DNA of 45,732 nucleotides from an uncultured Bacteroidia bacterium (GTDB lineage: Bacteria > Bacteroidota > Bacteroidia > Bacteroidales > Prolixibacteraceae). The notes under the pieces were generated by a model. The model searched no databases and was not told the DNA's origin. It was given only the letters and a program-made list of their open reading frames with translations. The DNA lies in contig CAIUUO010000204.1 of assembly GCA_903902325.1 (NCBI GenBank), forward strand, positions 1 to 45,732. Direction: 5' to 3'. Made by a program: the position numbers and the translations under genes. Below are positions 1 to 45,732 of this stretch, one piece after another (within the stretch, counting starts at the first letter, position 1; every line of letters begins with the position of its first letter).

Positions 1-235
1 TGGAAATTATAAATTGCCTGGAAACCTCCAAATTTATGGGATAGAGAACGATGCTGAATGTAAGGTTCTTGCCTTCCGAACTTTCCCACGACGATTCGCC
101 CTGACCCCTGCCTGATTGCTGACAGGCTGCGACAAAAACAGTTCCTTCATCCAGACTTTTTGTCAGCAATTCCTTTGCGGCATAATTATTGGTCGAATCC
201 ACAATGTCCAGGTGTACGATGGTTGATCCTATCAT
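1..235 (-). CDS. birA: Biotin--[acetyl-CoA-carboxylase] ligase, N-terminal part (cut by window edge)
   Basis: The minus strand is open from an ATG at 233-235 to the left edge, giving the first 78 residues of a protein whose remainder lies outside the window. The translation carries the biotin protein ligase signature: DSTNNYA near the N terminus, then SGRGQ, W-x-S and GKNLTFSIVL, matching the substrate-binding loop and the following strand of BirA/LplA-type ligases. The enzyme activates biotin with ATP and transfers it to the carboxyl carrier protein of acetyl-CoA carboxylase in the cytoplasm. There is no room for a helix-turn-helix before this motif, so it is a ligase-only type without a DNA-binding repressor domain. 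It is divergent from rsfS, with 111 bases between the two starts. The family call is secure; the length is unknown. Confidence 0.88.
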   Translation of the reverse strand, partial: MIGSTIVHLDIVDSTNNYAAKELLTKSLDEGTVFVAACQQSGRGQGESSWESSEGKNLTFSIVLYPINLEVSRQFIIS

Positions 236-322
236 GACTTTTCAAACTTAACAGGCTGTAAAGTTAAATGATATTCGGATGAACAGGCACCCGAAGAGTT
301 TTTTCGGTATCATTTAAACAAC

Positions 323-330
323 TATCTTTG
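323..330 (+). promoter_or_regulatory. Candidate -7 promoter box for rsfS-ftsH
   Basis: TATCTTTG fits the Bacteroidota -7 consensus TAnnTTTG and lies 16 bases upstream of the rsfS start, implying a very short leader. No clear TTTG -33 element is visible at the expected distance. Confidence 0.5.
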
Positions 331-346
331 TGTTTTAAATCAATCT

Positions 347-724
347 ATGACACAGAAAGACATTGAAAATCATCAGTTCGAATTGGTCGATGCCATTGTA
401 GAAGGCATCCGGCGTAAAAAAGGACTGGAAATTATCAATATCGATCTTTCAGGCGAAGGAGATGCTGCATGTGACAATTTTATCATCTGTCACGGCAACT
501 CCAATGTTCATGTCGATGCCATCGCACGCTCCGTCGAAGAGAGTGTGGAAGAATTGGCAAGTGAAAGTGTCTGGCGTCAGGATGGATTTCAAAATGCACA
601 ATGGATACTCCTCGATTATGTGAACGTAATGGTTCATATTTTTCAGGAACCTTTCAGGCGATTTTATGATCTGGAATCGCTCTGGGGAGATGGTACCATT
701 TATAATATTGAAGCAGACATTTAA
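347..724 (+). CDS. rsfS: Ribosomal silencing factor RsfS
   Basis: This 125-residue protein matches the RsfS/YbeB/Iojap family in length and sequence. RsfS binds ribosomal protein L14 on the free large subunit and blocks joining with the small subunit, reducing translation when nutrients are short. Visible family features are the early segment KKGLEIINIDLS, a central DNFIICHGNS strand, and the C-terminal block with W-x-LLDY, V-x-VH-x-F, RRFYDLE and LW. It begins with ATG and ends six bases before ftsH, so the two are almost certainly co-transcribed, the usual arrangement in Bacteroidota. It is divergent from birA. Confidence 0.95.
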   Translation: MTQKDIENHQFELVDAIVEGIRRKKGLEIINIDLSGEGDAACDNFIICHGNSNVHVDAIARSVEESVEELASESVWRQDGFQNAQWILLDYVNVMVHIFQEPFRRFYDLESLWGDGTIYNIEADI

Positions 725-730
725 ATTGTT

Positions 731-2764
731 ATGGCAGAAAAAAAACAAAATACGAAAGGTCCACGGACCAACAAACCGAATAAGCCCCAGATGGGCAATT
801 CCAACAAGCCTTCCGCGTTCAAATTCAATGTAGCTTATGTTTATGGATTTATTTTGCTGGCCATCGTAGCGTTCAATTTCTACGGATCAGGAGGTAAACC
901 TGTTGAAACCAACTGGCGTGAGGTGAAAAATACGATGCTCAAGAACAACGATGTAGAGAAGATCGTTGTCGTCAACAAAACGGAGGCAGAAATTTACCTG
1001 AAGGAGAGTTCGTACGAAAAATACAAGGCTAAACTGGATCAGGGATTATCGACTCCACCAAAAACAGGGCCTCATTTTACTTTCAACATCGGATCTGTGG
1101 ATGTCTTTGAGTCCAATCTGGCCAAGGAGCAGGAAGAAGTTGGTGAAGCATCCCGCGTTACGCTCAAATACGACAACCGTACCAACTATTTTTCAGAGAT
1201 CTTTAGTTGGATCTTCCCGCTGTTGCTGCTAGTCATATTTTATCTTTGGATTTGGCGGAGGATGAGCAAAGGCGGCGGAGGAGGTGCCGGCAATATTTTC
1301 AACGTAGGTAAGTCTCAGGCCAAGGTATTTGACAAGGAATCAAGGGTATCCACAACCTTCAAGGAGGTTGCAGGCCTGGCTGAAGCCAAGCAGGAGATCC
1401 AGGAGATCGTCGATTTTCTGAAAAATCCCGAACGATACACCAAATTGGGCGGAAAAATCCCCAAGGGAGCCCTGCTGGTTGGTCCCCCCGGAACGGGAAA
1501 AACGCTTTTGGCCAAAGCCGTTGCAGGGGAGGCTGAAGTTCCTTTCTTCTCCATGTCTGGATCCGACTTTGTCGAAATGTTCGTCGGAGTAGGTGCATCA
1601 CGTGTCCGCGACCTATTCAAACAAGCCAAGGAGAAATCACCCTGCATCGTTTTTATCGATGAAATTGATGCCATCGGCCGTGCCCGCGGGCGCAACCCCA
1701 ACATGGGATCCAATGATGAACGTGAAAATACACTCAACCAGTTGCTGACCGAAATGGATGGTTTCGATACCAACTCAGGTGTCATTATCCTGGCTGCCAC
1801 CAACAGGGCCGATATCCTCGACCGCGCCCTTATGCGTGCCGGACGTTTCGATCGTCAGATCCACGTGGAACTGCCCGATATGATCGACCGTAAGGAGATC
1901 TTCGAGGTACATCTAAGGCCATTGAAGCTGGGACCCGACGTCAATGTTGAATTTTTGGCCAAACAGACGCCCGGATTCTCGGGTGCCGATATCGCCAATG
2001 TGTGCAACGAGGCAGCCTTGATCGCTGCCCGGAAACTGAAGGAAATAGTTGAAAAGCAGGATTTCCTGGATGCAGTCGACAGGATCATCGGCGGACTCGA
2101 GAAGAAAAATAAAATTATCTCGGTAAACGAGAAAGCCACCATTGCTTACCATGAAGCCGGACATGCTACTGTGAGCTGGTTGCTTGAACATGCTCACCCG
2201 CTGGTTAAAGTAACCATTGTTCCACGCGGAAAAGCATTGGGCGCCGCATGGTACCTGCCGGAGGAAAGACAGATAACCACCAAGGAACAACTGTTGGACG
2301 AAATCTGTGCTACACTCGGTGGTCGCGCAGCAGAAGAGCTGATCTTCTCTTCGGTTTCTTCCGGAGCACAGAACGATTTGGAGAAAGTAACCAGAACATC
2401 CTTTGCCATGGTCTCCTACTTCGGAATGAGCGACAAGATTGGAAAGGTAAGTTATTATGATTCTACTGGTCAGTCTGATTATTCATTCACCAAGCCATAC
2501 AGCGAAAAAACTGCGGAAGTCATTGATGCGGAAGTCAATATCATCATCAACAAAGAATATGAACGTGCCAAGAAAATTCTGCATTCGAATGCCGAAGGGC
2601 ACAAGAAACTTGCAGAGTTATTGCTCGAACGCGAGGTGATATTCACGGAGGATCTTGAACTTGTATTCGGACCACGGCCCTGGAATAAACCCAAAGAAAC
2701 GGAAAAACCCGCAGCAGCAGAGGTTACACCTCCATCAGAAGCGGAAAACAATGCTGTTGTATAA
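731..2764 (+). CDS. ftsH: ATP-dependent zinc metalloprotease FtsH
   Basis: FtsH is a membrane-anchored AAA+ protease that extracts and degrades damaged membrane proteins and some short-lived cytosolic regulators. The 677-residue protein has a Lys/Asn-rich N-terminal tail, a first membrane segment near residues 35-52, a periplasmic FtsH-ext domain, and a second membrane segment near 155-175 followed by a glycine-rich linker. The AAA domain has Walker A GPPGTGKT at about 251-258, a Walker B ending FIDEIDA and the second region of homology with RAGRFDR. The zinc site HEAGH is at about 474-478. The C terminus is Pro/Glu/Ala-rich. It sits between rsfS and a DUF2007 gene in one transcription unit. 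Nothing essential is missing. Confidence 0.98.
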
Positions 2765-2776
2765 CAGTAAAAAGTC

Positions 2777-2986
2777 ATGGAAAAAGGTTGGAAAAAAGTC
2801 TATTTTACAGGCGAAGAAGTCACTGCATCAATGGCATGTGACTTACTTGCTGAAAGTGGTATCAAATCTGTGATAATGAATCACAAAGATTCCACTTATC
2901 TCTCTGTTGGAGACATTGAAATCTATGTCGAAGATAAAGATGAGCATGAGGCTTTAATGATTCTGGCAAAACTAAAAAAAGGTTAA
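2777..2986 (+). CDS. Small DUF2007-type protein (putative signal-transducing, PII-like fold)
   Basis: This is a 69-residue protein with the pattern of the DUF2007 family: W-KKVYFTGE at the start, a helix with SMACDLLAESGI, the central strand SVIMNHKDS, and a late GDIEIYVED followed by a helix EHEALMILAKL. The family has a compact ferredoxin-like fold and is annotated as putative signal transducing; no biochemical role is established to my knowledge. It lies 12 bases after ftsH and one base before cdsA, so it is part of that operon. The ATG at 2777 is well placed. An overlapping longer frame in another register is a shadow. Confidence 0.8.
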   Translation: MEKGWKKVYFTGEEVTASMACDLLAESGIKSVIMNHKDSTYLSVGDIEIYVEDKDEHEALMILAKLKKG

Positions 2987-2987
2987 T

Positions 2988-3809
2988 TTGAAAGAATTTC
3001 TGATCAGGAGCATCTCAGGACTGCTCTTTGCTACCGTGCTTTTGGGCGCTATAGTGCTTGGTTCATGGAGTTTCGCGCTTCTTTTCGGTCTTTTTTCGAT
3101 TTTTATATTGCGGGAATTTTACCAATTGTCAAAAACTGCCGGCATTTCACCCCAAAAAAGTGTCGGGATGGTACTTGGCGGACTGATATTCCTTACCACT
3201 TTTTTTTACGCCAAAGGCATTATTTCTGTCAATGTGATAGAAATTTATATGGCTATGCTCTTTATTGTTCCTGCTTTTGAATTATACAGGAAAAAAAAGA
3301 ATGCGCTTGAGAACATCGCCGTCACGTTATTCGGAATCCTATACATCGTCTTTTCATTTTCCCTCTTTAATTTCCTGGTATTTCCCGATTTTCCGCTCAG
3401 TAACAAATACGATCCTACCCTGCTCATTTTCCTCTTCATGCTCATCTGGGCCTACGACTCCGGAGCTTATATTTTCGGCGTAACCTTCGGTAAACACAGG
3501 CTTTTTGAACGCATATCGCCCAAGAAAAGCTGGGAAGGTTTTTTTGGGGGCTGGATTCTGGCCATGGCTTTTGCCTATGCCATGCATCGTCTGTTCCCTG
3601 CCTATGAATTGCTGTTTTTATTGTTGATAGCAACTACCGTGACTGTTACAGGAACTTTTGGCGACCTGGTTGAGTCGATGATCAAACGCAACCTCGGACT
3701 GAAGGATTCGGGCAAGTTTATGCCGGGTCATGGCGGTCTGCTCGACAGGTTCGACAGCATCCTCTTTGCATCGCCGTTTGTCTACCTGATCGTACAGTTC
3801 TTCGCATAA
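2988..3809 (+). CDS. cdsA: Phosphatidate cytidylyltransferase
   Basis: CdsA makes CDP-diacylglycerol from CTP and phosphatidic acid, the precursor of all phospholipids made by the pssA/psd route also present in this window. The 273-residue protein is highly hydrophobic with about eight membrane segments and ends with the CdsA signature: SMIKRNLGLKDSG, then PGHGGLLDRFDS, containing the catalytic acidic residues. The start is a TTG at 2988, one base after the DUF2007 stop; no in-frame ATG lies near, and the N terminus MKEFLIRSISGL fits the family. It is the last gene of the rsfS-ftsH run; a strong hairpin follows about 110 bases later. Confidence 0.95.
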   Translation: MKEFLIRSISGLLFATVLLGAIVLGSWSFALLFGLFSIFILREFYQLSKTAGISPQKSVGMVLGGLIFLTTFFYAKGIISVNVIEIYMAMLFIVPAFELYRKKKNALENIAVTLFGILYIVFSFSLFNFLVFPDFPLSNKYDPTLLIFLFMLIWAYDSGAYIFGVTFGKHRLFERISPKKSWEGFFGGWILAMAFAYAMHRLFPAYELLFLLLIATTVTVTGTFGDLVESMIKRNLGLKDSGKFMPGHGGLLDRFDSILFASPFVYLIVQFFA

Positions 3810-3917
3810 CCCCATTAATTTTAGATTCGGTCCCTGAGCCTGGACTCCCCTGAGCTTGTCGAAGGGTCGAAGGGTCGAAGGGTTTACAAAGTTGCATATA
3901 TATAAATCGAAGAAAAA

Positions 3918-3979
3918 TCACCACATAGGCACATAGGTCACAATAGAGATTCTATGTGTTCTATGTGCCTATGTGGTGA
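3918..3979. repeat. Long inverted repeat (hairpin) of CACATAGG nonamers
   Basis: The left arm begins TCACCACATAGGCACATAG and the right arm ends with its exact reverse complement, ending GTGGTGA. The pairing continues inward with a few mismatches to ATAGA/TCTAT around a 3-4 base loop, so nearly the whole 62 bases could fold. The right side continues into AAATTTTT, so the transcript could use it as a terminator for cdsA. Each arm is built of about three nine-base words. It belongs to the same style of element as the copies at 16412 and 38797. Confidence 0.85.
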
Positions 3980-4022
3980 AATTTTTAGAATTGATTATCA
4001 GTAAATTATCGAATTTGCACAT

Positions 4023-4111
4023 CAGCTAATCAGCTAATCATCACATTTTCACAATTTCAAATTTTTCAAATAGTCAAATAGTCGAATTGTCACATCGTCG
4101 AATTGGCGAAT
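4023..4111 (+). repeat. Degenerate octamer array upstream of psd
   Basis: Eleven consecutive words, ten of them eight bases long and one of nine, mostly end in AAT or CAT: CAGCTAAT twice, then words such as AGTCAAAT, AGTCGAAT, TGTCACAT, CGTCGAAT and TGGCGAAT. In reverse complement they follow an ATTnGnCn pattern shared with the arrays at 19054, 19398, 28946, 29062 and 45691. The array ends 16 bases before the psd -7 box. Confidence 0.75.
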
Positions 4112-4126
4112 TCCAAAATTATTGAC

Positions 4127-4134
4127 TATTTTTG
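4127..4134 (+). promoter_or_regulatory. Candidate -7 promoter box for psd-pssA
   Basis: TATTTTTG matches TAnnTTTG and sits 20 bases upstream of the psd ATG. An ATTG at 4102-4105 lies about 21 bases upstream of it as a plausible -33 element; it falls inside the last octamer words of the repeat array. Confidence 0.5.
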
Positions 4135-4154
4135 CCTGAACCAATCAAAAAAGG

Positions 4155-4805
4155 ATGAGATTACACAAAGAAGGCTATAAAATAGTTGCCATAGCGATAA
4201 TAATCTGGCTGTTTATCAATTACTTAGTTGGATTAACCGAAGAAACCGTTTTTCGTGTTTTTATCCTGTTATCCACACTACCACTGTTGATCCTCAGCAT
4301 TCGATTCTTTCGCTATCCACACAGGAAAATATCTGAATCAGCAAAGGCTGTCCTATCACCCGCTGATGGTACCATCGTTGCAATTGAAGAAACCACTGAA
4401 ACAGAATATTTCAACGACAGGAGATTACAGGTTTCTGTCTTTATGTCAGTCTACAATGTGCACATCAACTGGAATCCGGTTCATGGGGAGGTCACCTATT
4501 TCAAACACCACAGCGGCCATTTCATGGCAGCATACCTACCCAAATCCTCCACGCTGAACGAAAGAGCCACTACCGTGATTAAGATGGCCGATGGGACTGA
4601 AGTTCTGGTCAGACAGATTGCAGGCGCTGTGGCCAAAAGGATTATTACCTACTCCAAAGTTGGAAAAGCAGTTACGCAGAAAGATGAACTCGGATTCATC
4701 AGATTCGGATCGCGGGTGGATATCTATCTTCCCGTTGGAACCAAAGTGAACGTCGAACTTTGCCAGGAAGTTACTGGCAGTCAAACCATACTTGCTGAAT
4801 TATAA
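4155..4805 (+). CDS. psd: Phosphatidylserine decarboxylase proenzyme
   Basis: This enzyme decarboxylates phosphatidylserine to phosphatidylethanolamine at the inner membrane. The 216-residue protein is the short bacterial/archaeal form. It has N-terminal membrane segments (about 10-60), then the conserved region LSPADGTI, the VFMSVYNVHINWNPV block, and near the C terminus FGSR, in which the Gly185-Ser186 bond is the expected self-cleavage site and Ser186 becomes the pyruvoyl group. This would give a beta chain of about 185 and an alpha chain of about 31 residues. It is followed directly by pssA, which makes its substrate. Confidence 0.95.
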   Translation: MRLHKEGYKIVAIAIIIWLFINYLVGLTEETVFRVFILLSTLPLLILSIRFFRYPHRKISESAKAVLSPADGTIVAIEETTETEYFNDRRLQVSVFMSVYNVHINWNPVHGEVTYFKHHSGHFMAAYLPKSSTLNERATTVIKMADGTEVLVRQIAGAVAKRIITYSKVGKAVTQKDELGFIRFGSRVDIYLPVGTKVNVELCQEVTGSQTILAEL

Positions 4806-4815
4806 TCCAGATCGA

Positions 4816-5553
4816 ATGATCAGAAAACATATCCCCAATTTCATTACCTCGCTGAATGTTCTCTGCGGAAGCGTAGCCGTAGTGTTTATCCTGAAGGGAG
4901 TACTTACAACAGGCGTTTTCCTGATCATACTCGCAGCCGTTTTCGACTTCTTCGACGGTATGAGCGCACGACTGCTCAAGGCCTACTCGCCTATTGGAAA
5001 AGAACTTGATTCTTTGGCAGACATGATATCATTTGGATTGGCTCCCGGATTAATTATGTTTAAATTATTGGAGACCAGTTTGTTTAAAACAGAAGTCATT
5101 CCTGATCTGCAATCCAATCTCACACCAGGTCAGTTGCTAATCTTGGGAAGCGCCTTCCTGATCCCAATTTTCTCCGCACTTCGTCTGGCCAAATTCAATG
5201 TTGATGAACGGCAAACCAGTTCCTTCATTGGCCTTCCGACTCCGGCCAATGCCCTGTTTATCTCCTCCCTTGCCCTGATCCAGGAACATGGCAACATGCC
5301 TGCCATCGACAACTTCCTGCTCACAACACCAGCCTTAATCGTAATTACAATCCTTTTTTCCTGGCTTCTGGTAGCTGAGATTCCCATGTTTTCGCTGAAA
5401 TTTAAAAACCTGAGCTGGAAATCCAATCAAGTTCAGTATATTTTCCTGTTTTGCTCCGCTTTATTGCTTTCATTGCTGGGACTTTACGGAATCACTGCAA
5501 TTATTCCTCTCTTTATTGGCATATCAGTTTTCCGCCTGCGACCGGGAAAATAA
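4816..5553 (+). CDS. pssA: CDP-diacylglycerol--serine O-phosphatidyltransferase
   Basis: PssA condenses CDP-diacylglycerol with serine to phosphatidylserine, the substrate of the psd product encoded just upstream. The 245-residue membrane protein carries the CDP-alcohol phosphotransferase motif DG-x2-AR-x8-G-x3-D-x3-D, read as DGMSAR, eight residues, G, KEL, D, SLA, D, at about residues 40-62. Around six to eight hydrophobic segments follow. I chose the ATG at 4816, giving MIRKHIPNFIT, ten bases after psd; an upstream in-frame TTG at 4792 would overlap psd and adds eight non-conserved residues. Together with cdsA and psd it completes phosphatidylethanolamine synthesis. Confidence 0.94.
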   Translation: MIRKHIPNFITSLNVLCGSVAVVFILKGVLTTGVFLIILAAVFDFFDGMSARLLKAYSPIGKELDSLADMISFGLAPGLIMFKLLETSLFKTEVIPDLQSNLTPGQLLILGSAFLIPIFSALRLAKFNVDERQTSSFIGLPTPANALFISSLALIQEHGNMPAIDNFLLTTPALIVITILFSWLLVAEIPMFSLKFKNLSWKSNQVQYIFLFCSALLLSLLGLYGITAIIPLFIGISVFRLRPGK

Positions 5554-6002
5554 TCACGCACTGTTTAGATCATTTCCAAGCTAATTCTTTCAAACATTCT
5601 CAATCAGTGCAATTGATGCATTTTTTCGTGCATATTTCATCTTCCTATGAATTAATTCGTCCAAAAATCAGAGAATTTAAGCTCCAATAAAAAACAGAAA
5701 TTTAAATGAAAATATCTATTTTTTAAATTCCGACTGTCTTTGCGTGATTTTTTAGGGGTGATTTATAAAATAAGTTGATTTCAGAGGAATTACTTGCAAT
5801 TAAATTGGGGGTCGATGTGCAAATACCATCAAAAATGTAAACTAATTAATATTCTGTCAAAATTCAATAATGATATATTAATGACAAATTATTGACATTT
5901 TGTATTACTATTTGTTCTTTTATTGGATATTTGTATATTTGCACCCTATTATTTGATCAATTTGAATTCAAGTCGACAATACAAAACCAATTTATTTACA
6001 AT
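5554..6002. other. AT-rich gene-free region and leader upstream of asnB
   Basis: These 449 bases have no convincing gene. They are markedly AT-rich compared with the flanking genes, contain no word array of the kind seen elsewhere, and end with the asnB promoter and a leader of about 55 bases. An open frame running into asnB from 5892 is an in-frame extension without family support. I see no recognisable riboswitch fold. Confidence 0.6.
5911..5941 (+). promoter_or_regulatory. Textbook Bacteroidota promoter of asnB
   Basis: TTTG at 5911-5914, a 19-base spacer, then TATATTTG at 5934-5941 match the housekeeping promoter consensus of this phylum (TTTG, 19-20 bases, TAnnTTTG) exactly. The implied start of transcription is about 5946-5949, leaving a 5' leader of roughly 55 bases before the asnB ATG. 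Confidence 0.8.
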
Positions 6003-7670
6003 ATGTGCGGAATAGTAGGAATATTTGAAATTAATTGTCCATCAGAGCAGATACGTACCAAAGCACTTGAAATGTCGAAACGGATCCGGCACCGGGGTCC
6101 GGACTGGTCGGGCATTTTTGTAGATGATCACGCCATCATCGCACACGAAAGATTGGCGATCGTAGACCCGGCTTCCGGACGTCAGCCATTGTACAACAAA
6201 GACAGAAGTCTGGTATTGGGTGTCAATGGGGAGATATACAACCACCGGGAACTCAGGAAACAACTCGAAGATAAATTTGAATTCCAGACCCAGTCTGATT
6301 GCGAGGTAATCCTTGCTTTGTACCAGGAAAAAGGGATCGACTTTATTGAAGATCTCAATGGCATTTTTGCTTTTGTTCTTTATGACCGCGAAAAAGATTG
6401 CTACCTGATTGCCCGCGACCATATGGGTGTCATGCCTCTTTACATGGGATGGGATTCAGATGGACAATTCTATGTTGCTTCTGAACTCAAGGCGCTCGAA
6501 GGTGTCTGCAAAAAGATTGAAGAATTTTTACCCGGTCATTATCTTTTCAGCAAGGATGGGATACCAAAAAAATGGTACAATCGTACGTGGACTGAATATG
6601 ACAATGTCAAAAACAATGTTTCCAGCATTGAAGTTCTCCGAATTGCCCTGGAAGCTGCCGTTCACCGCCAGCTTATGTCGGATGTTCCTTACGGCGTATT
6701 GCTTTCGGGCGGATTGGACTCGTCGGTTATATCTGCCATTGCCAAAAAATATGCAAGTAAGCGTGTTGAATCTGAAAACGATGAACTGGAGGCCTGGTGG
6801 CCACAGTTGCACTCTTTCGCAGTGGGATTGATTGGATCTCCCGACCTTGCTGCTGCCCAAATAGTAGCCGATCATATCGGTACCGTTCACCATGAGGTAC
6901 ACTTTACGGTTCAGGAAGGATTAGACGCACTCCGTGATGTCGTCTATCATCTCGAAACCTACGACGTCACAACCATCAGAGCATCGACTCCGATGTACCT
7001 GTTATCGAGGGTTATCAAATCCATGGGTGTTAAGATGGTTCTCTCCGGGGAGGGCGCCGATGAAATATTTGGCGGATACCTCTATTTCCACAAGGCGCCC
7101 AATGCGCAGGCCTTCCACGAGGAGACCATCCGAAAGCTTGGCAAACTGCACCTGTACGATTGTCTCCGGGCCAACAAGTCACTTGCCGCATGGGGAGTCG
7201 AAGGCAGGGTGCCATTCCTTGACAAGGAGTTCATGGATGTCGCCATGACCCTGAATCCAGAAGATAAAATGGCCAAAAACGGGAAAATGGAAAAATGGAT
7301 CCTGCGCAAGGCATTCGAGGAATACCTGCCTGCAAGTGTTGCCTGGAGACAAAAAGAACAGTTTTCTGACGGCGTTGGCTACAACTGGATCGACTCATTG
7401 AAGGCTATGGTGGCAGAAAAGATATCCGACGAACAGATGAAAAGTGCCAAATTTCGCTTCCCAATCAACACACCGATGTCGAAAGAAGAATATTTCTACC
7501 GTTCCATTTTCGAGGAGCATTTCCCGTCGGATACGGCAGCCTTATGCGTTCCATCCGTACCATCCATTGCTTGCAGTACTCCTGAAGCGCTAGCCTGGGA
7601 TCCGTCGTTCAGAAACAATGCCGATCCATCCGGAAGGGCAGTCAAATCCGTGCATTTGGATAGCAACTAA
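6003..7670 (+). CDS. asnB: Asparagine synthetase B, glutamine-hydrolysing
   Basis: AsnB makes asparagine from aspartate, ATP and glutamine. The start is fixed at 6003 because processing must expose Cys2 (MCGIVGIFE), the N-terminal nucleophile of the class II glutaminase domain (about 2-190, with RHRGPD and NGEIYNH). The C-terminal synthetase domain has the ATP pyrophosphatase loop SGGLDSS at 235-241 and the SGEGADE-FGGY block. At 555 residues it has the normal length. A longer in-frame start at 5892 would bury the catalytic cysteine and cross the promoter, so it is rejected. It is monocistronic: its own promoter upstream and a strong terminator downstream. A heptamer element begins four bases after the stop. 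Confidence 0.97.
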   Translation: MCGIVGIFEINCPSEQIRTKALEMSKRIRHRGPDWSGIFVDDHAIIAHERLAIVDPASGRQPLYNKDRSLVLGVNGEIYNHRELRKQLEDKFEFQTQSDCEVILALYQEKGIDFIEDLNGIFAFVLYDREKDCYLIARDHMGVMPLYMGWDSDGQFYVASELKALEGVCKKIEEFLPGHYLFSKDGIPKKWYNRTWTEYDNVKNNVSSIEVLRIALEAAVHRQLMSDVPYGVLLSGGLDSSVISAIAKKYASKRVESENDELEAWWPQLHSFAVGLIGSPDLAAAQIVADHIGTVHHEVHFTVQEGLDALRDVVYHLETYDVTTIRASTPMYLLSRVIKSMGVKMVLSGEGADEIFGGYLYFHKAPNAQAFHEETIRKLGKLHLYDCLRANKSLAAWGVEGRVPFLDKEFMDVAMTLNPEDKMAKNGKMEKWILRKAFEEYLPASVAWRQKEQFSDGVGYNWIDSLKAMVAEKISDEQMKSAKFRFPINTPMSKEEYFYRSIFEEHFPSDTAALCVPSVPSIACSTPEALAWDPSFRNNADPSGRAVKSVHLDSN

Positions 7671-7674
7671 AGAA

Positions 7675-7713
7675 GGATAAAGGATAAAGGCAAAAGGATA
7701 AAGTAAGGAACGC
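7675..7713 (+). repeat. GGnnAAA heptamer element, copy A
   Basis: Four heptamers in register (two GGATAAA, one GGCAAAA, one GGATAAA) are followed by the tail GTAAGGAACGC. The same four-unit-plus-tail design recurs at 21206-21244 (minus), 41471-41505 (plus) and 41569-41607 (minus). It starts four bases after the asnB stop codon. Confidence 0.85.
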
Positions 7714-7733
7714 TTTGATCAAGATTGACAGGA

Positions 7734-7782
7734 AACCTGTAACTCGTATCCTTTAACAAAGGATACAAGTTGCGGGTTTTTT
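7734..7782 (+). terminator. Rho-independent terminator of asnB
   Basis: A long stem pairs AACCTGTAACTCGTATCCTTT with a nearly complementary segment starting AAAGGATAC around an AAC loop, and the right arm ends in GTT followed by a run of T. Only a few mismatches occur near the base. The T run is on the plus-strand side, so it terminates asnB rather than cdaA. Confidence 0.85.
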
Positions 7783-7801
7783 CTTTGATCAGGAAGTAAG
7801 T

Positions 7802-7845
7802 ACTTTAGGCACTTTAGTTCACTCTCGTTCACTTTAGGCACTTTT
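7802..7845. repeat. ACTTTAGGC 9-10-base word array at the 3' end of cdaA
   Basis: Words ACTTTAGGC, ACTTTAGTTC, ACTCTCGTTC, ACTTTAGGC and a partial ACTTTT follow each other. The array runs over the end of cdaA: its TAA stop (7834-7836 on the complement) and the last codons lie inside the repeat. Confidence 0.75.
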
Positions 7846-8619
7846 TTGTTCCGACTGAAGGATTCTGAACAACTCATCAGGGGTTACATTTTCAATCAGC
7901 AGCCCATTTTCTGTAACGGAAATCTTACCCGTCTCTTCACTCACAACGATGGTAAAGGCATCTGTTACTTCAGACATTCCGATGGCAGCGCGGTGTCTCA
8001 ATCCAAGAGCAGGGTTGATTTCCTGGCTGGAAGAAACCGGCAATATGCACCTGACCGCCTGTATCCGGTTGGCAGCAACAATACAGGCTCCGTCGTGGAG
8101 CGGCGAATTTTTAAAGAAAATACTGCATATCAGGTCGGTCCGTATCTCTGAATCAATGAATTCTCCGGTACGGATATACTCTTTCAGCTCATTATCCCTT
8201 GAAATAACAATCAGCGCACCAGTCTTGCTTTTGGCCATCTGGATACAGGCATCCACAATGGATTTGATTCCTCCCGGGGAGATGTTTCTAAACTGGCTGG
8301 AGATGAGCGATCCTATTGATATTCGTTTGTTGTTTTTGTAACTGTTGCCAAGCATCAGCAAAAACCGGCGTATCTCCTGCTGAAACACCACAATAAGCGC
8401 GATCATGCCCACACCAAACAACTGACTGAGGATAGACCCCAGCAACTCCATTTTCAGGGCCCTGACAACAACCCAGGCCACAAAAACAATAAATATTCCC
8501 AGGAAAATACTGAAGGTAACCGTCCCTCTTACCAGACTGTACAATTCATAAAACAGAATCGCCACAAAAAATATGTCGAGGACATCCAGAAATTTGATGT
8601 GTATAAAGAAATCAGACAT
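7834..8619 (-). CDS. cdaA: Diadenylate cyclase CdaA (DisA_N domain)
   Basis: CdaA joins two ATP molecules to make the second messenger c-di-AMP, which controls potassium and osmolyte balance. The 261-residue protein has about three N-terminal membrane segments (residues 10-80), a short coiled linker, and the DAC domain with its two signature sites: DGA at 176-178 (in PLHDGACIV) and RHR at 208-210 (in GLRHRAAIGMSE). Length and layout match the membrane-bound CdaA class. It starts three bases after folP, so the two are co-transcribed, the usual order in Bacteroidota. The last residues and stop codon are encoded by the ACTTTAGGC repeat array, so the extreme C terminus may vary between strains. 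No c-di-AMP phosphodiesterase gene is seen in the window. Confidence 0.95.
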   Translation of the reverse strand: MSDFFIHIKFLDVLDIFFVAILFYELYSLVRGTVTFSIFLGIFIVFVAWVVVRALKMELLGSILSQLFGVGMIALIVVFQQEIRRFLLMLGNSYKNNKRISIGSLISSQFRNISPGGIKSIVDACIQMAKSKTGALIVISRDNELKEYIRTGEFIDSEIRTDLICSIFFKNSPLHDGACIVAANRIQAVRCILPVSSSQEINPALGLRHRAAIGMSEVTDAFTIVVSEETGKISVTENGLLIENVTPDELFRILQSEQKSA

Positions 8620-8622
8620 AAA

Positions 8623-9519
8623 TTATTTTTTTAATTCGGACACGAGCCTTACCGTTTCAACGGCCTGGCGTACATCATGAACCCTCAGAATATCCGCTCC
8701 GCCCATTAGCGCAAGTGTATTCAGCACAGTGGTTCCGTTCAGGCTATCCTCGGGTGTGACTCCCAGCAGTTTCCATATCATGGCCTTGCGGGAAAGTCCT
8801 GCCAGCAAAGGTAATTCAAAAAGACGAAACGAATCGAGGCGGTTCAAAAGTTCATAATTGTGATCCGGGTTCTTTCCAAAACCAAAGCCGGGATCCACAA
8901 TGATATCATTTACACCAAGCAACTTCAGCGTATTCACCTTTTCTGAGAGGTCAAGCAGAATCTCTTTGACAACATCCCGGTAGGAAGGATTTTTTTGCAT
9001 CGTCCGGGGTGTTCCCTGCAGGTGCATCAAAACATAGGGGACTCTAAGTCTTGCAGCAGTTTCGAACATCTTGCCATCCAGAGTTCCGCCTGAAATATCG
9101 TTGATGATGCAATCACCTGTTTCCCCTACGATTCGTTCTGCAACGTCTGCCCGAAAGGTGTCTACGGACAGAATTGCATCCGGAAAATTCTTCCTGATTG
9201 TCCTGGCAGCCGGAAGCAACCTGTTGATCTCTTCTTCCAATGAAACGTCAGATGCGCCGGGTCGTGTAGAAACAGCTCCGATATCAATCATTAATCCGCC
9301 TTGCTCCAAAATCTCTTCTCCACGTTGCAGTACTGCTTTTTCGGTCTGGTATCTTCCTCCATCATAAAAAGAGTCTGGTGTCAGGTTCATTATCCCCATG
9401 ACAACCGGCTGATCCAGCATGATCAGCCTCCCGCTCAATTGAATGGATCGTTTCTTGCGGTAAAAAGGTTTATCGATTTTTTGAAACAACATGTACTTGG
9501 TACTAAGATTTGAATTCAT
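8623..9519 (-). CDS. folP: Dihydropteroate synthase
   Basis: FolP condenses 6-hydroxymethyl-dihydropterin diphosphate with para-aminobenzoate in folate synthesis, the step blocked by sulfonamides. The 298-residue protein has the diagnostic N-terminal motif MGIMNLTPDSFYDGG, the conserved SVDTFRADVAE strand, NDISGG, and the phosphate-binding DPGFGFGK. An N-terminal extension of about 35 residues precedes the barrel; MLDQPVVMGIMN could be an alternative start, but the upstream ATG (complement of 9517-9519) gives a length common in this phylum. It precedes cdaA in one operon and is divergent from the DUF1599 gene, with 139 bases between. Confidence 0.95.
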   Translation of the reverse strand: MNSNLSTKYMLFQKIDKPFYRKKRSIQLSGRLIMLDQPVVMGIMNLTPDSFYDGGRYQTEKAVLQRGEEILEQGGLMIDIGAVSTRPGASDVSLEEEINRLLPAARTIRKNFPDAILSVDTFRADVAERIVGETGDCIINDISGGTLDGKMFETAARLRVPYVLMHLQGTPRTMQKNPSYRDVVKEILLDLSEKVNTLKLLGVNDIIVDPGFGFGKNPDHNYELLNRLDSFRLFELPLLAGLSRKAMIWKLLGVTPEDSLNGTTVLNTLALMGGADILRVHDVRQAVETVRLVSELKK

Positions 9520-9658
9520 AAACCGAAATTTCCTTGCAGCAAATCAAGGATCCGGCAAGAATATTCCTGTTTTAAATTGGTCGCCACTCACAAAAATAGT
9601 AATTATAGCCACATCCATTCCCTGAAAAATTAATACTTTTAGGCATTAATTTGACAAA

Positions 9659-10204
9659 GTGAAAAAGACCAAAGAACAATATGACCATGTGATCGGCCTT
9701 TGCAGGGAGGTCTTTATCAAAAAGATGAAGGACTACGGCACGGCCTGGCGGATCCTCCGTCCCTCCTCCATGACCGATCAGATATTTATCAAGGCACAGA
9801 GAATCCGTACCATTGAGGAGACAGGCGTAGCAAAGATTGAGGATGATGCCCGATCTGAATTCATTGGCATTATCAACTACTGCGCGCTGGCGTTGATCCA
9901 GCTCGAACTGGGAACCATGGAAGAAGAGCTGCCCTATGACAGGGCTGAAGCACTTTATCTTGCCAACCTTGAAAAGGCCAAGATGCTCATGCTGGATAAA
10001 AACCACGATTATGGCGAGGCATGGCGGAAAATGCGCATTAGTTCGTTTACCGACCTGATCCTGATGAAAATCAAACGTATCAAGCAAATTGAGGACAACC
10101 AGGGTAACACACTGGTGTCAGAAGGCGTGGATGCCAACTACCTCGACATGATCAACTATGCTGTTTTTGCAATGATCAAAATGGAATTTGAAAAAGAAAA
10201 ATGA
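9659..10204 (+). CDS. DUF1599 (nucleotide-modification-associated domain 1) protein with internal duplication
   Basis: The 181-residue protein consists of two tandem copies of the same domain. Copy one (about 21-83) has KMKDYGTAW, SSMTDQIFIKAQRI, IEE and INYCALALIQLE. Copy two (about 111-177) has KNHDYGEAW, SSFTDLILMKIKRI, IED and INYAVFAMIKME. This matches the DUF1599 family, which I recall as nucleotide-modification-associated domain 1 in Pfam. The all-alpha character and the paired acidic and lysine residues suggest a nucleotide-binding helical bundle, but the reaction is unknown to me. The start is a GTG at 9659. Its stop overlaps the start of the next gene by four bases, so translation is probably coupled to the DoxX-like protein. 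Confidence 0.85.
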   Translation: MKKTKEQYDHVIGLCREVFIKKMKDYGTAWRILRPSSMTDQIFIKAQRIRTIEETGVAKIEDDARSEFIGIINYCALALIQLELGTMEEELPYDRAEALYLANLEKAKMLMLDKNHDYGEAWRKMRISSFTDLILMKIKRIKQIEDNQGNTLVSEGVDANYLDMINYAVFAMIKMEFEKEK

Positions 10205-11340
10205 AGAATCTGACAACCGTATCACGCTGGATCTTCGGTGTTGTATTCATCTTTTCCGGTTTCGTAAAGGGAATTGATCCCTCCGGTCTCGAATACAAAC
10301 TGGTCGATTATCTGCATGCCATGGGACTCGACGGGCTAACAATCCTGGCTCCTTTTGGATCCTATCTGCTGCCTTTTGCCGAATTCTTCATCGGGGCAGC
10401 CATGCTTCTTTGCGTCAGAATCAGACTCTCATCCTTGTTTGGACTACTGTTTATGGCATTTTTTACGCCATTGACACTCTACGTTGCAATAAAAAATCCG
10501 GTCACGGATTGCGGCTGCTTTGGGGATGCACTCGTAATTTCAAATTGGGCAACTTTCTACAAGAACATTGTTCTGTCGGCTATTGCCATCCTGGTTTTCG
10601 TGCGCAGGAATGACGTTGAACCGGTCATCCTCGGCAAATGGAGGTATTACAGGATCTGCATTATTTCGTTCATTTACATTTGTTTTGTCACCTGGTCGTA
10701 CCGGCATGATCCTGTTTTCGATTTCAGACCCTACAAAGTTGGGGTAAACATTCCCGAATCGATGAAAATGCCTGCCGGTGCACAGTCTGATGTATACAAA
10801 AACAGTTTCTTTTACCGCAATAAACAGAGCAATGCAGTCAAGAAATTTTCCGACATGGATTATCCCTGGCAGGATACCCTGAACTGGAAATTTGAATCCA
10901 TGGGCGAACCCATTCTTGTAAAAAAAGGTTACACTCCACCCATTCATGATTTTCAAATGCGCACTGCACCGGGCGATGATGTTACCAGCTTTTTCTTTGC
11001 AGACGACAAGCCTACGTTTTTCCTGGTTGCACCCAATCTGACGAAGAGTTCGCTTAAGAAACAAGATCTGATCAACCAACTGGCTGGTTGGGCCAGATTC
11101 TCGGGATACAAATTTGTCTGTCTTACCTCCACGAACGGGGTAAGACTGGAAGAGTTCAAGAAAGTGGCCAATCCTGCTTACGAATTCCTCTTTGGCGATG
11201 AAGTGACACTGAAAACCATTATCCGCAGTAATCCGGGACTTTTGTACCTCCGCAGCGGAACGATCATGGGCAAATGGCACTACAACGATATCCCCACCGT
11301 CGAAGAAATGACACGCCTGGTTTCGAACGTAACCAAATAG
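10201..11340 (+). CDS. DoxX/MauE-like membrane protein of the BT_3928 type with thioredoxin-like tail
   Basis: This 379-residue protein has an N-terminal four-helix membrane part (about 8-140) typical of DoxX/MauE proteins, with FIFSGFVKGIDPSG in the first helix and a DCGCFGDA motif after the third, where the cysteine pair could be redox-active. A further membrane segment lies near 150-167. The rest, about 200 residues, should face the periplasm; its last part resembles a thioredoxin fold in pattern (FFLVAPNLT, FVCLTST, LLYLRSGTIMGKW) but lacks a CxxC. I recall this as the BT_3928 family in Bacteroidota; its substrate is unknown. It overlaps the DUF1599 gene by four bases (ATGA). Confidence 0.8.
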   Translation: MKNLTTVSRWIFGVVFIFSGFVKGIDPSGLEYKLVDYLHAMGLDGLTILAPFGSYLLPFAEFFIGAAMLLCVRIRLSSLFGLLFMAFFTPLTLYVAIKNPVTDCGCFGDALVISNWATFYKNIVLSAIAILVFVRRNDVEPVILGKWRYYRICIISFIYICFVTWSYRHDPVFDFRPYKVGVNIPESMKMPAGAQSDVYKNSFFYRNKQSNAVKKFSDMDYPWQDTLNWKFESMGEPILVKKGYTPPIHDFQMRTAPGDDVTSFFFADDKPTFFLVAPNLTKSSLKKQDLINQLAGWARFSGYKFVCLTSTNGVRLEEFKKVANPAYEFLFGDEVTLKTIIRSNPGLLYLRSGTIMGKWHYNDIPTVEEMTRLVSNVTK

Positions 11341-11392
11341 TTAAATCGGTCTGAAATACTACCTGTTAAAGGCTGATTCAATGATTGATTCT

Positions 11393-11400
11393 TATCTTTG
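11393..11400 (+). promoter_or_regulatory. Candidate -7 promoter box for tpiA
   Basis: TATCTTTG matches TAnnTTTG and lies 40 bases upstream of the tpiA ATG. The -33 region has only weak similarity to TTTG. Confidence 0.55.
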
Positions 11401-11440
11401 CATGAAGATTAATAACCTCAAAATTTAATTATCACCGACC

Positions 11441-12199
11441 ATGAGAAAGAAAATAGTAGCTGGTAACTGGAAATGCAACACAACCGTAAGCGAAGGTGTT
11501 GCACTGGCAAAACAGGTAAGCGACCTTGTTGTTTCAAAAGGTGCGAAAGACGTAGTTGTCGTTTTAGGCACACCCTTTACCCACCTCACCAGTGTAGCAG
11601 CGATTATTGATAAAAGCAGGGTATCCGTTGCCGCCCAAAACTGCGCAGCCGAACCCAAAGGCGCATTTACCGGCGAGGTTTCCGTATCGATGATTCAATC
11701 GACCGGAGCAACGTTCATCATCATCGGACACTCCGAACGCCGCGATTACTACCACGAAACAAGCGAAATCCTCAACAAGAAAGTGGCTTTGACACTGGCT
11801 CAGGGTTTAACTCCAATATATTGCTGTGGGGAAGCGCTTGCGATCCGGGAAGCCGGTACCGAAAATGCTTTCGTCCAAAATCAGCTGGAAGAGACCATCT
11901 TCAACCTTTCCGCAGAAGACTTCGGCAAAATTGTAATCGCCTATGAACCCATCTGGGCCATCGGAACCGGTCGCACGGCAAGTTCGCAGCAGGCACAGGA
12001 CATGCTGGCATTTATTCGCGGACTGATCGCAAAAAAATACAATCAATCCATTGCAGATAATTGTTCCATCCTGTACGGCGGATCATGCAGTCCTGCCAAC
12101 GCCAATGAATTGTTCGGACAACCGGATATCGACGGCGGACTGATCGGCGGCGCTTCCTTGAAAGCGGATGATTTTCTGGCGATCATAAATGCCTATTAA
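11441..12199 (+). CDS. tpiA: Triosephosphate isomerase
   Basis: TpiA interconverts dihydroxyacetone phosphate and glyceraldehyde 3-phosphate in glycolysis and gluconeogenesis. The 252-residue barrel has all catalytic residues: Asn9 and Lys11 in AGNWKCN, His97 in IIGHSERR, and Glu169 in [11 protein letters not shown], followed by the phosphate loop GGS and the final GLIGGASL. Length is normal for the family. It has its own promoter box upstream and a clear terminator at 12314-12354. A repeat of ATTGACA heptamers lies between the stop codon and that terminator. Confidence 0.98.
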
Positions 12200-12207
12200 A
12201 ATTAAAA

Positions 12208-12277
12208 ATTGACAATTGAGAGTTGACAATTGACAATGATGCGAAATGTGAGATTTTTCGCAAAAAACAATTGTCAA
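12208..12277. repeat. ATTGACA heptamer array with inverted partner, copy 1
   Basis: Four heptamers in register (ATTGACA, ATTGAGA, GTTGACA, ATTGACA; 12208-12235) run into ATGATGC, and a single inverted word CAATTGTCAA follows at 12268-12277. Between them GCGAAA and TTTCGC can pair, so the whole could form a hairpin. It starts eight bases after the tpiA stop. A second copy with the same GTTGACA unit and a similar ATnATGC end lies at 42777-42811. Confidence 0.75.
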
Positions 12278-12313
12278 GGTATTCGATCATTCAATTGATT
12301 TAAGACATAAACT

Positions 12314-12354
12314 CGCACGAGGCAGCAGATTGAATCTGCTCTTCGTGCGTTTTT
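12314..12354 (+). terminator. Rho-independent terminator after tpiA
   Basis: CGCACGA and the following GCAGAT pair with ATCTGC and TCGTGCG around a TGA loop, with one or two mismatched bases in the middle of the stem, then a run of five T. It is immediately followed by the promoter of the next gene. Confidence 0.85.
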
Positions 12355-12356
12355 GC

Positions 12357-12364
12357 TACCTTTG
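12357..12364 (+). promoter_or_regulatory. Candidate -7 box for the DUF5686 gene
   Basis: TACCTTTG fits TAnnTTTG and lies 38 bases upstream of the ATG. It directly abuts the T run of the tpiA terminator, so the terminator stem would overlap the -33 region. Confidence 0.45.
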
Positions 12365-12402
12365 GGTCGGATTTCCGTATATCTAAGAAAAAGCGCGGGA
12401 GG

Positions 12403-15051
12403 ATGAAGAAATTATTAATTCTGGTTACCTTGTTTTGCCTTTGGGCCGGAGTATCAACTGCCCATAACCTGAAAGGAAGCATCAAGGACAAGAGTGGTAT
12501 GCCAATACCGTTCGCCACTGTTTTTTTCAAGGAGGCTTCGGAGGGAACAACTACCAATGAAAACGGAGATTTCGAGATCCTGCTTCCTGCCGGAAAATAT
12601 ACGGTAACGTACCGAAGCCTTGGTTTTACTCCCAAAACCGAGTCCATCACAGTTACGACCCAACTAAAAACCATAGCTGTAATTCTGGAGGAGCAGTTGC
12701 AGGAAATTCAGGAAATCACCATCAGCGCCGGTATCGACAGGGCCTACCCCATTATGCGCAAGGTCATCAGTTTGTCCTATGTACACCTGAACCAAATGGA
12801 TAGCTATTCTGCTACCGCCTATTTAAGGGGTACCATCAAGGTCGATAATATCCCGGGAATCTTTCGGAACCAGTTAAAAAAACAGAATATCGATGTTAAG
12901 TCGGGTGATATTCTGGTCCAGGAGAGTGTCAATGAAATAACCTTCAAGGCACCCGACAAGTATGATTTAAAGATTAAATCCATCAACTCCTCTTTTCCGA
13001 AAGGCATTGATTTTCAGGTTACTGACATTCTTGCCTCCAGTCTTTACCAGGACAATATTGATATACTGATATCCCCGGTAGGAAAAAACGCCTTCTCCCA
13101 CTACGATTTCAAATATGAAGGATTCAGTTACGAAGGGAAAAACATCGTAAATAAAATCAAGGTTACGCCAAAGCGCAAAAGTAAATTGCTTTTTGAGGGA
13201 TACCTCTACATCATGGAGGATTACTGGTGCCTCAAGCAGGCTGATCTCACCTTTGATACACCCATTGGACCCGTTAATCTGTATATGACTTATGACGAAG
13301 TTTCGCCATCGATCTGGCTGCCAGTAAGCCACAAATTCTCCTTCGAAGCCAATATGATTGGAATAAAGGGAAACGGCAGGTTCTCAACTTCCATGAAATA
13401 TACGGATCTGCATTTCAACAAAACGGTCCTGGCGATGCTCAATATTCCAGTTCGTCATGAAACCGCCAAACCTGACGACAAACCTGCCGCCTCTCCTTCA
13501 GCCAAAGTTATAAAACCATCAAAATCAGTGGACAAAAAGATGGCTAAAATTGACAACCTGCTTGAGAAGAAGGAACTCAGTAACCATGAAATGAACAAAC
13601 TCTCCAGAATGATGGAGTCTACGCATAAGGAAGCGGCCAAAGATTCAATGAAATCTCTGGAAATACATGAATCTGTCATCGTTCATGTGGATCCGAAAGC
13701 AGCAAACCATGATACTGCCTTCTGGAATACCATGCGGCCGATACCCCTCGCATCAGAGGAGTTGCAGAGTTTCCAGAAACGTGATTCGCTGGTTTTGGAG
13801 GCACAGAACAAACCCAAAACGATATCTTTCGACAAGCACAAAGTGAATTTTGGCTTTTTAACCCCACTCTTTTTTGGCGGCCGTACCACTTTCCGTGATT
13901 CTACCTGGCATTTCCAATATTTTGGACTATTTAATCTCAACAGAATCAATTTCAATGCAGTGGATGGTTTTACCGTAAGCCAGGAATTTCTCTTTACCAA
14001 GAATTACAAACCGGGAAGATCTCTTCAAATTAGACCGAAGGTCGCATATGCCATCAACCGCAATGTACTAATGGGTAATCTTGGAATCAAATACAGCTAT
14101 GCCCCCTTGCATCGCGGTACGTTTGAACTGAACACGGGAAGTTCATCGGAAGACTTCAACGAGCCTGAATCAGCTGTAACACCATTCGTCAACAGTGTTG
14201 CTTCTTTGTTTTTCAAGACCAACTACGCCAGATATTTTGAAAACCGGTATTTCAAGCTTTCAAACAGTGTTGATCTGGTCAACGGACTGGTGCTGCGTGC
14301 AAAAATCGAATACAAGAACATAAGGGAGTTGGAAAATAGTACCAACTTTTCCTTTGTCAGAAACAACCTCGATTACATGCCGAACCTGCCGGCTAATGAC
14401 GAGGTAACGGCTGGACAGCTTGCTGATCAGATTACCTCCAGGGCAGGGATCCGGCTTGAATACACTCCAAAATATTACTACAGGGTGCGCGACGGCATCA
14501 AAACCATGTCGCACTCCGATTTTCCCACTTTTTATGTCGGATTTGACAAGGGATTCAAAAATGTCTTCTCCAGCAATTCTAATTTCGATTACCTCTATGC
14601 TGGAATCGATTATGGCAGGGAACTGAGCCAGACATCCAGTCTCTGCTGGAATCTTGCAGGAGGATGGTACACAAACAGCAGCCAGATTCACTTTTCGGAT
14701 TTTGCCCATGTCATGACGCAGACCAGTCCGGTTTTACCGCATGAATACAGGCATTCCTTCTATATTCCCAACTATTATGCACTCTCCACAGCTGATAGGT
14801 TTATCAATGGTTTTATCTCCTACAAATCGCCGTTCATCCTCCTGAAATATTTGCCGATCCTCAGCAACACACTCTGGAGGGAGATGATTTGGGCCGGATA
14901 TTATGGCTCACCTACCGTTCCGCATCATACCGAAATCGGCTATACGCTTCTCGAAGTCTTCTATTCAACCAATGTTGGTGTCTTTGTGGGATTTGACAGT
15001 TTAAATGTAACAAAGGTTGGAATCAATCTGGCCTTCAGAATTGCTTATTAA
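12403..15051 (+). CDS. Outer-membrane DUF5686 barrel protein with carboxypeptidase-like regulatory domain
   Basis: The 882-residue protein has a signal peptide (cleavage likely after about residue 20, VSTAH), a carboxypeptidase-regulatory-like beta-sandwich (about 23-105, with GSIKDKSGMPIPFATV and TNENGDFEI), then a DUF5686-type region ending in a predicted outer-membrane barrel rich in alternating aromatic strands and finishing in LAFRIAY. It resembles TonB-dependent transporters but has no plug domain. A Lys/Ser/Glu-rich, probably helical linker (about 350-425) interrupts the middle. Function is unknown; an outer-membrane structural or transport role is inference. A strong GGGAGG ribosome site precedes the ATG. 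The stop is one base before the prmA start, so the two are co-transcribed. Confidence 0.82.
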   Translation: MKKLLILVTLFCLWAGVSTAHNLKGSIKDKSGMPIPFATVFFKEASEGTTTNENGDFEILLPAGKYTVTYRSLGFTPKTESITVTTQLKTIAVILEEQLQEIQEITISAGIDRAYPIMRKVISLSYVHLNQMDSYSATAYLRGTIKVDNIPGIFRNQLKKQNIDVKSGDILVQESVNEITFKAPDKYDLKIKSINSSFPKGIDFQVTDILASSLYQDNIDILISPVGKNAFSHYDFKYEGFSYEGKNIVNKIKVTPKRKSKLLFEGYLYIMEDYWCLKQADLTFDTPIGPVNLYMTYDEVSPSIWLPVSHKFSFEANMIGIKGNGRFSTSMKYTDLHFNKTVLAMLNIPVRHETAKPDDKPAASPSAKVIKPSKSVDKKMAKIDNLLEKKELSNHEMNKLSRMMESTHKEAAKDSMKSLEIHESVIVHVDPKAANHDTAFWNTMRPIPLASEELQSFQKRDSLVLEAQNKPKTISFDKHKVNFGFLTPLFFGGRTTFRDSTWHFQYFGLFNLNRINFNAVDGFTVSQEFLFTKNYKPGRSLQIRPKVAYAINRNVLMGNLGIKYSYAPLHRGTFELNTGSSSEDFNEPESAVTPFVNSVASLFFKTNYARYFENRYFKLSNSVDLVNGLVLRAKIEYKNIRELENSTNFSFVRNNLDYMPNLPANDEVTAGQLADQITSRAGIRLEYTPKYYYRVRDGIKTMSHSDFPTFYVGFDKGFKNVFSSNSNFDYLYAGIDYGRELSQTSSLCWNLAGGWYTNSSQIHFSDFAHVMTQTSPVLPHEYRHSFYIPNYYALSTADRFINGFISYKSPFILLKYLPILSNTLWREMIWAGYYGSPTVPHHTEIGYTLLEVFYSTNVGVFVGFDSLNVTKVGINLAFRIAY

Positions 15052-15052
15052 A

Positions 15053-15889
15053 ATGGAATACACCAAAATTACCTGCCTGCTTGCGCCTGATAACGAATTA
15101 GCCAGGGAGTTACTGATTGCCGAACTCGGGAATGCCGGATTTGAAAGTTTTGTCGAAACCGATGATAACGTCGAAGCATATATCCCGTCCGCAGGGTTTT
15201 CACCGGAAATACTCACATCTGATAACCTGCAAAAAAATGAGTTCATCCGCTTTACCTACTCAGCGGAGGTAATCGCCGATCAAAACTGGAATGAAGTTTG
15301 GGAAAAGAACTATTTTGAGCCACTGTTGATCGATGATACCTGTGTAATAAGGGCTCCTTTCCATGACAACTACCCTACAGCTGCCTACGAAATCATTATC
15401 AATCCACGTATGGCATTTGGAACAGGCAACCACGAAACTACGCATCTGATGATCACTGCCATTCTTGAACTCGATCTGTCAAACAAAAAAGTACTTGACA
15501 TGGGGTGCGGATCGGGAATCCTTTCAATCCTTTCTTCCATGAAGGGTGCGTCAGAGATAACGGCCATCGACATCGACGAATGGTCCTACAACAATACCAT
15601 CGAGAATGCTGAATTAAACAATATCATGAATATAAATGCCCAATTTGGCGATGCCGGACTCCTGACGGAAATGTCATTCGATGTCATTCTTGCAAATATC
15701 CAGCGTAATATCCTTTTGCAGGATATGGAAGCATACAAAAACGTATTGAAACAGGGAGGAGAGTTGATCATGAGCGGATTTTACACGGCAGACCTGCCGG
15801 TTATCGAAGAGAAAGCGGTTTCCCTGGGGATGAAACTAATCAGTTCCGGCGAAAGGTCCGACTGGTGTGCCGTCCGGTTCTGCAACTAA
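15053..15889 (+). CDS. prmA: Ribosomal protein L11 methyltransferase
   Basis: PrmA trimethylates ribosomal protein L11 using S-adenosylmethionine. The 278-residue protein has the N-terminal L11-binding domain (about 1-90, including WNEVWEKNYFEPLLI just after it) and a class I methyltransferase domain with MAFGTGNHETTHLM, the AdoMet motif LDMGCGSG (Asp149), an acidic AIDID strand end, and the NIQRN segment matching the family NI-x-A-N motif. I chose the ATG at 15053, one base after the preceding stop; an upstream in-frame start at 15017 would lie inside that gene. The 3' end overlaps the convergent yfcE-type gene by 54 bases. Confidence 0.93.
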   Translation: MEYTKITCLLAPDNELARELLIAELGNAGFESFVETDDNVEAYIPSAGFSPEILTSDNLQKNEFIRFTYSAEVIADQNWNEVWEKNYFEPLLIDDTCVIRAPFHDNYPTAAYEIIINPRMAFGTGNHETTHLMITAILELDLSNKKVLDMGCGSGILSILSSMKGASEITAIDIDEWSYNNTIENAELNNIMNINAQFGDAGLLTEMSFDVILANIQRNILLQDMEAYKNVLKQGGELIMSGFYTADLPVIEEKAVSLGMKLISSGERSDWCAVRFCN

Positions 15890-16387
15890 GTGACCGCGCT
15901 GCCCCAATTCCACCACTTCCAGGTCTTTGATCTGATCGCCATCGATGGTAAACCTGACGATCGTGCGAACCAGATGGAAGCCATGCTGACCGGCAGCGCC
16001 GGGGTTGATAAACAACAGCTGAAACTTCGGATCGAAGATCACCTTCAGGATATGGGAATGACCTGCAATCAGCAACTTAGGTGGATTAGCCTTCAGAACT
16101 GGCAACAGGTTCCTGTCGTAATGACCGGGATAACCACCGATATGGGTCATCAGCACATCAACTCCTTCACAAAAGAAACGCAAATTTTGAGGAAACTGAA
16201 CCCTGAGGTCTGCCCCATCTATATTACCGTAGACCGCCTTCAGTGGTTTTACCTGCAGTAGCCTGTCGGTAACCTCACAACTGCCTATGTCGCCTGCATG
16301 CCAAATCTCGTCGCATTCGCCCAGGATGGCTACCAAACGTTCATCCAGGTAACTGTGGGTATCCGACAACAGGGCAATTCGTTTCAT
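15836..16387 (-). CDS. YfcE/MJ0936-type metallophosphoesterase
   Basis: This 183-residue protein is a small calcineurin-like phosphoesterase. The metal-binding motifs are all visible: SDTHS near residue 9, GDIG near 33, GNID near 55, a TH-x-GG block, and GHSH near 110, followed by NPGAAG. Such enzymes hydrolyse phosphodiesters in vitro; the physiological substrate is not known. The C-terminal tail of about 18 residues (after VVELGQRG) overlaps prmA in antisense by 54 bases and is not part of the conserved domain, so it may be a recent read-through extension. A nonamer inverted-repeat element lies just upstream of the start. Confidence 0.88.
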   Translation of the reverse strand: MKRIALLSDTHSYLDERLVAILGECDEIWHAGDIGSCEVTDRLLQVKPLKAVYGNIDGADLRVQFPQNLRFFCEGVDVLMTHIGGYPGHYDRNLLPVLKANPPKLLIAGHSHILKVIFDPKFQLLFINPGAAGQHGFHLVRTIVRFTIDGDQIKDLEVVELGQRGHLVAEPDGTPVGPFAGTD

Positions 16388-16411
16388 GAGTTTCCAAAAA
16401 AGGAGGTGTAT

Positions 16412-16514
16412 TTAACCACAAAGGACACGAAGTCAAACACGAAGGTCACAAAGTAATGGATATCTAATATCAATTTTGTGTCCTTTGAGCATCCTTTGTG
16501 CCCTTTGTGGTTAA
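16412..16514. repeat. AACCACAAAGG nonamer inverted element, copy 1
   Basis: The left arm starts TTAACCACAAAGGACACGAA and the right arm ends with near reverse complement CCCTTTGTGGTTAA; arms of about 43 bases with several mismatches enclose an AT-rich core. Each arm is built of words about nine bases long. A second copy lies at 38797-38893, and the last 40 or so bases of the two copies differ at only about three positions. It sits between the start of the phosphoesterase gene and the end of the flavodiiron gene. Confidence 0.85.
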
Positions 16515-16545
16515 ACCTTTCTTCTAGGACACAATCCTTCAAAAT

Positions 16546-17745
16546 TTACATAGCAAGCAATTTATCTGCCATGGCATTGGCCAGATCGATGCACATCTGA
16601 AATTTTTCGGGTTTCAGGCTTCCTTTTTCCTCAACAGGTTCAAAGACAGTCTCCCAACCCATGCAGTGCATGCTGTCAGAGAATTTTTTCAAATTGCTGA
16701 CGCCTCCGCCGTTCCAGAGAAAATTGCCGAACATGGCAAAGTAATGGTTTTTGACTGCCATGTGTTCGATGGTCGAAAGCAAGGTCTCCACATTGGGAAA
16801 GATGGCATTGTTGTAGGCACAACTGCCAATGATCAACCCTTTGTATTTAAATATATCGTTGATAATGTAAGAGGTATGCGTCTTTGACGAATCGTAGACA
16901 CGGATATTTTTAATTCCTCTCTCACTTAGCTGCCGGGCAATTACTTCGGCCATCTTCTGGGTATTCCCATACATGGATCCATACACGATGATGGCTCCCT
17001 GTTCCTTGTCGTAGGAACTCCACTTGTTGTAGCGGCTCAATACCCAGTTCAGGTCTGTTCTCCAGATCGGACCATGTGTGGCAGCAATCATTTTGATATC
17101 GAGCGGAGCCAGTTTTTTGATCGCACGCTGGGTGTGAGGACAGTATTTTCCGACGATGTTGGTGAAATAGCGCATCACGTCCACCTCATAGAAATCGAGG
17201 TTGATTTCATCATCAAATACACCACCATCAAGCGTACCATAACTTCCGAACGCATCACCCGAAAACAGAATCTTGTCTGTTTCATCATAAGTTACCATGG
17301 TTTCAGGCCAGTGCACCATTGGAATCGTCTGAAACAGCAGCTTCACCCTTCCCAGATCAAGTTTTGAATCATCATGGACTTCCATCAGGATTTTTGGATT
17401 GTAGCCGAGATTTTCGGCAATGCCAAATGTTTTCTTGTTACCTACAAGGGTAATTTCCGGATAACGACTGACAACGGCTTTGAGCGAGCCGGAATGATCA
17501 GGCTCCATATGATTGATGATCAGATAGTCAATTGGTCTGTCTCCTATGATGTCTGTGATACGCTCCAGATAATCTTCGATGTACTGACGCTCCATCGTAT
17601 CGACCAATGCGATTTTTTCATCCACAATCAGGTAGGAGTTGTAGCAGATACCGTCAGGGATTGGCCAAATATTTTCAAAAAGTGCGGTACGGCGATCGTT
17701 GAAGCCGAGGTAAAAAATGTTATCGGCTAATTTTATCTGATGCAT
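16546..17745 (-). CDS. Flavodiiron protein (A-type flavoprotein, FprA/ROO family)
   Basis: Flavodiiron proteins reduce O2 to water or NO to N2O in the cytoplasm and protect anaerobes. This 399-residue, two-domain form has a metallo-beta-lactamase-like domain with the diiron ligands His79, Glu81, Asp83 and His84 (NHMEPDHSG), His145, Asp164 (FSGDAFGSYG) and His224 (ATHGPIWR), then a flavodoxin domain from about residue 252 with the FMN phosphate loop GSMYGNT. There is no fused rubredoxin, so an external electron donor is needed. The start MHQIKLADNIFYLG is the family norm; an in-frame start 51 bases upstream is unsupported. It is divergent from mltG. Confidence 0.95.
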   Translation of the reverse strand: MHQIKLADNIFYLGFNDRRTALFENIWPIPDGICYNSYLIVDEKIALVDTMERQYIEDYLERITDIIGDRPIDYLIINHMEPDHSGSLKAVVSRYPEITLVGNKKTFGIAENLGYNPKILMEVHDDSKLDLGRVKLLFQTIPMVHWPETMVTYDETDKILFSGDAFGSYGTLDGGVFDDEINLDFYEVDVMRYFTNIVGKYCPHTQRAIKKLAPLDIKMIAATHGPIWRTDLNWVLSRYNKWSSYDKEQGAIIVYGSMYGNTQKMAEVIARQLSERGIKNIRVYDSSKTHTSYIINDIFKYKGLIIGSCAYNNAIFPNVETLLSTIEHMAVKNHYFAMFGNFLWNGGGVSNLKKFSDSMHCMGWETVFEPVEEKGSLKPEKFQMCIDLANAMADKLLAM

Positions 17746-17776
17746 ATTGTTAAATATTTTTACTGAGTTCCATCTG

Positions 17777-17784
17777 CAAAAATA
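17777..17784 (-). promoter_or_regulatory. Candidate -7 box of the flavodiiron gene
   Basis: On the minus strand TATTTTTG fits TAnnTTTG and lies about 31 bases upstream of the ATG. The -33 region is not clear. Confidence 0.45.
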
Positions 17785-17857
17785 CAATATTATCACTTAA
17801 CAGACCTGCGGACCCGCAACATTTGATCCTCCTGTTTAACAATTTGCTTTAAAATTG

Positions 17858-17865
17858 TATTTTTG
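17858..17865 (+). promoter_or_regulatory. Candidate -7 box of mltG, almost touching the start codon
   Basis: TATTTTTG fits TAnnTTTG and ends only eight bases before the mltG ATG, so transcription would begin at or within a few bases of the start codon. Confidence 0.4.
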
Positions 17866-17873
17866 AACGAGAA

Positions 17874-19046
17874 ATGACAGATCTGAAACAAATAGCAGCA
17901 GCATTACACAAACTGGGCGGACGGGTACTACCTGTTTTCCTGTTCCTTCGTGGCTATATAACTGGAGCGCTTATCAGGATAAAGCCGTTCATCCAGTCGG
18001 CAAAAGGATTTGTAGTTAAAACTGGAATCAGAAAAACTATAATATTCCTTGCATTATTGTGTCTGATCGTTTCTGCGATCTGGCTGAAACACATTTATAC
18101 TGTTTATTTTAGCCCAAATGTGGTCAAAAACTATCTCCTTTATATTCACGACGGGGATAGTTACTCTCAGGTCGAAAAATTATTGCAGGACAAAGGCTGC
18201 CTGACAGATGTGAAAACTTTCAGAAGCCTGGCGAATACCAAGGACTACAAGGTGAATATCAAACCCGGAGTATATAAACTTCAGCAAGGATGGAATAACA
18301 ACAAACTGATCAATTTGTTGAAATCAGGCGCCCAGACACCCGTCATGGTTACATTCAACAATGTTCGTACCCGGGAAGAACTGGCAGGTAAACTCTCACA
18401 CCAATTGCAGAGTGACTCTGCTGCATTCCTTTCTGCCTTAAAGAACGACTCCAATGCCATTCACTTTGGTTTTAAGCCTGAAACTTTCCCTTCACTCTTT
18501 ATTCCCAATACCTATTCCTTTTACTGGACCACCACTCCTGACGGATTCCTAACCAGGATGAAACATGAGTACGAACTATTCTGGAATGAGGCAAGAAAGC
18601 TGAAGGCTAAAACCATCGGACTTACAACGGATCAGGTGGCTACCCTGGCATCCATCATTCAGGAAGAGAGTAACAAAAATGATGAAAAACCTGTCATAGC
18701 CCGCGTGTACCTGAATCGTCTGAAAAAAAGCTGGCCCTTGCAGGCAGATCCAACAATTCGTTTTGCCCTTGGTGATTTTGCCATCCGCCGCATTTTAACC
18801 GCTCAACTTTCGATTGACAGTCCATACAACACCTACAAAAACGCCGGGCTGCCCCCCGGCCCCATCAATTTTCCTGAAATCTCCTCCCTGGATGCTGTCC
18901 TGAACGCAGGTGTTCATGATTTTTTCTATTTCTGCGCCAAAGAGGATTTTTCTGGTTATCACAACTTCGCAAAGACCCTCTCGGAGCACAATAGAAATGC
19001 TCAGAAATATCAGGCAGCATTGAATAAGATGAAGATTTTCAAATGA
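17874..19046 (+). CDS. mltG: Endolytic murein transglycosylase MltG (YceG-like)
   Basis: MltG cleaves nascent glycan strands inside the chain and so sets strand length during peptidoglycan growth. The 390-residue protein has an N-terminal cytoplasmic stretch of about 55 residues, one membrane segment (about 57-80), a LysM-like region, and the catalytic YceG domain with ATLASIIQEES, where Glu264 or Glu265 is the catalytic acid, then RVYLNRL, PLQADPTI, SPYNTY and GLPPGPI. These are the hallmark family motifs. The octamer array begins seven bases after the stop codon. It is divergent from the flavodiiron gene. Confidence 0.95.
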   Translation: MTDLKQIAAALHKLGGRVLPVFLFLRGYITGALIRIKPFIQSAKGFVVKTGIRKTIIFLALLCLIVSAIWLKHIYTVYFSPNVVKNYLLYIHDGDSYSQVEKLLQDKGCLTDVKTFRSLANTKDYKVNIKPGVYKLQQGWNNNKLINLLKSGAQTPVMVTFNNVRTREELAGKLSHQLQSDSAAFLSALKNDSNAIHFGFKPETFPSLFIPNTYSFYWTTTPDGFLTRMKHEYELFWNEARKLKAKTIGLTTDQVATLASIIQEESNKNDEKPVIARVYLNRLKKSWPLQADPTIRFALGDFAIRRILTAQLSIDSPYNTYKNAGLPPGPINFPEISSLDAVLNAGVHDFFYFCAKEDFSGYHNFAKTLSEHNRNAQKYQAALNKMKIFK

Positions 19047-19053
19047 GGATGAT

Positions 19054-19173
19054 GTGCTAATGTGCTAATATGCTAATGTGCTAATATGCTAATGTGCTAA
19101 TATGCTAATGTGCTAATATGCTAATGTGCTAATATGCTAATATGCTAATGTGCTAACGTGCTAACGTGCTAAT
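19054..19173 (+). repeat. Octamer array, 15 units of GTGCTAAT/ATGCTAAT
   Basis: Fifteen eight-base units in perfect register. After two GTGCTAAT units, GTGCTAAT and ATGCTAAT mostly alternate, with two GTGCTAAC variants near the end. It begins seven bases after the mltG stop and fades through GTGTTGGT. Confidence 0.95.
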
Positions 19174-19397
19174 GTGTTGGTAATGGGACACAGTTGGAAA
19201 TTAATATGATTGGTATTCTTCCAATTATTTTCATGAATATCTTCAAACTCATTTATTTTTAGTGCATTATCAAAATTTTTACAGTTTTGTAATGATTTTT
19301 TACATCTTGCATTATTCCGATGGTTGACAATAAAAATATTCGATATCGCTTCTCGACAATTGGTCATCAACCAATTTTAACATCACCATATCTTATA

Positions 19398-19453
19398 ATT
19401 AGCACATTAGCATATTAGCACATTAGCATATTAGCACATTAGCACATTAGCAC
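19398..19453 (-). repeat. Octamer array, 7 units, inverted partner
   Basis: Seven units of ATTAGCAC or ATTAGCAT in register are the reverse complement of the array at 19054-19173, again partly alternating. The last unit ends three bases before the start codon of the pentapeptide-repeat gene, so the ribosome-binding region of that gene is repeat sequence. Confidence 0.95.
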
Positions 19454-19456
19454 ATT

Positions 19457-20023
19457 ATGAATTATTTCGAATCCAAAACTTTTGACAGAACTGATTTTAC
19501 TGCCGTTGCCTTGCCCAAGGGAGAGTATGAACTCTGTACCTTCAATGATTGCCTCTTCTCCAACAGCGATCTTTCCGGAATCAGTTTCACTGAGTGCAGT
19601 TTCAACGGATGCAACCTGAGCCTTGCCAAGGTTACCCAGACTGCTTTCAAGGAGGTTGTATTCAGGGAATGCAAATTGATGGGGCTGCATTTCGAAAATT
19701 GCAATCCGTTTTTGTTTTCCATTGATTTCGACCGCTGTACTGTCAACCTCTCGTCGTTTTACAAACTGAATCTCAAGAGAACCAAGTTTAAAAAAAGCTC
19801 CTTGCAGGAGGTTGATTTCACGGAAGCGGATCTAAGCACTGCAGTATTTGACAATTGTGATTTATCCGGCGCAATTTTTGAAAATACGGTTCTGGAGAAA
19901 ACCGATTTTCGCACGGCACTCAATTATACGATCGATCCGGAAAATAACCGCATGAAAAAAGCCAGATTCTCACTTTCGGGTATTGCGGGGTTGCTGTCAA
20001 AATATGGCATAGATGTGGAATGA
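19457..20023 (+). CDS. Pentapeptide-repeat protein
   Basis: The 188-residue protein is built largely of A(D/N)LxF-like five-residue repeats, for example FNDCLFSNSDLSG, FTECSFNGCNLSL, FKKSSLQEVDFTEADL and FDNCDLSGAIFE. These fold into a right-handed square beta-helix. The tail, with YTIDPENN, MKKARFS and GLLSKYGI, is a common ending in stand-alone pentapeptide proteins of this phylum. Qnr and MfpA proteins of this superfamily mimic DNA and protect gyrase, but nothing here shows that activity. No signal peptide or membrane segment is visible. The start codon directly follows an octamer array; the gene is flanked by arrays on both sides. Confidence 0.88.
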   Translation: MNYFESKTFDRTDFTAVALPKGEYELCTFNDCLFSNSDLSGISFTECSFNGCNLSLAKVTQTAFKEVVFRECKLMGLHFENCNPFLFSIDFDRCTVNLSSFYKLNLKRTKFKKSSLQEVDFTEADLSTAVFDNCDLSGAIFENTVLEKTDFRTALNYTIDPENNRMKKARFSLSGIAGLLSKYGIDVE

Positions 20024-20050
20024 TAGATGATGAATGAAAGTACCCCATTC

Positions 20051-20085
20051 ATTTGTAATTTGTAATTTGAAATTTGTAATTTGTA
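20051..20085. repeat. ATTTGTA heptamer array at the 3' end of murB
   Basis: Five heptamers in register, four ATTTGTA and one ATTTGAA, followed by a partial sixth. The murB stop codon (complement of 20087-20089) lies in the partial sixth word. Confidence 0.85.
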
Positions 20086-20086
20086 A

Positions 20087-21106
20087 TTATTCTATCACCT
20101 GAACTTCCCGCTCCAGCGCAACTCCATACTTTTCAAAAATATCCTTTTGAATGGCGAGGGAAAGTTCAAATATATCCTGTCCGGTAGCCCCTCCCCTGTT
20201 CACAAGTACCAAAGCCTGCCTGTCGTGAACCGCAGCATGACCCATCTGCACTCCCTTCCATCCGGCCTTCTCGATCAAAAATCCTGCTCCGATCTTTACA
20301 TATCCTTCACTCAGCTGGTAAACAGGAAGTCCGGGGAGGAGTTCTTCAAGAGCCCATGCCACTTCCTCCGTGACTACGGGATTTTTGAAAAAACTTCCTG
20401 CATTGCCAACTTTTCGTGGATCAGGCAGCTTGGATTCCCTAATCTGAATGACGGCTCTGCGCAAATTAAGAAGATTTGGTTCACCCAAATCCGTAATAAT
20501 CCGTTTCATATCTCCGTAAGATGAATCAACTTCACCCTGTTTTTTCAGCCTGAATGTAACAGCAGTGATCATAAATTTACCGGAAAGCTTTTCCTTGAAA
20601 ATACTTGACCTGTAACTGAACCTACATTGATCGTGCGAATAGCATTCCGGTTCGCAGGTATCGAGATTAATTCCATCGACACAATGAATAACGGATGCTG
20701 CTTCCGCACCGTAAGCGCCAATATTTTGTACCGGAGCTGCACCAACCTTCCCCGGAATCAGGGAAAGATTTTCGACTCCGTACCATCCGTTTTCTACACA
20801 GTATGCAACAAAATCATCCCAGTCAACACCTGAACCTACGGTTATATCGACAATCGTGCTATCCTGGTAAGCAATTGAATACCCGCAGATATCAGTACCA
20901 ATGATTAACCCGTCATAATCAGATAGAAACAAAAGATTGGTTCCTCCACCTATGATCAGCCTCTCTTCCTGCAATAGATGTGGATACCTGGCAATGGCCT
21001 CTTTCCAACTGTCCGGACTGGTGAGGGTCAGCCAGTAACTGGCCCCTGCATCCACACCGAAGCTGTTGTGATCCTTGAGCGAAAAATTGGGAACGAGTTT
21101 GTACAA
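20087..21106 (-). CDS. murB: UDP-N-acetylenolpyruvoylglucosamine reductase
   Basis: MurB reduces the enolpyruvyl group with NADPH and FAD to form UDP-N-acetylmuramate in peptidoglycan synthesis. The 339-residue protein has the start motif NFSLKDHNSFGVDA, the FAD loop GGGTNLLF at 53-60, the IPGKVGAAPVQNIGAYG block near 118-133, the catalytic arginine in FSYRSS (Arg166), and GNAGSFFKNP with the proton-donor serine at 238. Length and the extra C-terminal domain (QMGHAAVHDRQALVLVN) match the type I, E. coli-like class. A heptamer array begins about 20 bases upstream of the start and another supplies the stop codon. Confidence 0.96.
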   Translation of the reverse strand: MYKLVPNFSLKDHNSFGVDAGASYWLTLTSPDSWKEAIARYPHLLQEERLIIGGGTNLLFLSDYDGLIIGTDICGYSIAYQDSTIVDITVGSGVDWDDFVAYCVENGWYGVENLSLIPGKVGAAPVQNIGAYGAEAASVIHCVDGINLDTCEPECYSHDQCRFSYRSSIFKEKLSGKFMITAVTFRLKKQGEVDSSYGDMKRIITDLGEPNLLNLRRAVIQIRESKLPDPRKVGNAGSFFKNPVVTEEVAWALEELLPGLPVYQLSEGYVKIGAGFLIEKAGWKGVQMGHAAVHDRQALVLVNRGGATGQDIFELSLAIQKDIFEKYGVALEREVQVIE

Positions 21107-21125
21107 GGGTATGATGAGTTATTTA

Positions 21126-21188
21126 CGGGTTGCGGGTTACAAGTTTCAGGTTTCAGGTTACAGGTTACAAGTTACAAGTTGCAGGTTA
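21126..21188. repeat. CAGGTTA heptamer array, nine units
   Basis: Nine seven-base units in perfect register with consensus CAGGTTA; variants include CGGGTTG, CAAGTTT and CAAGTTA. It lies between murB (start 20 bases away) and ftsE, and is followed after 17 bases by the GGnnAAA element. It has no inverted partner nearby. Confidence 0.9.
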
Positions 21189-21205
21189 CGAGAATTTAGC
21201 TTGTT

Positions 21206-21244
21206 GCGTTCTTTACTTTATCCTTTATCCTTTAGCCTTTATCC
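21206..21244 (-). repeat. GGnnAAA heptamer element, copy B, overlapping the end of ftsE
   Basis: Read on the minus strand: GGATAAA, GGCTAAA, GGATAAA, GGATAAA, then the tail GTAAAGAACGC. The TAA stop of ftsE is the TAA inside the first unit. Confidence 0.9.
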
Positions 21245-21955
21245 TTCTAAAAGGATGCTATCAAAGTCCAGTGGCTCGGCAGGAAGCAGAAATTCCTTCA
21301 GTTGTCCCTCTTCACAGATCACCCGGCGAGCTGGAAACTTGCGGATCATCTCGTAGTCGTGCGTGGCCATGATGATGGTGACTCCTTCCTTGTTGATCTC
21401 TTGCAGCAAAACCATCAGTTTCTCAGATGTTCCGGGGTCAAGATTCCCGGTAGGTTCATCTGCCAGAATAATTTGCGGATTGTTGAGCATAGCACGGGCA
21501 ATGACAATCCGCTGTTGCTCGCCTCCGGAAAGACGATGCGGCATTTTTGAACCTGCATCAGGCATTTCCACAAGATTCAGCACTTCATCGATCCGTTCAT
21601 GAATAGCACGTTCCTGACGCCATCCCGTAGCCTTTAGCACAAACTCAAAATTTTTCTGCACAGTACGGTCACTCAACAACTGAAAATCCTGGAAAATGAT
21701 GCCCAATCTCCTGCGCAAAAGTGGGATATCGCTCATTTTCATCTTATTCAGGTTGTATCCCATAATTTCGCCATCTCCGTTAGCCATTGGAAGTTCGTGG
21801 TAAAAAGTTTTCAATAAACTCGTTTTACCGCTGCCCACTTTCCCTATTATATAAAGGAATTCCCCTTTTAGCACCTTCAGGTTGACTTCCTTCAGCACCA
21901 AAGTCTCTTGTTGATAGATGTCTGCATTTCCCAGCCTGATTATTTCTTCTGCCAT
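21239..21955 (-). CDS. ftsE: Cell-division ABC ATPase FtsE
   Basis: FtsE is the ATPase of the FtsEX complex, which activates septal peptidoglycan hydrolases. The 238-residue protein has Walker A GKVGSGKT at 38-45, the Q-loop in FQDFQLL (88-94), the ABC signature LSGGEQQR at 142-149 and Walker B IILADEPTGNLD. The Lys/Gly-rich Walker A variant and the size fit FtsE of Bacteroidota rather than LolD. I chose the ATG at 21955 (MAEEIIRLGNADIY); an upstream in-frame start is not conserved. ftsX is not adjacent, which is common in this phylum. The stop codon is provided by a heptamer element, and the last residues, ILLEG, come next to it. Confidence 0.9.
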   Translation of the reverse strand: MAEEIIRLGNADIYQQETLVLKEVNLKVLKGEFLYIIGKVGSGKTSLLKTFYHELPMANGDGEIMGYNLNKMKMSDIPLLRRRLGIIFQDFQLLSDRTVQKNFEFVLKATGWRQERAIHERIDEVLNLVEMPDAGSKMPHRLSGGEQQRIVIARAMLNNPQIILADEPTGNLDPGTSEKLMVLLQEINKEGVTIIMATHDYEMIRKFPARRVICEEGQLKEFLLPAEPLDFDSILLEG

Positions 21956-22100
21956 GGGTAAGTATTGATAAAATCCTAAATTTGTAAAAGCTACGAAGTA
22001 CAAATCTAAGTTTTTTTGCCGACCCGCAGAAATCTTAATTTGTCCCGACCAAGGTATTTTTAACCGGTAGTATCAAAATATTTGAGACTGAAACAGACAT

Positions 22101-25100
22101 ATGAGAACGCAGATAAAAAGAACAATTTTAATCCTGATTCCATTCGTATTTTTCTTTGTGACGGTCTTCTCTCAGAACAATGAGACCGGCACAGGAAAAG
22201 CAGCACGACTATACAGGGAAGGAACAGCCCTTTTTGACGCGGGAAATTACGGATCCGCCATTCGCATTTTTGAAGAGCTTCAGTCTGAAGGAAATGGAAT
22301 CCTGTCACCGGCTTCTGCTTATTACCTGGCCGCCTCACGGCTCGAACTGGGAAATCCCAACGGAGAGGCAGAACTAAAGAAATTTGTGCAGGATCAACCT
22401 GAATCGCCACTGATCAACGGAGCACTTTTCCGGCTTGCCAGTATCGCCTTCAAGCGCAAAGATTATAAGGAAACACTGCAATTCTACTCCAAAATTGAGC
22501 CTGGTTACCTGACATCTGCCGAAAACGACAAATATCTTTACAACTCAGGAATTGCCCTGCTCGAAACAGGAGACAAAAACGGGGCCAAGGGCGATTTCGG
22601 TCAGTTAAGGGGCAAAACAGGCCCGGTTGGCGATGGCGCCAGATATTACTGGGCGCACATCAGTTACCTGGAAGGCAAGTACGATGAATCGCTCGCCGAA
22701 TTTAAAAAACTGGAAAATACGCCTGTCTATTTCAAATTGATTCCCTATTACCAGGTGCAGATTTTCTTTGCAAAAGGTCAGTACGATCAGGTCATTGAAC
22801 AGGGAGTACCACTCCTGGCGAAGGCTCCCGAGGATAGGAAATTTGAACTTGCCAGGATTCTTGCCACCTCCTATTACCAGCAACAAGAGTATGTTTCGGC
22901 CACAGAATTAATTGACAAATACTTCAAGAACAAGGAAGTCAGCAGGGCCGATTGCTACATTGCAGGCTTTTGTGAAGAGAAATCTGGTCAGCCCGACCTG
23001 GCCATCCAGTGGTATGAAAAGTCTGTGCAAAAAAGTGATGCCATTTCGCAAGGGACATACTACCAACTGGGCGGACTTTACATGAAGAAAGGAGACAAGA
23101 AGAAAGGACTGCTGGCCTTCCAGCATGCCTCCGAAATGAAGTTTGACCCAAAGATCAGGCAGGACGCACTGTTCCAGTACGCCAAGGCTACCTACGAGTT
23201 GGATTATTCTCCCTTCAACGAATCCATCAAGACCCTGGATAAGTACATTGCGGAGTATCCGGATGCCAAGGAAAACGACCAGGCATACAACTACCTCGTC
23301 AATGTCTTCATGACGACCCACAATTACAAGGATGCACTTGCCTCCATGGACAGGATCAAGGTAAAGAGTCCGTCCATCAGGAAAGCCTATCAGCGGGTAT
23401 CCCTCTACCGTGGAATGGAGATTTTTAGGGACCTGAACTTCGCGGGAGCGCTCAAATTATTTGACAAATCGCTGGAAAACGGAAGCTACAACCCGACCTT
23501 TAAGGCTCAGGCGCAATATTGGCGGGCCGAAACCCTATACCGTCTGGACAAGCCTGAAGAGGCATTCGCCGAATATAAAAAATTCCAGTCCCTGCCGGGA
23601 AGCACAAAACTGAACGAATACGGTCTTTCCCTGTACAACATGGGTTATCAGTTCTTCAACAAGCAGGATTTGGTCCAGGCAGCCGTCTATTTCAACAAAT
23701 ATGCAGAACGCACACCAGCCGACAACGATAAACTGTTGGGTGATGTCTATAACAGGCTGGGAGATTGTGCCTATGCCGACAGGAATTTTGAGTTGGCACT
23801 CAGGAATTACCAGAAAGCAATCGACCTCAATTCGGCGGATGCTGATTATGCCCTTTTCCAGTCGGCCTTCACACATGGTCTGATGCAGGATCAGCAGACT
23901 GAGATCCAGGAGTTGGAAGAACTTACAAGCAGGTATCCTGATTCTCCCTACTGCGATGATGCACTTTATGAAAAGGGAAAAGCCAGGGAGAAAATGTCTG
24001 ATCTGGAAGGAGCCAAATCGAGTTACAACGACCTGATTGCAAAATATCCCGGTAGTCCGATGGTTCCAAAAGCGCTTGCACAGCTCGGACTCATAGCCTA
24101 CAACCAGAACCAGTACGATGCTTCCATCGCCTATTACAAGGAAGTGATCTCCCGCTTCCCTGACACTCCTGAGGCTAAAGGAGCACTGACAGGTATCAAA
24201 AACAATTACATGGAGAACAACAAGGTGGAGGATTACATCACCTATACCAGGAAACTTGGCAAAGGGGCCACTCCAAGCCAGAATGAACAGGATTCGCTCA
24301 CCTATGCAGCCGCTGAGAAACTTTACATGTCGCAGACTCCGGATGCCCCTGAACAGCTTTCGAAATACCTTTCAAGTTTCCCGAACGGAAATTTCACTGT
24401 CAATGCCCGTTTTTACCGAGCTGAATGTGCCTACAATGCAGGCCAGACAACCGAAGCCCTGCAGGATTATGAAAAAGTTCTGGCTGAACCGAACAACCTT
24501 TTCACGGAGAACGCCCTGGTGAGGGCTGCGGGTCTCTGCTACGATGTCAAGGCTTTCCCAAAGGCACTCGGATATTTCCAGCGCCTTGAAACATTGGCGC
24601 AGTCGCCTGCCAATGTGCTGGCCGGAACCACCGGAATCCTGAGGTGCCAGTATGAACTTGGCAACTGGGAAGAGGTGGCAAAGATTGGCTGGAAGCTCCG
24701 CAGCAATGGCAAAATACCGCCTGAACTGGACAGGGAGAGCACCTACAAATCGGCCAAAGCCTACGAAGCATTGAAGGACCAGACGAAGGCGTTGCCGTTG
24801 TGGCGCAAGCTTTCCGCAGATCCCAAATCTAGGGAGGGTGCTGAGGCCAAATACAATGTTTGCAAATATTACGCTGATAATAACAGACTCAAGGATGCGG
24901 AAAACGAGGTGATGGATTTCATTGCCAAAAACAGTCCGCAAAAATTCTGGCTTGGGAAGAGTTTCATCCTCCTCGCCCATATCTATGAGAAGATGAACGA
25001 TCTGTTTCAGGCTACCAACACATTAAAAAGTGTGATCGAAAACTATGAGATCAAGGACGATGGCATTGTCGATGAAGCCTCTGCTTATCTGAAATTACTG

Positions 25101-25115
25101 GAACAAAAAAAATAA
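22101..25115 (+). CDS. Large secreted TPR-repeat protein
   Basis: The 1004-residue protein has an N-terminal signal peptide or anchor (about 1-24, ending FSQ) and then consists almost wholly of tetratricopeptide repeats, with many copies of the helix pairs LYREGTALFDAGNYGSAI, ALRNYQKAIDLN and ALAQLGLIAYNQNQYDASI. No catalytic domain is visible. It should act as a periplasmic or envelope scaffold. The next gene, 19 bases downstream, encodes a plug-less outer-membrane barrel, and the two probably work together. This TPR/barrel pair upstream of gyrB is, as far as I recall, a conserved but uncharacterised arrangement in Bacteroidota. It is divergent from ftsE. Confidence 0.85.
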   Translation: MRTQIKRTILILIPFVFFFVTVFSQNNETGTGKAARLYREGTALFDAGNYGSAIRIFEELQSEGNGILSPASAYYLAASRLELGNPNGEAELKKFVQDQPESPLINGALFRLASIAFKRKDYKETLQFYSKIEPGYLTSAENDKYLYNSGIALLETGDKNGAKGDFGQLRGKTGPVGDGARYYWAHISYLEGKYDESLAEFKKLENTPVYFKLIPYYQVQIFFAKGQYDQVIEQGVPLLAKAPEDRKFELARILATSYYQQQEYVSATELIDKYFKNKEVSRADCYIAGFCEEKSGQPDLAIQWYEKSVQKSDAISQGTYYQLGGLYMKKGDKKKGLLAFQHASEMKFDPKIRQDALFQYAKATYELDYSPFNESIKTLDKYIAEYPDAKENDQAYNYLVNVFMTTHNYKDALASMDRIKVKSPSIRKAYQRVSLYRGMEIFRDLNFAGALKLFDKSLENGSYNPTFKAQAQYWRAETLYRLDKPEEAFAEYKKFQSLPGSTKLNEYGLSLYNMGYQFFNKQDLVQAAVYFNKYAERTPADNDKLLGDVYNRLGDCAYADRNFELALRNYQKAIDLNSADADYALFQSAFTHGLMQDQQTEIQELEELTSRYPDSPYCDDALYEKGKAREKMSDLEGAKSSYNDLIAKYPGSPMVPKALAQLGLIAYNQNQYDASIAYYKEVISRFPDTPEAKGALTGIKNNYMENNKVEDYITYTRKLGKGATPSQNEQDSLTYAAAEKLYMSQTPDAPEQLSKYLSSFPNGNFTVNARFYRAECAYNAGQTTEALQDYEKVLAEPNNLFTENALVRAAGLCYDVKAFPKALGYFQRLETLAQSPANVLAGTTGILRCQYELGNWEEVAKIGWKLRSNGKIPPELDRESTYKSAKAYEALKDQTKALPLWRKLSADPKSREGAEAKYNVCKYYADNNRLKDAENEVMDFIAKNSPQKFWLGKSFILLAHIYEKMNDLFQATNTLKSVIENYEIKDDGIVDEASAYLKLLEQKK

Positions 25116-25134
25116 CAGTCTTTACGCCAATTGT

Positions 25135-26916
25135 ATGACTCCAAGATATCTCATCCCCCTGTTTCTGTTGATTTTCGCCTTACCAGGATTTTTCTCGACC
25201 GTATCTGCCCAGCAGGATACCTCCAGGATGAATCAGCAGGTGGAGGTGATCAAAGCCTACAAGCCTTCCGTATCAAAGGCCGGGAAGATCAACCTATTGC
25301 CTGAAATCAATGATACTACCCATTTCAGGCCCGATCTGAATTACAAAATCATCAGCCATCCCGTCACAACCGGCTTCCATTCGTCGGATTTGAAGGCATC
25401 CAACCAGATACCCAGGGAGATCACCTATCCGGGGTACGGGAAAATCAGCGGCGGTTTTGGCACCAACCTGACTCCCTTCTTCGATTTCTATCTAAGCAAT
25501 CCAAATTCGGTCAATGGAACACTGGGCATGCAGCTGAACCACCTATCCTCCCAGGGCAGCGTTGAGCTGAAAGGCGGTAACACGGTGAATGCCCCTTTCA
25601 GCTACAACAAGGCCGTCGTTTTCGGGAGCTATGTTTATGAAGGCGTCACCATTTCTTCCGAACTCTCTTACAGAAGAGATATGAACAGGTTTTATGGTTA
25701 TCCAATAACCATTCCGGCTGATATCCTGACAAACAATTTCGTGAAGTATTTCAACCAGGATCAAATGAACCAGCTTGGGTACTTTGCTTTATCCGTCAGG
25801 AGCAATGCTACTTCAGTATCCCCAATGAAGTTTAATACCAATGTCAACCTGGGTTACTTCAACACCTCCTCTAACCAGGTGGAGAAGGCGATGAGATTCA
25901 AGGGAGACTTCGACTACAATTTTGGTACCTTCAACGGAAAACTGATAGCGGTATTTGCACATTTCGATTCTGAAAATGTGACGGAAGACCTGGCTTTTCC
26001 GATGCTTTCATCGCCTAAAGCATCGTGGTTGCAACTCTCCCCTACCGTGAATTACCAAAACGAATTATTTACCGTCGAAGGAGGTTTCAACCTCTATTCA
26101 GTCTTCGACGACCTGCATGGAACCACGCTCAAGCCATATCCGAAAATTGATTTCTCCTTCCATACTGCCGATAAGAATTTTACAGTATATGCGGGTCTTG
26201 ACGGCTACCTGGAGAATAACAATTACTCAAAAATTGCTGAAGAAAACAGGTGGATCAACCCTACCCTGATCGTTAAGCCCACCAGCCATCTTTCAACCTT
26301 TTCGGGTGGTATCAAGGGTAAAATAACCACTCCTCTCACCTTCAATATCGGAGCGAAATATGGCAAAACGGAAGATCAGTACTTTTATGTCACAAGGGTA
26401 GAACAAAATGGTTCCTCCTCTTCCACCGGTCTCGCAAGTCTGACCTACAACAATGCCTTCGAGGTGGTTTACGACAATCTTACTACCCTTGATTTTTCAG
26501 GCGATCTTTCGTACACAACAGGAAAAATGTTCCTGCTCCTCTCGGGTCATTTTTACAGTTACCAGACGAATACGCTGGAGAAAGCGCCTTACATGCCGGA
26601 CTTCACCCTTCATGCCACCACCGAATTCAAGGTCACGGACCATTTCTCCGGGTTGGCAGAAATGTACCTGACCGGTCCCAGGGATATCATGCTAAAATAC
26701 TACCAATCACCGATCTCTTCCGCTACTCCGCCACCCCCCATCTACCTGAAATCCGATGCAGTAATCGATGTCAACTTCGGGGTAAAATACAGTTTTACAA
26801 GTAAATTTGATTTCTTCGGTAAGGTCGAAAACCTGCTCAACAGGAAAGACGAAATATGGTATGGCTATACTGTTCAGGGCATAAGGTTTAAACTTGGTGC
26901 AAGCCTCTCTTTCTGA
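25135..26916 (+). CDS. Outer-membrane beta-barrel protein (TonB-receptor-like, no plug)
   Basis: The 593-residue protein has a signal peptide (about 1-25, ending VSAQQ), a short conserved N-terminal stretch VEVIKAYKPSVSKAGKINL with PEINDT, and then a barrel of alternating aromatic and polar residues ending in FKLGASLSF, with the terminal aromatic recognised by the BAM complex. The last strands (FGKVENLLNRKDEIWYGY) look like the end of TonB-dependent receptors, but the protein is too short for a plug plus full 22-strand barrel and no TonB box is visible. The substrate is unknown. It follows the TPR gene by 19 bases, so co-expression is likely. Confidence 0.82.
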   Translation: MTPRYLIPLFLLIFALPGFFSTVSAQQDTSRMNQQVEVIKAYKPSVSKAGKINLLPEINDTTHFRPDLNYKIISHPVTTGFHSSDLKASNQIPREITYPGYGKISGGFGTNLTPFFDFYLSNPNSVNGTLGMQLNHLSSQGSVELKGGNTVNAPFSYNKAVVFGSYVYEGVTISSELSYRRDMNRFYGYPITIPADILTNNFVKYFNQDQMNQLGYFALSVRSNATSVSPMKFNTNVNLGYFNTSSNQVEKAMRFKGDFDYNFGTFNGKLIAVFAHFDSENVTEDLAFPMLSSPKASWLQLSPTVNYQNELFTVEGGFNLYSVFDDLHGTTLKPYPKIDFSFHTADKNFTVYAGLDGYLENNNYSKIAEENRWINPTLIVKPTSHLSTFSGGIKGKITTPLTFNIGAKYGKTEDQYFYVTRVEQNGSSSSTGLASLTYNNAFEVVYDNLTTLDFSGDLSYTTGKMFLLLSGHFYSYQTNTLEKAPYMPDFTLHATTEFKVTDHFSGLAEMYLTGPRDIMLKYYQSPISSATPPPPIYLKSDAVIDVNFGVKYSFTSKFDFFGKVENLLNRKDEIWYGYTVQGIRFKLGASLSF

Positions 26917-26947
26917 AAAATTGCTTGTCCGTTTGGTGAAAAAAAGC

Positions 26948-26955
26948 TACATTTG
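26948..26955 (+). promoter_or_regulatory. Candidate -7 box of gyrB
   Basis: TACATTTG fits TAnnTTTG, 22 bases upstream of the ATG. CTTG at 26924-26927 is 20 bases upstream of it and can serve as the -33 element. Confidence 0.6.
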
Positions 26956-26968
26956 TCTGCTTAGATAA

Positions 26969-28942
<1,974 letters not shown>

Positions 28943-28945
28943 AAA

Positions 28946-28977
28946 ATTCGACAATTCGACAATTCGACAATGAAAGG
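28946..28977 (+). repeat. ATTCGACA octamer array, left arm
   Basis: Three identical ATTCGACA units followed by ATGAAAGG in the same eight-base register. The same end (two ATTCGACA, then ATGAAAGGAA) occurs at the right edge of the window after ovoA. Confidence 0.9.
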
Positions 28978-29061
28978 AATGCGGAGTCGTAGTTATTGTA
29001 TGAAAATAGATTAACGACCTGTTGATCTATATGTTACATTGATTCAATAAGAAGAATTCTT

Positions 29062-29125
29062 GAACTCATTGTCGAATAGTCGAATTAACTCATTGTCGAA
29101 TCTTATCATTGCCGAATTGTCACAT
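29062..29125 (-). repeat. Octamer array, right (inverted) arm
   Basis: Eight consecutive eight-base words with no register break. On the minus strand they alternate between ATTCGACA-like words (ATTCGACA twice, ATTCGACT, ATTCGGCA, ATGTGACA) and ATGAnnnn words. The array is the inverted partner of 28946-28977 across an 84-base core and ends 15 bases before the next start codon. Confidence 0.8.
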
Positions 29126-29140
29126 TAACAAATTTCATTC

Positions 29141-29734
29141 ATGAACATCTGCGTTTTCTCCTCTTCCAGCAATGCCATCCCTGAAATCTATTTTGAGGAA
29201 GCAAGGAAACTTGGCCATCTGATCGGTGAGTCGGGTTGGAAACTTATCTACGGAGGAGCCAACGTTGGATTGATGCATGCCTGTGCCGAAGCTGCAAGGG
29301 AGACAGGAGCAAAAACCGTGGGTATCATTCCAGAGCTGATTCATGCACACAGACTTTCCAGTCCGAACGACCATGAGCAGATTGTTACACCCAATATGCG
29401 CGAACGAAAATACCTGATGCGCAAGCGCTCCAACGCTTTCATTGCGCTCCCGGGAGGTTTCGGTACACTGGAGGAAATTCTGGAGGTAATCACCCTGAAG
29501 CAATTGAATTACCACAACAAGGCCGTGGTTTTTATCAACACCAACGGGTATTACAACCCAATGCTTCAGCAATTCGACCTGGCCTACCGGGAATCCTTCG
29601 CCAAAGAGAGCTACCGCGAAATGTATTTTGTGGCTTCTACTCCCGAAGAGGCCGTTGCCTACATCAAGGAATATGTCCCATCAGAACCGTTGTCCAAATG
29701 GTTCAATGTACCCAGCAAGGAGACCGGGAATTAG
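29141..29734 (+). CDS. LOG-family protein (putative nucleotide 5'-monophosphate nucleosidase)
   Basis: The 197-residue protein matches the LOG family (cytokinin riboside 5'-monophosphate phosphoribohydrolase; formerly misnamed lysine decarboxylase). It has the glycine-rich IYGGANVGLMHACA, the MRERK stretch at 86-90 and the diagnostic PGGFGTLEE at 104-112. Such enzymes split AMP or N6-modified AMP into base and ribose 5-phosphate; in bacteria without plant contact the likely role is nucleotide salvage, which is inference. No clear TAnnTTTG box is visible upstream; the 15 bases before the start directly follow an octamer array. Confidence 0.9.
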   Translation: MNICVFSSSSNAIPEIYFEEARKLGHLIGESGWKLIYGGANVGLMHACAEAARETGAKTVGIIPELIHAHRLSSPNDHEQIVTPNMRERKYLMRKRSNAFIALPGGFGTLEEILEVITLKQLNYHNKAVVFINTNGYYNPMLQQFDLAYRESFAKESYREMYFVASTPEEAVAYIKEYVPSEPLSKWFNVPSKETGN

Positions 29735-29841
29735 AACTGACAAATTGTCCTGCCTTATTACGCTCACTTTCCATTTAGAAACATTTAAGAAGCTGAACTG
29801 GGAGACTTTGAGATCGTTGTACCTGACATTTTCCTTTATAT

Positions 29842-29881
29842 CTCTGTGTAACTCTGTGCTTCTCTGTGCAACTCTGTGTAA
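29842..29881 (-). repeat. CTCTGTGTAA decamer array
   Basis: Four ten-base units in register: CTCTGTGTAA, CTCTGTGCTT, CTCTGTGCAA, CTCTGTGTAA. Read on the minus strand they are TTACACAGAG-like words. No inverted partner is seen. Confidence 0.85.
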
Positions 29882-29913
29882 CATTTTTCATTTTACCATG
29901 TTTTAAATGGTTT

Positions 29914-29961
29914 GACGTTAAAGTTTGTTAATCAGGATTACTTTTCAGTGCTTTTAACGTC
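29914..29961. promoter_or_regulatory. Inverted repeat upstream of htrA
   Basis: GACGTTAAAG at 29914-29923 and CTTTTAACGTC at 29951-29961 are reverse complements apart from one extra base, separated by 27 bases. This could be a pair of operator half-sites or a hairpin. No T run follows. Confidence 0.4.
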
Positions 29962-29985
29962 TAATAGAGTGTGTGTACCCTTGAT

Positions 29986-30002
29986 TTGGTACAGATTTTG
30001 AA
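29986..30002 (+). promoter_or_regulatory. Sigma-54-like promoter candidate of htrA
   Basis: TTGGTACAGATTTTGAA resembles the sigma-54 consensus TTGGCAC-n5-TTGCW with correct GG to -12 spacing, but the -12 element reads TTGA instead of TTGC. It lies 36 bases upstream of the ATG. No good TAnnTTTG box is visible here. Confidence 0.3.
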
Positions 30003-30037
30003 TTAAGCATCAAATCAAATTTTAAAATTTATTATTT

Positions 30038-31495
30038 ATGAACGCAATTAAAAAAAGTGCATCCTATGTAGCATTTGCATTTGTAGGAGCTGTGTTGGCT
30101 CTCTCTTTGTATTCACAATTTAATAAAAACGAGAAACCTGCCGTCGTGACAGAGAGCAGACCCATCCAGCTTTCCAGTTATGCTCCGCCGGTATTGCCAC
30201 AGGGGCAGTTGCCGGATCTTACCCAGGCTGCTGAGAAGAGTGTTTCAGCAGTCGTACATATTACTACCAAGACGAAAAACAACATGTACGAAGGCGGCAA
30301 CCAGTTGTTTGAGTTTTTCTTTGGCCCAAGAAATAGTTTTCCGCAGGAACCTCAGTACAGTGAAGCTGCAGGATCCGGAGTCATTATCAGCGAGGATGGC
30401 TATATTGTAACCAACAACCATGTCGTTGACGGGGCTGAAAACATTGATGTAATCCTCAATGACAACAGGAAATTTACAGGCAAAGTGATCGGACATGATT
30501 CCGGCACGGACATTGCACTCGTCAAAATTGACGCGAAAAATCTGACTGTATTGCCATGGGGCGATTCCGATGCGCTAAGACTGGGCGAATGGGTATTGGC
30601 AGTTGGCAATCCGTTCAACCTCACTTCGACGGTTACCGCGGGTATTGTAAGCGCCAAATCAAGAAGCATAAACCTCTCCGGAGACAAGATGGCCATGGAA
30701 TCCTTTATCCAGACAGATGCCGCTGTCAATCCGGGTAACAGCGGCGGAGCTTTGGTAAATGTTCGCGGTGAACTCGTGGGAATCAATACTGCCATCGCCT
30801 CGAGGACAGGCTCCTATTCAGGTTATTCATTCGCAATACCTGTGTCAATCGTGCACAAAGTGGTGGAAGACCTGAGAAAATTCGGTGAAGTACAACGCGC
30901 CATGCTTGGAATAGAGATGAGAACGGTCGATGCTGACTATGCCAAAGAACATAACTTGAGCAAAGTCGAAGGTGTATTTATTGACAAGACCATCGAAGAC
31001 GGTGCAGCAAAATCAGCTGGAATGAAAAAAGGCGATGTCATCATTGAGGTGAATGGAATAAAAATTCATTCAAGCAGTGAATTGCAGGAACAAATTGGAA
31101 AACACCGTCCCGGAGATCAGGTCAGCGTTGTGATTTTAAGAGATGGCACTGAAAAAACATTCAATGTAACTTTGCGTAACATGAAAGGCAATACGGCCAT
31201 CGTGAAAGAGAGCTTCTCAGCACTTGGTGCAGAATTCGGGGAGATTTCCAACAAGGACAAAGAGCGGCTGAATATTGAAGATGGTGTCCAGGTACTCAAA
31301 ATTACCAGTGGCAAAATGAAAAATGCAGGCGTTAGGGTTGGATTTATTATTACGGATGTGAACAAAATAGCGGTTGCGAATGTTGAGGATATCAAGCGGA
31401 TTATCTCTCAAAGCAGCAGCAAAAAACCAATCCTGATGGAAGGTGTTTATCCGGATGGGAAATGGGCTTATTATGTTTTTGATTTAAACGAATAA
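30038..31495 (+). CDS. Periplasmic serine endoprotease of the DegP/HtrA family
   Basis: HtrA proteases degrade misfolded envelope proteins. The 485-residue protein has an N-terminal signal or membrane anchor (about 8-28), a trypsin-like domain with the catalytic triad His128 (VTNNHVVDG), Asp158 (SGTDIALVKI) and Ser235 (NPGNSGGALVN), and two PDZ domains (about 280-370 and 400-475). The second PDZ is followed by a short strand that ends the protein. It lies 78 bases upstream of rpoD, a neighbourhood typical of this phylum. The upstream region lacks a clear housekeeping -7 box but has a sigma-54-like sequence and an inverted repeat, suggesting separate stress control. Confidence 0.94.
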   Translation: MNAIKKSASYVAFAFVGAVLALSLYSQFNKNEKPAVVTESRPIQLSSYAPPVLPQGQLPDLTQAAEKSVSAVVHITTKTKNNMYEGGNQLFEFFFGPRNSFPQEPQYSEAAGSGVIISEDGYIVTNNHVVDGAENIDVILNDNRKFTGKVIGHDSGTDIALVKIDAKNLTVLPWGDSDALRLGEWVLAVGNPFNLTSTVTAGIVSAKSRSINLSGDKMAMESFIQTDAAVNPGNSGGALVNVRGELVGINTAIASRTGSYSGYSFAIPVSIVHKVVEDLRKFGEVQRAMLGIEMRTVDADYAKEHNLSKVEGVFIDKTIEDGAAKSAGMKKGDVIIEVNGIKIHSSSELQEQIGKHRPGDQVSVVILRDGTEKTFNVTLRNMKGNTAIVKESFSALGAEFGEISNKDKERLNIEDGVQVLKITSGKMKNAGVRVGFIITDVNKIAVANVEDIKRIISQSSSKKPILMEGVYPDGKWAYYVFDLNE

Positions 31496-31522
31496 TTTGT
31501 ATATTGTTGGCTAAGATTTAAT

Positions 31523-31553
31523 ATTGTTGGGAACAACTTTATTCGTATCTTTG
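31523..31553 (+). promoter_or_regulatory. Promoter of rpoD
   Basis: ATTG at 31523-31526, a 19-base spacer and TATCTTTG at 31546-31553 fit the phylum consensus. The ATG follows 20 bases after the -7 box. Confidence 0.65.
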
Positions 31554-31573
31554 CAGACTTTTAATCGCAGAGC

Positions 31574-32434
31574 ATGAGACAACTTAAAATTACCAAGTCT
31601 ATAACGAATCGCGAAAGCGCATCGCTTGACAAATATCTTCAGGAAATTGGAAAAGAAGAACTTATTTCAGTGGAAGAAGAAGTTGAGTTAGCGCAGCGGA
31701 TCAAAAAAGGTGATCAGGCAGCACTTGAAAAATTGACAAGAGCCAACCTCAGGTTTGTGGTTTCTGTTGCCAAACAGTACCAAAACCAGGGATTGAGTCT
31801 TCCTGACCTGATCAATGAAGGTAATTTGGGTTTGATCAAAGCAGCTGAGAAATTTGACGAAACCAGGGGATTCAAGTTCATCTCCTATGCCGTTTGGTGG
31901 ATTCGTCAGTCAATTTTGCAGGCTCTCGCTGAGCAGTCGCGTATCGTCCGTCTTCCATTGAACCAGGTAGGTTCGCTGAACAAAATCAACAAAGCCTACT
32001 CCAAGTTTGAACAGGAACATGAACGCAGGCCCTCTCCGGAAGAACTTGCCGACCAGCTTGAACTTCCCGCAGAGAAAGTTGCCGATACACTTCGCGTTTC
32101 CGGCCGCCACGTTTCCGTGGATGCCCCTTTCGTGGATGGTGAAGACAACAGCCTGCTGGATGTATTGATCAACAACGATTCTCCCAACGCAGACCGTGTC
32201 CTGATCGACGAATCACTTTCGCGTGAAATCGAACGTTCACTGGCTACGCTTACCGAAAGGGAAGCAGATATCATCCGCATGTTCTTTGGTATCGCCAGCA
32301 CAGAGATGACACTGGAGGAGATTGGCGAACACTTCGGTTTAACCCGTGAAAGAGTCCGTCAGATCAAGGAAAAAGCGATTCGCAGGCTCAGGCATACCTC
32401 CCGCAGCAAACTGCTTAAAACGTATCTTGGATAA
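31574..32434 (+). CDS. rpoD: Primary sigma factor RpoD/SigA, short Bacteroidota type
   Basis: The 286-residue protein has region 1.2 ([16 protein letters not shown]), region 2 with the core-binding and -10 recognition helices ([40 protein letters not shown]), region 3, and region 4 with the helix-turn-helix [29 protein letters not shown]. Region 1.1 and the non-conserved insertion are absent, as is normal for the primary sigma factor of this phylum, which recognises the TTTG/TAnnTTTG promoters seen in this window. It has its own promoter and a strong terminator. Confidence 0.97.
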
Positions 32435-32446
32435 ATAATTCAAATC

Positions 32447-32487
32447 ATAAAAAAGCCCTGGTTCCAGAAGAATCAGGGCTTTTTTAT
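32447..32487 (+). terminator. Rho-independent terminator of rpoD
   Basis: ATAAAAAAGCCCTG pairs exactly with CAGGGCTTTTTTAT around a 13-base loop. The A and T runs on the two sides could make it work in both directions; only rpoD on the plus strand reads into it. Confidence 0.93.
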
Positions 32488-32611
32488 GCCGCTTGGAAAA
32501 ATAGGAAACCTGATTTCCAATCAAAAAAAAGGATGATTACTGAACTTTTTTTGTGTGAGACCGTAAATATAAATCAATTAGATTATTGCATCAATCAGGA
32601 ATCCGGTTACC

Positions 32612-34009
32612 ATGAATAAAGTTTTTATATCGTGTCTGCTCACATTATTCTTCTTGTCATCCAAAGCACAGGTGTTGCCTGACACCCTGATAGTGCAATA
32701 CAATTCAGTTCATTCAGACTCAGAAAAAGGGCGAAAACTATCGGAATATTTATACTCCTTGAAAGGTGAATCGGATCAGCAGATCAGTAAAACGCTTGAA
32801 ATCCTTGCCTGGTTCAAAAAGGGAAACGACGAGGTTGGAACCAACTATACAGAATTGAACCTCGCAAGAATACTCGAAAGGAGCAGCGATTATACGAATT
32901 CCCTGAAATATGCTTTTTCCGTGTTATCCAGGTTTGAAAAGAGAAATGATGACTACGGAACCATGCGCGCATTGAATAATATCGGCAATGCGATGGAAAA
33001 CTCCCAAAACATCGAACAAGGGATCGAATACTACAAAAAAACATTGCCCCTTGCCCTGAAAATGGGCGATAAGACGCATTACGCGTACGGATTGAATAAT
33101 ATTGGAAACGCCTATGCCAAGATTCACAGGGCCGATTCGGCGCTTATCTACGCACAACAAGCTGTGAATATGTCCAGAGAAGCCAATGATCCTGAATTCA
33201 TCACCTATGCGATCAGTTCACTGGGCGAAAGTTATATGGCCAAAGGCGAACAGGACATCGCCAGACCATTTTTACGAAGGGGACTCGAAAATGCAAAATC
33301 CTCTGCCGATAATTTTGCGATGAGTTATGCCTACAATGATTTTTCACAATCTTTCATGGCGACAGGAGAATACGACAGCGCAAGGGTATATGCAACGAAA
33401 GCCGTGCAATATTCCCTCGCGGGACATCACAGGGATCAGTCATTAAGGGCCTATGAATTTCTGCTCGGAAGTTTTGAGAAAACGAATAAACAGGATAGCA
33501 TCAACAAATATTTCAGGTTGGCCATGACGACCAAGGATACCCTGTACAGCATCGAAAAAACAAGGAATATCCAAACAATGGGCTATCAGGAACAGATCCG
33601 TCAAATGGAAGTAGAGACAGAGAATGCCAAGGCCGCAGAAGAACGAAAAGATTATATTCAGTATGCTGCCATCGCAATCGGATTAATCTTGTTCCTGAGT
33701 ATTTTCTTCCTCCTTAGCAAAAGTGTCATTGTGCATGAAAAATGGATCTCCTACATCGGGATTTTGGGCGTCCTTTTTGTGTTCGAGTTTATTGACCTGA
33801 TCATCCATCCGTACGTGGTGATGCTTACTCACCATTCGCCGGTGTATATGCTGCTGATTCTTGTTGGTGTTGCTTCTCTCCTGATCCCGATACATCACAG
33901 GATTGAAAAATTCATCAGGGAAAAAGTAATAGAGAAAAACAGAAAAATCAGATTGCTGGCTGCAAAAAAGACCATTGAACGATTGGAAAGTATCGGTGAA
34001 AACATTTAG
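32612..34009 (+). CDS. TPR-repeat sensor-like membrane protein without an output domain
   Basis: The 465-residue protein has a signal peptide (about 1-18, ending SKA), a block of TPR helices (about 60-310) with clear repeats such as YGTMRALNNIGNAMENSQN and AYGLNNIGNAYAKIHRADSA, a charged coiled stretch (about 315-345), and three hydrophobic segments (about 348-370, 380-402, 410-430), ending in a basic, probably coiled tail. The layout is that of the periplasmic TPR sensors of Bacteroidota histidine kinases or LuxR-type regulators, but no kinase or DNA-binding domain follows. It may signal through a separate partner. I do not recognise a named family. The next start lies 127 bases downstream. 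Confidence 0.75.
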   Translation: MNKVFISCLLTLFFLSSKAQVLPDTLIVQYNSVHSDSEKGRKLSEYLYSLKGESDQQISKTLEILAWFKKGNDEVGTNYTELNLARILERSSDYTNSLKYAFSVLSRFEKRNDDYGTMRALNNIGNAMENSQNIEQGIEYYKKTLPLALKMGDKTHYAYGLNNIGNAYAKIHRADSALIYAQQAVNMSREANDPEFITYAISSLGESYMAKGEQDIARPFLRRGLENAKSSADNFAMSYAYNDFSQSFMATGEYDSARVYATKAVQYSLAGHHRDQSLRAYEFLLGSFEKTNKQDSINKYFRLAMTTKDTLYSIEKTRNIQTMGYQEQIRQMEVETENAKAAEERKDYIQYAAIAIGLILFLSIFFLLSKSVIVHEKWISYIGILGVLFVFEFIDLIIHPYVVMLTHHSPVYMLLILVGVASLLIPIHHRIEKFIREKVIEKNRKIRLLAAKKTIERLESIGENI

Positions 34010-34037
34010 CAGCAAGGAATAATGGATACTTATATTC

Positions 34038-34070
34038 AGTACAAATCTGTACTTATGTAAAAAATTACAT
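34038..34070. promoter_or_regulatory. Two adjacent perfect dyads upstream of the activase gene
   Basis: AGTACA-n4-TGTACT (34038-34053) and ATGTAA-n4-TTACAT (34055-34070) are both perfect 6-4-6 palindromes, one base apart, with centres 17 bases apart. They lie about 30-60 bases upstream of the -7 box candidate at 34101, a place suited to an activator or repressor. The regulator is not identifiable from sequence. Confidence 0.5.
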
Positions 34071-34100
34071 ATAAATATATCCGAAACAGAAAAAATTCAG

Positions 34101-34108
34101 TAGTTTAG
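34101..34108 (+). promoter_or_regulatory. Candidate -7 box of the activase gene
   Basis: TAGTTTAG matches TAnnTTTG in all but one fixed position (seventh base) and lies 28 bases upstream of the ATG. Confidence 0.4.
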
Positions 34109-34136
34109 AAGCGCAAACCATAACTTCCCTTTACTG

Positions 34137-37100
34137 ATGCATCCTATTTCCTCCAAGACTGAACCTGCAGTAAGTAAAAAAAACTTCGGATTTGATATTG
34201 GTTCAATATCAGTCAATACGGTGGTTCTGGATCCTGAGAACAAAGTTTTGGATAATCGCTATGATTTCTGTTTTGGAAGACCCTTCCATGTGCTAAAAGA
34301 TATTTTGACCGATCTCGTTACTGCAATCGGAGTTGAAAACATTGGTTTGATTGCTTTTACCGGTACAGGTGGTAAACAGGCATCAGAAATGCTGGGTGGT
34401 TGTTTTGTCAACGAAATTATCAGTCAGTCGACTTCCGTCTCAAAGTTATATCCTGAAGCAAAGACAATCATTGAAATGGGAGGTGAAGACTCCAAACTGA
34501 TCTTCATGGAACATAAGGTGGTCACCAACAAATCCCAGCTTTCCGATTTTGCCCTGAACACATTGTGTGCTGCCGGAACGGGTTCCTTCCTGGATCAGCA
34601 GGCAAAGAGAATTGGGGTTTCCATCGTCAATGAATTCGGAGAGCTATCCCTGAAATCAGAAAATCCACCGCGTATCGCCGGCAGATGCTCCGTATTCGCC
34701 AAAAGCGATATGATTCACCTGCAACAGGTTGCCACTCCTTTGCACGACATCGTGGCAGGCCTCTGTTTTGCCGTCGCCCGCAACTTTAAAAGTACACTTG
34801 GACGAGGTAAGAAGTTCAGTAAACCCATCCTTTTTCAGGGAGGTGTTGCAGCCAATGTCGGTATGATAAGAGCCTTTGAAGAAGTGCTGGAACTGGAAAA
34901 AGGGGAACTGATCATACCCGAATTCCATGCCTCCATGGGCGCAATCGGCGCAGTATTTTACGCTCTTGAAAATCCCAAAACGACCCATATCTACAAAGGG
35001 ATGGAGGCTCTGGATCAATTTCTTTCCGGTGATAAAACGGATAAAAAATACCTGACTCCGCTAAAAGAATCGGAGGCCGTTTACAATAGAAATGTTACGC
35101 CGATTCCGGAAGGAACTACTGGCAAATTTCCGGTATATCTTGGTATTGACGTGGGATCGCTTAGTACCAATGTGGTCCTGATTGACGATAAGAATAACGT
35201 GATTGCCAGACGCTACCTGCCTACAGCCAGCAAACCCCTGGATGCGATCCGGCGGGGACTGACTGAAATTTACGATGAAGTAGGCGAACGTGTCGTGGTC
35301 AGGGCCTCTGGGACTACGGGTTCAGGGCGCTATCTGACAGGCGACTTCATCGGGGCGGATACCATTCAGAATGAGATCACTGCCCAGGCCACTGCTGCCA
35401 TCGCCTATGACCCAACTGTTGATACCATTTTTGAAATTGGCGGACAGGATTCAAAGTATATCCGGATTGAAAACGGAGTGGTAGTCGACTTCGAAATGAA
35501 TAAAGTCTGCGCTGCAGGAACCGGTTCATTTCTGGAGGAGCAGGCTGAAAAGCTGGACATCAGTATCGTCAATGAATTTGGAAACCTGGCACTGAGTTCC
35601 TGTCAGCCCTGCAAACTGGGAGATCGTTGCACCGTCTTCATGGAATCTGACCTGAATTCTCACCAGCAGAAAGGTGAGACGAAGGAAAACCTGGTTGGTG
35701 GTCTGGCCTATTCGATTGTCTACAATTATATCCAGAAAGTCGTAGGAACAAAACCCATCGGCAATAAAATCTTTTTCCAGGGTGGGGTCACCAACAACAA
35801 GTCTGTGGTTGCCGCATTCGAGGAGGTATCTGGCAAAAAAATAATTATCCCGCCGCATTACGACGTCACCGGTGCCATCGGTGCAGCCATCCTGGCCCGC
35901 AATATGATGAAACCAGAAGCAACATCCAGATTCAAAGGATTTGGGGTTTCTAAATTGCCCTATTCGCTCAAAAAATTCACCTGCAAGCATTGTTCCAACA
36001 ATTGTGAGGTGCAGATGGTCAAGATTGAAGGTGAAATGAAGGCGCTCTATTTCGGAGGACGTTGCGACAGGTGGGAGGTAGCCGACCGAAAGGGCAAAGG
36101 GAAGGACATTCCCAATCTGTTCGAAGAAAGGCTGAGATTACTTGTTGGTGACTACGTAGAAGAAGCATCGAGTGACAAAATCTCGATAGGTATTCCGCGT
36201 GCATTGATGCTTTATTACCAGCAATTTCCATTCTGGAGAACCTTCTTTCGGGAACTGGGATTTCGTTTAGTCGTTTCCGATCCAACAGATTCAAGGATCG
36301 TTACCAATTCCATAGAATCCATCGTGGCAGAAACATGTTTTCCAGTTGAACTGATGCACGGCCATATCAACAACTTGCTGGAAAAGAATGTGGATTTTGT
36401 CTTCACCCCATTCATTGTCAACGCAAAGGCAACTGCCAGCAATCCGACCAGTAACTGCAATTGCCCCTGGATTCAGTCGTATCCCTTCATGGTCAAGGGA
36501 GCCATGCACAACAACCCGCTCACTGAAAAGCTCCTGGTTCCAACACTCCATTTCCGGTTTTCCGAAAAAGTCATTCTGAAGGAACTCGCTGAATTCATGA
36601 AGGAGAAATTCGGTACTTCTGCATCGAGGGTTCAGAAGGCATTCAGGAAAGCGGATGAGACCCAGATCGCTTTTGAGCATGCGGTGAACCGCCGGGGAGC
36701 AGAGGTAATGGCCAACCTGCCCAAAGACAAAAAAGCAATGGTCATCATAGGAAGGCCCTACAATTCGGCGGATACCATGCTTAATCTTAACCTGGTTGAG
36801 AAATTGATTAACATGGATATTCTACCTATTCCACTTGATTACCTTCCACTTCATACCATCAACGTTTTTGAAGATTACCCCAGAATGTACTGGCCCAACG
36901 GACAAAAGATACTGGCTGCGTCCAAAATAGTAAGTCAGACAGAAAATTTATACGCGGTGTATCTGAGTAATTTCCGGTGCGGTCCGGATTCATTCCTGCA
37001 CCATTTTGTCCGGGATGAACTGAAAGGCAAACCCTACCTGCTGCTTGAAGTGGATGAGCACAGTGCAGATGCCGGATTATTGACGCGTTGTGAAGCTTTT

Positions 37101-38396
37101 CTCGATAGTCTGGATGGTTACAGGAAAGTTCATTTAAAGACAGATACGATAGCTCCTTTCCGTATGATCCGCCATTTCAACGATGACAGAACCATCTATT
37201 TCCCTTATATGCGTGACGCTGCCTATGCAGTCTCGGCCGCAGTGAGGAGCTGTGGCATTAAATCCGAAGTGCTGCCCATGACGGATGAAAATGCCATTGA
37301 ACTGGCAAGAAGACATACCTCGTCCCAGGAGTGCTTTCCTCTGACCTGCACGACAGGCAGCTTTCTTCAGAAGCTGATGGAACCTGGAATCGACCCAAAA
37401 AAGGTGGCATTCTTCATGCCGGATCACAACGGTCCGTGCCGATTTGGCCAGTACAACTTGTTGCAGCGAAAAATTTTCGACAGGTTAGGTTTTCAGGATG
37501 TTGAAATCATCTCTCCGGGAAACGACGATTCGTATGAAACCATGGCCGCAGGACATTCGACCAAGTTCAGGTTCACCGCCTGGAAAGGTATGATAGCTGT
37601 AGACCTGCTCAGGAAAATGCAGCAGGAACGCAGGCCATATGAAGCGCTGAAAGGTATGACAGATAAGATATACAGGCAATATCTGGGCGAGGTGATCCGG
37701 TCACTTGAAAACGGAGCAAAGGGTTTGAATGATGTTCTTCGCAGATCGGCTGAAGCTTTCAATATCATTCCAATTGTGATCGGGTACCGTAAACCCGTGA
37801 TTCCAGTAATTGGTGAAGTTTTCATGCGAGACAACCCGTTCTGCAATGGTTATGTGGTCCAAAGGCTGGAGGAACTGGGGGCAGAAACCTTCATGGCGCC
37901 GATGGCGGAGTGGATCAGTTACTCTACTTACCGATACTGGCGCGACAGTATCTGGAAATCCGACTTCAAAGGACTGTTCAAATCCAAAATCCAGGAGTTT
38001 TCGCAGCATCTTTCTCAGAGTATGCTGAATAAAACAGTTAGAGGTGTGGCTGAACTGGATCGGGATTTGCATCTAAAAGAGATGCTTGAAGCGTGTGGCA
38101 CCTATGTCCACAAGCATTATGATGGTGATCCTGCGCTTGCAATGGGAGCTGCCGTGAATCTGACGAAGACCAACATTTCCGGAATTGCCAATGTCCTTCC
38201 GTTCACCTGCATGCCCGGAACACTTATCACTTCGGTGTCACATCTATTCAGGAAGGATCACGACAATATCCCATGGGAAAACATAGCCTACGACGGACAG
38301 GATTCCATCAACATCGATACGCGCCTGCAGGCTTTCATGCATCAGGCACACCTGTACTGCCAGGAAAAAGGATATGATAAGGCACGGGTCTGGTAG
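34137..38396 (+). CDS. Giant acyl-CoA dehydratase activase / 2-hydroxyacyl-CoA dehydratase-like fusion
   Basis: This 1419-residue protein fuses two BadF/BadG/BcrA/BcrD-type ATPase domains (about 17-290 and 335-600) to DUF2229-like and dehydratase-like domains. Each ATPase copy has the acetate-kinase/Hsp70-fold motifs (FDIGSISVNTV and GIDVGSLSTNVV), the helix-cluster motif with CAAGTGSFL (Cys144 and Cys458) that in HgdC-type activators binds a bridging [4Fe-4S] cluster, and GGVAAN or GGVTNN. Then come a cysteine cluster (CKHCSNNCE near 620), the DUF2229 region (IGIPRALMLYYQQFPFW onwards), and a C-terminal part with ECFPLTCTTGSF and NGPCRFGQYN typical of the dehydratase D component. The family drives difficult electron transfers with ATP; the substrate of this large form is unknown to me. 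It is O2-sensitive by analogy. Confidence 0.88.
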   Translation: MHPISSKTEPAVSKKNFGFDIGSISVNTVVLDPENKVLDNRYDFCFGRPFHVLKDILTDLVTAIGVENIGLIAFTGTGGKQASEMLGGCFVNEIISQSTSVSKLYPEAKTIIEMGGEDSKLIFMEHKVVTNKSQLSDFALNTLCAAGTGSFLDQQAKRIGVSIVNEFGELSLKSENPPRIAGRCSVFAKSDMIHLQQVATPLHDIVAGLCFAVARNFKSTLGRGKKFSKPILFQGGVAANVGMIRAFEEVLELEKGELIIPEFHASMGAIGAVFYALENPKTTHIYKGMEALDQFLSGDKTDKKYLTPLKESEAVYNRNVTPIPEGTTGKFPVYLGIDVGSLSTNVVLIDDKNNVIARRYLPTASKPLDAIRRGLTEIYDEVGERVVVRASGTTGSGRYLTGDFIGADTIQNEITAQATAAIAYDPTVDTIFEIGGQDSKYIRIENGVVVDFEMNKVCAAGTGSFLEEQAEKLDISIVNEFGNLALSSCQPCKLGDRCTVFMESDLNSHQQKGETKENLVGGLAYSIVYNYIQKVVGTKPIGNKIFFQGGVTNNKSVVAAFEEVSGKKIIIPPHYDVTGAIGAAILARNMMKPEATSRFKGFGVSKLPYSLKKFTCKHCSNNCEVQMVKIEGEMKALYFGGRCDRWEVADRKGKGKDIPNLFEERLRLLVGDYVEEASSDKISIGIPRALMLYYQQFPFWRTFFRELGFRLVVSDPTDSRIVTNSIESIVAETCFPVELMHGHINNLLEKNVDFVFTPFIVNAKATASNPTSNCNCPWIQSYPFMVKGAMHNNPLTEKLLVPTLHFRFSEKVILKELAEFMKEKFGTSASRVQKAFRKADETQIAFEHAVNRRGAEVMANLPKDKKAMVIIGRPYNSADTMLNLNLVEKLINMDILPIPLDYLPLHTINVFEDYPRMYWPNGQKILAASKIVSQTENLYAVYLSNFRCGPDSFLHHFVRDELKGKPYLLLEVDEHSADAGLLTRCEAFLDSLDGYRKVHLKTDTIAPFRMIRHFNDDRTIYFPYMRDAAYAVSAAVRSCGIKSEVLPMTDENAIELARRHTSSQECFPLTCTTGSFLQKLMEPGIDPKKVAFFMPDHNGPCRFGQYNLLQRKIFDRLGFQDVEIISPGNDDSYETMAAGHSTKFRFTAWKGMIAVDLLRKMQQERRPYEALKGMTDKIYRQYLGEVIRSLENGAKGLNDVLRRSAEAFNIIPIVIGYRKPVIPVIGEVFMRDNPFCNGYVVQRLEELGAETFMAPMAEWISYSTYRYWRDSIWKSDFKGLFKSKIQEFSQHLSQSMLNKTVRGVAELDRDLHLKEMLEACGTYVHKHYDGDPALAMGAAVNLTKTNISGIANVLPFTCMPGTLITSVSHLFRKDHDNIPWENIAYDGQDSINIDTRLQAFMHQAHLYCQEKGYDKARVW

Positions 38397-38416
38397 TTTA
38401 TCTTAAATGCAATTAT

Positions 38417-38761
38417 ATGGCTTACAATATTAAACTGGCTGACAGGATACGTGAAAGATTAGCAAACCTTCCGGTCATTGAGGAAAAGGAGATGATGGGC
38501 GGTCTGGCCTTCATGGTCAACGATAAAATGTGTGTTGGTGTAATCAAGGAGGATATGATGTGTCGGATTGAACCTGATTTACATGCAGAAGTCATTGAAA
38601 AACAGGGATGCAGAACCATGGATTTCACCAAACAGCATATGAAGGGCTGGATCATGGTCGATGAAACAGGTATAAGGAATGCAAAGGAACTTGACTTTTA
38701 CATCAACCTTGCACTCGATTTTAATGCCAGGGCAAAAGCAACAAAGAAAAAGAAAAAGTGA
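38417..38761 (+). CDS. TfoX N-terminal domain protein
   Basis: The 114-residue protein is a stand-alone TfoX N-terminal domain: start with LADRIRERL, then the hallmark EKEMMGGLAFMVNDKMCVGVIKED, MCRIEPD, and the late KGWIMVDETGI followed by a helix. In gammaproteobacteria TfoX/Sxy activates competence genes with a second domain that is absent here; stand-alone copies are common and of unknown role. It ends in a lysine-rich tail. It follows the activase gene by 20 bases and is probably co-transcribed. A nonamer inverted element lies 35 bases downstream. Confidence 0.87.
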   Translation: MAYNIKLADRIRERLANLPVIEEKEMMGGLAFMVNDKMCVGVIKEDMMCRIEPDLHAEVIEKQGCRTMDFTKQHMKGWIMVDETGIRNAKELDFYINLALDFNARAKATKKKKK

Positions 38762-38796
38762 GTAAATGGAACACTTGTCCTAAGAGTAAAGATATC

Positions 38797-38893
38797 TAAC
38801 CACGAAGGACCCGAAGGCAAAACACAAAGGACACAAATTGGAAACATTCACCCTTCGTGTCCTTTGAGCATCCTTAGTGCCCTTTGTGGTTAA
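38797..38893. repeat. AACCACGAAGG nonamer inverted element, copy 2
   Basis: Same layout as 16412-16514: a left arm TAACCACGAAGGACCCGAAG, an AT-rich middle and a right arm ending CCCTTTGTGGTTAA. The right arm differs from copy 1 at about three positions. Here it lies between two convergent genes (tfoX-like and HD protein). Confidence 0.87.
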
Positions 38894-38930
38894 AAAGAAT
38901 TACGTTCATTCTCACAAAGTCAGACAAGAG

Positions 38931-39425
38931 CTACTTTCCAAACAATTCCTCAATCACCCTTCTTCCGCTTTCCGACTTGAAATTCAATTCCACAAACCTG
39001 CGAATCCCTTCCGGTGAAATCTCCTCCTCCACCGCATTGACCAGGAAGTCGGCTTCCACCAGCAATTGAAAATCTATGCCGTCAATGGCCGAAAAAGTGT
39101 GATGCTTGCTGACGATAAAACAAACCCTGTCAATTACAACGGGGTCTACGGCAATATTCTCCAATATTTGCCTGGCTACCGGCGGACCTTCAATCTCCTG
39201 TTTTTGCCCATCGGAGTAGCCATGCTTCACTTCGGAAACATGGATGCCAATATCATGCAGGACGGCTGTCAATTCCAGGATAAACTGTTGCTCAGGTGTT
39301 AATCCTTCCAGCCTTCCAAGCAATTGGGCATATCCATACACTTTCAGGGAATGTTCAATTCTTTTCTGGTCACCCCTGTTCCTGTTCATCATTTCCAACA
39401 GGGCTAATGCTATCTGTTTATCCAT
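38931..39425 (-). CDS. HD-domain phosphohydrolase
   Basis: The 164-residue protein is an HD-superfamily metal-dependent phosphohydrolase. Visible ligands are His25 (RIEHSLKVYGYA), the His-Asp pair in AVLHDIGIH, a later KHHTF, and Asp in LLVEADFLVNAVEE. The substrate is unknown; small HD proteins often act on nucleotides. Its ATG overlaps the end of uvrB by eight bases, so it is translated from the uvrB transcript. Confidence 0.85.
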   Translation of the reverse strand: MDKQIALALLEMMNRNRGDQKRIEHSLKVYGYAQLLGRLEGLTPEQQFILELTAVLHDIGIHVSEVKHGYSDGQKQEIEGPPVARQILENIAVDPVVIDRVCFIVSKHHTFSAIDGIDFQLLVEADFLVNAVEEEISPEGIRRFVELNFKSESGRRVIEELFGK

Positions 39426-41445
39426 TTTTTCGTTCTTTCAGCAGTTTTTGCAAGGCAAACATCTCATCCCGCAACCTCGCCGCTTCGATGAAATCGAGTT
39501 CCTTGGCAGCTTTCTCCATCTCTTTTTTGGTTTTCAGTATCGCTTTTTCAAGGGCATCTGGTGTCAGGTAAGCCAGTACCGGATCTGCAGCGTAGTCAAT
39601 GGTCTCAGGCGGAACATAGGGCTTCCCTCCCAATCCCTTGGTCAGCCTATACTCCATGCCGATGATCTCACGGGTCGGTTTGACGATCTGCGTGGGTGTG
39701 ATGTCGTTGGCCAGGTTGTAGGCATGCTGCTTGTTCCTGCGGTAATTCGAGGCATCAATGGTCCGCTGCATCGAATCCGTGACCTTGTCGGCATACATGA
39801 TGACCCGTCCGTTCAGGTTACGGGCTGCACGTCCTGCCGTTTGCGTAAGCGATCGTTCCGATCGGAGGAATCCCTCCTTGTCGGCATCCAGAATCGCTAC
39901 CAGCGATACTTCCGGCAGATCGAGTCCCTCCCGAAGAAGGTTGATCCCGACCAGCACATCAAAACTCCCTTTCCGCAATTCTTCCATGATCTCCACCCGC
40001 TCCATGGTATCCACATCTGAGTGGATATACCGGCATTTGATGTTGATTCGGTCAAAGTATTTGGAAAGCTCCTCAGCCATTCTTTTGGTCAGAGTGGTAA
40101 CAAGTACCCGCTCATTCTTCTCAACACGGAGATGAATCTCATGGATCAGATCATCCACCTGGTTGTGCGCAGGCCTTATCTCGATAATCGGGTCAAGCAG
40201 GCCTGTAGGACGGATGATCTGCTCCACAATCACTCCCTCACTCTTCTGCAGTTCATAATCTGCAGGCGTAGCGCTCACAAAGATCATCTGCGTGGCAATC
40301 GCCTCAAATTCGTCAAATTTCAAGGGGCGGTTGTCGATGGCGGCCGGTAACCGGAAGCCGTAATCCACTAGCGTGGTTTTCCTGGAACGGTCACCACCAT
40401 ACATCGCCCGGATCTGCGGCATCGTCACATGACTCTCGTCGATGATCATCAGGAAATCGTCAGGGAAAAAATCGAGCAGACAGAATGGTCTCGATCCCGG
40501 AACCCTTCCGTCAAAATATCGGGAATAATTTTCGATACCCGGACAATAACCCAACTCCCGGATCATCTCCAGGTCGTAATTGACCCGGTCTTCAATGCGT
40601 TTGGCTTCGGCATGCTTGCCGATGCTCTTAAAGAAATCTATCTGTTTGACCAGGTCATCCTGGATCTGTCGAATCGCCGCCTTGGTTCGGTCTTTCGTGG
40701 TAACAAATATATTGGCTGGATAGATGGCATAATGGTCGTGCAGACTCAAAAAAGCGCCGTTTTCGGGATTGAAAGTGGATATTTCCTCGATCTCATCACC
40801 GAAGAACTGAATCCGCACCGCATCGTCCGCGTAAGCGGGAAAAATATCGACGGTATCGCCCTTCACCCGGAAGTTTCCCCGCTGAAAATCAAGATCGGTC
40901 CGGGAATACATCGCATCCACCAGCTTCCTCAACATCACATTCCTTCCCAACTGCTCACCTATTTTGATATGGGTGACGTTGGCATGGAAATCCTCCGGGT
41001 TACCAATACCATAAATACATGACACGGAAGAGACGACCACAATATCCCTCCGGCCGGAGAGAAGTGAAGAAGTCGCTGCAAGCCGCAGCTTTTCAATCTC
41101 CTTGTTGATGGCCAGGTCTTTTTCAATAAAAGTATCGGTAGTTGGCAAATAGGCTTCCGGCTGGTAATAATCGTAGTAGGAGACGAAGTATTGAACCGCA
41201 TTCTCCGGGAAAAACTGCTTCATCTCGCCGTATAACTGGGCAGCCAGCGTCTTATTGTGGCTTAGTATCAGCGTTGGTTTCTGTACCTTTTCGATCACGT
41301 TGGCCATGGTGAAGGTCTTTCCCGAACCCGTCACGCCAAGCAGAGTCTGGTAAGGGTAACCGGACGAGATCCCCTCACTCAGTTGCGAATTGGCCTGTGG
41401 CTGGTCTCCCGTGGGAATGAAATCGGCCGTTATTTTAAAATCCAT
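39418..41445 (-). CDS. uvrB: Excinuclease ABC subunit B
   Basis: UvrB is the damage-verifying helicase-like core of nucleotide excision repair. The 675-residue protein has Walker A GVTGSGKT at 37-44, the beta-hairpin region with YDYYQPEAYLP, the DESHVT Walker B, the helicase motifs including EGLDLPEVSLVAILDADKEGFLRS and QTAGRAARN, and the C-terminal UVR motif (DFIEAARLRDEM). I chose the start MDFKITADFIPTGDQP at 41445; an in-frame start at 41556 is only a read-through of the heptamer element upstream. Length is normal. It leads a two-gene operon with the HD protein. Confidence 0.97.
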   Translation of the reverse strand: MDFKITADFIPTGDQPQANSQLSEGISSGYPYQTLLGVTGSGKTFTMANVIEKVQKPTLILSHNKTLAAQLYGEMKQFFPENAVQYFVSYYDYYQPEAYLPTTDTFIEKDLAINKEIEKLRLAATSSLLSGRRDIVVVSSVSCIYGIGNPEDFHANVTHIKIGEQLGRNVMLRKLVDAMYSRTDLDFQRGNFRVKGDTVDIFPAYADDAVRIQFFGDEIEEISTFNPENGAFLSLHDHYAIYPANIFVTTKDRTKAAIRQIQDDLVKQIDFFKSIGKHAEAKRIEDRVNYDLEMIRELGYCPGIENYSRYFDGRVPGSRPFCLLDFFPDDFLMIIDESHVTMPQIRAMYGGDRSRKTTLVDYGFRLPAAIDNRPLKFDEFEAIATQMIFVSATPADYELQKSEGVIVEQIIRPTGLLDPIIEIRPAHNQVDDLIHEIHLRVEKNERVLVTTLTKRMAEELSKYFDRINIKCRYIHSDVDTMERVEIMEELRKGSFDVLVGINLLREGLDLPEVSLVAILDADKEGFLRSERSLTQTAGRAARNLNGRVIMYADKVTDSMQRTIDASNYRRNKQHAYNLANDITPTQIVKPTREIIGMEYRLTKGLGGKPYVPPETIDYAADPVLAYLTPDALEKAILKTKKEMEKAAKELDFIEAARLRDEMFALQKLLKERKNG

Positions 41446-41470
41446 GTTGCAAAATGTTCCATTTAAAAAA

Positions 41471-41505
41471 GGATAAAGGATAAAGGAAAAAGGATAAAGT
41501 ACGCT
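41471..41505 (+). repeat. GGnnAAA heptamer element, copy C1
   Basis: Four heptamers (GGATAAA, GGATAAA, GGAAAAA, GGATAAA), then a shortened tail GTACGCT. It lies 25 bases upstream of the uvrB start and is the inverted partner of copy C2. Confidence 0.88.
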
Positions 41506-41568
41506 ACCTTCAAAATAGTACGAAAATTGAAGGATTGAGTTTTTAATTTTGTGCAAATAATGTAATAA

Positions 41569-41607
41569 GCGTTCTTGACTTTTTCCTTTTTCCTTTAGCC
41601 TTTAGCC
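41569..41607 (-). repeat. GGnnAAA heptamer element, copy C2 (inverted)
   Basis: On the minus strand: two GGCTAAA, two GGAAAAA, then the tail GTCAAGAACGC. It ends eight bases from the stop of the HAD gene. The 63-base core between C1 and C2 is AT-rich and without a visible gene. Confidence 0.88.
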
Positions 41608-41615
41608 TTCCTTTT

Positions 41616-42209
41616 TCAGTAAAAAGGTGTTACATCGGTTGCCATCATCCCCGCTGCTTTTGCTGCCTGCAGGCCGAGTTTGCTGTCTTCGAACACCTGG
41701 CAATATTCTGGTGCAACGCCAATGAGTTCTGCAGCTTTCAAGAAAGTATCCGGATGAGGCTTGTGGTTTACAACATCCTCCGCAGTGACAACATGTTCAA
41801 AATGATCACGAACTCCGGCAAGTTCCAGGGTCTTAAGGGCATAGAACCTTGTTCCTCCGGTTCCACAAGCCATGGGAAGTTTTCCGGAATATTCCTTAAT
41901 AATTTTAACTACCGGTAAAATTGGATCGGCCAGGTGAATATTGCTGAGGAAATTTAATTCCTTCCTGTCCGCAAATTCCTGAGGATCGAAATCTTTCTGG
42001 AATTTATCTTTCAGAATTGCACTGGTTTGGTAAGCTGGAATACCGCTCAATTTAAAATATACTTCAGCCGTGATTTCAAACCCGTATTCAGCAGCTGTCT
42101 GCTGGTAGGCTTTAAAATGAATTGGCATGGTATCTGAAATCGTACCATCGATATCAAATATCAATCCCCTGGCTCTTGGGTCTACTAATAACTCTCGATT
42201 TTTAATCAT
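41616..42209 (-). CDS. HAD-superfamily phosphatase (beta-phosphoglucomutase/YqaB-like)
   Basis: The 197-residue protein has the HAD nucleophile motif FDIDGTISDTMP, a helical cap, the second motif ACGTGG, the lysine of motif III in VNHKPHPDTF and the acidic motif IV in VFEDSKLGLQAA. The spacing of the cap and the HFKAYQQTAAEYGF stretch fit YqaB-type sugar-phosphate phosphatases or beta-phosphoglucomutases; the substrate cannot be fixed from sequence. I chose the ATG at 42209 (MIKNRELL); upstream in-frame extension is unconserved and would cross a promoter box. Divergent from the small membrane protein gene. Confidence 0.88.
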   Translation of the reverse strand: MIKNRELLVDPRARGLIFDIDGTISDTMPIHFKAYQQTAAEYGFEITAEVYFKLSGIPAYQTSAILKDKFQKDFDPQEFADRKELNFLSNIHLADPILPVVKIIKEYSGKLPMACGTGGTRFYALKTLELAGVRDHFEHVVTAEDVVNHKPHPDTFLKAAELIGVAPEYCQVFEDSKLGLQAAKAAGMMATDVTPFY

Positions 42210-42228
42210 CGGATGCTCTTGTTTTCGG

Positions 42229-42236
42229 CAAAAATA
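42229..42236 (-). promoter_or_regulatory. Candidate -7 box of the HAD gene
   Basis: On the minus strand TATTTTTG fits TAnnTTTG, about 19 bases upstream of the ATG. Confidence 0.45.
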
Positions 42237-42368
42237 GCGAATTACGACCTTGACTGGTATATGTGACCAAATAAACTTCAAATTAGGGGATAAATAACCA
42301 TCCTTGATCAAGGATATTTTGCTAATTTGCGGATACAAATACAGGTCGTTTATATAAAATTTGCAACC

Positions 42369-42761
42369 ATGCAGAATCACGAACTTTACCTGCCCATGCT
42401 GATTCCCATGTGGGGGATATTTATCGGCATTGCATTGATTATCATCGGTTACGCAGATAATAAATCTTACTTCACCTATGCCGGCTGGATGGTTTTGGTG
42501 ATTAACGGACTGATCTCTCTTTATTTCAATCTGTTTGAAATAAGTCCGGGGCATTTTGCAGCGAACACCTCTTTTCAGGAAACCGCCGGATTTCTTAAAA
42601 CGACGGGTTGGCTCAATACGACGGGCGCCTTTTTGGCTATGACGTCCCTTCTTTTTTTCCGATTCAAAAAAAAGAGATACATGCTTTTGGCTGTACTCAC
42701 GATCCTGTTCTTTTCCGTCCTGTTTTTCCAGTATTATGGACTTATTCAGAAACCAAAGTAA
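42369..42761 (+). CDS. Small four-helix membrane protein, unknown
   Basis: The 130-residue protein has four hydrophobic segments (about 8-30, 36-58, 80-97, 104-123) and short polar loops; the last two helices are separated by RFKKKR, which should face the cytoplasm. No motif of a known family is recognised. I chose the ATG at 42369 (MQNHELYLP); an upstream in-frame ATG at 42327 would add 14 residues without membrane character. It is divergent from the HAD gene. An ATTGACA heptamer array begins 15 bases after the stop. Confidence 0.7.
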   Translation: MQNHELYLPMLIPMWGIFIGIALIIIGYADNKSYFTYAGWMVLVINGLISLYFNLFEISPGHFAANTSFQETAGFLKTTGWLNTTGAFLAMTSLLFFRFKKKRYMLLAVLTILFFSVLFFQYYGLIQKPK

Positions 42762-42776
42762 GCATCACACGTAAAA

Positions 42777-42811
42777 ATTGACAATGGACAATGGACAGTT
42801 GACAATTATGC
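42777..42811 (+). repeat. ATTGACA heptamer array, copy 2, left arm
   Basis: ATTGACA, ATGGACA, ATGGACA, GTTGACA, then ATTATGC, all in seven-base register. The GTTGACA word and the ATnATGC end are shared with copy 1 at 12208. Confidence 0.88.
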
Positions 42812-42934
42812 ATCAATCTGATTTCATGTGCAATAGAAAAATAATACATTAAATGCTTTTAAATTTACAATAGAAATAAATTCAATATCAGTTTACAATT
42901 CAGGTGCAAATCACCATCCATTTATTCCATCCAT

Positions 42935-42962
42935 TGTCAATTGTCAATTGTCCATTGTCAAT
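42935..42962 (-). repeat. ATTGACA heptamer array, copy 2, right (inverted) arm
   Basis: Four units TGTCAAT, TGTCAAT, TGTCCAT, TGTCAAT in register are the reverse complement of the left-arm words, across a 123-base AT-rich core. The arm ends seven bases before a -7 promoter box. Confidence 0.9.
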
Positions 42963-42969
42963 TAGATAC

Positions 42970-42977
42970 TATCTTCG
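42970..42977 (+). promoter_or_regulatory. Candidate -7 box of the DUF7935-like gene and ovoA
   Basis: TATCTTCG matches TAnnTTTG with one mismatch, 24 bases upstream of the chosen ATG. The matching -33 region falls inside the inverted heptamer array. Confidence 0.4.
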
Positions 42978-43001
42978 TTGCAACAATTAATTCTGAATAT
43001 T

Positions 43002-43535
43002 ATGGCCAATGATATCGGTGGGTTTTGGGAAATTCTGAAAATAGTGCTGCCGGCACTGATCGTTTTTATTACTGCCTATTTCCTTTTTCGCGACATGCTC
43101 GAAAATGACCAGCGCCGCAGAGAGTTTGAATTCAGGGTCATCCATGCCAAGGAGATGACACCCGTTAAATTGCAGGCCTATGAACGGCTGACCATTTTTT
43201 TGGAGCGTATCTCACCAGAATCGATGTTGCTGCGGCATTCACCGCACGAAATGACAGTCGTTGAATATCACCAGGTTCTTCTGAGCGCCATACGGCAGGA
43301 ATACGAGCATAATCTTTCCCAGCAGATCTATGTCTCGACCATCCTCTGGGAGACGATACGCGGCGCCAAGGAAAAACTGGTCACACTGATCAACCGCTCG
43401 GCGGAGGAACTGGATCAGAACAGTCCGGGCTACGAACTCAGCAAGAAAATCTTCAACGAATACCTGGATGAAGATCCTGCACCAGTCGCACTGGCTCTGG
43501 CCGATCTCAAAAAAGAGGTAGGGAAATTTTTGTGA
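43002..43535 (+). CDS. Conserved Bacteroidota protein with one membrane segment (DUF7935-like)
   Basis: The 177-residue protein has one N-terminal membrane helix (about 10-28) and a helical cytoplasmic part with the stretch TPVKLQAYERLTIFLERISP, then IRQEYEHNLSQQIYVS and a long helix with WETIRGAKEKLVTLIN. I recall this pattern as DUF7935 in Bacteroidota, of unknown function; confidence in the exact family name is moderate. I chose the ATG at 43002; an in-frame TTG at 42978 adds eight residues and lies on the promoter box. It is 47 bases upstream of ovoA and may be co-transcribed. Confidence 0.75.
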   Translation: MANDIGGFWEILKIVLPALIVFITAYFLFRDMLENDQRRREFEFRVIHAKEMTPVKLQAYERLTIFLERISPESMLLRHSPHEMTVVEYHQVLLSAIRQEYEHNLSQQIYVSTILWETIRGAKEKLVTLINRSAEELDQNSPGYELSKKIFNEYLDEDPAPVALALADLKKEVGKFL

Positions 43536-43582
43536 TTCCTGCATAAAATAAATCTTTCGTTTATCCCTTAATATCAAGCGAT

Positions 43583-45691
43583 ATGGATTCCCGTTTTATC
43601 ACTAAGACAATCAACTTAAATTTAGGTGACCCTGAGCAGAAAAGGGCTGAAATACTCGACTATTTCAAAAAAACCTACAGACTGGATGAGCATCTTTTTG
43701 AAGTATTTTCCGACAAGGCAGGTATGTACCGGACTGCAGACCCGCTGCGGCATCCGCTGATTTTCTATTTCGGCCATACTGCCGCTTTCTATATCAACAA
43801 ACTAGTTGTCTCGAAAGTACTGGACAGCAGGATCAATCCAAAGTTTGAGGCCATGTTCGCTATCGGAGTCGATGAGATGTCGTGGGACGACCTCAACCAA
43901 AGCAATTACAGTTGGCCAACGATACCCGAAATCAAAAGCTACCGCGAAGCTGTTTACGAAACGGTGGTTAAAATCATCGAGACCCTTCCCATGCAGCTAC
44001 CTGTCCGCTGGGAAGATCCCATGTGGATCATACTGATGGGAATCGAACATTCGCGTATCCATATCGAGACCTCCTCCGTGCTCATTCGTCAACTCCCGCT
44101 GGAATACCTGAAACCTATTCCGGGTTGGATCACCTGTGACTCCAACGGACCTGCACCCGAAAACCAACTGATCAAAGCTGCAGGCGCAACTGTCACTTTG
44201 GGCAAATCCTTCAGTGATCCGCTTTATGGCTGGGACAATGAATATGGAACCCATCATGCGGATGTGGCAGATTTCGAAGCAAGTAAATTCCTGTGTTCCA
44301 ATGGGGAATTCCTGGAATTTATCAAAGACCAGGGTTATCATTCCGAAAAATACTGGACCGAAGAGGGCTGGAAATGGAAATCCTATATCAAGGCTGAACA
44401 TCCTTTGTTCTGGCGGAAGAAAGACCAAAAATATAAGCTAAGACTTGTATTCGAAGAGATAGATATGCCCTGGAACTGGCCGGTTGAGGTCAACTACCTC
44501 GAGGCAAAAGCCTTCTGCAACTGGAAGAAGGAAAAAACGGGACTTCCCGTCAGGCTGATGACTGAAGAAGAGTGGTATCTGCTCCGCGACAAAGCCAGGA
44601 TTCCGGATATGCCGCAATGGAAGACGGCTCCCGGGAACATCAATTTGGAGCATTTCCAGAGTCCTTGTCCTGTAGATCAATTTGCCAATGGCGATTTTTA
44701 CGATCTCGTCGGGAATGTCTGGCAATGGACGGAAACACCTATCTCAGGCTATGAAGGATTCAGGATACATCCATCCTACGACGATTTTTCGACACCCACC
44801 TTCGATACAAGGCACAACATGATCAAGGGCGGTTCATGGATCTCCACAGGCAATGAAGCCATCCGGGATTCCAGGTATGCCTTCAGGCGGCATTTTTACC
44901 AGCATGCCGGATTCAGGTATGTGTCATCTTACCAGGAAGTCGTCATCAAAAACGACACCTACGAAACAGACCCGGAAGTCATTCTTTATTGTGAAACACA
45001 TTATGGCCTGTCAACTTCCGATGTACCCAATTTCCAGAAGGAAATCGCCGGTTTCTGCTCAAATCTCGACTCCCTTGAACTGAAGCGCTGCGCCCTCGAC
45101 CTGGGATGCAAGACAGGAAGAACGACCTGGGAGCTTGCCCGCACTTTCAACAACGTAACCGGCGTGGATCTCTCGGCCCGGACCATTCGGGTAGCCACGC
45201 AGTTGCAGGAACAGGGAAGGTTCAACTACATCTTTCCCGAAGAGGGAGAGATCTGCGATTACAGGCAGGTGACCCTCGAAGATTTTGACCTGAAACCACT
45301 GGTCAAAAAGGTGAAATTCCTGCAAGCCGATTTCGCCAACATGAAAAACATCTTCAGCGGTTACGACCTGATCCTCCTGAACGATATCCTCGACAGGATC
45401 TACCAGCCCAAGGAACTGCTGGCACAACTCCACCGCCGGATGAATGACAATGGTGTTCTGGTGATCGCCACGGCTTACGACTGGGACGAGAAATATACCA
45501 AAACCGAAAACTGGCTGGGCGGTTACCGCAGCTCTGCGGAACCTGTCAGGGGAAAGGAAACCGTCGAAGAGTTGCTGAAGGAAAACTTTGTGCAAACGGA
45601 TGAATCCATCACATTACCATCCCTTTTCAGGATCAATAAACGGAAATCCGTTTTGAAGAATATTGAAGTGACGGTTTGGAAGAAGAATTAA
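43583..45691 (+). CDS. ovoA: Ovothiol synthase OvoA: 5-histidylcysteine sulfoxide synthase with methyltransferase domain
   Basis: OvoA joins cysteine and histidine with O2 at a non-haem iron to give 5-histidylcysteine sulfoxide, the first step to the antioxidant ovothiol; its fused methyltransferase N-methylates the later 5-thiohistidine. The 702-residue protein has all three domains: an N-terminal DinB-like domain with the iron ligands H-x3-H-x-E (His156, His160, Glu162 in HSRIHIE), a formylglycine-generating-enzyme-like domain (about 195-450, with VGNVWQWTET, GGSW at 416 and FRRHFYQHAGFRYV), and an AdoMet domain (LDLGCKTG at 505-512). EgtB is excluded because of the C-terminal methyltransferase. 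The sulfoxide lyase gene ovoB is not in the window. The last A of the stop codon is the first base of an octamer array. Confidence 0.93.
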   Translation: MDSRFITKTINLNLGDPEQKRAEILDYFKKTYRLDEHLFEVFSDKAGMYRTADPLRHPLIFYFGHTAAFYINKLVVSKVLDSRINPKFEAMFAIGVDEMSWDDLNQSNYSWPTIPEIKSYREAVYETVVKIIETLPMQLPVRWEDPMWIILMGIEHSRIHIETSSVLIRQLPLEYLKPIPGWITCDSNGPAPENQLIKAAGATVTLGKSFSDPLYGWDNEYGTHHADVADFEASKFLCSNGEFLEFIKDQGYHSEKYWTEEGWKWKSYIKAEHPLFWRKKDQKYKLRLVFEEIDMPWNWPVEVNYLEAKAFCNWKKEKTGLPVRLMTEEEWYLLRDKARIPDMPQWKTAPGNINLEHFQSPCPVDQFANGDFYDLVGNVWQWTETPISGYEGFRIHPSYDDFSTPTFDTRHNMIKGGSWISTGNEAIRDSRYAFRRHFYQHAGFRYVSSYQEVVIKNDTYETDPEVILYCETHYGLSTSDVPNFQKEIAGFCSNLDSLELKRCALDLGCKTGRTTWELARTFNNVTGVDLSARTIRVATQLQEQGRFNYIFPEEGEICDYRQVTLEDFDLKPLVKKVKFLQADFANMKNIFSGYDLILLNDILDRIYQPKELLAQLHRRMNDNGVLVIATAYDWDEKYTKTENWLGGYRSSAEPVRGKETVEELLKENFVQTDESITLPSLFRINKRKSVLKNIEVTVWKKN

Positions 45692-45732
45692 TTCGACAAT
45701 TCGGCAATTCGACAATTCGACAATGAAAGGAA
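45691..45732 (+). repeat. ATTCGACA octamer array at the right window edge
   Basis: Units ATTCGACA, ATTCGGCA, ATTCGACA, ATTCGACA, then ATGAAAGGAA to the window end. The final two units and tail are identical to 28954-28979 after gyrB. Its inverted partner, if any, lies beyond the window. Confidence 0.92.

Follow-up and report, generated by a model that had tools for sequence, protein, structure and literature searches.

Tandem short-word arrays in the intergenic gaps of a Prolixibacteraceae genome as possible families of small foldback repeats

Background

The window analyzed here, a 45,732-bp stretch of DNA from an uncultured member of the Prolixibacteraceae (Bacteroidota), carries tandem runs of short words in many of the gaps between its genes, and it raises the question of whether such runs grew in place, act as protein-binding sites or RNA structures, or are the remains of small elements. 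An earlier note made from the letters of the window had described its gaps as built from arrays in strict register, some of them paired in opposite orientation or sharing tails with distant sites, and had proposed a family of small elements or a nucleoid/RNA-structure system.

Related arrangements have been published. In Geobacter metallireducens, paired tandem heptamer/octamer sites of classes 1–3 were described in 2009 as multicopy, with a variable pair distance for classes 1 and 2; they were read as regulator sites, the binding of a global regulator being that paper's proposal (PMC2700814, in the passages drawn on here). TAACTGA arrays, in the excerpts used of another study, are in some cases missing from close relatives (PMC4679880).

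Results

Extent of the arrays

Short-word arrays with periods of 5–12 made up 784 of the 4,525 intergenic bases of the window. Intergenic sequence shuffled under Markov orders 1–4 (30 runs per order) yielded means of 5.8–9.4 array bases and maxima of 29–53, and the coding portion, with ORFs picked by hand, held 132 array bases in 41,207. The intergenic arrays are thus real and far above chance, and Tandem Repeats Finder recovered the coordinates given for them earlier, except for 38797 and the left arm at 16412; the letters were inspected directly. In a 777-kb sample of the genome carrying the window (G000; its seven congeners are G001–G007), 269 arrays totaling 10,277 bp were found across 462 intergenic segments, against null means of 5.8 (order-2) and 6.1 (order-4) arrays in 10 runs each; because the sample contigs were picked by their match to a query containing the 19054 array, this density overstates that of the genome. 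The outcome that the earlier note had named as counting against it, arrays no commoner than in shuffled intergenic sequence, was found in neither the window nor the sample. Periods of 7 and 8 accounted for 214 of the 269 sample arrays (111 and 103, respectively), with 38 arrays of period 9, nine of period 10, and eight in the remainder, and 110 distinct consensus words were counted in 277 arrays of one genome.

Two parts of the original description need narrowing. The gaps do contain arrays, which occupy about 17% of the window's intergenic bases and not entire gaps. Strict register describes the 7- and 8-base arrays, and the CTTTGTG class (3918, 16412, 38797) is looser: among its distant relatives, 90 matches have a third unit, which in 80 of them stands 9–12 nt away.

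Sites in the window

Tandem Repeats Finder placed an 8-base GTCGAAGG array, which adjoins a dispersed CCTGAGCCTG..CTTGTCGAAGG sequence, at 3855–3887, and 8-base arrays of ATCAGCTA, TCACATTT, and TCAAATAG at 4016–4092, upstream of the gene at 4155; a CTATGTG/CACATAG foldback (3902–3995; inverted-repeat match) has its arms at 3902–3942 and 3955–3995. About 2 bp past the stop of an asparagine-synthase-like gene, an AAAGGAT array (7672–7703, plus strand) is followed by the tail AAGGAACGC, and a 10-base ACTTTAGGC array (7802–7844, plus) lies at the stop of the minus-strand gene 7834–8619. An AATTGAC array (12196–12238, plus) stands between the triosephosphate isomerase stop and, as judged by eye, its terminator. 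The CACAAAGGA/CTTTGTG foldback at 16411–16515 has arms at 16411–16432 and 16494–16515 (inverted-repeat match); an imperfect foldback of the same words, with RNA folding as evidence, occupies 38797–38895, with no ungapped inverted repeat of at least 16 nt there or anywhere in 38780–38930.

After a YceG-family gene, a left arm of about 16 units of the 8-base ATGTGCTA (19048–19179, plus) is paired with an inverted ATGTGCTA array that reaches the next start codon (19396–19461, minus). A single ATTACAA arm with tail ATGAATGGGG is found at the stop of a murB-like gene (20047–20091, minus), a 7-base GGTTACA array at 21123–21189 (plus; Tandem Repeats Finder), and an AAAGGAT array with tail AAAGAACGC at the stop of 21239–22003 (21210–21247, minus). 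Directly after the gyrase-B-family gene comes a left arm of the 8-base ATTCGACA with tail AATGAAAGGAA (28943–28975, plus) and then a right arm of inverted ATTCGACA units (29066–29126, minus; inverted-repeat match); a 10-base CTCTGTG array lies at 29842–29882 (plus; Tandem Repeats Finder). Farther along, a left AAAGGAT arm (41468–41500, plus) within the called 5' end of ORF 39418–41556 faces a right arm (41578–41610, minus; inverted-repeat match) at the stop of 41616–42554, and inverted-repeat matching also identified a left AATTGAC arm past the end of a gene (42776–42807, plus) with its right arm (42930–42963, minus). A ATTCGACA array (45688–45728, plus) with the same tail as at 28943 starts at the stop of 43583–45691, and at this point the contig ends.

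Inverted partners, shared tails, and gene ends

All five sites claimed to be two-armed (3918, 16412, 19054, 28946, 42777) proved to contain an inverted repeat, as did 41468/41578. An inverted same-word partner was present in 52 of 152 gaps, against 19 when the partner was sought in a randomly drawn other gap, and a direct one in 11, against 20. Each site holds a few 7- or 8-base units, and paired arms lie on opposite strands at variable distance, with spacers of 12–280 nt among the pairs listed; the other gaps had no inverted pair at the threshold used, and many arrays are single arms.

The claim of tails common to distant sites was borne out, CAATGAAAGGAA following ATTCGACA arrays at both 28946 and 45690. 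GAACGC occurred within 30 nt after 11 of the 21 AAAGGAT-type arrays of the sample and before none (0.06 expected); the congener counts were 3/15 in G003, 0/5 in G001, and 0/6 in G007. Array flanks from different gaps were alike in register in 34 pairs, some of which are additional word units or other repeats, whereas reversal as a control gave 0. A match in any other gap was obtained for just 119 of the 360 array flanks (21 with the reversed control); the cores are thus mostly dissimilar.

Among near-stop arrays, 97 of 155 lay within 15 bp of the stop codon, where 27% would be expected. Of the gaps at least 40 bp long, 33 of the 65 convergent ones, 102 of the 243 co-directional ones, and 13 of the 73 divergent ones contained arrays. 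REP/REPIN sequences are associated with a similar bias toward 3' ends in convergent and co-directional gaps.

Orthologous gaps in congeners

Gap-by-gap comparison with relatives, as the earlier note had suggested, revealed array-free orthologous gaps in congeners. The pair after the gyrase-B-family gene consists of ATTCGACA in G000, ATTACAA in G003, and GATTTTGG in G001 and G006; a single short arm is present there in G005, and arrays are absent in G002, G004, and G007, in which the neighboring gyrase-B-family protein is 91–96% identical. The AATTGAC array of the triosephosphate isomerase gap is absent in all seven congeners, with a CGCAAAG foldback in G003 instead, and the gap at 19046–19457 measures 410 bp in G000 versus 43 bp in G007. 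The gap at 21106–21239 is 132 bp long in both of these genomes and has arrays in both, with different words: G007 has GAGTTAT-type units (by eye) where G000 has GGTTACA. The AAAGGAT inverted pair of the 41468/41578 gap is present in G003 and G001 as well. Word spellings form dialects, AAAGGNN units in G003 being AAAGGAT in 33 of 33 cases and those in G001 being divided among AAAGGAT (9), AAAGGTT (7), AAAGGGT (5), and AAAGGGA (2).

A dispersed 84-bp foldback and RNA folding

Dispersed copies of an 84-bp CGCAAAG foldback occur in another genus, and 17 full-length ones from five genomes were aligned. Within one mismatch, 15 of the 17 start with TTTAACC and 16 end with GGTTAA, the ends being set by the query cut and the end of similarity there judged by eye from the flanks. 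By eye, flanks differ between copies, and no target-site duplication was visible beside them. Dispersed copies with common ends, a feature of MITEs, were found for this class only. At one convergent gap of the same genus, 19 of 30 loci aligned on both sides; the gap is 1 bp in G405, and 15 of the 17 gaps measuring at least 40 bp have an inverted repeat better than that of any of 40 shuffles.

Two-armed sites of the window folded better than shuffles, with z-scores of −11.7 (3915–3985), −7.9 (16408–16518), and −5.3 (38797–38900) in the CTTTGTG class, and of −4.2 (28943–29130), −5.9 (42776–42965), −6.0 (41468–41612), and −11.0 (19048–19461) for both arms of the other sites. The arms of one 84-bp copy matched each other no better than arms across copies (18.5 within, 20.7 between; permutation p = 0.98), and two-sided change was seen in only 2 of 13 predicted pairs; for G000 arms, 21 of 31 gaps showed the greater similarity within the gap. 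Rfam returned no match in the window at the gathering score; two weak hits in 16300–19500 fell far short of it.

Occurrence beyond the genus

One 21-base arm occurs in at least 113 DNA stretches, with about 15 phylum-level groups among 80 listed. Within the phylum, a scan of 147 other genomes found three-unit AATTGAC in four and three-unit AAAGGAT in two, with none for the backward control. A lexicon common to G000 and far loci was considered and rejected: exact matches (6 of 180 array words; 4 reversed, shuffled mean 3.8) did not exceed controls, and matches at one mismatch did so slightly (60, against 48 reversed and 45 shuffled). Phage carriage was likewise too weak to claim, a 17-mer occurring in 27 viral stretches versus 10 for the reversed pattern. 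Plasmids and E. coli gave no match to 16405–16520 (E 0.01, low-complexity filter on).

Transposase loci

Five Y1_Tnp loci and one inverted pair yielded no autonomous relative with the same ends. The five Y1_Tnp loci of G000 gave no dedicated RAYT gene flanked by one and the same repeat; downstream of one match (L155), at 384 bp, lies a CGCAAAG-type arm of three units, and another (L157) has 8-base arrays nearby. A RAYT link was set aside, since the sample density predicts about 0.9 CGCAAAG-type arms for the 16 kb of these loci and one was seen. In G242, a single close inverted pair was examined, and the gene between its arms is of the efflux type.

Discussion

Our leading interpretation, to which we give close to an even chance, is that the arrays belong to several families of non-autonomous foldback or MITE-like repeats of about 60–410 bp that are tolerated downstream of genes. 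The "family of small elements" proposed earlier is upheld by the empty and different-word gaps, the in-register flanks, and the dispersed 84-bp sequence, with the amendment that there are several families, not one; carrying the 84-bp result over to the 7- and 8-base classes would be a structural analogy. A full element would comprise two arms in opposite orientation, each repeating a single word of 7–12 bases in tandem with variants tolerated, around a short or largely unconserved core, some families having a conserved inner tail. Copies would arise by insertion, moved in trans by a putative enzyme, and the copies that persist would be found chiefly in the interval from a stop codon to the terminator or following gene, presumably because that place is harmless; single arms would be decayed or partial copies, and replication slippage may afterwards alter the number of words per arm. 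Counting against this interpretation are the lack of a visible target-site duplication beside the 84-bp copies, the failure to find an autonomous relative at the loci covered, the mostly dissimilar cores, the many single arms, and some gaps of equal length that have different words in place.

Slippage might instead be the whole explanation, the arrays growing in place from chance repeats in tolerant 3' spacers, with inverted partners from template switching on a nearby strand and no mobile element. The dominance of 7-base units agrees with a long-simple-sequence-repeat survey as cited in PMC4679880, in the part consulted; unit numbers and variants differ from site to site, and exact words at far loci match the G000 lexicon no better than controls. 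Against this stand the in-register flanks of distant gaps, the excess of inverted over direct arrangements among separated same-word arrays, the full-length 84-bp copies dispersed in other genomes, and the GAACGC tail, though it follows only 3 of 26 arrays across three congeners. Plain microsatellites would be direct arrays with unconserved flanks, and the earlier assertion that ordinary slippage does not suffice is upheld at those sites, a part of the total, that have inverted partners and flanks in register. We regard slippage as an unlikely contender.

The nucleoid/RNA-structure system envisaged earlier is possible but, in the form proposed, is not supported: it gains from the folding of two-armed sites and loses from the lack of arm co-evolution in the 84-bp family and the depletion in divergent gaps. 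Putative paired sites for a DNA-bending or nucleoid protein of the IHF/HU type, as proposed in G. metallireducens, would match an architecture already in print, with three to five tandem 7- or 8-base repeats in opposite-strand pairs (PMC2700814, as far as drawn on here). That divergent-gap depletion, the absence of arrays in such similar congeners, and the sheer number of words in one genome make this reading very improbable. RNA elements, in which 3' untranslated arms would form a stem stabilizing or ending transcripts, accord with the predicted folds and with the position of arrays near the 3' ends of genes. Arms that are inverted must fold in any case, however, and the 84-bp arms are no more complementary within than between copies, which together with the absence of Rfam matches in the window at the gathering score makes such elements improbable too. 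We also abandoned the idea that the words provide stop codons in every frame, since ATTCGACA, on inspection, has none.

Compared with published systems, these repeats resemble the G. metallireducens sites in their three to five tandem 7- or 8-base units, opposite-strand pairing, and multicopy state; they differ from those sites as printed in their words, and add empty sites, stop-codon placement, and cross-phylum words to the parts of that account drawn on here (PMC2700814). They share with the TAACTGA repeats of Beggiatoaceae, Cyanobacteria, and Bacteroidetes a 7-base tandem word, an intergenic location, and patchiness across phyla, whereas those repeats, in the sections used, have one word, mostly direct, just upstream of start codons, and ours have many words, inverted pairs, and positions chiefly after stop codons (PMC4679880). 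Small size and mostly convergent or co-directional gaps near gene 3' ends recall REP/REPIN palindromes, although, set against the portion of that work cited, the arms here are tandem words and are not enriched near Y1_Tnp genes as with RAYT transposases (PMC3733652). Exact word strings had no match in open-licence PMC text, so that a description elsewhere is possible, and shorter strings there led to work unrelated by title or abstract start among the matches listed. Animal foldback (FB/TU) elements, which are eukaryotic and larger, have an unrelated core between inverted arms that consist of short tandem repeats, and the elements here may be likened to them by analogy only.

A broader version, in which a pan-bacterial class of word-armed foldbacks passes between phyla, moved by a putative widespread word-reading enzyme, with species dialects arising from bursts of their own, is possible and, in our judgment, doubtful. 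Passage between phyla would account for the same arm grammar and the 21-base arm in about 15 phylum-level groups. Such an enzyme would read repeated short words and not a fixed terminal sequence.

If the foldback interpretation is right, a considerable part of the DNA between genes in some bacteria would consist of little-described small repeats that turn over between congeneric species and settle at gene ends, with one word recurring across phyla. This would bear on the reading of 3' regions, on terminator prediction, and on breaks in draft assemblies, and the old puzzle posed by the tandem heptamers and octamers of Geobacter and Beggiatoaceae would become testable through the comparison of orthologous gaps.

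Abundance and position of the arrays

The window is one complete contig (C204) of the source genome, a 4.79-Mb draft in 304 contigs, and tandem arrays of short words (periods 5–12 counted, nearly all 7–10) occupied 784 of its 4,525 intergenic bases, whereas shuffled intergenic sequence gave means of 5.8–9.4. A 777-kb sample of the genome contained 269 intergenic arrays, 214 of them with periods of 7 or 8, against approximately 6 in two null models; the sample consisted of contigs matching one array, which biases its array density upwards. The shuffle count proposed in an earlier note on this DNA was thereby answered, for the window and this sample, in favor of a large excess. Arrays made up 2.1% (G007), 4.6% (G003), 7.0% (G006), and 8.1% (G001) of the sampled intergenic DNA in congeners and 0.7–4.9% in four genomes from other genera. 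Two contig ends lie within arrays (window 45690–45732 and the start of locus L002, contig C185), on which basis the assembly was probably broken by arrays.

Arrays nearer a stop codon were within 15 bp of it in 97 of 155 cases (27% expected), and those nearer a start within 15 bp of it in 36 of 90 (26% expected), the distances to starts being the weaker of the two given the crude gene calls. Among gaps of at least 40 bp, arrays were present in 33/65 convergent, 102/243 co-directional, and 13/73 divergent gaps, and inverted pairs in 17, 32, and 2 of them, respectively, the same preference that is described for REP sequences (PMC3733652). One array arm (41468–41500) falls inside the ORF at 39418–41556, the called start of which is therefore probably too far upstream.

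Anatomy of the foldbacks

Inverted repeats were recovered at all five sites at which two opposed arms had been noticed (3918, 16412, 19054, 28946, and 42777), and likewise at 41468/41578, the arms of the pairs listed lying 12–280 nt apart. Counting only partners at least 25 bp away, a same-word inverted partner was found in 52 of 152 array-bearing gaps, against 19 when the partner came from a random other gap, and a direct partner in 11 against 20. With both arms included, the sites formed much stronger folds than their shuffled versions (z −4.2 to −11.7), as is inevitable for inverted arms.

Inner tails are present in some array families. GAACGC follows AAAGGAT arrays on the 3′ side in 11 of 21 cases in the source genome and on the 5′ side in none, and the shared tails of the earlier note hold to this extent, but only 3 of 26 such arrays across three congeners carry it. 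Among arrays from different gaps, 34 pairs had flanks that resembled each other in register (0 in a reversed control), some of these being additional word units or other repeats. At L012, L049, L062, and L064, ATGTGCTA arrays are followed by a common CGACTCCGGGGTTTAGCCGC-type hairpin sequence, three copies being spaced by about 156 bp at L012. A TCGGTCCCTGAGCCTGTCGAAGG-type sequence dispersed over several gaps (window 3816–3890; L010, L025, L052, L055, L060, L062) is a separate repeat family, and GTAGAGACG...CGTCTCTAC-type hairpins occur in L011 near 5430, L067 near 8430, and L016 near 13940.

Turnover among congeners

The gap 3′ of a gyrase-B-family gene holds pairs of three different words in four of eight species and a short single arm in one, and is array-free in three; in G007 the two genes there overlap by 1 bp. 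Downstream of an isomerase gene of the source genome, an array insert judged by eye to lie between stop codon and terminator is missing in 7/7 congeners, G003 having a different foldback (by eye). Comparison of orthologous gaps, as the earlier note had suggested, therefore yielded array-free gaps and other words, but some sites are shared or of equal length: the AAAGGAT pair near 41556 is common to G000 (the source genome), G001, and G003, with AAAGGTT units in both arms in G001, and the gap at 21106–21239 has equal length and different words in G000 and G007, which word replacement or drift fits as well as insertion. Unit variants are species-specific: AAAGGNN units are AAAGGAT in 33/33 cases in G003 and take four variants in G001, and the leading 8-base units are AATGTGCT and AATTCGAC in G000, AATGTGGA and AATGTGAA in G001, and AATGTGAA in G003. 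Three consecutive ORFs (window 32612–38761) are without a counterpart in the syntenic region of G007, a possible gained block.

A convergent gap in a second genus of the same class had both flanks alignable in 19 of the 30 loci fetched; it measures 1 bp in G405, 27 bp in one other, and more in the rest. Inverted repeats exceeded all 40 shuffles in 15 of the 17 gaps of at least 40 bp (two barely), and 12 of the 17 held two or more CGCAAAG/CACAAAG/CGCTAAG/CATAGA-type words against shuffled means of 0.1–0.9; one (689 bp) resembles a different insert, not a foldback. Some species pairs have related inserts here. One 84-bp insert, that of G423, is a dispersed repeat, with 17 full-length copies aligned from five genomes at 69–100% identity to it; TTTAACC starts 15 and GGTTAA ends 16 of them (at most one mismatch), the query having been cut at those ends and the end of similarity judged by eye from flanks. 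G405, with its empty gap, had just two partial matches. Complementarity between the two arms of a single copy did not exceed that between arms taken from different copies (p = 0.98), which gives no sign of stem maintenance in this family, and the copies look to have decayed from a palindromic source. In G242, the N-terminal residues of an efflux-type gene (L385, 329–1576; TolC-like by eye) resemble a translated CGCAAAG-word copy, which seems to be read through there.

Distribution of the CTTTGTG arm outside the genus

The 21-mer CTTTGTGTCCTTTGTGGTTAA, close to the arm end of the CTTTGTG-class foldbacks (as at 16412), occurred in at least 113 DNA stretches among 84,980 species genomes, against a chance expectation of about 0.1 (arithmetic, uniform base composition). 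The matches listed (80 titles) came from Chloroflexi, Bacteroidota, Ignavibacteria, Planctomycetes, Verrucomicrobia, Kiritimatiellota, Desulfobacterales, Calditrichia, Acidobacteria, Spirochaetes, Cyanobacteria, WOR-3, Desantisbacteria, Gamma- and Betaproteobacteria, and Nitrospinota; these were mostly MAGs, with apparent isolates by title of Flavobacterium, Pedobacter, Mucilaginibacter, Calothrix, and Dulcicalothrix, and several genomes had more than one stretch. Of the 122 matches listed, 90 had an extra unit within 24 nt upstream, and in 80 of these it sat at a distance of 9–12 nt. In the listed loci, three-unit arms numbered 165 against 0 in reversed sequence, a lenient control because the loci were picked by the same pattern, and 43 against 1 in the source-genome sample, which was not so picked. 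Across the first 80 listed loci, 73 of 87 matches were intergenic and 34 had an inverted partner within 200 bp; by type, the gaps numbered 31 co-directional, 23 convergent, and 7 divergent. Within the phylum of the source genome, a 17-mer of CTTTGTGTCCTTTGTGGTTAA is patchy, not universal (8/296 genomes, the source genome included; backward control 0), and the exact words of arrays near far matches overlapped those of the source genome no more than controls.

Origin of the arrays

The architecture of the foldback arrays is already in print: Geobacter metallireducens has paired opposite-strand sites of 3–5 tandem heptamers or octamers, listed in 2009 and interpreted as regulator sites (PMC2700814). 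Also reported are many multicopy sequences in G. bemidjiensis, with insertion remarked to be non-random (PMC2996986), and TAACTGA arrays in three distant groups (PMC4679880). Our search of open-licence literature found neither an empty-site comparison of inverted pairs nor the word dialects and cross-phylum CTTTGTG arm.

No transposase for the foldbacks emerged from the Y1_Tnp loci and the one inverted pair inspected, arms were not enriched near Y1_Tnp genes, and by eye no target duplication was visible beside the 84-bp copies. The source genome has five Y1_Tnp matches, four above cut-off (L155–L159; contigs C87, C66, C61, C207, C44), their flanks bearing hairpins of their own by eye, such as GCGGTTGGAAACCGCG around L158; at L155, a similar stretch with CGCAAAGTGATCGGAAG flanks the gene on either side (1211, 2207), followed by a CGCAAAG foldback at about 2296–2380.

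The earlier note had offered a family of small elements or a nucleoid/RNA-structure system. The second proposal gains no support as stated, with no sign of stem maintenance in the 84-bp family; the first is supported, for several families rather than one. Further weak points of the element reading are that similar cores are few in the 7/8-base classes and that it reaches them from the 84-bp class through structure only. Given that copies are dispersed, some gaps lack the insert, words form dialects, flanks are shared, and stems show no sign of being maintained, we favor small foldback elements of a non-autonomous kind, with plain slippage, nucleoid sites, and RNA stems as the less likely readings.
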